In this document: in pieces, positions 1 to 64,000 of the stretch
Layout of the letters: each line of letters begins with the position of its first letter
Numbering within the stretch: position 1 is the stretch's first letter
From: Norana najaformis
Taxonomy: Eukaryota; Annelida; Clitellata; Crassiclitellata; Hormogastridae
Assembly (NCBI GenBank): GCA_964023275.1
Contig: OZ029914.1
Location: 40,651,924 to 40,715,923, forward strand
Direction: 5' to 3'
Length of the DNA: 64,000 bases
Position numbers and translations under genes: made by a program
Notes under the pieces: generated by a model
Told to the model about the DNA's origin: nothing
Seen by the model: only the letters and a program-made list of their open reading frames with translations
Databases searched by the model: none

Positions 1-787
1 GTCAATGACTTGGTCAAATAGGACTGAAGCTGATCCAGGATTACAACTTAATTCTGAGAAATGACTAACAGCAAATATATGTATTCGAAGTTGCTCAGGA
101 GTATTGCCACAATTTTTTGACTCCAAGAAGATTTGGCTGACCGTAATAAACCAAATACAGAATAACAAGGCTGACAAATCTGTTATTGCACTTGCAATTT
201 GTTGACTTACAACTTTATTAAACTAATCTAATATTAACAGGTCATGTAATGTTATAATTCATGCTTAATTTACTTTTATGTACTATTTCTCGTTTGCATG
301 CCATAAAGTCGTTCAACGCCTCTTTGATCGACTTGTGCAACCTTAACTACGGTGCAATTTGGCTGAAATTTCCACCATATTAGTTCTTTAGTAGATGATA
401 AGTCTCCAACATAAAATTTTATTAAAAAATTACCTTAGACCACTCTACTACCCATAAACATTTTAAGGGACCCACATGGGTTCTATGTGGGTGCCAAATA
501 GAAATATGGTCCCACCAACATCATCATGGTCCCACATAGGCCTAAATTGTGTATGCTGGCAGAGTAGGAGTATGAAATGTAAGATGAATTTGCATTTAGG
601 GTAACTCAATTGCGAAAATTTAATTTAAGCTTGGTTAGCTAAACATTTCATTAACCCCCGCTTTCCCTATATCTGTCCGAAAAGCAAATCTTCGTTGTCG
701 ACGCTAAATTACAGCTTGATCTCTAAGCCTTTTATGACATCTTTATTGTGACATTATTATTAGGACAATCAAGAATTATACACAAAC
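1..787. other. Left flank, no gene recognised
   Basis: No coding exon was recognised on either strand. The stretch is AT-rich and ends where homology between the two receptor copies begins. A short perfect hairpin lies at 470-492 (8-bp arms ACCCACAT/ATGTGGGT, 7-nt loop), followed by related 'ggtccca' words to about 540. These resemble the CATATGGGACC-type palindromic words near 42.1, 43.1 and 63.5 kb, so the region may hold an old repeat. Confidence 0.4.
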
Positions 788-1009
788 GAAACTTTATACG
801 AACTTTAACTTTTGCCCAACATATATCGGCTGTGCGGTACATGTGTAGGGAGAACTGTAAACATTACAGCTAAACGCAAAGTTTTTCTTTCTCAGATCTA
901 TTTATGTTGACTGCAGCTTCTATTGCGCGACACTGCTTAATAATGTTTTCATAGATATGAGACTCAAGCAAATAGACTTTCCTACAAGTCTGAGGTGCTG
1001 TCGAAAGTT

Positions 1010-1080
1010 TGTTCTTAACAACATTCAGGCTAGCATAGGCAGCGCTTTTGTAAGATACCAAAAGGCGCTATATAAAGCAG
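1010..1080 (+). promoter_or_regulatory. Possible TATA element in a SINE/LINE-type tail
   Basis: TATATAAA lies at 1069-1076 inside the word GGCGCTATATAAA, about 450 bases upstream of the gene A start codon. It is conserved in copy B (TATATAAA at 16635-16642). The same 3'-tail word ends other repeats in this window (46078-46090 and a variant near 52615), so it may simply be a retroposon tail. Its use as a core promoter is inference. Confidence 0.25.
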
Positions 1081-1462
1081 TCTGCATCTACACCACTCGC
1101 TGAGGCTTGCAGCTAACAAAATCCGACAGCGTGCGAGATGTGCTGCACCCTGCGTGAAACAAAAGCAACAATTAACATTGACCTAGAGGGTGGATGCATT
1201 ACCAAATATAAATATACTACTTTGTTGAATCGCATTATGGTCGTCCACTGAGTTCACTCGTGCCGAAATAATTGCTTTCCTGGAAGACAGAAGCGCATTT
1301 TACGAACAAGGAACCCTTCAAAAGCGCTTATATATACGTCCCAATAAGGCTTCCGTGTATAAATCAATTAAAAGCCCAGCATCCATATAAGTTGATAGCA
1401 TCAGCCCAGTAAGTTTAATTAAGACATGTAATATGGAAAATAAAACTTTTTCGATGACGAAC

Positions 1463-1514
1463 GACATTTCCTTTATTGTACGTCAGCCGACATTTTCTTT
1501 ATTGTACGTCAGCC
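1463..1514 (+). repeat. Two 26-bp repeats just upstream of the start codon
   Basis: Two 26-bp units (1463-1488 and 1489-1514), nearly identical and both containing TTATTGTACGTCAGCC, sit immediately before the gene A start codon. In copy B the first unit is shortened by a few bases. They probably lie in the 5' UTR of exon 1. Confidence 0.6.
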
Positions 1515-1521
1515 GACAGTC

Positions 1522-1555
1522 ATGTGGATCATCGTGTTAGCAGCGTTCGTCGGCG
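1522..1555 (+). CDS. Gene A exon 1: signal peptide start
   Basis: ATG at 1522 opens MWIIVLAAFVG and ends after one base of the next codon at a GT donor (1556-1557, GTACGT), so phase 1. The hydrophobic run is a short signal-peptide core. It joins in frame to exon 2, giving AVGGYL at the mature N-terminus. Copy B differs by one residue (V to I). Confidence 0.65.
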
Positions 1556-3086
1556 GTACGTTTCTGAACTTAACATCACGTGTCTGTGTAATATTGCTCA
1601 ATTTTAGTGTAGATATTTAAAAAAATGTATTTTAAAGTTACAATATCTATTTGAATCAAAATGATAGAAATCATCCTCTCTTTTTTTAACTTAAACCTAG
1701 CTCACCGTAATAGCGTCTCTGTCCATTACCCTCTATGGTCTCACGTCAACCGGATCTTGTACTTTCTATGGTATGTCTGGACACTCCTTCTGACCTGACG
1801 CAGCGCTCGTAAATTAGCTACTATGCCTTGAACCTGGGCAACCGCGCTTAAAGCGAAAAGACTTAGACATCTTGTGGAGATCTGACATTCACAAAGGGCA
1901 AGAAAACGGAAGCGGATGAATTACAACAGTTAATATGAACAACTTCACAGTTTAAATATGAATGTGTACAGCCAAAACTAATTTTTTGAACTTGGAAATT
2001 ATAACACAATCCGCTTTCATCTTCCTCTTCTTCCTGAAGCTTGCGAAACTTATCGCAACCTAGTTCAATGATGTAAGGCATTTTTTATGTTAGTCTTAGA
2101 GATGTCATATTAGTCCTATCCAATTGCTTTTATCTGTATTTAATTACAATTTGCCTTTGGATAAGTTTATATTGACCTGTTTAAACTGTTGGGTATTGAA
2201 GCTAACTAACGTTCGAGCTTTTTGTCTGAAAAGCATTAACTATGAGAGATTGGAGTTTCTGACCAAACGCATAATAAATGAAATTATCCAGTTTATAATA
2301 GCTAATAATGTCTACAGCATTTACTTCTTCTGACGGACCGAAGGAATCTCATCAATTATGCTGATTTACATAGCGTAGTAGCGTCAAATTTACTGAAAAA
2401 ACATCAAATATAAGAATTAGATTATGTGGTCTATTTTTATCGACCAAATGAGGTTATTGTGTGTATTAAAGTAGTTGGAGCCGATTCAAACGGTTTATGG
2501 ATGTTGCAATTATGTAGCCTAATTGGTAATTTTTTTTTGTACCGCTTTCACTATTCAAATCATATTCCGTCCATCGGATACCAAACTTATAAATGGTTTC
2601 GTTTTCTAAATGTCATTCACGTCTTTCAATGTCCGTGAATTTCGGTTCAGATTTCACAATGCTTGACACATATGCGATCTCTCTGTGTAATTGAACTATA
2701 CTGCAAGGCTTGTATGGAACTCTGGGGCATTTTATCAATAAACATTATAATTATATGCAAATAAAATAGATCGCTAATTATGGAAATACAAATTACAAGT
2801 GAGCAGATAACCTAAATGCCTCATGTATACAAAATGGACAAATTTTCAGTAGTCCATTCACTAGTTCAATATGTGTAAAAACCCTTATGGGACGCGGCGG
2901 TGTAGTGGTATGGTCTGTGCCTTGTAACCGGAGGGTCGCGGGTTCGAATTTGCCAAAGCCACTGCTTAGCGACCTTGGACAAGTTGCTCGCCCACAATTG
3001 TCTGTGATCAAGGCAACGGGAAACCACCTCAATCATCTCTTCCCCGGATGGCATAAAGCCAATGGATCTGCCTTCGGGCAGAGAAC

Positions 3087-3149
<63 letters not shown>

Positions 3150-3847
3150 ATAACCCTTGTTTTATGCTCTGTCCATGAGGTATGCCTATGCATTCTTGTA
3201 ACATGCATTCATGCATACCTGCAAACATACGTGTAAACGTACATGCATATACACTTGCATAAATATATACACACAGACACATAATAGTATAAGTTATAGA
3301 GTAACTTCAGACGTGAACCTGTTAAATTTATATAAATGTTTATTTAAAGTTAATTTTAATGTTAACATTTATGTTTTCCGAAGCCGTGGGTGGTTATTTA
3401 ATTACGGCGCCTCGTGATGCAATTGTTTTATTGGGAGACCGCGTTGAGTTGGACTGCATCACGAATACGTCCCGTCCGCTTGATTGGCATTTAATTCGCT
3501 ATGGCGGTGGTAAAGACGATTGGATATCTCGCGGCAAACAAACAGGTCCAAATATTTCCAACGCCTACAGAATACAAAGTAATGAAGTTGGGCGGTTTGC
3601 TCTCGTTATTGATCCTGTGCTTACTTCATTCGCCGGACGATATGAATGCATTGACAAAGATGAAGAGGACGCGCTCACCGCGGAGATCACTGTTCTAGGC
3701 AAGGATATTTCTCGCAACATCATTAGAATACTCAAATCAGATCGTTGTCATGACATCGTCATGACCATAATCATAATCATCACCATCACTACCACAACCA
3801 ATACCATCATCATCACCATCATAATCTCGTCATCATCATCATCATCG

Positions 3848-3878
<31 letters not shown>

Positions 3879-6427
3879 TATCCTCCTCATTATTGATTTA
3901 ATCGTTATTATAGTCATCGTTGGCAGCGTCGTATTAATCGTCACCTTCTTATCCCTCGACGTCAACGTCCTTCTTGTCTTCATCGTCCTTAGAAAGAACA
4001 AAAACACCGTCACCATAAACAACAAAACAGTCATGCACAATAATATGATTTAATAGCCAATGATTAGAGATTTCATTCAGTATTATGCAGAAAACATTTG
4101 TCCTTTTCTCTTTTGCACAATTATTCAAAAAGAAACCCAGATTAGTATTTCTAGTAATCTTGAAATCAAAATCAAACCAACGCAAAGTAAAATTATTAAC
4201 ATCGCATTGCGATTTAAATTCAACTCATGCATTAAGCGTCAGGTGACGGAGAGATTATTAAATTGCAATGTTGACAGAACAATCCATTTAATTGGCTTTT
4301 ATGCTAACAAGTTTAATGAAGTTGTTTCCATTAATGCGAGGCTTGTTCAAAAGACTTGAGTGAACAGTCAAAGAATGTTTCAAAGTTTCTCTTGATGTTC
4401 ATTGTACAAGAACTAACTTCCTTTTAAGTTAGTTTTTTTACAAGCAAGTAGAATGTAATTCAAGGATTCAATTACATTTGGCGTTTTAAAATACATGTTT
4501 GCGCCTATCTTTACATTTGTTTAGTAAAGAACAGAAATATCCAGTGATAAATCAGGGTAAACAAATGTTGCGAGTCAATGCTTGCTTGATTCTAAATTAT
4601 TAGTGTTAACGTAAAATCAGCTTGTAAACTTTTTTATAATATTTGTGAAATTTATTTTGCCATTGTTAAAGTTTGATTTATTATGCTACATTCACTATTT
4701 TTGTGTTCAGATTCTACTCCATCTTGTAATGAAAGCACACTGAATTCGTCAACAACGATAAATATAATCTGCGTTTTTCACTACGCTGGAAACATACAAC
4801 CTGAAATAGAGTGGTTAACACACGAAAACACTGCTTGGAAGGGACTTTGCAATGTTTCATCAGATGTCACTGTTCACTGCACATTTGAAGGCCCTTCCAA
4901 TCCCAACGAGCGATCACCAAACTTCGATGCTGTCACGAGAATTTCCAGTGGAGAAAACTGTGGCCCTACGTGCGAATGGGGTACTGATACATTTCGGTTT
5001 AATGCATGCTAGTGTCTTGTTATTCTTAAAACTGGTGGCATTAGTTTTCAAAACTAAACAAGGGGTAGAGCTTCAAAGGGGATCATATATAATTTAAAAA
5101 TTTTGACTGTTTCTGTCTTTGAGGCTTTTAAGGACTTTTAGAATCAAAGTTTGCTTTTTCATAGTCTAACATTTCTGATGACCATTTCTGTCATTTGGAC
5201 TTCAGAATACCAAAAGTCTACTTGTCTACTTTCATGTCACAAAAATTAATTACTACCTTGTAAGTCCTCAGTGTTTATTTTCAATATCTTTTGCCGTTGT
5301 TGTGTTTTCAATAAGCGTGTTCATCTCTATCACAAATGCGCAATATTTGCATGAATCAATCAATCAGTGTTCAGTCTATCAATACAGTGTTGGCCAACTT
5401 TCATGACTAGAAGTCCAATAGTTGTTTGCACTTCAGCGACCAATGGCTCAGTTGGGAAGGGACTTGGCTAATGTAAAGCCGCCATTGGTTCTTAATAAAC
5501 TCTAGCAACATTTACGTTGACGATAAGGTACTTGTATTGTGCAGAAGAAATGTTCATTCACATCTACATATATTTTTATACGTACACATTTACATCTATT
5601 TTTATACATAATAATTTCTTACCACGTATCGTCGATCGTTAACTTTACTATAAACTCAGACAACAGAAATTTATTGTTGGCACAGCCGACAAACTTAGTG
5701 GTAATACAAATACAGACTAAGAAGAACAATTAACAGTAATTTCACAGAATTCGAGTTCAGTAATTTTATTTAGTATCTTCTTATTTCAAATGAATGGCAG
5801 AAAATAGATGTCAAAATGCGAGCAATCTGTGGCTCAAGAGTAGTCTAAAAATTGCATGTTAATTAATATTGCGCACATTATAGGCCGAAGATTTGGCATA
5901 GTAAGGCGTCATAAGCTTGTTATTGGAATCTTCTTCTTGAATGTAGTTCCCGGCAAAGCAACATCAAATGTGGTAGTGCTTTATATCAAAAGTAACAGCA
6001 AAACTGTTGGAGGCTGGAGGTGTAAGTGTACAACACTTTCAAGTCAGTCGGAGACAATACCGGAAGCAGAAATTAGAGGTAAGTTATGCAATCTTAAAGT
6101 TACCAAAGAAGCCTATGCAAGAACAATTTACAACAATGCTTTTCAAATAAATCATAATCGTCAACTAGAGATTTCTACAGAGCCCAAAGAAAGCTAAGCT
6201 GATGGAACCAGCTTATTTACAGGTGCTCAGTCAAAACAGAATCGATAGGCAGGAGGGGCAAATTTGGTTCCAGGTCAAGAACCCAGTCACGTAGGCAGAC
6301 AGTCAAATTGAGTTACATAGAGTGGCGTTTGGAAATGGAGCGTAAGAGAGATAAGAGTGGGAGAGGAATCAGGATAGGATTTGTGAAAGAGGACTATTTT
6401 TATCAATTATTCTAATCTAAAAGTCAC

Positions 6428-6459
<32 letters not shown>

Positions 6460-7640
6460 TCATCATCACAAGAAGTAGCAGCATAGCTTGAATTGTTCTC
6501 GACTGTACAGGTTCGACATCGCCTCCCTCTGTAGCGATGATCGCGATTCTGGCAGTGCTTGTCTTCATCTCAATTTCGGCATTCATCTTCATACTCCGCT
6601 TCACTGTCTTCAGCAAGAAAACAGAAAGTAAGTGTGTAAACTCGTGGACAGGCTACCGAATGGTACCAGATGTATCAGATGGTACCAATGGTACCAAATG
6701 GTACCAGATGGTACACCTCAACTGTTATTATTTCAAAGTCTCTTAGCCAGGAAGCGATTCTTTCGTCTATTCATTTAATTTCTAATTCATTCGTTTGCTA
6801 TCTCATTTATCCATTCCTTTGTTCTTTAGTTCATTTATTCATCCATTCATTCATTTGTTCCGTAGTTCATTCTTTCATTCATTCACGCAGGCAGACAAAC
6901 AGGCAGAAATAGTGGTGCTTCGGTTAACCGATACCTAACTGACGACGCGGTATGCAGAAAACTGAAACTGACACCGAAGTCGGTATTCGGAAAACCGAAG
7001 ATAAAATACCGACAAAACCAAAAGTCGGCATGTGCAGAATGCAAATATTAGAATATTATTTTTCCTCACAAATATTATTTTTTGTTCATTGAACATTTCT
7101 AAACATTGTTGAAAATATATTGATGCTGACTGATAGGCCGCCTAAACTAAAGGCATAAAGATCACATTAAAAACCGGAAGCCGGTACCGACATAGTGAAA
7201 TCTAGAAAAACCGAAGCCGTATCTACTTTTAAAAAATACCGAGAAAAATAACGAAAAACGATATCAACCTAGCTCTGATAAGCATGCTCTCAGCATGCGA
7301 GACCTCCCGTTAGTGGACAGGTTTATGACAGTACAGTTGTGCAATGTGAGTTATTGGTATTTTTACATCAGGTCACACGGATGCAATTAACGTATCTGAG
7401 AAGCCTCCAGAGAACGCTGAGAATTCCGTAATCGATGCCCCAGTCGACGTGTCATCAGAACAGATGCCTCCCGAGTATGAAAATTGCAAGTCTTGTGCAG
7501 TAATGGTGGCAGATGAAAAACCGATTGAAGGAACTGATCGAGATGACAAGTACGCTGCTTTAATTCCATCCGAAGTAACTCTGCCAAGGCCACACGATTA
7601 CGCTGAATTAAAATTTTCTTCGAGCAAATTAAAAAAATAA
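1522..7640 (+). CDS. Receptor gene A: IgSF type I membrane protein with cytoplasmic ITAM
   Basis: I assembled six coding exons: 1522-1555, 3384-3698, 4711-4980, 5947-6078, 6511-6627 and 7372-7640. Every junction is phase 1, giving 379 codons with the stop. Predicted order: signal peptide (residues 1-11 plus), V-like Ig domain (C36, W46, Y98-x-C100), second Ig-like domain split over two exons, transmembrane helix at about 258-279, and cytoplasmic tail. The tail has Y325-E-N (a possible Grb2-type SH2 site) and an ITAM, Y350AAL-x12-Y366AEL, with legal spacing. Introns are GT-AG except the one after the V exon, which appears to be GC-AG. By family knowledge an ITAM recruits tandem-SH2 kinases of the Syk/ZAP-70 type, so an activating surface receptor is inferred. 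No ligand is suggested. Copy B repeats the structure with all frames open. Transcript support is needed for the exact splice sites. Confidence 0.75.
2889..3150 (+). repeat. tRNA-derived SINE with (CAT)n tail, copy A
   Basis: A tRNA-like head (A box near GTGTAGTGGTATGG, B box GGTTCGAAT) is followed by a body with CAATTGTCTGTGATC and a pure (CAT)n tail. The same insertion at the same place in copy B (18297-18592) shows that it predates the duplication. It is not a tRNA gene: the acceptor stem is not closed. Confidence 0.7.
3384..3698 (+). CDS. Gene A exon 2: V-like Ig domain
   Basis: This 315-base exon has phase 1 at both ends. It encodes about 105 residues with the Ig hallmarks: ELDC (B strand), DW (C strand), a middle WISRG stretch, and FAGRYEC, a Y-x-C F-strand motif. 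The acceptor follows TATGTTTTCCGAAG. The donor reads TAG|GCAAGG, a GC donor, because no GT donor keeps phase at the domain end. A long (ATC)n tract starts about 70 bases downstream. Compared with copy B, changes cluster at residues 63-71. Confidence 0.8.
3760..3890 (+). repeat. (ATC)n microsatellite after the V exon
   Basis: Imperfect then pure ATC/CAT repeats lie directly downstream of the V exon in the intron. The equivalent tract is at 19195-19320 in copy B. Open frames through it give runs of Ser, His or Met and are not coding. Confidence 0.9.
4711..4980 (+). CDS. Gene A exon 3: first part of the second Ig-like domain
   Basis: This 270-base exon is phase 1 at both ends. The acceptor is TTGTGTTCAG, and the donor at 4981 (GTACTG) follows codons for GTHR-like text ending C-E-W. 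It encodes six cysteines, an IEW C-strand motif and sequons (NES, NSS, NVS). If the donor is skipped, the frame runs only ten more codons to TAG, so a secreted short form is conceivable. Only four of 270 bases differ from copy B. Confidence 0.7.
5947..6078 (+). CDS. Gene A exon 4: end of domain 2 and juxtamembrane spacer
   Basis: This 132-base exon is phase 1 at both ends, with acceptor CTTGAATGTAG and donor GTAAGT. The text VVVLYIKS...GGWRCKC resembles the E-to-G strands of an Ig fold. It aligns by eye with SSLTVPF...YPLTC in the single-exon domains at 57.7 and 59.9 kb, so domain 2 is probably split by an intron here. A Ser/Glu-rich spacer follows (TTLSSQSETIPEAEIR). Confidence 0.6.
6205..6395 (+). 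repeat. Dispersed repeat W, intron copy
   Basis: This sequence recurs in copy B (21640-21830). A diverged third copy outside the duplication lies at 33295-33475, sharing CTTATTTACAGG and GTCAAAACA words and a GAGATAAGAG-type end. It is a mobile or dispersed repeat of unknown class. Confidence 0.6.
6511..6627 (+). CDS. Gene A exon 5: transmembrane helix
   Basis: This 117-base exon is phase 1 at both ends (acceptor GACTGTACAG, donor GTAAGT). It encodes a Pro/Ser lead, then an uninterrupted hydrophobic helix of about 22 residues rich in Ile, Val and Phe, then R, K, K on the cytosolic side. There is no charged residue inside the membrane, fitting a receptor that carries its own ITAM instead of pairing with an adaptor. 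Copy B is one codon shorter (21946-22059). Confidence 0.75.
6660..6715 (+). repeat. GGTACC minisatellite beside the TM exon
   Basis: Four to five GGTACC palindromes spaced by 3-4 bases (unit ATGGTACCA) start about 30 bases after the TM-exon donor. Copy B keeps it at 22093-22150. Confidence 0.7.
6915..7265. mobile_element. CGGTA-rich element, possible non-autonomous DNA transposon
   Basis: About 350 bases are dense in CGGTA/TACCG and CGGTT/AACCG words in both orientations, a pattern seen in some MITEs. Copies sit at the matching place in inverted copy C (15900-16240) and in copy B (22345-22690). Clear terminal inverted repeats and a target duplication were not found. Confidence 0.3.
7372..7640 (+). 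CDS. Gene A exon 6: cytoplasmic tail with ITAM
   Basis: The acceptor is TTTTTACATCAG. The open frame runs 89 codons to TAA at 7638-7640. It is acidic and hydrophilic, with PPEYENCK, DKYAALIP and HDYAELKF. YAAL and YAEL are separated by 12 residues, satisfying the Yxx(L/I)-x6-12-Yxx(L/I) consensus. Copy B has YADL and YAEL. The same exon occurs a third time, inverted, at 15509-15786. Confidence 0.8.
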
Positions 7641-8400
7641 GCCATCTGGGGAAGAACGAGAACATTCGGTGCAACATGCTGATAGGTGGCTGTCATTGAA
7701 TTTTGACGTTATTAGCTATTATGCGCAATTATCTTCTAACAGCATACATGTAGCAAAGAGCAGCGGTATATAAAAACAATGTTAACCAAGTGTGCAGTCA
7801 AAATGCCAGACTTTATGCATCTCCATGATGTACCTTAAGCAGCCCTTGTAGGTTGGCCTGCCATTTGCATAATGATGACAAACACGCACACACACACTTG
7901 TGCACACGCATGTACACACAAGTACAAACCCATACACACGCACACACACCGATACATATTAACATACAGTTCAATATTTTAACTATTGATCCAAACGCCG
8001 TGCAAATTTCCATTGTATTTGAAGACCTTTAATAACGACAGTCAACAAAGGCATAAGTTTTAAATACTCAAAAATTGTTTAGGCCAAATGATTTACCTTG
8101 ACAATTTGGCAACTGAACCTGATTTTTGATAAAATTAGGGCCACCCTAGTAAGTTTGTATGTTCATTGTGGACGCGGTGACCACCTTTGTGGTGACAACG
8201 CTAGTTTCGTAAAAAGGACACTCGTTTATGTTGCCTATTGGTAAATCTAAACTGCTTAAAAGTAGTTTTGTTAATCGATGCATCTCTAGCTATATTTAGT
8301 TGTGCATGCTTGTCTACATTTGCCCGTGTTATAATCTAATTTAAAATTTATGTTACAATTCTATAGGTTACAATGTAATGGACATGCGATAGTAGATGTT

Positions 8401-8406
8401 AATAAA
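8401..8406 (+). promoter_or_regulatory. Candidate poly(A) signal for gene A
   Basis: An AATAAA lies about 760 bases after the gene A stop and is kept in copy B at 24095-24100. Other weaker candidates exist, so the assignment is tentative. Confidence 0.25.
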
Positions 8407-8930
8407 CGCTGCTTAATCTTCGGACACCGAAAATGCATGCAAGGGATTTACGATTAGCCCAAGCTTCCTGTGTAATGTTACTGGTCGAGACCACATATGA
8501 TAACAAAACTGCTTTATTGCGCAGCTGCAAAGTTTATTGTTCGTCGTAAATTAAGGATAATACTAAAACAGAGTATACCTAGATTAGGGTTTTTAAGGTC
8601 ACACCCTACATGGCTGCTCATCTGAGCGTGGTAAACATAGTGAAAAGCAGGTGCAAGTTAACTACTCACTTGGTTGTAGGCTTGCGGTGTAGCAAACTTC
8701 AATAGCAAATTTAACGGGTAATTCTTGAGAAACGGTACTTGCGGTCGTCCTACTGTATTAACAATATAACCACATTGCGAGAGAAATTAGGTCGCTGCAA
8801 GCTACAGGAAGGACTCCCATAAATGAGTAATCCTTAGGTGTTTTTCAAAACGACATGTACAGCGCCATCGAGAGTTATGTCAATACCATTTTTTATTATG
8901 CCGAATTCTTATTATCCGATTTTTTAAATA

Positions 8931-10884
8931 ATATGTAAAACACATAAATATATTAGTTAAGCAATTTTGCTACTACATCGTTTGACACCGAGTTACTGCA
9001 TTGTGCGGCTACTTCACACATTTAGCACTAAAACAATTTAACCCAGAATGGTTAAAAACTAGTCTTAAGTTCTTAACTAACGTTTAGTATACCGAAGCAG
9101 CCGTGATTTTCCAAAATGTTCGTACATTCTGCAAAAATCATGCCCAGAGCTTCGGCAAGCCAGAAAATCCCATATTATTTTCTGCATACATGGTTAGCCG
9201 ATGCTCTATCACTGCTTATATGCAGCTGTAGAGCATAAATTACCCATGTGCTCATTTGAGGAATTATGATCATCTCTTTGGCACACATACAATGAACTTC
9301 AATAAGCTAATGTGGTAATAATACAAGTCCTAGGCATAACTATGTCATTTGTTAACACTTAGCCTAAATTGGAAACATTAATAATATTGTGGTCTGTTGT
9401 CCTTTCCCTTACTTAAACCTTTAAATCATGGCTTTCAACAGAAATCTAACAAGTGACATTTGTGCTGCAATGACAAGAGATTGTTAGAGGTTTTCAGTTT
9501 GGATTTGACTTCAGTTTTTGGAACACGGGTATGGCTGATGCAATAAAAACCGAGGCCTGTCAATAAGGAGACTTGGAAGTTAAGCTGTATGGGCAAAGCT
9601 TCATTTTATGATCTATGGAACCTTTCATCGCTTCTTTTTATGAGGGAAGAGGAAGAATATCGACTGAGCTTCGTTAACCTGTTACAGACCTGTACAATAT
9701 TCTTCCTACACCTGCGAGTCCACTTTTGCTTACTTTACTTTCTAGATGAGTGAGTGAACAATCAAGGACTGAAAGGAAAGCACAATCTAACACAAATGAG
9801 TGAGCTAGTGGAATGTTAGTCAGTCATTCAGTAAGTCAGTCAGTCAGTCGCTCGCTCTCACACTCTCGGTGCATGGAAGGACAATATCAAGCTTAATTTT
9901 TCCACAACATGCATTGGGACAATGCTATAACATGCACCGGATTTGATCTTAATATCAAAACTCAAAAGCTCAAATAAATACTGGGTTACCCTTAAGCAAA
10001 ACGTAAACAAATCTCAGCTGATAAATGCAGATATGCAGAGCAACTGTATATAGTAACTTAACAACAATTTTACAGTCCAGAATTACACAAAAATGGCCTT
10101 TAAAATGACGATGAATACTGACACAATACTTCATTACACAAGAAATGGACTGCATTCGTTTTCTCATCTAGAATGTGTACACAGGCCTAATCTTCAAGCA
10201 TTCCTAGTCTGCATAAGTAAACATGTGCATCATAATGTAAAACTGAAACTTGTGCAAAATGATAAGATGCACAGCATAGTCATATGAACTATACATGCAT
10301 AATTGTAAATACATTAGCTTATGTATAGTTATATGTGTTAAATATGTTGAAGAACGCTATAAATTGCATACACAAATTAAAACCATAAAATATACTAAAT
10401 ATACAATCTCAGCTCATGGATTCCTGATTAAGCTGGCTGTAAAGAAGGCAAAACTGATATTTATCAGATGCAGTTACATGCCAGACTCACAAAAACAAAT
10501 AGAAGACAAACCGAAACCTCGCTTGTATATGGACCATTTTGTGATATCAAAGTATGTGCACAACTTTTAGCACCGGAATCAACTGGCCTGCCTGCAAACA
10601 ACAACCAAAACAAAGTAAATTATTAGAAAGAAACATACTGTGAAAAAAATATTTAATTTTTTTAAAAACTTTATAAAAACTTGCACATCCTGTGTTTTAG
10701 TTTTATAACTGTAAACAATAACCTAGAAACGCCACACTATATAAAATGCATGCTGTATACAGCACTGTGGAATATGAGCAGAACGAAAACTCAGCAAATG
10801 AGAAAATAACTTATCAATAAAAATAATGACATACGGGTCTATTCACTGCAGCTTGCACTCTGACACTACATAGTGACAGTAAAG
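8931..10884. other. Unique spacer, no gene recognised
   Basis: This AT-rich sequence lies between the end of duplication copy A and SINE-2. Open frames between 9970 and 10570 are short and show no family features. An (AGTC)n stretch lies at about 9825-9855. No transmembrane or tail exon for the minus-strand Ig exon D was found here. Confidence 0.4.
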
Positions 10885-11056
10885 CACAGTAGCCAAATGG
10901 TTAGAGCACTCGACTTGTAACGCGGAGTGTACAGGTTCGGGCCTCCCCTAGGAAGGACCAGAGCAAGTCCTTCCCTCACAATTGTTCAGCGCCATCGATC
11001 GATACTTAGTCATTTGATAGTGGCGCTAATAAATGCAGAATTAATACTAAATAAGG
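10885..11056 (+). repeat. tRNA-derived SINE-2
   Basis: A tRNA-like head (GCCAAATGGTTAGAGC, then GGTTCGGGCCTCC) is followed by a body with CACAATTGTTCAGCGCCATCGAT. The tail GTGGCGCTAATAAATG is of the same general GGCGCTA(T/A)AA type as other repeats here. Confidence 0.6.
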
Positions 11057-11507
11057 CTTAAAAAAGTGACAAGAGTACTTGGCAATTGTTGGTCAAAGTT
11101 GTACCAGGTAAACTAAAATAACTTTTTGCTTCCATTTAGCCACACTGTGGCATATTAAGAACTTCTGGTCAGCTATTGTAGTAAAGTATGACTTCATTTA
11201 CCTCAATGGCCATCTTTTTTACTCATTTACAGGCCACATAATGCACTATACAATAGACTTACAATCTTTAGTATCACTGTACAACAGATTATGTCACAAC
11301 GCATGAGAAGAACCATGTTTGTTGGATGGATACTTTAGATCATACTTTCTGAAGATGCTTTAGAACTTCTCGAAACAAAGAGAAAGAAATCCACTGCAGA
11401 TTTTATGTACAAGTTTAAAGGATAAAATCTTAATGTAGACCCAAACCCAGATCAAAATACAGATTCACCAAAGTCCGGAAATGCAGCAGGCACTACAATC
11501 TACTTAC

Positions 11508-11864
11508 TGCTGACAGTCAAAATGATGGATATTTGTTCAGTGGATAATGCGTCATCATCAAAGCATATGTACTCCCCGGAGTGCGAAGTTTTGGCTCGCA
11601 GTATGACCAGAGAATAAAGTCCCACCACTCGATCTTTCTTTATTTTAAATTCAGAAGCACGCAGTGGAGACATTTCACCGCCGGAATTGATCTCAGTGGG
11701 CCTCTTAGAATGGGTGGGTCTGAACTGCCAGCTGACGTAGTTGGAAAGTGTCGTTTGACATTGTAATTCGACCTCATCGCCTATATATTTCAGTAATGCA
11801 TCGTAATGATTGTTCAACAAGGCCCCAGCAGTGAAACTTGAAGCGACGAAGAAAATCGTCAGTT
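11508..11864 (-). CDS. Ig exon D: divergent V-like domain, orphan exon
   Basis: On the minus strand, an exon from 11864 (acceptor TTTGTTAAAATAG) to 11508 (donor GTAAGTA) is 357 bases, phase 1 at both ends. Its N-terminal part is hydrophobic (LTIFFVASS), so it may hold the second half of a signal peptide. The rest has GDEVELQC, VSW and HSGEYIC, the B, C and F strands of a V-like Ig domain. GDEVELQC parallels GDRVELDC of genes A and B, but the rest is very different. No matching first exon, transmembrane exon or tail was found nearby. A piggyBac element lies just upstream in its reading direction, so the gene may be broken or partial. Confidence 0.6.
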
Positions 11865-12226
11865 CTATTTTAACAAAACACAGACATGGTCAGCATTTTC
11901 TATAAAGAGAAATCACACTTTTTCGTATTGAATTACACTAATAAACCTGAAAGACACCATTGGTGTTGTCATCAAATTTAAAGAAACGTAATCAAGAGAA
12001 GAGGAAGTACAAAAGAGTTAAATGTTAACTCTATATTGCACAAATAAAGAATGTTGGTGGAAAAAAATATTTGTGAGTAAAAATGTGTTAAATAAGCATA
12101 TGAAAACACAACTCCTTGAAGGAAAAAAGTTTGTGTGCCAAATTTTTAAAGTTAGAAGTTTGTTGCCCTTGGGCAACACTGTGCGATAACACTGTGCATT
12201 TATGTCAGTTCAGTTCATGTTCAGCA

Positions 12227-14029
12227 TTACTGATGAAATTGTCTGAAACAGTTTGGAGTTGTTGTAAAGCAAAGGTACACCTGGCATTTTTCACACTTCA
12301 CTTTAGGAATTCCTTTACAGCCAGGTAACTTGCACCTGCCTTTCTTCTCACTGTACATGGGCCAGTGTCCAAAACTGTCTGTGCGAACCGCTGTGACTGG
12401 TAGTGGTGTCGTTGGTCCTCGAGCTGCCTTTGCCCGATGAGCATCTTCAACAGACAATGATGGACGTCCTCGTTTGAGTCCTGTTGTTTTGCCAGCTTTC
12501 ATCAATGACTCTGCAATGTTCAGCTTGAACTGCAGTAACGGCAAGTGCTCTGAAGCGGGTACATTATTTGCAACAACATCTCGATGGTACAGGAGCCAAC
12601 TCTGTACAGCAGACAGATCCAGGAAATGCCACAACAGGCGATGGTACCATTTCTTTGATCGGACAGGTATTCGATATAATGCCAACAAAGAATCCAACAG
12701 ATCAACTCCACCCATAAACTGGTTGTAGAGCAGCACTGCTGATGGACACTTGATTTGTACATATTCCTTTTTCTTGCTGTCCCACCACTGTATCATGCGT
12801 ACAGGCTCCACAGTTGTAAACGAGCTCAGCAGCACAACACCTCTGTTATCGAACCACTTTATTGCACTCAATTCAACATCATCAACTGTAGCTGTTTTCA
12901 TCACTGTTGTTCCTCTGCCTTGCTTCTTCATGTCGGCATCGTTGGGCATATTACAGCCCTGCACACGGTTGATCCTCACGGTTCCCAAGCATGCTATCCC
13001 TTGCTTCCAGAGTGTTGCAACCAGTTTTGGACTTGTAAACCAGTTATCAAAGTACACTTTGTGCCAAACATGGCATGGAATTGGGCAAAGTAGTCTGAGA
13101 ACAATATTGCCCGACGCTTGGAGATCTGGTTGACCAGGACAAGCCTCAAACTTTCCAGTGTACACCTCCATGTTGTGTACCAAACCGTCAACACCTGAGA
13201 GGATGAAAATCTTGTATCCCCATTTTTTAGGTTTTTTTGGATTGTATGTTCTCAAGGCTGATGATCCCTTGAAAGGCACAACTTGTTCATCAATGCTCAG
13301 TTTCTCAGCTGCAATTGCACGGTTGAATTTTGACGTCAGATCATCGACAACAGGACGTATCTTATACAGTTTGTCTGTACAGCCGTCAGAACGAGACGAG
13401 TTGTCATTGCAATGTAGAAACCGCTTGATATTTTCAAATCGGCAAAGGGCCATCACACTAGCAATTTTCTCATAGCGCATGTCTGCATTCCAGTAAAGTC
13501 GTGCTCTTGGCATTTTCACAGTGCTCATGATAAACAAAATTCCAATGAACTGCTCCAGTTCAGCTTCCACTAAATTAAGTGGCTTGTTTGGATTGCACTG
13601 AACAGAGTATCTATTTGATTCAGTTACAATCTTCTGCAAAAGCTCTTTATCAAATACGTCATGGAAATATTCTATCGGAAGCTTGACATCTTCAGCCTTA
13701 TACTGTGCACCAGTGAATGGAATGTCAGGGGACTTCATCTTTTCTGGCTTTGTTGTTTTCCATGTTACTTTGTTGCTTGCAGCTTTTCCTTGCAATTGAT
13801 GCACAATCAGAGGTTCATTATCTGAATCACTGCCTGGATCAGTGTCATAAGCTTTGTGCTGGGCAGCAGTTGATGCAGAATTATCATTGTCATTCTCTGA
13901 CTCCAACTCACTGTCATCAGACTCGGCTGGAATGGCACGTACGCAAACATTTTTCTTGCCGTAAAAACTTGCTGGATTCATCTGCAGCACAGTAATGCAA
14001 ATAAATGTAACGACATGATCAGACCACAA
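12227..14029 (-). CDS. piggyBac-family transposase, intact ORF
   Basis: The 600-codon open frame has the DDE/D core of piggyBac transposases: D247 in SIDEQVVPF, D328 in YFDNWF and D443 in GGVDLLD. It ends in a cysteine-rich domain (CKLPGCKG...CEKC...C...C) like those binding terminal repeats. The N-terminus is acidic (ESDDSELES, DTDPGSDSD), as usual. The real start is probably Met17 (13981), because a splice-acceptor-like GTGCTGCAG precedes it. The family moves DNA by TTAA-specific excision. I could not pair terminal inverted repeats at flanking TTAA sites, so either the ends are lost or the gene is domesticated. The frame is uninterrupted, suggesting recent activity or selection. Confidence 0.85.
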   Translation of the reverse strand: MWSDHVVTFICITVLQMNPASFYGKKNVCVRAIPAESDDSELESENDNDNSASTAAQHKAYDTDPGSDSDNEPLIVHQLQGKAASNKVTWKTTKPEKMKSPDIPFTGAQYKAEDVKLPIEYFHDVFDKELLQKIVTESNRYSVQCNPNKPLNLVEAELEQFIGILFIMSTVKMPRARLYWNADMRYEKIASVMALCRFENIKRFLHCNDNSSRSDGCTDKLYKIRPVVDDLTSKFNRAIAAEKLSIDEQVVPFKGSSALRTYNPKKPKKWGYKIFILSGVDGLVHNMEVYTGKFEACPGQPDLQASGNIVLRLLCPIPCHVWHKVYFDNWFTSPKLVATLWKQGIACLGTVRINRVQGCNMPNDADMKKQGRGTTVMKTATVDDVELSAIKWFDNRGVVLLSSFTTVEPVRMIQWWDSKKKEYVQIKCPSAVLLYNQFMGGVDLLDSLLALYRIPVRSKKWYHRLLWHFLDLSAVQSWLLYHRDVVANNVPASEHLPLLQFKLNIAESLMKAGKTTGLKRGRPSLSVEDAHRAKAARGPTTPLPVTAVRTDSFGHWPMYSEKKGRCKLPGCKGIPKVKCEKCQVYLCFTTTPNCFRQFHQ

Positions 14030-14634
14030 TTTTTGAACCGCTCATCACAATAGTACTGAGTCCACACTGGTGTTCCGAAGGTTCATGTTTGGGGGTTGGG
14101 GACACGACACCTCAAGTAACCTCTGGCTCTCAACTTGACAGGCCATGTGAAATGAAAATTCCACTCAGAAGTTTATTACATGCAAGCATTTCGTGTATAA
14201 CGTAGATCTATTACTACTGCTGAAATTCAGACAGCATGAAACCTGTCAGACAATATTCACAAGCACGGATGCACAATGTTAACTATGGGCAACAAACCTA
14301 ATTTCTACATTTTTAAACAATGACAACATTCCTTAACAAATACTTCATTTTCCTAACGTGGAAGTATAATAATATCACTTTACTAACCTTTTATTTTATC
14401 AATATCACGCAGCACAAACGAGAAATCAATTTTACACAAACAGTCGAACACACTGTTTACATTCGGCAACTGACGTCAACATTTGAGTAAGTAAGGTACA
14501 CTATTGGTAACGATTTTTATCATTGCAACTTCATTTGCTAGCTTCATTGACATTCGCTAGATGGCCATAGCTGCAAAACTGATTGTGTCTTCAAGTTAAC
14601 AGCGTAAAACATCCCGTAATACAGGTATGTTGCC
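14030..14634. other. Spacer upstream of the transposase
   Basis: No gene was seen. It holds several TTAA sites (14278, 14333, 14596) that could flank the piggyBac element, but no matching inverted ends were found. It stops where inverted copy C begins. Confidence 0.35.
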
Positions 14635-14689
14635 CAGGTACTCAAGGTGTTATATTAAGTGTCTTGATACATGTTTACATGTATATACA

Positions 14690-14992
14690 TATACATACAT
14701 ACACACATACATACACGCATCCATAAATACAAACATACATACACGCACCAATACATACAGACATACGTACATACATACATACATACATACATACATAAAT
14801 ACATACATACATACATACATACATACATAGGCGCATTCATACACAGACACATACACGCATCCATCCATCCGTCCATACATACATACATATATACATACAT
14901 GCATGCATACACACATATATACATACACACATGCATACATACATATACACATGCAGGCATGCATACATACATACATACATACATACAAACTT
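14690..14992. repeat. (ACAT)n microsatellite in copy C
   Basis: About 300 bases of ACAT/ATAC repeats correspond to the tract at 23590-23752 in copy B, where most of it became (TA)n. Open frames through it encode only Tyr/Met/Val/Cys or His/Thr/Ile runs and are not genes. Confidence 0.9.
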
Positions 14993-15508
14993 ACTAGGGT
15001 GGCCCTAATTTTATCAAAAATCAGGTTCAATTGCCAAATTGTCAAGGTAAATCATTTGGCCTAAACAATTTTTGAGAATTTAAAAGTTATGCCTTTGTTG
15101 ACTGTCGTTATTAAAGGTCTTCAAATACAATGGAAATTTGCACGGCGTTTGGATCAATAGTTAAAATATTGAACTGTATATTAATATGTAACGGTGTACG
15201 CGCGTGTGCATGGGTTTGTGCGTGTGTGTACATGCGTGTGCACAAGTGTGTGTGTGTGTGCGTGTTTATCATCATTATGCAAATGACAGGCCAACCTACA
15301 AGAGCTGCTTAAGGTACATCATGGAGATGCATAAAGTCTCTGGCATTTTGACTGCACACTTGGTTAACATTGTTCTTATATACCACTGCTCTTTGCTACA
15401 TGTATGCTGTTAGAAGATAATCGCGCATAATAGCTAATAACGTCAAAATTCAATGACAGCCATCTATCAGCATGTTGCACCGAATGTTCTCGTTCTTCCT
15501 CAGATGGC

Positions 15509-15786
15509 TTATTTTATTAATTTGCTCGAAGAAAATTTTAATTCCGCGTAATCGTGTGGCCTTGGCAGAGTTACTTCGGATGGAATCAAATCAGCGTACT
15601 TGTCATCTCGATCAGCGTACTTGTCATCTTCAGTCGGTTTTTCATCTGCCACCATCACTGCACAAGACTTGCAATTTTCATACTCGGGAGGCATCTGTTC
15701 TGATGACACGTCGACTGATGCATCGATTACGGAATTCTCAGCGTTCTCTGGAGCCTTCTCAAGTGCGTTAATTGCATCCGTGTGAA
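15509..15786 (-). pseudogene. Orphan receptor tail exon C
   Basis: The minus-strand copy of the tail exon keeps its acceptor (TTTTTACATCAG) and an open frame of 92 codons to TAA. It is closer to B than A (INALEK, DAS, YADL, SKLIK). A short in-frame expansion duplicates DDKYAD, giving YADR, YADL and YAEL in a row. The YADL/YAEL pair still fits an ITAM. No Ig, spacer or transmembrane exon accompanies it on this strand, so it is an orphan, yet it is undamaged and could act as a donor for gene conversion. Confidence 0.7.
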
Positions 15787-16929
15787 CTGATGTAAAAATA
15801 CCAATAACTCACATTGCACAACTGTACTGTCATAAACCTGTCCACTAACGGGAGGTCTCGCATGCTGAGAGCCTGCTTATCAGAGCTAGGTTGATATCGT
15901 TTTTCGTTATTTTTCTCGGTATTTTTTAAAAGTAGATACGGCTTCGGTATTTTAGATTTCACTATGTCGGTACCGGCTTCCGGTTTTTAATGTGATCTTT
16001 ATGCCTTTAGTTTAGGCCTATCAGTCAGCATCAATATATTTTCAACAATGTTTAGAAATGTTCAATGAACAAAAAATAATATTTGTGAGGAAAAATAATA
16101 TTCTAATATTTGCATTCTGCACATGCCGACTTTTGGCTTTGTCGGTATTTTATCTTCGGTTTCCCGAATACCGACTTCGGTGTCAGTTTCAGTTTTCTGC
16201 ATACCGCGTTGTCAGTTAAGTATCGGTTAACCGAAACACCACAATTTCTACCTATTTGTCTGCCTGCGTGAATGAATGAAAGGATGTACTACGGAACAAA
16301 TGAATGAATGGATGAATAAATGAACTAAAGAACAAAGGAATGGATAACTAAAACTTTATATGAACTTTAACTTTTACCCAACATATATCGGCTGTACGGT
16401 ATATGTGTACGGAGAACTGTAAACATTACAGCTAAACGCAAAGTTTTTCTTTCTCAGATCTATTTATGTTGACTGCAGCCTCTGTTTAATGCGCGACACT
16501 GCTTAATAATGTTTTCATAGATATGAGACTCAAGCAAATAGATTTTCCTGCAAGTCTGAGGTGCTGTCGAAAGTTTGTTCTTAACAACATTTAGGCTAGC
16601 ATAGGCAGCGCTTTTGTAAGATACCAAAAGGCGCTATATAAAGCAGTTTGCATCTACACCACTCGCTAAGGCTTGCAGCTAACAAAAGCCGACATCGTAC
16701 GACATGTGCTGCACACTGCATGAAACAAAAGCAAACAATTAACATTAACTTAGATGGTGGAGGCATTACCATAAATCAATGAAAAGCCCAGGGTCCATAT
16801 AAGTTGATAGCATCAGCCCAGTAAGTTTAATTAAGACATGTAACATGGAAAATAAAACGTTTTCGATGACGAACGACATTTCCTTTATTGTACGTCGACA
16901 TTTCCTTTATTGTACGTCAGCCGACAGTC

Positions 16930-19271
16930 ATGTGGATCATCGTGTTAGCAGCGTTCATCGGCGGTACGTTTCTGAACTTAACATCACGTGTCTGTGTAAT
17001 ATTGCTCAATTTTAGCGTAGATATTTTTAAAAATGTATTTTAAAGTTAAAATTTCTATTTGAATCAAAATGATAGATATCATCCTCTCTTTTTTTAATTT
17101 AAACCTAGCTCACCGTAATAGCATCTCTGTCCATTACCCTCTATGGTCTCACGTCAACCGGATCTTGTACTTTCTATGGTATGTCTGGACAATCCTTCTG
17201 ACCTGACGCAGCGCTCGTAAATTAGCTACTATGCCTTGAACCTGTGCAACCGCGCTTAAAGCAAAAAATACTTAGACCTCTTGTGGAGATCTGACATTCA
17301 CAAAGAGCAAGAAAACGGAAGCGCATGAATTACAACAGTTAATATGAACAACTTCACAGTTTAAATATGAATGTCTACAGCCAAAACTAATTTTTTGAAC
17401 TTGGAAATTATAACATAATCCGCTTTCATCTTCTTCTTCTTCCTGAAGCTTGCGAAACTTATCGCAACCTAGTTCAATGATGTAAGGCATTTTTTATGTT
17501 AGTCTTAGAGATGTCATATTAGTCCTATCCAATTACTTTTATCTGTATTTAATTACAATTTGCCTTTGGATAAGTTTATATTGACCTGTTTAAACTGTTG
17601 GGTATTGAAGCTAACTAGCGTTCGAGCTTTTTGTCTGAAAAGCATTAACTATAAGAGACTGGAGTTACTGACCAAACGCATAACAAATGAAATTATCCAG
17701 TTTATAATAGCTAATAATGTCTACAGCATTTACTTCTTGTGACAAACCGAAGGAATCTCATCAAATATGCTGATTTACATAGCGTAGTAGCGTCAGATTT
17801 ACTGAAAAAACATCAAATATAAGAATTAGGTTATGTGGTCTATTTTTATCGACCAAATGAGGTTATTGTGTGTATTAAAGTAGTTTGAACCGATTCAAAC
17901 GGTTTGTGGATGTTGCAATTATGTAGCCTAATTGGTAATTTTTTTGTACCGCTTTCACTATTCAAATCATATTCCGTCCATCGGATACCAAACTTATAAA
18001 TGGTTTCGTTTTCTAAATGTCATTCACGTCTTTCAATGTCCGTGAATTTCGGTTCAGATTTCACAATGCTTGACACATATGCGATCTCTCTGTGTAATTG
18101 AACTATACTGCAAGGCTTGTATGCAACTCTGGGGCATTTTAACAATAAACATTATAATTATATGCAAATAAAATAGATCGCTAATTATGGAAATACAAAT
18201 TACAAGTGAGCAGATAACCTAAATGCCATATGTATACAAAATGGACAAATTTTCAGTAGTCCATTCACTAGTTCAATATGTGTAAAAACCCTTATGGGAC
18301 GCGGCGGTGTAGTGGTATGGTCTGTGCCTTGTAACCGGAGGGTCGCGGGTTCGAATCTGCCTCAAGCCACTGCTTAGCGACCTTGGACATGTTGCTCGCC
18401 CACAATTGTCTGTGATCAAGGCAACGGGAAACCACCTCAATCATCTCTTCCCCGGTGGCATAAAGCCAATAGATCTGCCTTCGGGCAGAGAACTCATCAT
18501 CATCACCATCATCATCATAATCAACATCGTCATTATCATCATCATCATCATCAATAACCTCATTATCATCATCATCATCATCATCAATAACCCTTGTTTT
18601 ATGCTCTGTCCATGACACACGAGGTATGCCTATGCACTCTTGTAACATGCATTCATGCATACCTACAAGCATACGTGTAAACATACATGCATATACACTT
18701 GCATAAATATATACACAGACACATAATAGTATAAGTTATAGAGTAACTTCAGACGTGAACCTGTTAAATTTATATAAATGTTTATTTAAAGTTAATTTTA
18801 ATGTTAACATTTATGTTTTCCGAAGTCGTGGGTGGCTATTTACTTACGGCGCCTCGTGATGCAATTGTTTTATTGGGAGACCGCGTTGAGTTGGACTGCA
18901 TCACGAATGCATCCCGTCCACCTGATTGGCGTTTAATTCGCTATGGCAGTGGTAAAGACGATTGGATATCTCGCGGCAACCATACATATAAAAATATGTC
19001 CAAAGCCTACAGAATACAAAGTAATGAAGTTGGCCAGTTTGCTCTCGTCATTGATCCTGTGCTTACTTCATTCGCCGGACGATATGAATGCATCGACACA
19101 GATGAAGAGGAAGCGCTCACCGCGGAGATCACTGTTCTAGGCAAGAATATATCTCGCAACATCATTAGAATACTCAAATCAGATCGTTGTCATGTCATCG
19201 TCATGATCATAATCACAATCATCACCATCACTACCACAACCAATACCATCATCATCACCATCATAATCTCG

Positions 19272-19317
<46 letters not shown>

Positions 19318-22300
19318 TATCCTCCTCATTATTGATTTAATCGTTATTGTAGTCATCGTTGACAAAGTCGTATTAATCGTCACCTTCATATTCCTCGACG
19401 TCAACGTCCTTCTTGTCTTCATCGTCCTTAGAAAGAACAAAAACACCGTCACCATAAACAAAAAACAGTCATGCACAATAATATGATTTAATAGCCAATG
19501 ATTAGAGATTTCATTCAGTGTTATTCAGAAAACATTTGTCATTTTCTCTTTTGCACAATTATTCAAAAAGAAACCCAGATCAGTATTTCTAGTAATCTAG
19601 AAATCAAAATCTAACCAGCGCAAAGTAAAATTATTAACATCGCATTGCGATTTAAATTCAGCTGATGCCTTGGGCATCAGGTGACGGAGAGATTATTAAA
19701 TTGCAATGTTGACAGAACAGTCCATTTACCTGGCTTTTATGCTAACAAGTTTAATGAAGTTGTTTCCATTAATGCGAGGCTTGTTCAAAAGACTTGAATG
19801 AACAGTCAAAGAATGTTTCAAAGTTTCTCTTGATGTTTATTGTACGAGAACTAACTTCCTTTGAAGTTAGTTTTTTACAAGCAAGTAGAATGTAATTCAA
19901 GGATTCAGTTGCATTTGGCGTTTTAAAATACATGTTTGCGCCTATCTTTACATTTGTTTAGGAAAGAATAGAAATATCCAGTGATAAATCAGGGTAAACA
20001 AATGTTGCGAGTCAGTGCTTGCTTGATTCTAAATTATTAGTGTTAACGTAAAATCAGCTTGTAAACTTTTTATAATATTTGTGAAATTTATCTTGCCATT
20101 GTTAAAGTTTGATTTATTATGCTACATTCACTATTTTTGTGTTCAGATTCTACTCCATCTTGTAATGAAAGCACACTGAATTCGTCAACAACAATAAATA
20201 TAATCTGCATTTTTCACTACGCTGGAAACATACAACCTGAAATAGAGTGGTTAACACACGAAAACACTGCTTGGAAGGGACTTTGCAATGTTTCATCAGA
20301 TGTCACTGTTCACTGCACATTTGAAGGCCCTTCCAATCCCAACGAGCGATTACCAAACTTCGATGCTGTCACGAGAATTTCCAGTGGAGAAAACTGTGGC
20401 CCTATGTGCGAATGGGGTACTGATACATTTCGGTTTAATGCGCGCTAGTGTCTTGTTATTCTTAAAACTGGTGGCGTTAGTTTTCAAAACTAAGCAAGGG
20501 GTAGAGCTTCAAAGGGGATCATGCATAATTTAAAAATTTTGACTGTTTCTGTCTTTGCGGCTTTTAAGGACTTTTAGAATCAAAGTTTGCTTTTTCATGG
20601 TCTAACATTTCTAATGACCATTTCTGTCATTTGGGCTTCAGAATACCACTACTTGTCTACTTTCATGTCACAAAAATTCATTACTACCTTGTAAGTCCTC
20701 AGTGTTTATTTTCAATATCTATTGCCTTTGTTGTGTTTTCAATAAGCGTATTCATCTCTATCACAAATGCGCAATATTTTCATGAATCAATCAATCAGTG
20801 TTCAGTCTATCAATACAGTGTTGGCCAACTTTCATGACTAGAAGTCCAATAGTTGTTTGCACTTCAGCGACCAATGGCTCAGTTGGGAAGGGACTTGGCT
20901 AATGTAAAGCCGCCATTTGTTCTTAATAAACTCTGGCAACATTTACGTTGACGATAAGATACTTGTATTGTGCAGAAGAAATGTTCATTCACATCTACAT
21001 ATATTTTTATACGTACAAATATACATATATTTTTATACATAATAATTTCTTACCACGTATCGTCGATCGTTAACTTTACTATCAACTCAGACAACAGAAA
21101 ATTATTGTTGGCACAGCCGACAAACTTAGTGGTAATACAAATATAGACTAAGAAGAACAATTAACAGTAATTTCACAGAATTCGAGTTCAGTAATTTTAT
21201 TTAGTATCTTGTTATTTCAGATGAATGACAGAAAATAGATGTCAAAATGCGAGCAATCTGTGGCTCAAGAGTAGTCTAAAAATTGCATGTTAATTAATAT
21301 TGCGCATATTATAGGCCGAAGATTTGGCATATTAAGGCGTCATAGACTTGTTATTGGAATCTTCTTCTTGAATGTAGTTCCCGGCGATGCAACATCAAGT
21401 GTGGTAGTGCTTTATATCAAAAGTAACAGCAAAACTGTAGGAGGCTGGAGGTGTAAGTGTACAACACTTTCAAGTCAGTCGGAGACAATACCGGAAGCAG
21501 AAATTAGAGGTAAGTTATGCAATCTTAAAGTTACCAAAGAAGTCTATGCAAGAACAATTTACAACAATGCTTTTCAAATAAATCTTAATCGTCAGCTAGA
21601 GATTTCTACAGAGCCCAAAGAAAGCTAAGCTGATGGAACCAGCTTATTTACAGGTGCTCAGTCAAAACAGAATCGATAGGCAGGAGGGGCAAATTTGGTT
21701 CCAGGTCAAGAACCCAGAGTCACGTAGGCAGACAGTCAAATTGAGTTACATACAGTGTAGAGTGGCGTTTGGAATTGGAGCGGTAAGAGAGATAAGAGTA
21801 AGAGAAGAATCAGGATATGATTTGTGAAAGAGGACTATTTTTATCAATTATTCTAATCTAAAAGTCACCATCATCATCATCATCATCGTCACCATCATCA
21901 TCACAAGAAGTAGCAGCATAGCTTGAATTGTTCTCGACTGTACAGGCTCGACACCGCCTCTCTCTGTAGCGATGATCGCGATTCTGGCAGTGCTTATCTT
22001 CATCTCAATTTCGGCATTCATCTTCATACTCCGCTTCACTGTCTGCAAGAAAACAGAAAGTAAGTGTGTAAACTCGTGGACAAGGCTACCGAATGGTACC
22101 AGATGTATCAGGTGGTACCAATGGTACCAAATGGTACCAGATGGTACACCTCAACTGTTATTATTTCGAAGTCTCTTAGCCAGCAAGCGATTCTTTCGTC
22201 TATTCAATGAATTACTCATTCATTCGTTTGCTATCTCATTTATCCATTCCTTTGTTCTTTAGTTCATTTATTCATCCATTCATTCATTTGTTCCGTAGTT

Positions 22301-23069
22301 CATTCTTTCATTCATTCACGCAGGCAGACAAATAGGTAGAAATTGTGTTGCTTCGGTTAACCGATACCTAACTGACGACGCGGTATGCAGAAAACTGAAA
22401 CTGACACCGAAGTCGGTATTCGGAAAACCGAAGATAAAATACCGACAAAGCCAAAAGTCGGCATGTGCAGAATGCAAATATTAGAATATTATTTTTCCTC
22501 ACAAATATTATTTTTTGTTCATTGAACATTTCTAAACATTGTTGAAAATATATTGATGCTGACTGATAGGCCTAAACTAAAGGCATAAAGATCACATTAA
22601 AAATCGAAAGCCGGTACCGACATAGTGAAATCTAAAAAACCGAAGCCGTATCTACTTTTAAAAAATACCGAGAAAAATAACGAAAAACGATATCAACCTA
22701 GCTCTGATAAGCATGCTCTCAGCATGCGAGACCTCCCGTTAGTGGGCAGGTTTATGACAGTACAGTTGTGCAATGTGAGTTATTGGTGTTTTTACATCAG
22801 TTCACACGGATGCAATTAACGCACTTGAGAAGCCTCCAGAGAACGCTGAGAATTCCGTAATCGATGCATCAGTCGACGTGTCATCAGAACAGATGCCTCC
22901 CGAGTATGAAAATTGCAAGTCTTGTGCAGTGATGGTGGCAGATGAAAAACCGACTGAAGGAACTGATCGAGATGACAAGTACGCTGATTTGATTCCATCC
23001 GAAGTAACTCTGCCAGGGCCACACGATTACGCGGAATTAAAATTTTCTTCGAGCAAATTAATAAAATAA
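16930..23069 (+). CDS. Receptor gene B: tandem IgSF-ITAM paralogue of gene A
   Basis: Six exons are 16930-16963, 18826-19140, 20147-20416, 21378-21509, 21946-22059 and 22801-23069, all joined in phase 1. They total 378 codons with the stop. Domains match gene A: signal peptide MWIIVLAAFIG, V-like domain (GDRVELDC, DW, FAGRYEC), split second Ig-like domain, transmembrane helix, and tail with PPEYENCK and the ITAM YADL-x12-YAEL. The donor after the V exon is again GC (TAG|GCAAGA). No frameshift or stop was found, so both copies look functional. By hand count the V exon differs from A at 23 of 315 bases, while exon 3 differs at 4 of 270. Role inferred as for A: activating surface receptor. Confidence 0.75.
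18297..18592 (+). repeat. tRNA-derived SINE, copy B
   Basis: This is orthologous within the duplication to the SINE at 2889-3150. Here the CAT tail is interrupted by ACC and ATAA variants, showing tail decay since the duplication. Confidence 0.7.
18826..19140 (+). CDS. Gene B exon 2: V-like Ig domain
   Basis: This 315-base exon has phase 1 at both ends and GC donor GCAAGA. Compared with A it has 15 residue changes, six of them in the nine residues 63-71 (KQTGPNISN in A, NHTYKNMSK in B). Flanking framework motifs are unchanged. Confidence 0.8.
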
Positions 23070-23667
23070 GCCATCTGAGGAAGAACGAGAACATTCGGTG
23101 CAACATGCTGATAGATGGCTGTATTGAATTTTGACGTTATTAGCTATTATGCGCAATTATCTTCTAACAGCATACATGTAGCAAAGAGCAGTGGTATATA
23201 AAAACAATGTTAACCAAGTGTGCAGTCAAAATGCCAGAGACTTTATGCATCTCCATGATGTACCTTAAGCAGCCCTTGTAGGTTGGCCTGTCATTTGCAT
23301 AATGATTATAAACACGCACACACACACTTGTGCACACGCATGTACACACACGCACAAATCCATGCACGCGCGCACACACCGATACATATTAATATACAGT
23401 TCAATATTTTAACTATTGATCCAAACGCCTTGCAAATTTCCATTGTATTTGAAGACCTTTAATAACGACAGTCAACAAACGCATAACTTTAAAATACTCA
23501 AAAATTGTTTAGGCCAAATGATTTACCTTGACAATTTGGCAACTGAACCTGATTTTTGATAAAATTAGGGCCACCCTAGTAAGTTTGTATGTATATATGT
23601 ATGTATGTATGCATGCCTGCATGTGTATATGTATGTATGCATGTGTGTATATACTGTATATTTGTAT

Positions 23668-23669
23668 GC

Positions 23670-23752
<83 letters not shown>
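23668..23752. repeat. (TA)n microsatellite
   Basis: A pure TA tract of about 80 bases lies in copy B, downstream of gene B. It is replaced by an ACAT tract in copy C and is absent from copy A. Confidence 0.95.
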
Positions 23753-23754
<2 letters not shown>

Positions 23755-24799
23755 AACATGTATCAAGATACTTAATATAACACCTTGAGTACCTATCAAA
23801 AGCATAAATACAATTGGCTGACAAAGGGAAATACTGCTAATGCTAAAAGCCACTGTTCATTGTGGACGCGGTGACCACCTTTGTGGTGACAACACTAGTT
23901 TCGTAAAAAGGACACTCGTTTATGATGCCTATTGGTAAATCTAAACTGCTTAAAAGTAGTTTTGTTAATCGATGCATCTCTACCTATATTTAGTTGTGCA
24001 TGCTTGTCTACATTTGCCCGTGTTATAATCTAATTTAAAATCTATGTTACAATTCTATAGGTTACAATGTAATGGACATGCGCTAGTAGATGTTAATAAA
24101 CGCTGCTTAATCTTCGGACACAGAAAATGCATGCAAGGGATTTACGATTAGGCCAAGCTTCCTGTGTAATGTTACTGGTCGAGACCACATATGATAACAA
24201 AACTGCTTTATTGCGCAGCTGCAAAGTTTATTGTTCGTCGTAAATTAATGATAATACTAAAACAGAGTATACCTAGATTAGGGTTTTTAAGGTCACACCC
24301 CAGATGGCTGCTCATCTGAGCGTGGTAAACATAGTGAAAAGCAGATGCAAGTTAACTACTCACTTGGTTGTAGGCTTGCAGTGTAGCAAACTTCAATAGC
24401 AAATTTAACGGGTAATTCTTGAGAAACGGTCACTTGTGGTCGTCCTACTGTATTAACAATATAACCACATTGCGAGAGAAATTAGGTCGCTGCAAGCTAC
24501 AGGAAGGACTCCCATAAATGAGTAATCCTTAGGTGTTTTCCAAAACGACATGTACAGCGCCATCGAGAGTTATGACAATGCCATTTTTTATTATGCCGAA
24601 TTCTTATTGCCCGATTTTTTAAATTATAGCAGTATTTTGTAAAAACTTGTGTGTAAAACTTTCTCAATTTCTTCGTTTATTAACACCAATAAAGGTGTTA
24701 AAAAACTTGTTGTTAGTCCGTTACTTAGTGATTACTCGCTAAATTATTAATTGGGAGTACTTCCGGTAGCGTGGTCATTTAATTTCTCTTGCAGTCTGG

Positions 24800-25200
24800 G
24801 GCAAAGATAATGATGATAATTAGAAACTTCTAATGCGCCGATGTCCAATGCACAAGGCATCAACCGATGACGCACCAAAACCAAGCCGCAATCACGTCAA
24901 TATCCAGAAGGTCAGTCCAGAGTACAGAGAGGCAGCCCACGACGGTCGATGAGCAATTTGAAAAAGGTAAGTTTTAAGTTGAGAACGAAGTGACAAAAGC
25001 GACTGAGATTTGGGGTGGCCATGTTGTTTATGCAAGCGACAGCAAGCGGCCGTTTCTAGAGAATAATTTGGTGTTGTTCGTAAATGTTTTTTAAAAACAA
25101 GTAAATGAGTGCAGGGAACCCACGTTTGCACGCATGCTTCACCGCATTTCTGTTGCGACACTTAGGCTACACATAATTGACCGACTACTTATAAGATCGT
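24800..25200 (-). mobile_element. LINE fragment, 3' end (family 1)
   Basis: The minus strand reads the C-terminal end of a non-LTR reverse-transcriptase protein (SLLSLRSQLKTYLFQIA, then LTFWILT and stop). A 3' UTR with GGCTTGGTTTTGG and a tail near GGCGCATTAGAAG follow. Related tails occur at 27230-27310 (plus), 58330-58450 and 60635-60750 (minus). A decayed, 5'-truncated copy. Confidence 0.65.
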
Positions 25201-25789
25201 CAGTCGGAGAGCCATTGTGACTTTCTGGAAGTTGCGACAATACAGGACCTTCTATTTAAAGTCGACCGAATAGGCGAAATGTTGTTGGGCGAACACTTTC
25301 CTTGAACTATTTTTCAATATTCTGAGTTTTAAAATGATCGGCCTGTATATATATTTTACATTCAAGGATTGGCATATATTTATATAGGTTAAGATGGGCA
25401 GGGAGACAGTCTACCGGATATGAAGTTCTAAATTTAACGGCGTTTTGTTACATGAATTTTGTCTTTTTAAACAGATAAGTTAACGCTTCTGGTTTTTAAT
25501 TGTTATTTTCTGACTAGTATTTTCCTTTCTGTTTCACATGTCAGATAAGTTATGATTATTTATTTCTTCTTTTTGTTATTTTGGTGTCGTTGTGCGCGGA
25601 CGTCGTCTGATCTGTGTTTTCTGTTTTATGACTTGGTGGCACAGTGGACTCTCAACCATAATCTGATAATTGTTTATGGTTTTTAGGGCCACACTAATAT
25701 CGGCCGGCCTTTAAATTTTCTGTGCTCACGAGTCGCCCATAAACTGATGAACTGTTCTTTTCTCACTTAGATCACGCCTTATTACCTAC
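25201..25789. other. Spacer between LINE fragments
   Basis: No gene or clear repeat was recognised. The segment separates a minus-oriented LINE end from a plus-oriented LINE relic. Confidence 0.35.
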
Positions 25790-27320
25790 TGTGCTGGGTT
25801 TCCTAGTGTCTTTTATTTCCGTGTCTCTTACTATGGCTACCGCATTTAGTTGCCCGCTTTTATACGTTATTTTATTCATATTACTGCTCCTTGCCAAATC
25901 TGATGGAGATAGGTCTGCTGCTAAATTTACTCATGCATTACTACGGTCTGGTCTGTTTTGGAACTTGGCTCAAGCCCATTCATTTTATCTGATCCCTGTA
26001 CTGCATTTTCAATTCAGTCATATATCCTGCTGCTATCTAATACCAGTAACATTAAGAGCGTTTGGATATTGGTCAATTAAATATTTGTTCCCTTCGTATC
26101 GTAATAAAGCTGCTGACCTACATAATTTTCTTTGTGAGCATTCCTTGCACATACTTGCTGTTAGTGAGACCTGGTTTCATCCTAGTTTCTGACCTTACTC
26201 CCCCAACTTTCTCTATGCTGAATGAACCTCGGTGCTATGGTAATGTGAAAGAATTGACTTTGCCTATTCTTGCACCCAAGTCATTGTCAGGCAATAAACA
26301 GGTATTGCTTGTAAAATATCTATCATCCACCATCGCTTTCTTCGACTGATTTTCTTAACGAATGCCAGTCACTACATGAATATTTGATTTCCTCCCCCTC
26401 TGAAATAGTTATTATGGATGACTTTAATATTCATCTTGATGTAGCTGGTCATGGTTCTTCATCATTTCTTGAAATGTTGGAAGAGTTTGACATGAAACAA
26501 CTTGCTACCTTCCCTACACATAATAATTTTAAGCAACACCTTGGATGTCTTGATAATTCATTCTGATTCGAATTCACTCCTGCTGAGTCATATCTGTCAG
26601 ATCATGTTGCAATTTTCTTTGGCCATCTGTTTACAGATTCCAGATGTCAAGTCGTGGTTGTCTGAGAGTAATGCATTGGCTACCATCAGTGTGGCACTGG
26701 GTGAAGACGTCATTCAGATTCAAACTAGGAACTCGAGGCAGCGACCAGAAGGAATTTTGAAGAATCAAAGGCTCGCCTTCACTGTTTCAGTCAGTAATCA
26801 TCTTCATATGGTTTTTCAAAACTGTTTCACTCAGCATTTCATCTGCACAACCATTAATTTTAATCTAATCAAATCTTATCTTAGAAGCTAATGATTTCTA
26901 TATTTCCATGATGATGTAAAAATGCACCTGCATAAACAATACTTGTAATTTAATATAATATAATCTAACTGCTTCTACAACACCCTTTCCTAATGCAGTA
27001 GGCATCAATTAATGGTCACTTCAAGTGAAGCCACAGAAAAAATTATCAAAATTTCCACATTCCACATGTAAGAACTGTAAACGCTAGCATTTTGGTTTCT
27101 GGACCTAGATTTTGGAACTCTCTGTGTCCATTCTGCTCAGTCGCTTGCATCATTTTGCTTGCATCGTTCTCAATTTAAGACTTAGTTTTTTCAGTTGTTC
27201 ATCAAACATAGGCTTCCTTTCTTACTTAGTGGACTGACTTTCTGGAAATTGACCTCATTGTGGCTTGGTTTTGGTGAGCCGTCGGTTGATGCCTTGTGCA
27301 CTAGACACCTGCATGATAGA
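25790..27320 (+). mobile_element. LINE relic with endonuclease remnants (family 1)
   Basis: Broken plus-strand frames carry the apurinic endonuclease region of a CR1/L2-like LINE: SYRNKAADLHNFL and ILAVSETWFHP near 26100-26190, and MDDFNIHLD near 26415. Family 1's C-terminal text and 3' tail appear at 27080-27310. Most of the reverse-transcriptase centre is missing and several frameshifts are present, so the element is dead. Confidence 0.65.
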
Positions 27321-28639
27321 AGTTACTAAATAATATGAATGTTAGCTTTGGTGCTTTTAAATCGGTTGTTAACATTAGGCAAACCACTTAATACCTGAAC
27401 TTTCTGTTCATTTAAGTTCACCAGCCAATCAAAATGAATTGAATAGCAAGTGATATTGCTATCATTCAAAGCAAAATAACAATAGGCATCCAAAGGTGAG
27501 ACCAGCAGGACCACTAACAGATTCACCTTATGACTTATAACAGTTTTTCAAGGCTGCAGTTTTTGATAGTTACATGTTACATCAGTTATCATTAACTGTG
27601 CAGATGTTTTGTGAAATATATTCCTAAAAACATTAGCTCCATGTGGCCAACAAATAACAATTTGCATGATTCTTACAGTGGTGCATAGTAGGTAAGTTAG
27701 TTAGTTCATCAAGCCAAGCATTCCATATTGGGTCCAGTTATCACAATTGAGAGCTGTCTTGTTCTGCTGCTAGAGAAACAAGTGGGAAATTTTTTCAGAA
27801 AATCTGGTAGAATGACCATGCAGTTCTGAGGTAACGTGGAAATAACCATCTAATATAATAGTAAATAATACCTAAATTGATACATAAATACACAGATTTG
27901 CAGTTTGTTAATGGCTTTTATCGGTACACTGTAATAGATGGACTGTCATTTGATTGTTATGTGATGCTGGATCAAAGCTTCCATCGATCACTGTTGAAGC
28001 GATCATCAGCAAATCAAGTAAATAGACCTCTTACCTAACATTATATTAATTTTCTGATGCATATATCGATATCTGTTTCAGCTGACCATCATGCTTTCCA
28101 TCCCATGGTCCATGCTGGTCACTTCAGTACTTTCAAGAGAAATATGACAAGTCCTTTAAGCACCTGATAGCCAGTCAGGTATCCAGTCATCCAATCCCAA
28201 AGTCAATCAAGAAGATCAAAGTTCCAGTTCTAGAAGCTCGAATTGTCTGTGGCTACAGCTTTAAGGTTATTTGATTCTACTGAAGGAATCTCGCGCCCTG
28301 TCATAGGTACAGCAAAAATGGTTTAAGGTTCTTTAAGTCGTTATGTCTGAATTTTACTTGGAATCAGTTTTCATTTATTTAAGATTTTATCAAGTTATTT
28401 AGTTTTTTTAAATTTTCAGTTTTTCAATGTTTTCAAATCAGGTTTGTTTATGTTAGTTCTTCAAGTCAGACTTCAAAGTTGGTTTTAAAGTTGTTTTGAT
28501 AAGTAAGTTTTTATGCTAGTTTTTAACAGTTAGTTTCTAAGTTGGTTTTAAGTCATTGAGTTTATTGGGCCAATTTTTAATGTCATTTATCAAGTCACTT
28601 CTGAAGTTTTTAAAGTCATTTTATGTTTAGTTAGTTGTG
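27321..28639. other. AT-rich spacer with T-rich quasi-repeats
   Basis: No coding exon was recognised. From about 28360 to 28640 the plus strand is a loose series of AAGTTNNTTTTAAGT-like words without a fixed period, probably decayed low-complexity sequence. Confidence 0.35.
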
Positions 28640-28905
28640 TTGTTGTCCATGGGTTTAACGACATCTTATGGCAACTAAGGCCGTTGACGTCTTCTACATG
28701 AAAATGTTGTTGACATTGTCCATAAGTTCATTTCTTTCTTCTTATCGTTTCCTTTAAGATTTTTGTTTCCGTAGGTAATGTATGTATTTTTTTAAAACTG
28801 ATTGCAGCACGACATGGAAGAGAGACCAAATGCAGGCGAAGGGGGGTTTTGTTGACTGGTTGATGGCACCTTTGTACTTTGTACTTTGTACTTTAGTTAG
28901 TTGTG
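28640..28905 (+). repeat. Dispersed repeat Z, copy 1, with (GTACTTT)n end
   Basis: It starts near TTAACGACATCTTATGGC, includes GGCCGTTGACGTC, and ends in three GTACTTT units. The reverse complement with moderate divergence is at 40040-40285. The opening word also matches the four repeats between 30.8 and 33.0 kb (TTAACGACATCTGATGGCAT), suggesting a shared module. Confidence 0.65.
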
Positions 28906-30690
28906 ACTAAATTTTAACTTTATCGAGTCTGAATTAATTTTAAAGCCCAGTTTATAACGTCCAGTTTAATTTTACGTCATGGCGTCAAAGTCTGAATTAT
29001 TTTACGTATTTGCGGAAAAACACCATCATCTTGTACTCTTTATAACTCTGCCAATCATTAAGCTAAAAAAACATGCTGCTAGCATCAAAATTTTCATAAA
29101 TTTGTCCTCTTTTACATATATGAATCTATTTAATGAACAAACAGTCGGAATTTCTATTCTTATACTGAAACTACAGGCACTCAAACTTTTTTATTTAAAT
29201 GAAAAAACTGTGTGATGAAGTTTTTCACATTTGAAAGTAATGACAGTAGCTGTGTTAACAATTTAATACTGAATGAGGTAGTGAAAACAATTTTAAAATC
29301 GGATAATAAATGACCCCTGTAGTGAAAAGTTGTAAAAACGATGAGGGTTTTAGTTTTTGCATATTGTGGACTGTATTATGTCGGATAATTTAGCTTGTAT
29401 ATTTGTGTAATTAATTCGTACGGAACAGTGGGGAACAGAGGGACGCCTATAGGATGGCGAAAGGGAGAAGTTGGATGATCGACAGACGAAGGAGAAAGTT
29501 AAGGAAGGGTGCGAAGCGAGGAAGCCATTCGCTAAGTAACGGTCAAAATGGCATTAGGTCTGGAGAGCAGAATAAAATAATATTGCATCTCTTAAACAGC
29601 TACGCTAGATTAACAGACCGATGCGAATCGAAAGACTGATTTTGCTGGTGTTGCTGTAAGTACGGTGTACATACTTGTATTGTACGTGAAAGAAATAATC
29701 GTCGTTACATCTCTGTACGGTGGGACTGATTCTTTCAAGAACCCGAGTGCTGTTAAAGGCCTAAAGTCCCCCGACGAGTTAAGCCCCTGATCAATAGCAC
29801 CGCTCGCCACCATATCCTGAAAGGAGATTTGTGTTCGCCGGCGACCCATTCGCATCGCAGGACTCGAGTCATCCCTTCTTTCAGTACATTGTGACAGTGA
29901 ATGACTTGCCTCGCGTGTCAACGGATATCTTCACCGTGGCGCCAACATCAACAGGATTCGATCGATGTACAGTACTAAGACGAACTGAGCCGAGAAGAAC
30001 AACCAAGGCAACAACCATTTTAGCAACCAAAGGAGGAGTATGGAGAAGCCAGAAACAAGTGACGCAGTATAGCGGAGGTCGGAGCTCAAAAAGAAATCAT
30101 TTTTCAGCGGATGCGGCTGTTTCCTCAAAACTACACATTCGACAAACCTGAAACGAAATCTGGTGAGCGCATTCCGAGTCGTTAATCCCTGTTCATTCAT
30201 CATTCTTGTTCTGTGTTTCAGAGAAGAACTGATTTGTGATTGATTGAGAGTGTGAAGGCAGAAGCTATAAAGCTATTACTATTAGGCCTACTGTTACGTG
30301 GTATAATTGCATTATTTTATTGTGTCTGTTGGTACACGTGAAACCTATTAGAGGTTTATCATTTATCGTACTGTATTAACTGGTAGAATTTTACATTGAT
30401 CATTAGCACCGCCACCATATCCTGAAAGGAGATTTGTGGTCGTCGGCGACCGATTCGCTTCGCAGGACTCACAAACATTCCCTTCTTTCAGTACAACCCC
30501 AAAAATTGAAAAATCCATAAACCGTCCTAAACGTCATTTTTGCACTTTAATGATGAATTTTGGACTCGGCGTTATTAAGCAGTTGAATCGTTGAAGTAGG
30601 AACATAAAATACGAAATTAAAAAGAGTAATCTGATCGCAAAACTCAGCAGCTGTTTGTATACATCTGGTTGGGTGTCTTTGATTCTTTAT
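28906..30690. other. Spacer with an 85-bp direct repeat
   Basis: No recognised gene. A direct repeat at 29806-29890 and 30410-30495 (CACCATATCCTGAAAGGAG...CCTTCTTTCAGTACA) brackets about 520 bases, as if a segment was duplicated or an insertion sits between. Open frames at 29454-29639 and 29831-30151 are basic and featureless. Confidence 0.4.
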
Positions 30691-33100
30691 CTCACCTCAG
30701 GTCCTCAAAGGGTCTCGATCATCTTGCAAGAAAACATTGCCTCGAAGACTTCACTGCGAGAAATCAGTGTTGTTGAGCTTGCAAAGAGTTACGTGCAACT
30801 AGTTCCATGCATTTCTGATTAGTAGTTGCTCATCAGCTTAACGACATCTGATGACATCAAGGGCCGTTGGCGTCGCCCTGCTCTTTTATCCTGGCTTGGG
30901 ACTGACACTATCCCCAAACAAGGCAGTGGCGGAGTTAATTTTTGAATAAGATCTGGTACATCGAACAATTGGGTCTGGTCCAGAAAATGCCAAACATTCT
31001 CATGTGAGTACTTTTTTAGGCAGAGAGAACAAAGACGAACCAAATTTGGTAGCATGTACTTCTTGGACGTATACATCAGTTCCAAGACCCATTTTTACAT
31101 TATTTTTGCTTAAGAGTCAGAATACATGAACCTAAAAGAAATGTTTGATTTCCTTTAAGCAAATTGTTTCAGAACTACCGATGAGATTTTATAGAAGAAG
31201 ATGGCTGGATGTATGACGATGTTGTTGATGACAACAATAAAGAGATAGTAATAGAGTGAACAGCGAAGAGACTAAATAGCACCCGGCACTCTCACACACA
31301 CAGACAGAACGTCCCGCCAAACCAAATTGCACTGATCGTGTGTGAGAGACGGCAGAACGAGCGAGTTCTTGTGATCGAGGATTCTGTAACATGCATTTAT
31401 GAGGCTGGATACCGATAATGGTGTTCTCTGCTGTTCCTGCTTGAATAGGACCACTTCATATATTATTTTCTAGCATGTACAGGTGGCATTCCAAGGCTGT
31501 TTTTTCATATTCCTATCCGAAGACGCTCGAAATTGGCATTGCCACGGTTTCGCAAACCTGAGTAGCTGTCTGAATACATTATGGTTCGATGTCTTTGATT
31601 TTTTTCCCGCCTCAGGTCTCGTTCATCTCGCACGAAAACATTGTATCGATGACTTCACTGCGGGAAATCAACATGCATTTATGGGGCTGGATACCGATAA
31701 TGTTGTTTTCTACGATTCCTGCTTGAAAACGGACATCAGTTTATATATCATTTTCCAGCATTTACATATGGCATTCCAAGGCTGTTTCTTCATATTGCCA
31801 TCCGAAGACGCTCGAAATTGGCATTGCCACGGTTTGAATAACACCACTTTTCAAGTTTCTGGGTTGTTTAGCTTGCAAAGAGTTACGTGCAAATAGTTCC
31901 ATGCATTTCTTATTTGTAGTAATTTCTCAGCTGAACGACATCTGATGGCATCAGAGGGCCGTTGGCGTAGCACTCCTCCTTTATGCAGGCTTGGGACTGG
32001 CAGTACCCCCAAACAAGGCAGTGGCGGAGTTATTTTCTGAAAAAGATCCAGAACATGCCAATCATTCTCATATGTGAGTACTTTTTAGGCAGTGAGAAAA
32101 AATACGACGAAAGCCACGCTCTCCTATCTGTGTTTACTCGTTATGTAGTTAAGTACGGTAAACGTTTCTTCGAGTAAAAGAACAATGCAGCTTTTGGCTA
32201 CTTTAAGAAATGCTTGTGTGTTCGTTGTTGTAAAGCGGAAGTCGTAGATTTCATTGCCAAGCTTCTCTCGTATCTGTTGATATTTCAAAATGCCATTATT
32301 TCATGCATTTCGAGTTGAGACCAAGTCCAATTGATGGTGGAATGATGCATCATAATTTCCTTGTCTCCCAAACCATTCAGTCGCAATGTGGTTCCCATTG
32401 TTTCCATATTGCCATCCGAATGCGCTGGAAATTGGCATTTTCACTGTTTGACGAACTGCACTTTTCACGTTTCTGGCTTGTTGAGCCTGCAAAGAGTTAC
32501 GTGCAACTAGTTCCATGCATTTCTGATTAGTAGTAGTTTCTCAGCTGAACGACATCTGTTGACATCAAGGGCCGTTGGCCTCGCCCTCCTCCATTATACA
32601 GCCTTGGGACTGTCTCCACCTCAAACAAGGCAGTGGCGGAGTTAATTTCTGAATAAGATCTGGAGATGGGACAGTTGGATCTGGTCCGGAAAATGCCAAA
32701 CATTGTCATATATGAGTACTTTTTTAGGCAGAGAGAACATCAGTTTATATATCATTTTCCAGCATGTACAGGTGGCATTCCAAGGCTGTTTTTTCATATT
32801 GCCATTCGAAGACGCTCAAAATTGACATTGCCACGGTTTGAAGGAGAGCACTTTTCAAGTTTCTGGGTTGTTGAGCCTGTAAGGAGTTACGTGCAAATAG
32901 TTCCATGCATTTCTGATTAATAGCAGTTCCTTAGCTTAACGACATCTGATGGCATGAAGGGCCGTTGGCGTCGCCCTGCTCTTTAATCCAGGCTTGGGAC
33001 TGGCACTACCCCCAAACACAGCAGTGGTGGAGTTAATTTCTGAATAAGATCTGGTACATCGAACAGTTGGGTCTGGTTCAGAACTTGCAGGAAGAGTTGC
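30690..33100. repeat. Tandemly rearranged block with BTB-domain fragments
   Basis: One module recurs near 30830-31085, 31920-32110, 32520-32740 and 32930-33095. It comprises TTAACGACATCTGATG..., GGCCGTTGGCGTC, CAAACAAGGCAGTGG and a minus-strand BTB-like stretch. A second module (GGCATTCCAAGGCTGTTT...GGCATTGCCACGG) recurs near 31480, 31765, 32380 (diverged) and 32770. The order varies among copies. The block looks like repeated duplication of a processed BTB-gene fragment or of an element that captured one. Confidence 0.6.
30819..31085 (-). pseudogene. BTB/POZ domain fragment
   Basis: The minus-strand frame includes MYTSKKYMLPNLVRLC and NVWHFLDQTQLFDVPDL. These match the C-terminal half of BTB domains in the BTBD1/2/3/6 group (A-x-KY-x-x-P-x-L, N-x-x-x-x-L-x-x-A-x-x-F). 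It has no start, BACK or PHR partner on this strand next to it. Diverged copies lie in the same repeat block. Confidence 0.55.
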
Positions 33101-33294
33101 GCCCGAGACTTTAGAACGAATCAGTCGCATTAAGGCGCCACCTATTTTAAGTTGCAGCAAAACGAATGTACAGAAAAAGACCAAAGCATTGCACAAACCA
33201 GGACATAAAATTCACAAATTTAAGCAATGAATTATCTACTTTAATTGTAATTGTAATTCTGAGATTTCTGCAGCCCCCTACGAAAGCCACATCG

Positions 33295-33475
33295 TGGGGA
33301 CAATCTTATTTACAGGCGCTAAGTCAAAACAAAATCGACAGGCAAAAGGGTTCGGTTCCAGGTCAATCCAAAAGCCAGACAAAGAGGCAGCGTGGCAGCT
33401 ATGGGGATGGTGTTTGGGGTTGGAGAGGAGAGATAAGAGGAAGAAGGGGAGTCAGGATATGATCTGTGAAACAGG
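33295..33475 (+). repeat. Dispersed repeat W, third copy
   Basis: This diverged copy of the intron repeat at 6205-6395 and 21640-21830 begins CTTATTTACAGGCGCTAAG and ends GAGTCAGGATATGATCTGTG. It has lost some internal bases. Confidence 0.6.
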
Positions 33476-33928
33476 AGTGTTTACCTAGTATCACAACAAT
33501 GAAACAAAACATCAATTGGCTGATGACACAGTCTCAATTCAGCAGTGTCCTCTAAGCATTCAATCACCAGTCGGTACTTTACACAAAATATCATAATAAT
33601 AGGAATGCACAAAAAACAAAATAAAACCTTTTCTAGTGAGCTAAATATGTAGATATTTGCCTCATTGATTTTATAAACATTAAGGATGAAGGTAATAATA
33701 TTTAAACTCCTCTATAGAAACTCCTTAGTGGTTCTGAGCTGTATAGATAAGCCTTCGATTGTATATTTGAACATACGCGATCAAGAAAAAGCCAGATATA
33801 TACACAGAAATAGCTATTAAAGGCAGTGCACAGACCCCAGATTGGTCACTCTGATGCAGCTTTGAGATGGCTGAGGAATTTTAGAGTTTTAAAGTCACGA
33901 TATAACAGACACATTGCAAATCATTTAC

Positions 33929-35005
33929 TTAATTACAGAAGGTGTTGAATACAAAGTCATTCCCGAATTTACTTGACTTGCACTGTTTTTGTGGATGCTG
34001 AAAATATATACGAGGAATTTGGCCTCGACTGACGCTGGTATAATTGCAATCTTTGTTGCCACTGTTAGAAAATCTAAAAGTCACACTACTGGCATAGCAA
34101 ATGGGTTGACAAGAATAGCGGTAGTTCAGAGTTTTACCTCTGCAAGACTTGGCAACGATTGAGTACACAATGCCGTGCTCCAAAAGAACTGGTGGGGTCA
34201 ATACAATCTTGTACGGTGTAGAGTTTCCGGTATTTGGTACAAAGGCAGATGTTTGGAAAACTGGATCTGACAATTTCAAAATTTCAACATCTACTTCATA
34301 ACCAATTCCATCAGCATCCTTTTCTGAAAAAAAGGCTAGGCCAGACAACAGAACAGTATGATCAGCGACCAGATCTATAGCATCAGTTCCCGACTTCCAC
34401 AAGCTTGTACGAATCCCAACTGCACCACCTCTGTCAACACACTCTTCGTCAGTCTGGTTCTTCCTACTCTTGCAGCTGAATTTCATACTCGCACGTCTCT
34501 GCCTACTTGTTATGTAGTTGAATATTTCTATCTTTTCTTCTAGCGAGAGTATAGAGCTGCTTTCAGTTACCCTGAGAAACGTTTTGACATCCATTGTTGG
34601 TAAGCGGATGTCGTAGATCTCATAACCAAGCATCTCTCGAACTTGTTCATCAGTTGGCGACTCAACTGAATGGTTGATTTTCAGCTGTGCCTTAGCCCAA
34701 ATGATGAAAGCATCAAAAATGAAACTTTCCTTTCCTTCTAAATTTTCCAGCTGTAAAAAATTCGCATTGTTTCACGAGTAACCTTCTGTAAATGTTCTGG
34801 TGTTAACACTGCCAAAATGTTCTGTTCAACAAATTCAACACAGTACCCCATCACATTTGGTTGCTCAAATACTACACTTTGGTGCAGAAACTGGCACAGT
34901 GTTTGCTGCCAGATTGTTAAGAATCCATTCAACACACAGGTTAACTAAGAGTGGCAATACATATTTCTCAGCCTCAGATGGAGACATACTGATATTGCGC
35001 GCGTA
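33929..35005 (-). pseudogene. BTB-BACK-PHR protein pseudogene (BTBD-like)
   Basis: Read on the minus strand this gives the end of a BTB domain (EAEKYVLPLLVNLC), a BACK domain (FLHQSVVFEQPNVM, then GKESFIFDAFIIWAKAQ and IYDIRLPTMD) and a PHR-like beta domain. The PHR part includes DLVADHTVLLSGLAFF, VDVEILKL, LLEHGIVYSIVAKSC and GQIPRIYFQ. There are two frame breaks, near 34880 and 34750, and the N-terminal BTB half is missing. The lower 235-codon frame (33929-34633) is intact. PHR-containing BTBD proteins act as Cul3 E3-ligase adaptors. The lack of introns, truncation and frameshifts favour a retrocopy, although assembly error is possible. Confidence 0.7.
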
Positions 35006-35599
35006 CCAAGTGCTTTAAAATAAATAGAGAAATAAAGTATTGTATGTCATTGCACAGCAATGTCTCCTCTCATCAGATATTCAAAGTGCCGTTCTTAGCA
35101 CCCGAGGGCAGCAATTTTAGATTGCTTCCCCCACTTATTAATTATCATTTTGTATGACTTTGTGCAGCATTTTAAGTAGATCATAAAGGCGATATATAAT
35201 TGTCCAAATATCCATGAACATATGTGGTTCGACGTGGGGACTGATTAAATTACCATTAGGCCTAACTTACAACGTCCCTCCATCCTCCCATCAGTCCTAT
35301 TTTTGTTCTTCCTTCCATCTTTTCCGTCTTTCCTTTCCGTCCATGCATCCATGCATGCATCCATGCATCTATGAGAAATCAGTTGCTAGTAGCAGTCTGA
35401 AACAGTTGAGAATGTCTTACTCGTCGTTCGATTCTGCGTTTCCTGCGGGGTCACAACAGGTTGTTACGCCGATGCTATTACTTTATAATTGAGCAGTTGT
35501 GTTTGTAGCTGGATGGCTGCAATTATATAGCGCAGTTTTTCGGTTTAAACACATTTTTATGTGTGTGTGCGTGTTTGTATATTATAATTAATCTGATAT
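35006..35599. other. Spacer, short ATGC repeats
   Basis: No gene was seen. A CATGCATC cluster lies at about 35342-35372, and a short GT-rich run at about 35561-35577. Confidence 0.35.
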
Positions 35600-38005
35600 T
35601 TATATCGCGCTAATTTTTGAATTCACCTCAAAATCCCGGGTAGCTTGAAAAAGATGACTTGAATTGTTTCTGAAATGAAATAATAGAAAGAGAAGTGTCC
35701 TTAAAGTTGGTGGTAGTGAATTCCACAGATGTGGACCAGCAAGTGAAAAGGCAAATCTTGTTTTGGTAAGTTGGAAAAGCAGTTGGCCAGAGGAGGCTGA
35801 TCTTAAGTTTGTCCTGGAGGGATTAAGTGTGAGTGGAATGCAAAGGTCAGCAAGGTAGCTTGGTGCTAGATCAAGAGCTTTGTATAAAAGAACAGCAACT
35901 TTAAACTGGACTCGAGCTGGAAAAGATAACCCATGAAATTTTGAACACATTAAGTCTGTAACCGGAGATCTTGGAGGAACCTAAACAACAAGGCAAGCAG
36001 CTGCACGCAAAACTGATTGTAAGCAGTTTAAAAGACGATAAGAAAGAGGCTGAGTATAGAATTGCAATAGACGAATAGTAATAAGACAAGTGAACGGACA
36101 AAAGCATGGTCAGCATCCGGTCATGTACTGCAGGGATACACGTAGACATACTGTATTTGAAGACAGTTAAGCAGCTGAGTAAACTGGACAAGATGAATAT
36201 ATTTGGAGGTTGTCAGCACAGAAAAAGGTGCAACGTCAAAAGAGCCCATGACAAATTATTGTACCCCGACAAAGGAGCCCCGCCCCGTCGAAAGATTTTA
36301 AATGAATTACAGGAATGCAAGAATAATTATTACGTTAAAACGTATTCACCTAACATAGTGTTTCCTTTAAAAGCAGTATACCTATGTCATTATGCATGCT
36401 GGTATAACTAGTTATAAAATAGTAAACCATCACAGTTCCAAACTGTGACAAATCCTCCGGAGATAGTGATTGGAACTGTGCTGTATAAAAATAACCATGT
36501 TGATTAAGAAATGATATGACATAAAGCACAGGAACCGAATATAGAATGAACACGAAGGGACCTAGCACGAAACCGCAAGGAGTGCCGCATATGAATGGTG
36601 CAGGAGAAAATAGACTACGAAATTTAACATTGTATGATCGACCTGACAGATATGTGCTCGACCAGGCAATCCTTAGCTAAAGGCTAATATTTCAAGAAGA
36701 ATACTATGATCAACCGTGTCAAATGCAGAAAGCTAATGACAGTACTGTAGCCAGTATCAGCACTATTTACCCTACATTTGACTCTCGTGGATTTTGTTAC
36801 TCTTGCCCTACTGTGTGGAATGCCTTACCGACTAGCATCAAAGATAATACTCTTCAAATAACAAGTCTAAAAAAGAACTTAAACCTTACATGTTCAATAG
36901 ATCTACCTAGATTTCGGTTGGTAATAGCGCGCATTATAAATGTCTGTTTAATAATAATAATAATAGCAGATGTTAACATATAAGTCAGAGCACGAAGGAT
37001 GGTAGTTTTATTAGAATAGTATGACAGATAGGCAGACTGATAGGTGGTAGAAGGAAATTTTCATTTAGGTAGTTAAATAGCTTATCATATACACACCTGT
37101 ATAATGATTTTGGTAAAATGTTACCGTTGAAATCACCGTGAAATACTTTTGATGAGACACGTTGGAGCAGGGTCGATGTCACGTGTCTTTTCTGGAGATC
37201 TGTTGATGATCGGTAACATCTCAATAAATTACACTGACTGGCTGAAATAGTTGAAGTTGACTGTTGCAGGTAGAATATGTTGGCTGAGGTGTCGCTTTAG
37301 TTGCTGACCTGACAACCTGGACCTTTTTTGCAAAAGATTTAACAGAGTCATCAGCAGGAGAAAATCAGGCTGTGCGTTGATTGACGAACAATGCAGAATC
37401 TTTGGCATGGATGTCCAGAGTCGACGAGGATCGAGCGGTTTTCGTTTGCCTCCCAATATGCTGATTGCTTCATGCTCTAAAGGCATAAGTTGACGCAGTT
37501 GAGTGGTCCAGTCTTATGTATCAGATTGAGTTCCAGTTTTTCGACATCCGCGTTCAAGAGTCCGAGTACGTCTTTTCATAGCTGCGCACTCAGAATCGAA
37601 CTGTAACGGCGATAAATCTTTATTGTTTATCTGGGAGGATGTTGATCATGTAGAATGGTCTCAACGTATTCAAAGGAGGTTGGTTGAAGGAAAATGGTAA
37701 GTCTCTTTGGCTGTGAAACTGTTGCCATGGCACAAATAATTGCAACCTCGCCTCCACGTTAATTTTAGTCTGAGGTTGGGTCGGATAGTTGATGTCTAGG
37801 CATGTCTATGTACTCGAAGCTGTCTGGAGTAACTTGACAGAACGAGTAGTCTCCAGAGACATGCAAGATTTCTGTAAGCACAAAAATGTCCTATGCATTG
37901 TCACGAATAGTGGTTCGTAAGTACAAATCTTGTTCCTTATTGACCAAGCATTAAGAATGTATCGTCTGACTAGAACTACGATTCCTCGCTCAGCCGAAGG
38001 ACACA
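35600..38005 (-). mobile_element. Decayed LINE (family 2, CR1/L2-like)
   Basis: Minus-strand fragments appear in the right order. An endonuclease start is near 37800-38000 (LNAWSIRNK). A pre-RT linker follows (37229-37600, DPRRLWTSM). A reverse-transcriptase stretch lies near 36500-36590 (GFVLGPFVFILY, cf. GSVLGP). The C-terminus is at 35600-35950 (FKVAVLLYKALDLAPSYLADL, AGPHLWNSLPP). Many frameshifts and deletions make it inactive. A short plus-strand LINE end (36723-36983, CPTVWNALPTSI) is nested inside. Confidence 0.7.
36723..36983 (+). mobile_element. Nested LINE C-terminal fragment
   Basis: The plus-strand frame has the SCPTVWNALPTSIKDN motif, typical of the reverse-transcriptase C-terminus, then LKKNL and an (ATA)n tail. 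It lies opposite in orientation to the surrounding family-2 LINE. Confidence 0.55.
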
Positions 38006-38075
38006 CGGCGTGTTTACAAATGTCTTACTTACCTACTTACTTATTTACTTACTCACTCACTCACTTACTTAGAAC
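37975..38075 (+). repeat. Repeat end with (TTAC)n tail
   Basis: CTCAGCCGAAGGACACACGG, then GTCTTACTTAC repeats. A close relative is at 44035-44095 (CTCAGCCGATGGACATATGG, GTCTTACTTAC). Both look like 3' ends of one retroposon family. Confidence 0.5.
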
Positions 38076-38223
38076 TCAAAGAACGAGAAGTGAGTGATAC
38101 GACTATTTTGCAAATTTAGTTTAATATTCTGGTTTAAGTGCTTTTTATTTTTTAGCAGAGAAACAATCACTTTAAGTAGTTGTGTTGCCATATGACTAGG
38201 ACATAAATACACAGGCCTGGAAA

Positions 38224-39200
38224 GTGCTTAATAAACGTCATGTAACAGAAAATGGCTTCCGTGCACCGCAGCGCTCCTGGCGACGAGCAAGTATCTTAGC
38301 CACCTCTATAAAAGAAAATAAATCTGAGTCTAGACCAAATCTTGTAATGCAGTTGTATGAAAAAATTAATTTATTGAAGCACAGTAAAATAGTAATAACA
38401 TGGATTCCTAGCCACATTGGTGGCAGACTTACTGCAAAGGAAGGCCTAGAACTTTCACAAATCAGTTCAACTCAATATATAGAATTGAGTGAAGTTTTTG
38501 CTATAATTAAAAATCATATTTTAATTAAGTGGCAAAATGAATATGATAAAGACACTAGAGGGAGTTTTTATAAAACCATCCAGCCTCTGGTTTCCACTGA
38601 CATTAAGTATATGGACTGTCCTAGGAAACAGGAAGTTCAAATTACTAGACTGCGTTTAGGACATATCCTAACTAATACATGGCTTAAGAAAATTAAAAAG
38701 AGCCTAACAGACTTATGTATACAATGTCAGGTACCTGATACAATTGAACATGTATTATTAAATTGTAAAAAACAGAATATTTCATATAAACTAAAACAAA
38801 AATGCCAGGAAAAGAGACTAGACTTTACTGTAAAAAAACATCCTGTGTAACCGTTATCTTTATATTTTATATTTTTTATTTTTTTTTATTTTTATAAACC
38901 TAGAGGTTTATAAAATCTTGATGAGCATCAACAAAGATAGAGTCATTTAAATAAAATGGATTATTCCAATGTAAATATAATCTGTAAATATTTTTCGATT
39001 GTATGTGTGATATTCTCCCTGACAAAACATTTGTGATGTAAATAAAACTAATTCTGTAATTAATATGTTTTAGCCTGTTAAAAAATTTATCTGAAAATTT
39101 TCTATATGTAAAAATATTGTTCTGTTTTTAATGGTGAAATAATCTGTTATATGGGCCTAGAACTTACTTTTCAATAATAATAATAATAATAATAATTTTT
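38224..39200 (+). mobile_element. RNase H-bearing LINE, 3' fragment
   Basis: A 208-codon frame (38224-38850) contains VITWIPSHIG, the RNase H motif, then a conserved C-terminal segment (ITRLRLGHILTN...CIQCQVPDTIEHVLLNC) with a CxxC-H-C knuckle, as in I/Jockey/Tad-type LINEs. The RNase H region is internally deleted. A long T-rich 3' sequence ends near an (AAT)n run at 39175-39196. Confidence 0.65.
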
Positions 39201-39689
39201 AAATCTCTCTTAAACAGTCGTTTAGAATTCATTTATAAATACCGGTGCTTACTGGTGGATGATTATACATTCAATTCATAGTAAAAGTACAAACCTGTTA
39301 TCGGGCCTAAAACATCACTTTATTAGTGTATAATTATTAAAGATAATGTTATGTCTTTTATACGACATGGGCCTGTGTGCCAAACTCACATTTCTGTATG
39401 TTTATCAATTTTACCTTTTGTAACGTTAAGTCATTTTACTTGATAAAATGCACATGGCTATACCACTTTGTTAGGACACCATCTTAGTAGTAAATGGTGT
39501 TGTCTGTAAACATTGGCTCCCTGTAATTGTTGCACCTACCTAATTTGTATATAGTCTTTGTTGATTTCGTTAAATATATTTTATTTCATTTGTATTTTGT
39601 GAAAAAAAGAAAAAAGGAAAAAAAGAACGAAAAACAAAATACGGAAAAATTACCGAAAATATATAAATACGCTAAAAAAGCCTTTATGG

Positions 39690-39935
39690 CAACTGAGAAG
39701 AGCCTAAATGGCCACAAAAAAGCCTTGACGGCCACAAAAGAACCTGACGGCCACAAAAGAGCCTGACGGCCACAAAAGAACCTTAACGGCCACAAAATAA
39801 CGTTATGGCCACAAAAGAGCCTGATGGCCAAAAAGAGCCCGATGGCCACAAAAGAGCCTGATACCAAAAAAAGAACCCGATGGCCACAAAAGAGCCTGAC
39901 GGCTACAAAAGAGCCGAAATGGCCAGTGAAAAGAA
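39690..39935 (+). repeat. 19-20-bp minisatellite (GGCCACAAAAGAGCCTGAC)
   Basis: About ten imperfect tandem units run here. Each unit stays open on both strands, giving repetitive frames (SFVAIGLFLA-type on the minus strand). Inverted relics of the same word (GGCCATAAAGGCTCTTTTT) occur at 40640-40690. Confidence 0.8.
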
Positions 39936-40039
39936 AAAAAATTACAGAAAATTTATAAATCAGATATGGAAAAAGGCTTTATAGCAACTGAGAATAGCCT
40001 TAATAGACACACAAGAGCCGTAATGGACAGTGGACAGTC

Positions 40040-40285
40040 TTCCAACAAGAAGAAAACCAACAAGAAGTCGACAAAGGTGCCATCAACCAGTCAACAGAAT
40101 GCCCTTCGCCTGCATTTGGTCTCTCAGCCATGTCATGCTGCAATCAGTTTTAAAAAATACATACGTTACCTACGGAAACAAAAAACTTAAAGGAAACGAT
40201 AAGAAGAAAGAAATGAACATTTTCATATCGAAGACGTCAACGGCCTTAGTTGCCATAAGATGTCGTTAAACCCATGGACAAGAAG
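40040..40285 (-). repeat. Dispersed repeat Z, copy 2 (inverted)
   Basis: This is the reverse complement of 28650-28880, running from CAACCAGTCAACAGAATGCC to AGATGTCGTTAAACCCATGG. The two copies are 11 kb apart. Confidence 0.65.
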
Positions 40286-40684
40286 AAGAAGCAAGTATCT
40301 TGCGTTTATTTAAATAACGAATGTATTACGGCTTTGAAGAAAAGCGGCGAATTATTTTAGTTTAGAAGTTAACAATTGCCAGTGGAAATTAAAACATTAT
40401 GTATTAAATATGTCCCTTAATGTCCACATTACAAATTATTGGGCATTTGATTAAATTTTGAAGCTATATAATTTCTCTAATGAACAGCACTACAATGCAA
40501 AGATTTATGTACAGGGCTTATATGCTCATATTTTGATCCATCAGTTATTGTTCTAACCAAAGAACTTGTGAGGTAAGACTTTTGGGGTCTTCAAGAGACA
40601 GAAGCAACAAAAGTCGTAATGTCAACCTTTTATTAAACAAAAAAGGCTCTTTTTGTTATTATTTTTTGGCCATAAAGGCTCTTT

Positions 40685-41045
40685 TTCTAGCAATACAGCA
40701 TGGCTTGCACTAACAGAAATTTACATGGTTTAAGATCCATATATACATATATATATACATCATAGCTATTTACAACAAAATTTATATGCAATATTAAATT
40801 GCTGATACACATATATATTTAACAATATATTTTAAACTAGATAATTAATAGAAATGTTTTTACCTTTTTCAAATAGGCCAACAGCATGACATGCACTTTC
40901 AGAAAGTTACATGGTTTAATATCCATGTATATATTATATATACATCATAGTTATTTGCAAAAGCATTTATATACAATATTAATCTGCTGATACACATATT
41001 TAATAATGTATTTTAAAACTAGACATTTAATACAAGTGTTTTACC
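40685..41045 (+). repeat. AT-rich tandem duplication
   Basis: Two units of about 190 bases (starting near 40695 and 40880) share TTACATGGTTTAA, ATACATCATAG and GCTGATACACATAT. No coding content. Confidence 0.65.
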
Positions 41046-41343
41046 TTATTCTTATCTATGCCTTCTTTAGATATATACAAATTCAAAATATTTTTGCTTA
41101 TAATTTTAGATATGCATGACATCTTGGTAGGGAACATTTATATAGTACCCATCAAAGTTATCAGAATATATAGGCTCTATTTACACACTGTAGTTACAAA
41201 TGCTATGTCTATTATTTACATTATAATTTTATGGGCTATTTACAAAATCTTACCATTAGTTATTTTCATAATAATATAGAAAGCCTCAAGACAAAGGTCC
41301 TGTGCTATTTATTGTCAGATGAATTCTGTCATGTATTGTGGAG

Positions 41344-42110
41344 CTATACATGTTTCAGTTTCAAGACTTTTCGCCTCGTTCTTATGGAAGTTGTTTTATT
41401 CATTGCTAGAGTTTGCTTGAGCATCTCTGGCAGTTCATAATGTAGTCTGGTAGTAATGTATGCAGTTAAAATGGTATCAAGAACCGAGGGACAAAGATAA
41501 TTTTTCAAGTGCAATTGACAAGTCTTAATAATGTCTCGTTTAATGCTTTGCAGAACATGAGGCAGGTGAACATTCTTTGTAATACTGCTCATGAAATGCG
41601 ATTCTACATCACACAGATATCGAAGGACCTCTGGCTTTGGAATCCTTAATTTTCCAAAATCACCTGGGCAAGCAGCTTTAAACCGGATAAAATACAAAGA
41701 TGGATTGCTAGCAATTGCATTTTTATCACATAAAGAGTCCAAGGAGGTATCACATGGATGCAACTTGTAAACCCTTTGTGTCACATATCCACCAATATAT
41801 GCCATTGCATTTAAAGTGGCCAAATCATAAACCTGTATCTCACCTTCAGAAAAGCTAGATGTTGAAGCGCAACTTGTAGTCACTGTGTCAATCGTCGGTG
41901 TCAACTTTGTAACTTGTTTAATTGGGTAACTTCCCAATTTCTGAAGAGAAAGTAAAATTTCATCATCATTACTCTCGCAGTTCCCACCACTATAAGTTGA
42001 TAAGAGATTATTAGCCACACTCTGGCGCATTGCACTGCGAAAATGACCTGCTGAAGGATTGTCACAGAATCCTCCCTTCTGTCTAATGGAAGCAAAATAA
42101 CTTTCAAGGC
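41344..42110 (-). pseudogene. P-element/THAP9-type transposase, C-terminal relic
   Basis: The minus-strand text QKGGFCDNPSAGHFRSAMRQ and GGNCESND matches the region of P-type transposases where ...RGG-DNP... precedes the C-terminus. It then continues with AYIGGYVTQRVYKLHPC and DFGKLRIPKPEVLRYL. A frameshift near 42030 splits it, and the N-terminal THAP and catalytic parts are absent. The surviving 228-codon frame (41344-42030) is open, but the element cannot be autonomous. Confidence 0.6.
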
Positions 42111-42114
42111 ATGC

Positions 42115-43480
42115 TCATATGCTCATATCCCATTGGGCATATTTCCATATGTGACTCTTATTGGTTCCATATGGGTTCCATTAAATGTTTATCGAGATAA
42201 CATAACATGACTGAAGATTTATAAAGCGCAACTTCAAGAAAAAACTCATCAATAGCGCTCCCGATCAGTTAGAAAAGACCCGCGGTCAAACAGAACAGAT
42301 TTCAAGCGATTGCAGAACAAATAAAGTGACAGGCTGATTAGCTCTTGTAAAGAAGGTTATTCCAGGATGCAAGACCAACGAAAGCAAAGCTTCTATGCTG
42401 AGTAGTAGAGGGACGACAAGGGCTCCGTAAGCAGCCGAACGGAAGGAGCTATGACCCGGAATAGATGAGGTAGAGGTACAAAAAGACCTCAGGTAGAATG
42501 GGGCAGTTCCCACCAAACAGATGCTGGCCTGGTATAAGCGGTTAAAGTGAAAGACAGCGGTGTTACTTTGTTTCTGGTGTCGGGATACGGAACTAACAAT
42601 GCGGAGTAGTGCATTATGAGAGTTTCGAAGAGGGTGCAGGATCTGCGGCGTTGTGACCGATGCTAGCGTACACTTCGACCCGGCTGAACATGGGATTCTT
42701 AGACGGCGGGGCCACACCTGCGGCGTAGGCTCTGGCGATGTTCATCTCGACGTACTCCGTCGTATCGGACTGGCTTACTCTCGGAGGCTTCGGGGGTGGC
42801 GTGCCCTGCTGCTCCATTTGGCTGGCCCGCGGAGGTTTGGGTAGACCGTTTGACTGGTTCACTGGATTCATTGTCACATTCTGGAACAGACAGATTCGCG
42901 TTTTAAATTGTGTCCGTAATGTGAATGAATTGTAAACTAAATCTCCATACTTTCTCAGCGTCTTACAAAGCCGCGTTAGAAAGGCCAGCTTAATCACCGG
43001 CGCTAATTCAAATCAATTCCGCAAGAGCCAGGTTGTTTGGTCAGTTTCTGTGCCAGGTCACCACAAAATTACCCGAGGCAATCCCATATGGGACCCATAT
43101 CATCACATGAACATATTTTCGTATGGGACTCTGACTGGGGGTTCCATAAGGATTACATCGAATGTTTATCGGACATGCTGGCCTGGCATAAGGGGCTAAA
43201 GAATCAGAATCCGGGGGTCAAGCCAAGGAGACAACATGGTGATATGGTTGAAATCGTTGGTGACGGTTGTCATGGGAGAGTGCAGGAGCGGAAGCAGGAT
43301 AGGATAGCTTGAAGAGTTCGGTTTTCAGTCTTGCGTGAAGGGCTGCAGGAGAGAGGGCAAGTAAAGAATTGTTTAGATTGACAGGCGATTGTCAAAAGGA
43401 AAAAGCAAGTTCCATGAGGAACGTAACGAATGCGCTCATTTTCTGTTCGAGCTTTGGCAAATCAGGAAATTTGTCATCTT
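42115..43480 (+). repeat. Duplicated segment T, copy 1
   Basis: It matches 62885-63900 in direct orientation. It opens with CATATG/CCCATA palindromic words and carries the tail exon T1 on the minus strand. A second palindromic cluster follows (GGCAATCCCATATGGGACCC). Copy 1 has about 350 extra bases between the first palindromic cluster and the tail exon. Confidence 0.75.
42614..42880 (-). CDS. Signalling tail exon T1 (SH3 ligand, YVEM, YASI)
   Basis: The minus strand has acceptor TCTGTCTGTTCCAG at 42881 and an open frame to a stop at 42614. The frame has two proline motifs (PKPPRAS, PPPKPPR, class-II-like PxxPxR SH3 ligands), TEYVEMN (YxxM PI3K-type site) and EVYASI (ITIM-like). It looks like a receptor cytoplasmic tail, or the C-terminus of an adaptor, rather than a full protein. 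The acceptor is phase 0, unlike the phase-1 exons of genes A, B and E, so it belongs to another gene structure. Copy T2 at 63044-63319 keeps all motifs. No transmembrane exon was found nearby. Confidence 0.5.
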   Translation of the reverse strand, partial: NVTMNPVNQSNGLPKPPRASQMEQQGTPPPKPPRVSQSDTTEYVEMNIARAYAAGVAPPSKNPMFSRVEVYASIGHNAADPAPSSKLS

Positions 43481-44060
43481 CAACTTCGGCTGAATCGGAG
43501 GAACCAGAACTTTTAACATCAAACGTCTCGCAGCCAGCTGGACTGAAGAACTCGTCCTTCTCCTCATCGTTATCATCATCGGAAACAGCTGGACTTGCGA
43601 GTTCATTCTCGTCTCCATCCGAGGCAGCTGGGCACAAGTACTTATCTTCATCAGACTCAACAAAATCAGAATTACAAACTGCAGAATAACAGTTGCGGAG
43701 GACGACTGATTGAAGTCTTCTCGTTGGTCGTGAGATAGCATAAAAGTGTCACTCTCAAAATCATCCAACCGCTCTTTCCTAACGCAAAAAAATACAAATT
43801 CGCCAACCGTATAACCGTCCAAGGATTCAAGCGGTGAAACTGTACCCATCGAATCACTATCAGACTCCACAACAACGGAGGCTGATTCGGCTGTCGACCA
43901 CACAGGTGTCACTCTCTAAATCATCCAACCGATCTTTCCCGTCCAAAAAAGCAAGCTCATTCCAGATTTCAAATATTCCGCTGTCATCGCAGACACATGG
44001 AGGACAGTGGGATACGCTGTCAGCTTACGCCTACGATTTCTCGCTCAGCCGATGGACATA
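43392..44060 (-). pseudogene. Acidic repeat-containing frame, unassigned
   Basis: The minus strand reads Asp/Glu/Ser-rich text (SPAVSDDDNDEEKDE, SSDSAEVEDDKF). Upstream are two related pieces, ERLDDFESDTF and DRLDDLESDTC, about 160 bases apart. Joining them needs at least one frame change near 43680. It resembles the acidic N-termini of some transposases and nuclear proteins, but no family is recognised. The corresponding right-hand copy past 63900 diverges quickly. Confidence 0.25.
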
Positions 44061-44246
44061 TGGCGTGTTAACAAATGTCTTACTTACTTACTAAGCGTGA
44101 CTGTCATCCCCATACCTAAACTCAATGACTCTACAGAGTAATCAAACAAACTGGAGGAGAGGGGGAACTGTTGACAGCCGAAACACGACTGTCACCTCCA
44201 TTCCCGATCTCTATAACTCCATTGTGATCAAAACAACTTATGTGGC

Positions 44247-44760
44247 CTATCTGAGTTGGGGAGAGTGGGAATCGCTGTCAGCCGAACCATGACTCTCATC
44301 TCCATTTCCCATCTCGTTAACCAATCGGGTCTGGTCTCCACTGAACGGGACAGAGTGCTGTTCGCAAAAAGCTGCAGCATCATTTCTTTCACCAGTATCA
44401 GTAACCACGACTGTACAGAAAAGGCTCGTCTGGCCTACCTGGACCTGAGTAGGACGGCGGGCGTCTCGTAGAACGTCAGCAGACAGTTTGACAACCATCA
44501 CGTCCTCGTCTTCCACGGGCGGTTCCTCGCCACCCAACCACAGACGTCGGAACAGAATTCCAAACATCTCGCCTTGAAACTCGAGAATCTAAACGCACGC
44601 CGATTAAAATCGCAGAGAATAATCTCAAAAGAGCAGCCAAAATATCGCCACGCAAAGCAGACGCAAATCGGCAATGATGAAAACGTCACCGGAAGCTCAT
44701 TAGCAGGCGATGATGACGTCGTTTTATCAGCCCGCCGTGACATATTTTTGAATTAACTGT
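44247..44760 (-). other. CpG-richer open region, unassigned
   Basis: Two overlapping minus-strand frames (44247-44567 and 44498-44743) lie in a stretch with more CG dinucleotides than its surroundings. Related words (CAGCCGAA, GACTNTCANCTCCAT) recur near 44000, 44180 and 44280, showing internal repetition. No known domain was recognised. It could be a promoter/first exon or a decayed repeat. Confidence 0.2.
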
Positions 44761-44929
44761 TTTATGTGCTTAAATTAACTTCTAACAATAACAACAGTGA
44801 TAATAATATGACGGCGGTGGAATTAGTAACTGAAATATTAATAATAGTGGGCCTATTCATCCCAGGAATAATATTTCTGCAAGCCGCTTCTGCGGGGCCA
44901 TGACTTATTTTTAAAATTCGTATAGCGCT

Positions 44930-45040
44930 ACGATGGCCGATTAGTTGACAGCCAGTCTTCATGCAAAGCGTGCGGGTTCGAGCCTCCCATAGTCGAGTCA
45001 TGATATCTGGCCTCACGAGAGGCCAAGCCAGATATTTTAA
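44930..45040 (+). repeat. tRNA-like head with adjoining hairpin
   Basis: GATGGCCGATTAGTTGACAG (A box-like) and GGGTTCGAGCC (B box) look tRNA-derived. At about 45002-45036 is a strong hairpin with arms ATATCTGGC/GCCAGATAT and an inner GGCCTC-ACGA-GAGGCC. Probably a SINE fragment, not a tRNA gene. Confidence 0.45.
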
Positions 45041-45344
45041 TGCTTCTACAGAAGCTGTTATTAGCAAGTAAGTGCAAGTGCTCTGAATCCATTTTAGAGA
45101 CAAATATGGACACCAGAGGACACGATTTCGGTAAGTTATAAATCGTTTGTACGAAATCGGGGTGATTTAGAGATGAATTCCACGAGCATATCAAATTATG
45201 AGCATTTCTCAGGGCTATATAACCTAATTTACGCGCAGCAAAAGATAATGAAAACGCGAAAAGTTTGTCCAAAAATCCGGAATAAAAACGGTGACAGAGA
45301 GTTTAGCTGTTGAACTGCACTATATAAAGTAATTGATTTACATT

Positions 45345-45540
45345 ATGCTACATTATGGTCCCTAAACCGGGACCTAAAATGACGACGAGAACCTTAAATG
45401 GCCAGGCATTCAATCGAACTGGCAACGGTGAAGGATCTCAACTTGTGGTGAAGGATCTCACCCAATCAATTTACTGAAAAATGAGCAGAGTCGAAGTCAT
45501 ACGATCGATATAGAAATACCGTCTATAATTACATTGCATT
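45345..45540 (+). repeat. SINE-3 body fragment
   Basis: GTGAAGGATCTCACCC, GAAAAATGAGCAG and CATACGATCG match, in reverse orientation, the SINE at 51070-51305. The tRNA-like head is missing here. Confidence 0.55.
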
Positions 45541-45619
45541 GTATTGTATTTGATAACTTATATAGCGCTTCTTACAGAACAAACTACTCAGAGGCGCTTC
45601 CAGCATGAGAATCCTGGGG

Positions 45620-46115
45620 AAACAAGAACGTCTTTAAACAACGAGCTGACTGAACCCTATCACTGATCTGAATGTCATTGATCTGCTGCGCGACGACCTG
45701 CACTGGTTGCGCGTTCCTCAGCGGATCACCTACAAACTGTGCCTAATTACATACAAGGCTCTTAATGGTCTTCTACCAGACTACATATCCGACTTCTGTA
45801 TTCGAACAGCCGACAACCAGAACACATATCGGCTACGGTCCTCAATGAGGAATTAACTGCATGTCCCGCGGTCTTCCACGAAGTTTGGCGAACGTTGCTT
45901 CACTGTCGCCGGACCCACTGCGTGGAACAGTCTTCCTGACAATGTGACGAATGCCCCATCCCTGGACACGTTTAAGTCATCACTCAAGACACATCTTTTA
46001 GGATATCTTACGACTGTAGTTGATTTTTGTTTTTTAACCCATGTACAGCGCCTTTTTTCTTCGGCCTCGGCTGCTACGGCGCTATATAAATTGTCTAATT
46101 ATTATTGTCACAAAC
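45620..46115 (+). mobile_element. LINE 3' end with GGCGCTATATAAAT tail
   Basis: The plus strand reads LHWLRVPQRITYKLCL, TYKALNGLLPDYISDFC, AGPTAWNSLPDNV and FKSSLKTHLL, the conserved C-terminus of a CR1/L2-like reverse transcriptase. One stop lies near 45854. The 3' end has CAGCGCC...GGCGCTATATAAATTGTC. This is the same tail seen on SINE-like repeats here, pointing to a LINE that mobilises SINEs. Confidence 0.75.
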
Positions 46116-47250
46116 TGTGACCCTTGCATTATATAGTCTCATAACAAAGTATTGTCCAAGTGTTTACAGTTGACAACGTATTAACAGCTTTTGCAAGATG
46201 GGTCAAGGGTCATCTATTACAGCTGAAACGCATCGAACAAAAGAGCTCAATCATGTAGGCTAATCAGACAAAAATTACTAGTACATGAATTTAAATTTAA
46301 TTTCATACTTTACCAGTTCTTTTTATATATAAGATAACATTACAAGATTACAACAAATACCAGCTAAATGCACTGAACCAAAACGAACTTATTTTGGCTC
46401 AGTGCATTTGGTACAGTTGGAGATAGTGAGCTCAAGAAAGATTGTTCATAGGTTATTACTGAGAACTTTCCTTTGTTACACCAGCGCGACCCTTGCGCAA
46501 TTTTTTTTACATCGTAGTGAAATGTTCATAAGTGTACATCAGACATACTGCCGAAAAAACAAAACATATGGTGACATTTATGTTCATGGCGTTATATTTT
46601 CACACTTAACTGTAGCTTTCTAATACAATGAAACGGAAAATTGAAGGACAAAGAATGTATGTATGCATGCAATTCATGCATGCATGGATCTGCATAGTGC
46701 CTTAAGGAACCTGTCCTAGACATGCATGCATACATACATTTATATATACGTGTAAGCCTGTACATATACGTGCATACATACTTGCCTACACAAAAATACA
46801 TATATACAAACATACATACGCACACAAGTGCATCTATGCATGCATTTACTAGCCACATTTAATCACATTTCATGCTAGGAATGTCTGGCTAACATAGCCT
46901 ACGTTCCAGTCACTTCGTAGGTGCGTAATGTTTTCCATGGCCGGCAACGGCTGAAATAAAATACTTGTTTTCCGAGCTACATTCAAATTTATATTGTATG
47001 TCTCAAGAATTCTTACCCCAAATTCTGATATTGAAGCCACTACAAAACTAACTTACGAAGCTCCTGTAAACAAGTCGGAAAGCTAACATGTACCTCTAAT
47101 TGGGTGTATCATATGTGTAGGCCTACGTATTAAAATGAATTTGAAAGAAATTTTGAGTAAATTTGTATATCATCTTTGTCATGTTCATTAGGATTAGTGT
47201 ATCGCTTTCACTTTGGTGAAACATTGAATGAGTGATCAATGCTGGCGTAG
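46116..47250. other. Spacer with ATGC/ACAT microsatellites
   Basis: No gene was seen. Imperfect TGCATGCA/ATACATAC repeats lie at 46650-46850. Confidence 0.4.
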
Positions 47251-47436
47251 GTGCTGGCAGCAAACGCGTTCTGTATTTGCATCTTTCTCGGTATCGAACT
47301 TGAAGGCGTTTCGACCAAGGATTTAACATCAGTCATCTGTAAGTACTCAGTTCCGTCAGCTCCAGCAACCTACAAAGAGTTACCCAGTAGAGAAAAAGCA
47401 TCGTCAGATCTATCAAGATCTAAAACATCTTCTTGA
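47251..47436 (+). CDS. Possible tail exon with YKEL motif
   Basis: The plus-strand frame ends APATYKELPSREKASSDLSRS...stop. An acceptor-like ACATCAG precedes TCATCTGTAAG, but the same stretch also holds a perfect GTAAGTA donor, so the exon limits are ambiguous. YKEL is a bare YxxL. It may be a receptor tail or chance. Confidence 0.25.
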   Translation: MLAANAFCICIFLGIELEGVSTKDLTSVICKYSVPSAPATYKELPSREKASSDLSRSKTSS

Positions 47437-47439
47437 TTT

Positions 47440-48798
47440 ACGTATAGCTATATTCATTATTGAATTATTTACACATTTTGTTATTAGACTATCTTTCAAA
47501 ACTAGATAATGGAGTATTTTAATAAGTTATCAAGACTAACGCTCAAAACAACGAAATCCAATTAAAGACAAACAGCTGGCTCGAATCTGTAAAAGCATAA
47601 TGTTTGTAATATGCAAAGTTTTCAATCCCTGGACATCTTAATTGAAATTTAGGTCACAAATGCCATTTCTATGTGATGACCTTAACTATTAAATTATTTA
47701 CATATTTTATTATTTGTACTTGGAGACAAGAAACCTCCATCAATGATCTCTTCTTGTTTGTGCGCCTAGCTGGCTTTTTCGACTTTACCTGTTATGAGCT
47801 GAAAAATGCGGACATTTCCATTAAGGATTCACGATTATCAGGAATGAAAAGCAGCTTACCACAGTCTGGTTGACGACACAAGTTGGTTGCCTGCCAAGGT
47901 TTATCGATCCAAAAACTGGACTCTTCGTTTTCATTCCTACACCTTAATAAATTAAACAAGAAAATAAATTTTAAATTACAGGATATCTACGCTCCATAGC
48001 AAATACATATGGCAAATTAGTGAACTATTAAATGTATGAATGTATCAATACACTTAACACAGCGTGTCTTAAGTACCCCCAAAAAGAACTGAGTGTAATA
48101 TAATATAATTTCTTTATCAACAAAACATTTACTGTGGCCACATCTAAATACTGTTTCAGAAATTTAAACCATGCATGGTCCGTGTTACCGACATTACAAG
48201 GCTAATCTTATCCGACACAAGTGATTCAGGAAAGCATGTCCTTACTAGTCTAAAACAGAGGCATCCCATCTCTATCTGCACTTTCAAGAATAATTGTTCC
48301 TCTTTTTGCACATCTGATTTGAGCCAAAGAATTACAAATCGAAATTCAATCTAGTTTCTTCAAAGCATTATGATTTTGATAACGATTTCACTCGAAGCTA
48401 CCATCGATTGATGCCTTGGGCATTATGACAACGGCGCTATAAAAGTCATTAGCTCTGATTAGATTAGAATAAAAGTGCGCACACTCTTACACTGTATAAG
48501 CTCGTTAAAGAAACTTTCTAATAAAATGAAATTCAGTGACTTCTTACAACTCTAGAATTAATGGCAACAAAAATCTAATCCGTACATCTTTTCGCTTGTA
48601 CCTTAATACCTAAATCTTTTGAAGTGCTTTATTTTCTTAGATTTATTCAACTAGCTTAGGATTAATATTTTAATGGCATAAACTAACATCAGTTAAGTTA
48701 GCATTTGTGATTCACCCAATATCCGCTTAGTATCCTTAATATACGTCCACACTAATGAAAACTGTGTCAAATCGATGACCGACAATAAGATTAATTAG
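47440..48798. other. Spacer, SINE tail
   Basis: No confident exon. A SINE-type tail (ACCATCGATTGATGCC...ACGGCGCTATAAAAG) lies at about 48395-48445. A minus-strand stretch near 47870-47940 (GTAG|G...TGTG|GTAAGC) could be a small Cys/Trp exon, but its phase does not match the receptor genes. Confidence 0.35.
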
Positions 48799-49157
48799 TT
48801 AAAATTTGATTTGTGACAATATCTCACTTGGCTTTTTGGAATTGGAATAAGCAACAGCGTGTTCTTGATGATGATTCTTCGAAACCGCTTCATGAACAGT
48901 CGCATACTGCAAGAAACCAAAGTGATTCGCGGGTCCTTGGTCGGGACTGGCAGGATTTGAGAGAGTGACTTGTGAACCACTGCGTTTTGGGTCAAGACGA
49001 GTACATTCGGGAATCGTTGAGTAAGCAGTTGCATATCCAGCATCTTCACAATCCTCGTGATTTATTGACCATATGTGATCTTCTTGGTGTGTTTGCTGAG
49101 AGAGCACGTCGACCGGTCGCTGTTTCTCTGCAGGTTGTTTCTTTCTACTGCGGCGCA
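48799..49157 (-). CDS. Gene E tail exon with ITSM-like and ITIM motifs
   Basis: Acceptor TTTTCAATCTGCAG at 49158, then 118 codons and TAA. It begins with a basic juxtamembrane stretch (RRSRKKQ). Tyrosines lie in GYATAYSTIPE, FLQYATVHE and VAYSNSK. Phase 1 joins it to the transmembrane exon (K-K then V-R-R). Hydrophilic throughout, consistent with a cytoplasmic tail. Confidence 0.65.
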
Positions 49158-52100
49158 CTGCAGATTGAAAAGCAACAAACGACATAGAATAAACTACAGT
49201 GATCCTGGGAAGAGCGGAGTTTGTGGTGGTTTTTTATTGGCTTGCCTACTATGATACACTTCGCAATCGTAATTTTCTTTAGCAACGATATCAAACACCG
49301 AGATCCTGCCGTTTAAGTCCGTTTAATACTCCAAGTGCTTAACCAAGGAACAGAGCTGACGGTAGGTACATCCATGCCAATAAACCAGAGTCAGGCTAGT
49401 GTCTTCACGCTAAAGGTTCGCAGCTATTTCTTAACTAACTGCTATTAACTAACTACACGCCCTATCCCCTAAAGCACAGCTTAACGACGACAACGTTATT
49501 GGTTACAGGGCGTGTCTGAGTCCGCATCTCCATCACTCACTCACTTACTTACTGTCTTTTTAAACGCGCCCTCTTATATACTACTCTGAGGGAACTCGCG
49601 CCACACGTCAAAAAGAGATCCAGAATCCGCGGGAACTCGATGCTAGAGAACTCGTTGCTAGGGAACTCTACACTAAACGAACTCATTGTAAATATCAATG
49701 CATAACCCGCTAAAATATTTCTCCCCGCCATTGTTTTATGAATAGTTAATTATGCATTGATATTTACCATGAATAGGCGGTTATTTCTCCGCTATTGTGA
49801 GGCAATCGTTGAGGTTTAAAATGTGCTATATAAATACACTGAGTGAATGAAACAGTTAATAGAGGCAGAATATAAAAATGCTTACCTTTTTTGGTACATA
49901 TTATGACTACCAGCAGAATTATGAGCAACACGATTAGAAGAATCAAAACGACAAAGAACATCCAATGACCTGTAATGACAACAGAAATATTGAATCAATC
50001 AACGACACACTATACGGAAGCCGCAGATAATGAATTTATATCCCGAGAATTGTTCAACAAATCGTGTTGAAATATGGCTAAAATATAATTCAGTTACCTT
50101 ATGCCCTCAGTACGTCATTTGTACCAATCCTGTAGAACCTCTTAGTAGTCGCTACACAAGTTTAATTACACAAAACAATCAAATTTGGTCAAAATTTTAT
50201 TGCAATAACGATTAGCTCTTCAGTTAAGAACCCTATTTTGTGGAATATATCATTGTTTTAAGACCCATCTTGTAGGCTTAGAAATTTTAGGAGAGGCCTA
50301 AAGTGTTAACCCTTGTAAGAAGCAGTTTAAACTTCACTCTATACACTTGCGATGGCAATTGGTATGGTACAGCAACCTAGAAGTAACTCGCTACTAAAGA
50401 TGCTATATTAATATTATTTCCGTTATTACCGTTGCTACAACTGTTACAATGACAGATAAGTTGTTCGAAGTGCCTCCGTAACGGCTCTCATGTTGACATC
50501 AGTGGCGAACTTAGTATGTGCAAAAAGTAAGTACGCCCCATAAGCCTAGAATCTCTGTCTTAACTTAAATCATGGATCCAGTACTAGCCATGTTACATTA
50601 CATTACACTATATAATTTTGTGTAACACTCTGATCAACAGTGACTTTATATAGGTCATAAAATTTCCATCATCGCAATAAAAACGTCCTTTACAGCCCAA
50701 TAAATTTCAATCAAGTCATTCTGGCCTAAAAGAGAAAGAGAGGGCTAAAGGCAACAAATTCAGACAAGGTCACGAAAGTCACGAAAAGCAACTGACTATC
50801 TGGGCGTAGGTTCACGTGACTCTATATACTTACGCGAAATGACTCATGCGCTTGAGCGCTAGTTAATGTGTATGGGTGCTGGACTAAAGCAAAAGTGTAA
50901 GCCTTGTTCATGTGCAATTCATATTTATAAGCATGAAAGTGGCTATATTTGGTCTATGGTGACTCATGAAGGTCTAAGTCTTAGCGATAATTTACGTACA
51001 CTAAAATGAAAATGTAGGCGTAAACAAATACTGCGATATTGCTGATCATTTGATACAGATAGGTGTGGTCAAGAGTAATTGTAAATGTACACGTTTTTGT
51101 ATAGCGACCGTATGGTCTCGATCCTGCTCATTTTCAGTGAATTAATCGGGTGAGATTCTTCACCACCGCCTCCCGTTTGAATAAGGTCCCAGTGTACGGA
51201 CCGAGCTAATGAATGAAAGAAGCCACGAATTGGATGCGAACCGGCGAACTCACGCTCAGAGGCGCCTTGACTTAAGCGTGTGGCTCACCAGAGGGCAGTA
51301 AAGTGAGTATACTGCAGTGGTACTTGGCGATGTGTCATAAGTTAGACAATGTGTGCCAGTCAAATTTTAGCTTTTGGGTCCAGGTCAAGTTAGAGGCCAA
51401 GCAGTCTAAGTTTCCTGTTCTCTTTCAGCAGTCATAGTTTCTGTATAACAGTTGTTAGAACCCACTTCAAACTGTCATATCTAGGGCCCGTATAATGACA
51501 ACTCTAATTGTCGTTTGTCTTTGGTCCCCTAATTACCAAAACCCGGCTTATATGTGTAACTGAGTAGACACTGGCCTAGAGCAATAAGAGGCAATTATTA
51601 TGGAATGACACATATGTATGATATCATATTGCGTTGTTTGCTTTGGATGAAGTTACATCTAACCTATAATTTGTTTTCACAATAGAAGCCGTAGATATTT
51701 ACCTATTGAGAAATTCGGTTCCAAAAACGCAACTGATGTCTGTTCGGCTGCTGAAATAAATAAAGATGACCATCATTATTGTTCGTCCCACCCTGCAACT
51801 CTATATGTTGTCGTGTAATTGATATTTCACCAATGATAATCTATATGACCATACTACAAACTACTTTAAAAGGCACAAGATTTTCTATGCTCCATTTGTC
51901 AGATTGTTTATAAGCCTTCACGTGAAGCTATGAAACATATAAGATGTGAAGGATTTAGATATTTGCAAAAAATAAAAGTAAGACTTCTTCGGCTTTTTGT
52001 TTAAACAATCGCAGTCTTTTCTTATGCTGAAGTTTAGATGTTGTACTAATCGAGGCTGCAGTGTGTTTTACAATACAAATAGGCCTACTGTAACACTTTT

Positions 52101-53086
52101 ATTTGACCACGATATAATGCAATGTATTCTCAACATATACAATTGAGCTCATGATCATTAATTTTCAAAGCGCTAAAGTGCCTAATTGCTAAGACATCTG
52201 GTTTTGTTTAGTATTAATTACGCCTTCTTTCAATATCAGACAGGCACACATTTTGAATTCCTCGTATTCATCAACAGAGCATAGTGAAGAGTCACTGCCC
52301 CGGGCGGAAGTAAGCTACGCCTAGAACACGTCTTTGGAACTATACAAATTCCAGGAATGATGGTCTTCACCTAAGAGATCTGGACTTTGGATTCCATGCA
52401 GTACTCCCCACCATGTTTGCCACTGGATAAGAATTCTTTAGTTTGGCTCGTGTGTGTGTGTGTGTACATGTGTGGGAGACCGCCAGTGGTGATTTCTCTA
52501 GTTGTCTCAGTACCACTTTCTTACTGATAAACTTCTAGCTGTCAATGAATTTTAGCACCATTTAGGCTAATGTAGGCAGTGCTTCTACGAGGTACTTACA
52601 CAGAAGGCGCTATATTGAATGTCTTTATAATTGACTGACTAACTAACGGAGTACCCGATAGATAAAATCAACGAAACTATGCTCGCCTCAAGAAACAAAA
52701 ATAATTTCAGCATAGCAGATATAATAAGAGAAAAGGTTAGACTTTAAGAAAATAAAATTATACAAGAGCAGCTGGTTGCTTTCATAGACTTCTTCGATCT
52801 TGGAAGACGGCCATTGTGCAAATTCTCATTTAAAGTAAAAGCTGATGGCTCACTTTCTATGACCAAATAGACGACCTAATGAATTTTTTGTGAGCTTCTG
52901 TCACTGCAGAGAACAACTGACTCCAGTCTGAGCCTTCGGAGGACTTCACTTGCAGTTGCATATTTTGTAAGCTGTTTAACCTTCTCTGAATTTAGACCGA
53001 CTTTAATTTTATCGCAATGTTAAACAAAGAGACTCACCAACGCATGGAAAAGCGATGCACGTAAGTATTCCAATATAAAACTCCAT
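48799..53086 (-). CDS. Receptor gene E (partial model): ITSM/ITIM tail
   Basis: Three minus-strand exons share phase 1: a signal-peptide exon (53086-53038, MEFYIGILTCIAFPCV, donor GTGAGT), a transmembrane exon (49969-49886) and a terminal tail exon (49157-48799). The tail contains TAYSTI, which fits TxYxx(V/I) (ITSM), and LQYATV, which fits (I/V/L/S)xYxx(I/V/L) (ITIM). By family knowledge these recruit SH2 phosphatases or SAP-type adaptors, so an inhibitory or switch receptor is inferred. No Ig exon was found in the 3.1 kb between signal and transmembrane exons. The ectodomain is therefore lost, too diverged for me to see, or the signal exon belongs elsewhere. Confidence 0.5.
49455..49515. 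repeat. Inverted repeat in gene E intron
   Basis: ACACGCCCT (49455-49463) and AGGGCGTGT (49507-49515) form 9-bp arms around a loop that contains AACGACGACAACGTT. It is followed by (CTCA/CTTA) repeats. Probably a decayed retroposon end. Confidence 0.4.
49886..49969 (-). CDS. Gene E transmembrane exon
   Basis: This 84-base exon has acceptor TGTCATTACAG, donor GTAAGC and phase 1 at both ends. It encodes H-W-M, then about 20 aliphatic residues (Val, Leu, Ile), then C-T-K-K. This is the same exon layout as the transmembrane exons of genes A and B, without sequence identity. Confidence 0.65.
50000..51069. other. Gene E intron, no exon recognised
   Basis: No Ig-like exon was seen on either strand. 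Sequence is AT-rich and frames are short. Confidence 0.35.
51070..51305 (-). repeat. tRNA-derived SINE-3
   Basis: The minus strand has a Leu-tRNA-like head (TTAAGTCAAGGCGCC, GCCGGTTCGCATCC), then a body with GGTCCGTACACTGGGACC, AATCTCACCCGATTAATTCA and ATGAGCAGGATCG. Body words recur at 45345-45540. Confidence 0.6.
51306..53037. other. Gene E intron continued, SINE tail
   Basis: No exon was recognised. A retroposon tail similar to that upstream of gene A (TTTAGGCTAATGTAGGCAG...AAGGCGCTATATTGAA) lies at 52548-52625, and a (GT)n run at about 52450-52465. Confidence 0.35.
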
Positions 53087-54711
53087 TTTATTTTTTACTT
53101 TATACAACTGGTATATTAAGAACATCTGGATTCAAGAAAAAACCTTTAGACTAAGCAGCCTGTCGACCTATATGTTGTTTTATATGGGTTATAGGCCCTC
53201 CTAGCGTTAAAGCCAAGTGTTTTCAATATCCTGCCTGAGTATTTACAGCAGTTATGTTTCCGTGCGAATTAGTGACAGTTAGGCACCCGGATTATTAAGG
53301 GCCTAACTGTGTAAACAGAAGTGAATAACCGATAGCTATGCAGGCCCTAATGATGATCATACCACTTTATTTGTTTTTTCTCTCATAATACTCATTATTT
53401 ATAATTACAGACCGGCATGTCAGCTGATTTATAGTAATATGTTTCGAAATGGAAATCCCAAATTAGGTTTTTCCAATGCACGCAATTTCTTGAAAAACTA
53501 GTGAAATGTTTTGGTTTGCATGTAAAATATAGGCCTATGAACGATAGCAGAGCTTAGCGGTGGTAAAGGCAACACAGTTACATTGAAAAGTGCAGAAAAA
53601 ACAACACACGAAGGCTGAAGCGTTGTGTATTAGTCTACGGTCTGTATATCGGTCTACATATCTGTCATGAATTCGCAAGCTGTATTTAAATTCGCAGTAA
53701 CTGAAATTGTGCTCATTCCAAGACTGCACTCTCAACCGTATTTTTTTAAAGTACTGTCTGCTCGCCTATGTGTCTGTGTATCTATATATCTGTTTTGAAA
53801 GCATACATATTGCGGCTTCTAAATAAGACCTATAGTCCTATGATTGTTTGTAAATAAAGGACCGTTCATATACCCGTCGGTCCATCCGACTGTTTCTTCT
53901 TTTTACTACTTGTATACCACACATCGCTCGTTAGTCAGTCAGGCAAAAACTTAACCTACTTTAAAAATCCAATCCAATGCAGTACCTACTTTAATAAGGT
54001 TTACAAGTGTATTATCATAGGATTCTTTCAAATGCTTAGAGTTTCGAATTCTTCAGCGCAAGAGTAACCAGACTTCGTGGGATAGAAACCCTTATTACTG
54101 GTTACCTCCCGCAACAAATTTTGAAAAGTCTTAGCAATCAAATATTTCTGTTTGATATGGCCTATGTCATTGCTATTGTGTCATCCTTAAAACTCATCCT
54201 CATTGTACGAAGTATTACGAAAATAATTTTATGCATATACATTGATAACTAACACACCATGACTTTTGCAGGCCTTGGTTATACCACATCAGGGCATTTC
54301 ATCACATCAAGCATTTCCTGATTGCATGACTAAAAGAGTGGCCACTGCCCGTTGTTGATTCTCGACTAGACTATGCGAATACGGTATTGTATGATAATTA
54401 AATCATGTCATAATCAAAAATGCTCCTGTTTTCTCTGACTTATCATAATTACACCTGGCTTCTCTGAGAGAATTTGAGTTTGACTGCAAATTCATTTGAA
54501 GCACCATCGATTGATGATTTATCCATTATGATAACGGCGCTATAGAATTATTACTACTAATAATAATCATCATCAGATCTTGATGCCAACCATCTGGCAG
54601 CGATGGGTGAGACGATAAGACGCTGTGCCTCCATTACAAAGTCATTGGCTTTGCACAATCGATTGATGCTGGCAGGGCTAGAGAATTGATCTATTTCTAG
54701 TACTGAACAAT

Positions 54712-54780
<69 letters not shown>

Positions 54781-55717
54781 TTCTCCCGACGATGAGGTTT
54801 GATTGAACAAGATGTCTCATTATCTCCTATCGCAGACAGGCAGGTCCTCTGAGCCAACAGCAAATATTCGGAGCAATTCATGAAGGAAACAAGATTTTTG
54901 TTTGTTCTTTATCGGTTTTATGTGTCCTAGAGCAAATTTATAGTTAACATGCTGATTTTAGTTCGTTTCAAACTGCATAAACACTGAGCGCCTGTAAATA
55001 AGTTGGTTCCCGCGACTTAGCTTTCGTTGGGCGCTCTAGAAGTCTCCTCGCATTTCTTTCAGTGCTTTTCGACCGGACTTGACTTGAATTATAGTTTGCA
55101 CAACGATTTTACTTCGTAGCGACCATCGACTGATGCCATCAGCATCGTTACGATGGCATCAGTTATTTGCAATCCAACCACTCCACATTGTCCGCAAGCG
55201 ACTTAGCTTTCGTTAGGTGCTTCAGAAATCTCGAGATTACGATTACTACGACAGCTGGCGCCACATTTATTTATACAATTTGTTTTGACGTAATTATTGA
55301 TTATTCTGCGTCAGATCATCGTTCACATCGTTCACATATTATTTGACTTTGAACGTCTCCAAAAATGGGGTACGAAATTGTGTTTGAACCCTTGGAGATA
55401 TTTTTGCTACTCGTCTGCACATTTCTCACTTTCATTTTCTTAGTTGTGTGCGTCTTGTGCTACACATTTTGTGTGGTCTCTGGAAGGAATAACACTTCCA
55501 ATGTGCGGGAACGACAATAACTTGAAGAGTAAGGGCTTGAACAGTTTTTCTTTCCTTTCCTCGTCAATTCTGGAAATGTACATTGTCGTTGTGATAAAAT
55601 CCTCTTTGACACTCAATTCTGAAGTAAGTGAATCTTCCAGTTTTCTGTTTTATTGATTTTGGGATGTTAAAAGATCACGATATCTGGTGAGTGACCACTG
55701 ATCGATCTCCTTTAGTT
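53087..55717. other. Spacer with SINE tails and (TC)n
   Basis: No gene was seen. SINE-type tails lie at 54490-54585 (CACCATCGATTGATG...ACGGCGCTATAGAA) and about 55105-55165. A pure (TC)n tract runs 54716-54777, and the RE-repeat open frame across it is not coding. Confidence 0.45.
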
Positions 55718-56140
55718 TCACCAATAAGAAGCGAGTACAGAAACTTGTGGAATACCGCAACTCAAAACAGAGGAAACAGAAGTTAGTCGATTATATGAAT
55801 TGAATGAGTACGAGAGTAAATAAGTAGGTAAGATGCAAAACCTAGATAGACCGAACCTGTGGATTCTTAGCAACGAAATTCTTTTGAGATTTGTGTCGTA
55901 AACGAATATGAAATCTCGTAATGTTTTATGTCGTAGGCCTTCGTTTGCCATTATTGCACAGATGATGAAATTTTTTACTCTTACGCTTCTACGCTTACTC
56001 TTAGCTTCGCAATTCATCCCACGCAAACTCATTTGGATGTTGGAGAACGCCAGCATTATTGCTCGTGGCCAGTTGAAAGGTCAATATGGCAAAGAGAACT
56101 TTGAGAAGCGTGAATCTGGATCTTTGGATGTGAGCTTGTA
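55718..56140 (-). mobile_element. LINE reverse-transcriptase fragment
   Basis: The minus strand reads LLRIHRFGLSRFC, SYLLSYSFNSYNRLTSVSSV and LSCGIPQVSVLA, the region before and including the GVPQGSVLGP motif of LINE reverse transcriptases, degenerate. Lies just upstream of the exon array. Confidence 0.5.
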
Positions 56141-56548
56141 GGCTTAATCATGAATCACCGTCTGCCTGATTACTCGTGTCCACTCAGCAGTTTCTGTGAC
56201 TTGATGTTAACTTCAGCAGACTACGTTGGACAACAAATTTCTTCAAAAGTGTTGCTTCCTTAAAAAGTTTTGGTGATTGTAATAGGCAGTTTCAAGTTGA
56301 ATACAAATGTAATTTCAAATTGACTGCTGTATCGCGTAGGAATTTGGATAAGCATGAAATTGACTTTAATTGAATTTAGCGTGTTCAATGGAATAATGAT
56401 GATGACATATTGCATTTGGTAAACTGAAATTTAAAAAGCGCCTAATTGTGTAAACAAAAAGAGCAAGGTGACGAACTTCGCAAGTTTTGCTGTTTTTAGA
56501 GCCATATCAAAACAGTCAACCTCATCCCTTCCTCCTTCGTCTCCTCCC

Positions 56549-56620
56549 GTGTGCAGTATTGCCATATTCTGCGCCTTTGCTTATCTCTTGTCACTTTGGC
56601 TTCGATCTGCTTTATTAGCG
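56549..56620 (+). pseudogene. Unit 1 signal-peptide exon, start lost
   Basis: It aligns with the intact exon at 58846-58915 and keeps the GTAAGC donor. The initiator position is GTG, and indels shift the frame to the donor. The Ig exon of unit 1 would need another first exon. Confidence 0.5.
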
Positions 56621-57665
56621 GTAAGCTATTTTCATGGCACATGTTAAGTTTGTAATTATGCAGGATACACTCTTGTTTTGATAGTGTTGAAATCGTTTGC
56701 GTTAGAGATAGCTATTCATAGAACCAGTATAAGGTGATGCTGGGATAGATCTCAAGAAACCAGCTTGAGATGATATTAGGACAAACTTTAGGAATCAGTC
56801 TAAGAAACGACTAAGCTCTGTGGCCACTATGGCAGCAGCGTAAGCGTGTTAAAAACATTAAGAAACAGCGATCGAAGAGAGAAGTTAAATTTAATTATTA
56901 CATAATTAACATTTTCTATTTGAACTTGACTTGAAATTAATAAGTATTTATTTAAATTTGCAGACCAAACAACAAGTAGGCCAAATAGAATAAAGTGATA
57001 TTATCAGGATAAGTAGATAGCCAGGAAGCACTAAGAACTAATAGTAATCGCAATTTCGACAATTTCTAAAACTCAACTTTAAAGCTAAGCACAGAGCACC
57101 AGCTTATTCACTAGCGCTGCTACAAGTCAAAGGAGATGCCCAAAGATGCCATGGGAAAATCTAAAGTCCATTTGGCAGTAGAAGGGTTCCACTGGTTGTA
57201 GAACATAAATGAAATTTGACGTCAACATCTGACCAGCTTTCTTTACCAACAGTTAGTCAACAGAGTTTAGCATGCGTTTACAGTGTAATTAAGGCTATCA
57301 AAGAACTTCAAATGTTGTACAAATGCTTAAAATAGTTTTACTGGTGAACCGAAGAAGAACGAGCCGTTAATTTAGAATGCAGCTGGGAATTTATTTTTAG
57401 ATTACTTGAAAAAAATAAAATTATTAAAAATTGAGACTTTCACAACTGAAAGGTACTATAAGGCATACTCACTGTCAACAGTTGAGAATTTTATTTTAAA
57501 TTTTCGCACAGTTTAATCATCATCATAAAGTCTCAAAAATTTTGACATACATTATTCATCGTTTAAAGTATTATTTCCAGTATGATGTACTTCACGTTTC
57601 ATTGCTTCGTAAACTGTGTTGATTTTAAATCCTTGTGCGGAATATTTGTCTTTTATCGTCTTCAG

Positions 57666-57971
57666 ATGCGCAACCGAAATGCTCAAAGGAAGTAACATCT
57701 GGCTTTATAAAAGCGAGCTGCAGGTTTGGCTACACTGGATACTGGCCTCCTAAGATAGAGTGGTGCAACGCGAACGGAAGACTGGAAACAACTCATACAA
57801 AGACAATTTCAAACAGCCAAGTCACTAGTTCTTTGACTGTGCCATTTAACAAAGCTGATCCTGGAGCATCGTACCCTCTTACGTGCACGCCGAAGTTTAA
57901 GATAGAGGACCAACCAAAAAGAACAACAGCAACGAATGTTCCAGAATATCATGTCAGCTGCACGGTAACAG
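57666..57971 (+). CDS. Unit 1 Ig exon (C2-like domain)
   Basis: This 306-base exon has acceptor TCGTCTTCAG, donor GTTAGT and phase 1 at both ends. It encodes about 102 residues with ASC (B strand), KIEW (C strand) and ASYPLTC (F strand), plus an extra N-/C-terminal cysteine pair (PKC, VSC). It resembles the second domain of genes A and B, which is split there by an intron. No transmembrane exon was found downstream in the window, so the gene is incomplete or the product secreted. Confidence 0.65.
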
Positions 57972-58845
57972 GTTAGTTCTTTCAGCGACGGCAACGCAGT
58001 CTCTTTATGTTGCTTTAACTGCTGGTATGTTGATGTACATTGTATGCATGTGCGAAAACAAAATAACTCTGCAAAGTAGTGAGCTATAAAGATCATTTTG
58101 ACACGATGATGATCTGTAAGACTGGCTCTCAAATTGTAATCTTTATCTGAACTAGTAACTGTGAGTCAATTCACATTGAAGAAGGCATAAGCCGACAAGA
58201 TGCACCAGATTGAAAATCTGTAAGAAGTGCTGAAAGAATGTGCATTAGTAATCTGCCGCCGTGCCACTGATCGTTAATGTTTGATGATACTACCGCCAAA
58301 CACTTTAATTACTTATAATGCTATTATTATTATCGGTTAGTAACTTCTATTGCGCCGGTGTTTAATGCACAAAACATCAACTCTTAGCCCACAAAAACCA
58401 AGCAGTAATCAGGTCAATATCCAGAAGATCAGTCCAGTAAGACAGTTCATGTTTCCTATGCATGGACACTGTATGTTTTAAAATAAGACAACACTCAAAC
58501 TCTTTATTGACTATAAAAAGTTTTTGGCATTTTGCTACTTTATGGCAAATAACTTTTAAAGTTTCGTCTTTAAAATCACTTGATAGCAAATATTAACCAC
58601 AAACATTGCAAACGAATAAAACCTATAGCTTATACTATATCGAACACGTACGTCTAGTTCAGCAGTCAGTAAGTCCACATTTATGCCTGAAAATAACTAT
58701 AATCAAATATTTGACTGAACTATCAGAATCGCATCATTGTGTAAACAAAAAGAGCATGATGAGGAACTTTGGAAGTTTTGCTGTTTTATATGAAGGAGCG
58801 CCATCAAAGCAGTCAACAGCTTCTCTTCTTCATCCATCTCCATCA

Positions 58846-58915
58846 ATGAGCATTACTGTCATAGTATACGTCTATGTCTTGCAACTATGGTCTTCTTCCA
58901 GATGCTTTACAAGCG
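58846..58915 (+). CDS. Unit 2 signal-peptide exon
   Basis: ATG at 58846 opens MSITVIVYVYVLQLWSSS, a hydrophobic leader, and ends phase 1 at donor GTAAGT. It fits in frame to the Ig exon at 59947. The frame is open further upstream, but the leader composition supports this start. Confidence 0.55.
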
Positions 58916-59159
58916 GTAAGTAATCTTCGCGATACACTTAAGGTTTATAATTGTGTAGGACACACCATATTCGATTGGGCTCAAATCGTGTGCTATATAT
59001 ATATATAGAGAGAGAGAGACTTACAGGCAGACAGACAGACGGACAGAGACAAAGAGAGATACAGAGAGAGAGCCAGAGAGAGCGAGACACAGAGACAGAG
59101 ATACAAACAGAGAGAGAGAGAGAGAGAGGCACGACTCACTCATCTTCGAACGGTAGCGC

Positions 59160-59935
59160 AGATCCCCTAAGCTACAGAACTTATCGCCGATCCGGAAGGC
59201 TCAAAACAGGGAACATCGATCCCTTATGTGTTTTGGACTCGATGTAACTAGCGAGGCTCATCCCATGAGCAGAATCTTGAATGCGATATTGTCCTCGACC
59301 TTCAGCCAGTGTTCGATGTGTTCTATTGGGTCTCGCGTAATAGCCCAATATATGCGAGAATTTGCAGCTTTTAACGACGATTCGGCAGCAAAGTTCAGGA
59401 TAAATGAAGCTAACATATCCGGAACTTCGGCATACAGCCAAGAAGAACATTACAGTAGTCCAGGTGCGTGAGAATTAAGGAATGGATAAGAGTAACAGCC
59501 GTATGAAACAATAAATTTCGATGTATGTCTCTGATCTCACGTAGCTGGTAGCTGCAGATAGAGTTGGCATGCTCCTTCGTGGATAGTTGTGCATCTAGAA
59601 TCACTCTAACGCCCCGTCGATGTGTTCTGTTTTCCAACGAAATTGCCTGTCCAATTTCCCTGTCCATTATTGCACGTGCCTGCAATGTATCCAGCCATAT
59701 AGCTTCCGCCTTTACTGGATTCAGTCGCAACCGATTCGAGGACTTCTGCTCTGCACGTGCGTCACGATTGTCTGTGTTTTGGACACACAAACCAGATGGA
59801 CTTTGTCAGAGAATTGATGAGCCCGAGCGTCTAAAGCGTTGATGATATTGGTTACGTCGGTTGTGTACAAAATGTACATAAATGGCCCAAAGACTGAGCC
59901 TTGTGATACATCGAATGTGCATAACATTTTTATTT
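59160..59935 (-). mobile_element. LINE reverse-transcriptase fragment in unit 2 intron
   Basis: Minus-strand frames read QGSVFGPFMYILYTTDV (cf. GVPQGSVLGP), LRLNPVKAEAIWL, VILDAQLSTKEHAN and LILTHLDYCNVLL. These are successive conserved blocks of a CR1/L2-like reverse transcriptase with frameshifts. Inserted directly before the unit 2 Ig exon; absent from unit 1. Confidence 0.75.
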
Positions 59936-59946
59936 ATTGTCTTCAG

Positions 59947-60252
59947 ATGCGCAACCGAAATGCTCAAAGGAAGTAATATCTGGTTTCATAAAAGCGAGCT
60001 GCAGTATTGGTTACATTGGATACTGGCCTTCTAAGATAGAATGGTGCAACGTGAACGGAAGGCTGGAAACAACTCATACAAAGACAATTTCAAACAGCCA
60101 AGTCACTAGTTCTTTGACTGTGCCATTTAACAAAGCTGATCCTGGAGCATCGTACCCTCTTACGTGCACGCCGAAGTTTAACATAGAGGACAAACTAAAA
60201 GGAACAACAGCAACGAATGTTCCAGAATATCCTGTTAGCTGCATGGTAACAG
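59947..60252 (+). CDS. Unit 2 Ig exon (C2-like domain)
   Basis: This 306-base exon is phase 1 at both ends (acceptor TTGTCTTCAG, donor GTTAGT). By hand count it differs from the unit 1 exon at 18 bases, 12 changing the residue and 6 silent. All canonical Ig residues are kept and the middle third is identical. Its upstream partner is the signal exon at 58846. No downstream exon was identified before the window end. Confidence 0.65.
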
Positions 60253-61190
60253 GTTAGTTCTTTCAGCGATGACAACGCAGTCCCCTTATGTTGCTTTAAC
60301 TGCTGGTATGTGTATGTACACTGTATGCGTGCATGATAACAAAATAACTCTGCAAAGAGGTAATCTATAAAGATCAATTTTACACGATGATAAACTAAAA
60401 GACTAGTTCTTAAATACTAATCTTTATCTGAACTAGTAAATGTGAGTCGATTCATATAAAAGGGCCTCCGCTGACATGATGCACAAGGAACCAGAACCCG
60501 TAAGAAGTGCTGAAAGTAAGCGCATTAGTAATCTATTACCGGTCAACTCAACTTCAATGTCTGATGATACTGTTGACAAACATCTTAATAACTTTACTGT
60601 TTATTTTATTATTATTAATTATTATTATTATCAGTTAGTAACTACTATTTTGACGGTGTTTAATGCACAAGGCATCAACCAATGGCGCGTAAAAACCAAG
60701 CCGTAATCAGGTCAATATTCAGAAGCTGATTCCACTAAGACAGTCCAGAGTACTCATCCAGTGACACTGCTTGTTTTAAAATAAGGCAACACTCGTACTG
60801 TTTATTGATTATAAAGACTTATTGTCATTTTGCTACTTGATGCAAATAATGTTTGTAAAGTTAAGCTGCATAAAATGACTTTATAGTTGACAGTATTAAC
60901 GACAAACATTGCAAACGAAGCAGACTAAAAAGCCGTAGCTTATACAAGACCGAATCTGTATTTATAGTTTGGTAAAGTCAATAAGTCAACATTTATGCAT
61001 AAAAATAGCTACCATGAAATATTGGACTGAAATATCAAAATCGCATAATTATGTAAACAAATGAGTATGGTGAAGAACTTTGAAAGTTTTGCTGCTTTTT
61101 ATAGAGAAAGAGACAAACTCTGCTCTTCTTCCTCCGTCTCCGCCATTCCACAGAATCGGCGTTCTTGGCTGTTTTGCCACTTTGTCGAAC

Positions 61191-61399
61191 ATGGAAATAA
61201 AGCGACGAGTGCAAGACATCAAAGCAGAAATTGTATCCGACGTAGATCCTTTTCGGCTGAGTGATTGGCTGATTCACAAAAAGATCATTACAATCAACCA
61301 ATGGCAGGAGATCAATGGCAGCGAGAAGACCAATCAGGACATCAGTCGTAAACTCCTCAGTAACTTGTTGAATCTTCCAACCGTAACACGTTTCTCGAT
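61191..61399 (+). CDS. CARD-like exon
   Basis: ATG at 61191 opens MEIKRRVQDIKAEIV, then DVDPFRLSDWLIHKKIIT, QWQEI and ISRKLLSNLLNL, a helical pattern like a caspase-recruitment domain (L-x-x-D-x-D-P-x-x-L-x-D-x-L-x-x-x-x-I-I-T, then a late LL-x-x-L helix). The frame meets TAA at 61401, but a good donor (AT|GTAAGA) at 61400 suggests splicing in phase 2, with the sixth helix in a later exon. It follows directly on unit 3 of the receptor array. CARDs mediate homotypic assembly of apoptotic and innate-immune complexes. Assignment is by eye only. Confidence 0.45.
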
Positions 61400-61403
61400 G
61401 TAA

Positions 61404-62884
61404 GACAAGCCCTCGTGGAGCAAAATCACTGGTTGTTGCCGAAAATCACTCAACGTGTGTGCACTTGTAAGCAGACGGGCACGTTGGGGTGTGGAATATT
61501 CAAATAAAAAGTATGTTAATCCAACCCAAGACAAAATAACATATTCCAATGTTTTTGTACATTTTTTCATTGCTTTAACGTTCTATTGAAATAGCTCAAG
61601 ACATTTCAATACAATAGTCGTCAAGCATGACTACTTTGTGTATAAAGTTGCTTTTCTACTATGATTTTATTAAATTTACATCCCCTATTAAATTTAAACC
61701 TCCTCTTTTGCTCTCCCCAATTCCGTCCCCGGCGCGCGGCCATCCGAACAATCCCAACAATATACTATGACTCATTAGCTCGTACGATCCGACAGACGCT
61801 TCTTCTGCTCATAGATGTCAGTGCCTTATTCACATAACGCCGATTTAAAACGACTTTGCATCGTTCAATGACTCTAGCCTGTTATACTTTAAGCAACTGT
61901 TCAAGTCCCACATGCAATGGTCGTCTCAGTGAAGGGCGAGCATGCATCTCCAAGGTCCTAGGCTGGCATTTACAAAATCAACTACATACAGACACGACAC
62001 TGTAGCGAATTGGTTTTAGATACGAAGAAATGGAGTCATTCATAAACTTGTGCCAGTCAACGTCATTAGTCACTAGGCACTGACATCTATAGGCGAAAGA
62101 TATACGGTAATCAACCATGTCTCTGTGACTTGAAGAACATTTAATTTTTCTAATTTGCAATAGTTTTTGAGTAATCTACTCGCTGATCTTCCAGAGAGCT
62201 CTCTAGTTCATAAATGTTACACAAAGCAAATGTTAAGAATTCGCTAATTTGCTAATTATGACCTTAATAGGAACAGTCTCCAGATAAGCAATCCCATTCC
62301 TAATTTGGATCGTAGCACAAACAACACCGATCTGTACAAGTTAGACCTAAATGATAGATAGTCACCAGTTTAAACATCGTTTTCATAAAGGTCATTAAGA
62401 CTCGTGAGATGCGTACAACGAAAATAAATCATGCAATGGTGATAACAATATACATGTACAAATGTTAAAATGTTGTAGTACTTTTGGAATGTGAACATTC
62501 TTTAATCGAAGATTCAGTAGCACATACTTCTTTCCGCGAATTGTCAATCAGATTCAAGAGTATTTAATTGACCAAGTGCTATGTCTTTGGGGAATTCTCA
62601 CAATTGCAAGCAAGTATCTCCTATATGCAATTGTGGAGCATAAGAGGTACTCACTTGTAATCCCAACACCTGAACCATCAAGGGGAGATATTTTTCAAAG
62701 TATTTGGGGATGGATAGGAAAAACAGCACGCGATATTTCCCAGTTCATTCCAAATTTCAATGCTTTGTGACTGAGCAAGCAACTCGTCCAAGATCGTTCC
62801 AGCGCCTGCTCTGGGAACTCAAATCCTCAATCATTGGACTACAAGTCACGCGAGTTACCAATCAAACCAGAACACCATAAATTA
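61404..62884. other. Spacer, no recognised gene
   Basis: A frame at 62576-62770 has a hydrophobic start and an amphipathic end (SIWGWIGKTARDISQF), but I recognise no family. The rest is AT-rich with no clear exon. Confidence 0.3.
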
Positions 62885-64000
62885 TCGGAGTCATATCCCA
62901 TATGAGCAAATTTCCATATGTGACTCTTATGGGTTCAATCAAATGTTTATGGGAGAAGCTGTTATAAGCGGTTAAAGTGAAAGACAGTGGCAAGAGTTGG
63001 TTTCTGGTGTCGGGAAACGGAACTAACAATGCGGAATAATACACTATGAGAGTTTCGAAGAGGGTGCAGGAACTTTAGCGTTGTGATCGATGCTAGCGTA
63101 CACTTCGACAAGGCTGAACATGGGATTCTTAGACGGCGGGGCCACTCCTGTGGCGTAGGCTCTGGCGATGTTCATCTCGACGTACTCCGTCGTATAGGAC
63201 TGGCTTACTCTCGGAGGCTTCGGGGGTGGCGTGCCTTGTTGCTCCATTTGGGTGGCCCGCGGAGGTTTAGGTGGCCCGTTTGACTGGTTCACTGGATTCA
63301 TTGTCACGTAAAGAACATTCTGGAACAGACAGATTCGCGTTTTAGATCGTGTCCGTAATGTAAATGTAATGTAAATCTAAATCTCCATAATTTCTCAGCG
63401 TCATACAAAAGCCGCGTCAGAGTGACCTGCTTAAACACCGGCGCTATATCAAATCATTTTCGTAAGAGCCGCGTTTTTTGGTCAGTTTCTGTGCCAGGTC
63501 ACCACAAAATTGCCCGAGGCATGCCCATATGGGACCCATATTATCATATGAACATATTTCTATATGGGACTCTGACTGGTTCCATATGGATTCCATCAAA
63601 TGTTATCGGAGATGCTGGCCGGTTATAAAGGGTTAAAGAATCAGAATCCGGGGGTCAAGCCAAGGAGACAACATGGTGATACGGTTGAAATCGTTGGTGA
63701 CGGTGGGCATGGGAGAGTGCAGGAGCGGAAGCAGGATAGGATAGCCTGAACAGTTCGATTTTCAGTCTTGCGTGAAGGGCTGCAGGGGAGAGGGCAAACT
63801 AAGGATTGTTCAGATTGACAGGCGAGCGTCAAAAGGAAAAAGCAAGTTCCATTGTTCCATGAGGAACGTAAAGAAGGCGCTCATTTTCTGCTCTTTGGCC
63901 TCTGAGCCGGCAGTCGACGAATCCCACGGTGCTGGACACGGGGACAGTTCATCGCAGGCTGGTCGACTACTTCCCAGATTGCGCCGGCACTAAACTTAAC
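62885..64000 (+). repeat. Duplicated segment T, copy 2
   Basis: Direct copy of 42115-43480, beginning at the CATATCCCATATGAGC palindromic words and continuing past the tail exon. Similarity decays after about 63890. The window ends inside or just beyond it. Confidence 0.75.
63044..63319 (-). CDS. Signalling tail exon T2 (SH3 ligand, YVEM, YASI)
   Basis: Minus-strand copy of T1 with the same acceptor (TCTGTCTGTTCCAG) and phase. It carries nine extra bases (three codons) after the acceptor. Eight or so residue changes leave PPKPPR, PPPKPPR, TEYVEMN and EVYASI intact. Any upstream exons lie beyond the right edge of the window. Confidence 0.5.
   Translation of the reverse strand, partial: NVLYVTMNPVNQSNGPPKPPRATQMEQQGTPPPKPPRVSQSYTTEYVEMNIARAYATGVAPPSKNPMFSLVEVYASIDHNAKVPAPSSKLS

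Follow-up and report, generated by a model that had tools for sequence, protein, structure and literature searches.

A probable large array of two-domain immunoglobulin receptor genes, with two tail classes, in the earthworm Norana najaformis

Exons for immunoglobulin (Ig) domains and tyrosine-motif tails of several kinds lie together on both strands of a 64,000-nucleotide stretch of N. najaformis contig OZ029914.1 (the window, meaning the whole stretch analysed). The question that they raise is whether this is a recognition locus in rapid turnover with activating, inhibitory and adaptor-type outputs, as a sequence-only reading had proposed. ITAM, ITSM, YxxM and SH3-ligand motifs are read here in their usual sense as signalling motifs. 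Our answer is that the window is probably one worn section of a very large family of transmembrane (TM) receptors with two Ig domains, expanded by tandem duplication.

Receptor genes and Ig exons of the window

Genes A and B proved to be genuine two-domain receptors, each with a start exon, a V-like exon, a C2-like exon, a TM exon and a tail:

1522..1555, plus strand: gene A start exon (MWIIVLAAFVG), with a phase-1 donor (GTACGT), splicing in frame
3384..3698, plus strand: gene A V-like Ig exon, with a GC donor (CTAG/GCAAGG)
4711..4980, plus strand: gene A C2-like exon, diverged from the C2 exons of its neighbours
6511..6627, plus strand: gene A TM exon
7372..7640, plus strand: gene A tail, with YENC and KYAALIPSEVTLPRPHDYAEL (YxxL-x12-YxxL)
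16930..16963, plus strand: gene B start exon
18826..19140, plus strand: gene B V-like Ig exon, with a GC donor
20147..20416, plus strand: gene B C2-like exon
21946..22059, plus strand: gene B TM exon
22801..23069, plus strand: gene B ITAM-like tail (KYADL-x12-YAEL)

The five exons of gene A, joined in silico, formed a single open frame, and this is the only gene for which TM and tail were joined in one frame. Its start exon is short for a signal peptide. Gene B had open frames in V, C2 and tail, and the dN/dS of the A-B pair was 0.73.

Three further Ig exons were orphans:

11506..11826, minus strand: orphan V-set exon, with a hydrophobic stretch near 10.6 kb
57665..57973, plus strand: orphan C2-like exon 1
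59946..60254, plus strand: orphan C2-like exon 2, 80% identical in DNA to exon 1

All three of the V-like exons proposed earlier (A, B and the orphan) were borne out by Pfam or PDB profile matches. The orphan matched Pfam V-set above the cut-off (4.1e-6), and the V exons of A and B matched Ig_3/I-set weakly, below it. A profile of 12 V sequences, nine from a 264-kb region and three from other clusters, matched Ig domains in PDB (best 6.7e-21). The two sheet cysteines and the core tryptophan were invariant in 12/12 sequences, including those from other clusters. Downstream of the orphan V exon neither a C2 exon nor a family tail was found.

The two C2-like exons reported at 57.7 and 59.9 kb are also real, and A and B each contribute one more to the window. 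A 10-member C2 profile matched an NCAM Ig domain (3.4e-4); its value against DSCAM (4.7e-5) holds for the row as a whole, without any single passing stretch. Single C2-like exons were barely detected by Pfam (Ig_3 in three of the 10 members, best 5.9e-6), and a structure model of a C2-like exon was all-beta at low confidence (pLDDT 57). A homologue search among 3,435 candidates yielded one protein, which reads through a C2 exon on a contig of 1.7 kb. The orphan C2-like pair had a dN/dS of 0.56 and no stops. V and C2-like exons alike have the features of Ig superfamily (IgSF) members.

Tails of the window

The tails outside genes A and B, with the TM segment of element E, were as follows:

15509..15787, minus strand: C, part of the A/B tail region duplicated in inverted orientation, with no V or C2 exon correctly placed
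42617..42880, minus strand: T1 tail, with proline-rich PKPPR repeats, TEYVEM and VEVYASI
47211..47369, minus strand: T3 tail (TEYLQM ... TYASIDH), absent from the earlier reading
48799..49233, minus strand: E tail, with TAYSTI (ITSM-like) and LQYATV (ITIM-like)
49929..49994, minus strand: E TM segment
63047..63310, minus strand: T2 tail, with 91% protein identity to T1

ITAM-like tails are present in A, B and C, as had been claimed, and YxxL-x12-YxxL ends the tails of A and B. Open reading frames (ORFs) of at least 80 residues in the 264 kb were scanned, after removal of those dominated by two residues, for Y..[LI]x6-12Y..[LI] in the last 60 residues. The pattern occurred in 20 of 406 ORFs, 11 of them family tails, and in 1-6 of 168-201 ORFs in six Markov controls. 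On visual inspection, the remaining nine comprised seven that were hydrophobic or repeat-like and two that were not. Among the ITAM-type tails, 11/12 fitted YxxL/I-x6-12-YxxL/I with a pair spacing of x10-12, the exception having N for the second Y. In an alignment of 11 tails, C excluded, the first Y and L were invariant and the second Y was kept in 10.

C itself is not an ITAM receptor, as had been supposed, but a tail fragment. It was rejected as a receptor gene: its tail lies upstream of the sole nearby V exon on the strand, and it is a 95-96% copy of A/B 3' DNA. The B-C tail dN/dS of 2.53 rests on five changes.

T1 and T2 proved to be real tails of a conserved class (dN/dS 0.37, without stops), with three further members in the 264 kb. 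Their label as adaptors fared less well. Two of the further members, T4 and T5, each follow the C2 exon of a same-strand V-C2 gene at a distance of about 5-6 kb. Receptor tails are thus the likelier identity, and a free adaptor is not preferred. No V or C2 exon was found near T1 or T3, and no TM exon in the gene with tail T5. Genome-wide, the T tail had one weak match on chromosome C2, at 47.93 Mb, where 7 kb of sequence yielded neither a V nor a C2 exon.

E combines a TM segment with an ITSM-like tail; a search of the minus strand from E to the window end found no Ig exon. Its paralogue on chromosome C1 (52% identical) likewise had no credible Ig exon in 15 kb: the single weak V hit (0.045) was on the opposite strand and un-Ig-like. 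TxYSTI is present in both copies, and LQYATV is LHYATA in the paralogue. On the evidence of these two regions E was rejected as an Ig receptor, and the proposed inhibitory member of the cluster is not linked to any Ig exon in them.

The wider array

The 264-kb census comprised 18 V loci, 18 C2 loci, 12 ITAM-type tails and five T-type tails. Eleven genes, A among them, had all four parts (V, C2, TM and tail), as assigned by order and distance. Some loci were broken: one V is split (40743964-40744280), one C2 is fragmented (40564823) and a stop interrupts another C2 (40731734); the two in several pieces were counted once each. Exons from the region seeded the profiles for V, C2, T, ITAM tail and TM, which makes E-values circular wherever a seed is scored; the seeds did not include T4, T5 or the C tail. 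Exon order was observed, as were phase-1 donors following those V exons that were displayed.

Chromosome C2, which carries the window and forms 8.5% of the single assembly analysed, held 103 of the 150 V-set hits scored (910 candidates) and 136 of the 150 C2-domain hits scored (375 candidates). Thirteen of the 150 V hits were followed on their own strand by a C2 hit less than 5 kb away, at 0.6-2.8 kb; within that distance no C2 hit lay upstream or on the opposite strand. V-set clusters were present on several chromosomes; those beyond the 264 kb included C2 0.2-3.8, 43.6-43.9 and 47.7-50.5 Mb and C4 28.6-29.1 Mb, and 6 kb read on chromosome C4 showed V followed by C2 in the same order. Genome-wide tail matches were local, with three for the A tail, seven for the D tail, three for the T tail and three, at two places, for the E tail.

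Tandem and inverted duplicates were 94-99% identical, and near-identical copies may be assembly errors. In 20 paralogue pairs dN/dS was 0.29-0.85, without stops. Since all 20 values are below 1, positive selection is without support in these pairs.

Two neighbouring genes just outside the window, at 40.755 and 40.763 Mb of chromosome C2, had a V-intron-C2 cassette in common, matching at 1,032 of 1,035 aligned bases. The three mismatches and one 2-base gap were all non-exonic and the exons were identical. The flanks are unrelated and do not align, the TM exons differ, and different tails were assigned by order. In the T-type gene the TM exon ends in phase 1 and the tail exon starts in phase 0; therefore the model lacks at least one exon between the two. 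In sequence, the pair resembles paired receptors.

The idea of a fast-turnover recognition locus with mixed tails thus stands in part. It is upheld by the duplicates, the orphan and broken exons, the shared cassette and the fact that related ectodomains go with two classes of tail, but its inhibitory leg, E, had no Ig exon in the two regions read, and C is a fragment.

Alternative readings, known systems and possible role

The window itself could be mostly dead: A and B would be decaying, while C, E, T1-T3 and the unpaired exons would be what duplications and transposons had left behind. We consider this somewhat unlikely, and it would be compatible with our main reading of the wider array. 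The orphan exons, the inverted tail fragment, transposon ORFs, the diverged C2 domain and GC donor of A and B and their dN/dS all favour decay; however, A is open through five exons and B in V, C2 and tail, and the T1/T2 and orphan C2 pairs have dN/dS of 0.37 and 0.56, without stops. An expanded set of neural or developmental adhesion receptors, using tyrosine tails for guidance signalling, is improbable. The V profile does match Robo, contactin and DSCAM too, but such matches show only the Ig fold, and very many duplicates with ITAM-type tails and cassette sharing would seem to fit recognition better.

There is an equally small chance of an allorecognition complex, in which polymorphic self/non-self markers control fusion or rejection as Hydractinia Alr does. 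Clustered IgSF TM genes with ITAM/ITIM-like tails, as reported for Alr and Botryllus, have the same broad form; the sequence here, however, holds no pointer to fusion or rejection, the animal is possibly not colonial, and a spread of V-set clusters over several chromosomes does not look like one complex. The array is best read as serving immune-type recognition.

To call this an undescribed system goes too far, because reports from oyster, Hydractinia and Botryllus already describe IgSF receptors whose tails bear ITAM or ITIM motifs. One review counts 41 Hydractinia Alr members, with V-set and I-set domains, and another places ITAM and ITIM domains on candidate allorecognition genes. Like the array, Alr comprises many clustered IgSF genes; the likeness is one of description, and there the allorecognition role is established, whereas here several chromosomes and a two-domain V-C2 module are involved. 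The oyster receptor CgIgIT2, with TM and ITAM, reportedly binds microbes and acts through ERK signalling; it is described as one gene with five Ig domains, unlike the many two-domain copies found here. In Botryllus the fester family and FcoR are reported as linked genes whose tails carry ITIM, hemITAM or other tyrosine motifs, with putative activating and inhibitory roles. They form FF/FcoR gene pairs, and resemble the array as linked receptors with tyrosine-motif tails.

Clusters of single-pass TM genes, some with Ig only, are reported from hyperdiverse regions in Biomphalaria, and share clustering and single-pass form with the array. Snail FREPs are described as Ig joined to fibrinogen, whereas gene A ends in TM and tail; no Pfam fibrinogen or lectin match was found among 20 window ORFs scanned, and identity with FREPs or VIgLs was rejected. 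Vertebrate paired receptors (CD300, CEACAM, NILT), as summarised in the literature, set similar ectodomains on tails of differing output, as the array may do, but the second tail class here is YxxM/proline-rich and may not be inhibitory. V-C2 cassettes common to different tails were not described for invertebrates in the titles and abstract openings of the open-licence literature searched.

Under our preferred reading, the V domain would bind a putative cell-surface or microbial ligand and a Src-type kinase would phosphorylate the tail. The spaced YxxL pair (x10-12) could then recruit a tandem-SH2 kinase of Syk/Shark type, and the T tails (YxxM, PxxPR) could recruit PI3K and SH3 adaptors. The genome gave 131 exon-level SH2 matches among 150 scored of 207 candidates, a count of SH2 domains and not of Syk. 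Outside gene A, the assignment of tails to ectodomains is presumptive. Duplication and cassette sharing would keep changing the ectodomain repertoire while outputs are retained. Immune recognition by blood or surface cells is the likeliest role; pathogen sensing is suggested by the architecture.

A bolder proposal, which we put forward tentatively and think rather unlikely, is that the array is the paired-receptor complex of an invertebrate, with some hundreds of V-C2 receptors that sit mainly on one chromosome. Whole V-C2 cassettes would move between genes with ITAM-type and YxxM/proline-rich tails, linking one surface to two pathways, as an independent counterpart of NK receptor complexes. 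If the shared cassette is general in the array, the NK-style paired-receptor strategy of vertebrates would have arisen again in an invertebrate, perhaps in hundreds of genes. A long-standing question, how animals without antibodies hold a large and changing repertoire under balanced signalling, would then become directly testable.

Receptor genes A and B and the single parts near them

The window (contig C2, 40651924-40715923, of a 608-Mb assembly in 17 contigs) held a tandem duplicate, genes A and B, recovered by self-comparison at 1359-8162 and 16771-23592 (95.7% identical). Start, V, C2-like and transmembrane (TM) exons and a tail were all present in both copies, with a GC donor 3′ of the V exon and a start exon that was short for a signal peptide. 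The five exons of gene A were spliced in silico into one open frame of 334 residues, the end of the TM exon (6627) being set by the observed donor. The gene B tail, KYADLIPSEVTLPGPHDYAEL, has two YxxL units at a spacing of 12 residues. The dN/dS ratio between A and B was 0.73 (280 codons). A long open piggyBac-type transposase (DDE_Tnp_1_7, 2.7e-71) occupies 12227-14041 on the minus strand, between the two copies.

The sequence-only reading had proposed three activating tails, A, B and C, in a cluster that also took in three V-like and two C2-like exons spread over both strands. A and B hold as V/C2-like/TM/tail genes, but the window self-comparison showed the ITAM-like piece C to duplicate the A/B tail region in inverted orientation. 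Since C lies upstream of the minus-strand V exon (11506-11826), the two cannot form one gene in that order, and the profile scan found neither a C2 exon nor a family tail downstream of this V exon. For the C2-like pair (57.7 and 59.9 kb), the same scan found no V exon upstream; downstream of these, within the window, there was only one weak, repeat-like hydrophobic stretch.

T-type and E tails

T1 and T2, the T-type tails that the sequence-only reading had classed as adaptor-type, both contain TEYVEM, VEVYASI and proline-rich repeats (dN/dS 0.37). The profile scan added a further one:

47211-47369, minus strand, third T-type tail in the window

The proposed inhibitory IgSF tail, E, was recovered as a TM segment and a tail bearing TAYSTI and LQYATV, but neither its surroundings nor the 15 kb read around its copy on contig C1 yielded a credible Ig exon. 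The single V match in those 15 kb was weak (0.045) and on the opposite strand. The E tail matched only the window itself and C1:40971619-40972050, where the copy (52% identical) has a homologous TM, keeps TxYSTI and has a changed LQYATV. The surrounding DNA is collinear for several kilobases (window ~48.4-53.6 kb, C1:40970.9-40977.7 kb). On the C1 side the duplicate adjoins a tandem repeat whose unit is ~63 bp long.

Other elements in the window included a minus-strand 280 aa ORF at 33929-34771 with a PHR domain (2.4e-13), which we take to be possibly a BTB/PHR protein or a retrocopy of one. The two intervals 41344-42114 (minus) and 38200-38850 (plus) held pieces of a TNP-like transposase (RNase H C-terminal, 1e-6) and, with a score below the cut-off, of a reverse-transcriptase element (zf-RVT, 7.7e-4).

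The receptor array and its spread in the genome

Profiles seeded from the Norana najaformis genome itself were used to scan 264 kb, the window plus 200 kb of flank. It returned 19 V rows, representing 18 loci, and 20 C2 rows, likewise representing 18 loci; some of the loci are broken. Tandem V-C2-TM-tail genes lay in two blocks, one on the plus strand at 40.555-40.675 Mb and the other on the minus strand at 40.72-40.795 Mb. Eleven genes, with membership assigned by order and distance, had all four parts: seven in the plus block, including A and B, and four in the minus block. All five T-type tails were on the minus strand. There were 12 ITAM-type tails, C included, with a spacing of x10-12 where both tyrosines were kept. 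Once low-complexity ORFs had been removed, 20 of 406 ORFs had the ITAM pattern among their C-terminal 60 residues, and 11 of these were tails of the family. In six Markov controls the number of ORFs with the pattern ranged from 1 to 6, among totals of 168 to 201. No C2 exon turned up for two V exons on opposite strands, at C2:40776348 and C2:40810611 (dN/dS 0.29); the latter has a TM-like exon nearby.

Contig C2 makes up 8.5% of the assembly and carried 103 of the 150 V-set matches scored among 910 candidates, and 136 of the 150 C2-domain matches scored among 375 candidates for one query. Combining both match lists and joining at gaps <600 kb, we obtained clusters at ~0.2-3.8, 39.2-41.8, 43.6-43.9 and 47.7-50.5 Mb on C2 and at 28.6-29.1 Mb on C4. 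None of the 150 scored V-set matches fell inside the 264 kb holding 18 V loci, so the true V number is larger. A same-strand C2-domain match lay within 5 kb downstream of 13 of the 150 scored V matches, and none lay upstream or on the other strand. Six partial SH2 matches to the same domain part, closely spaced at C8:30.39-30.62 Mb, perhaps represent an expanded SH2 gene.

A shared cassette and the nature of the family

Two minus-strand neighbours outside the window, V40755304 (C2 exon 40754679) and V40762650 (C2 exon 40762025), share a V-intron-C2 cassette identical at 1,032 of 1,035 aligned bases. The three mismatches and one 2-base gap are all outside exons, and the flanks of the two cassettes do not align. 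The V40755304 gene has a stalk-TM exon at ~40753106, and the next same-strand family tail is T-type (40748589); the phase-1 end of the TM exon does not match the phase-0 start of the tail exon, so an intervening exon is absent from the model. The TM exon of the V40762650 gene, near 40761200, is a different one; it is in phase 1 at both ends and in phase with the next same-strand tail, a 300-residue frame ending YEDL-x10-YACL. A third gene matched the V40755304 gene over 1,380 bp (78%) and the V40762650 gene over 632 bp, inside the cassette only; thus the V40762650 gene looks like the recipient. Of all the observations, this cassette points most strongly to a paired-receptor system, on the evidence of one pair in one assembly.

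The best explanation is a large two-domain receptor family doing immune-type recognition, the tails of which would have kinase and adaptor partners. Constraint on the receptor paralogues looks relaxed; dN/dS was 0.29 to 0.85 across 20 pair comparisons, and positive selection was not demonstrated. A protein search for sequence relatives matched a single exon, and the comparison with known systems is one of kind. Relatives in kind described in the literature are CgIgIT2 of oyster, which combines five Ig domains with an ITAM, and the 41 Hydractinia Alr genes (both PMC11999971), the fester co-receptor tails of Botryllus (PMC12065747) and the transmembrane clusters of Biomphalaria (PMC10875847). 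Given these counterparts, the kind is already known; its scale and the shared cassette mark the Norana najaformis array as a variant of it.
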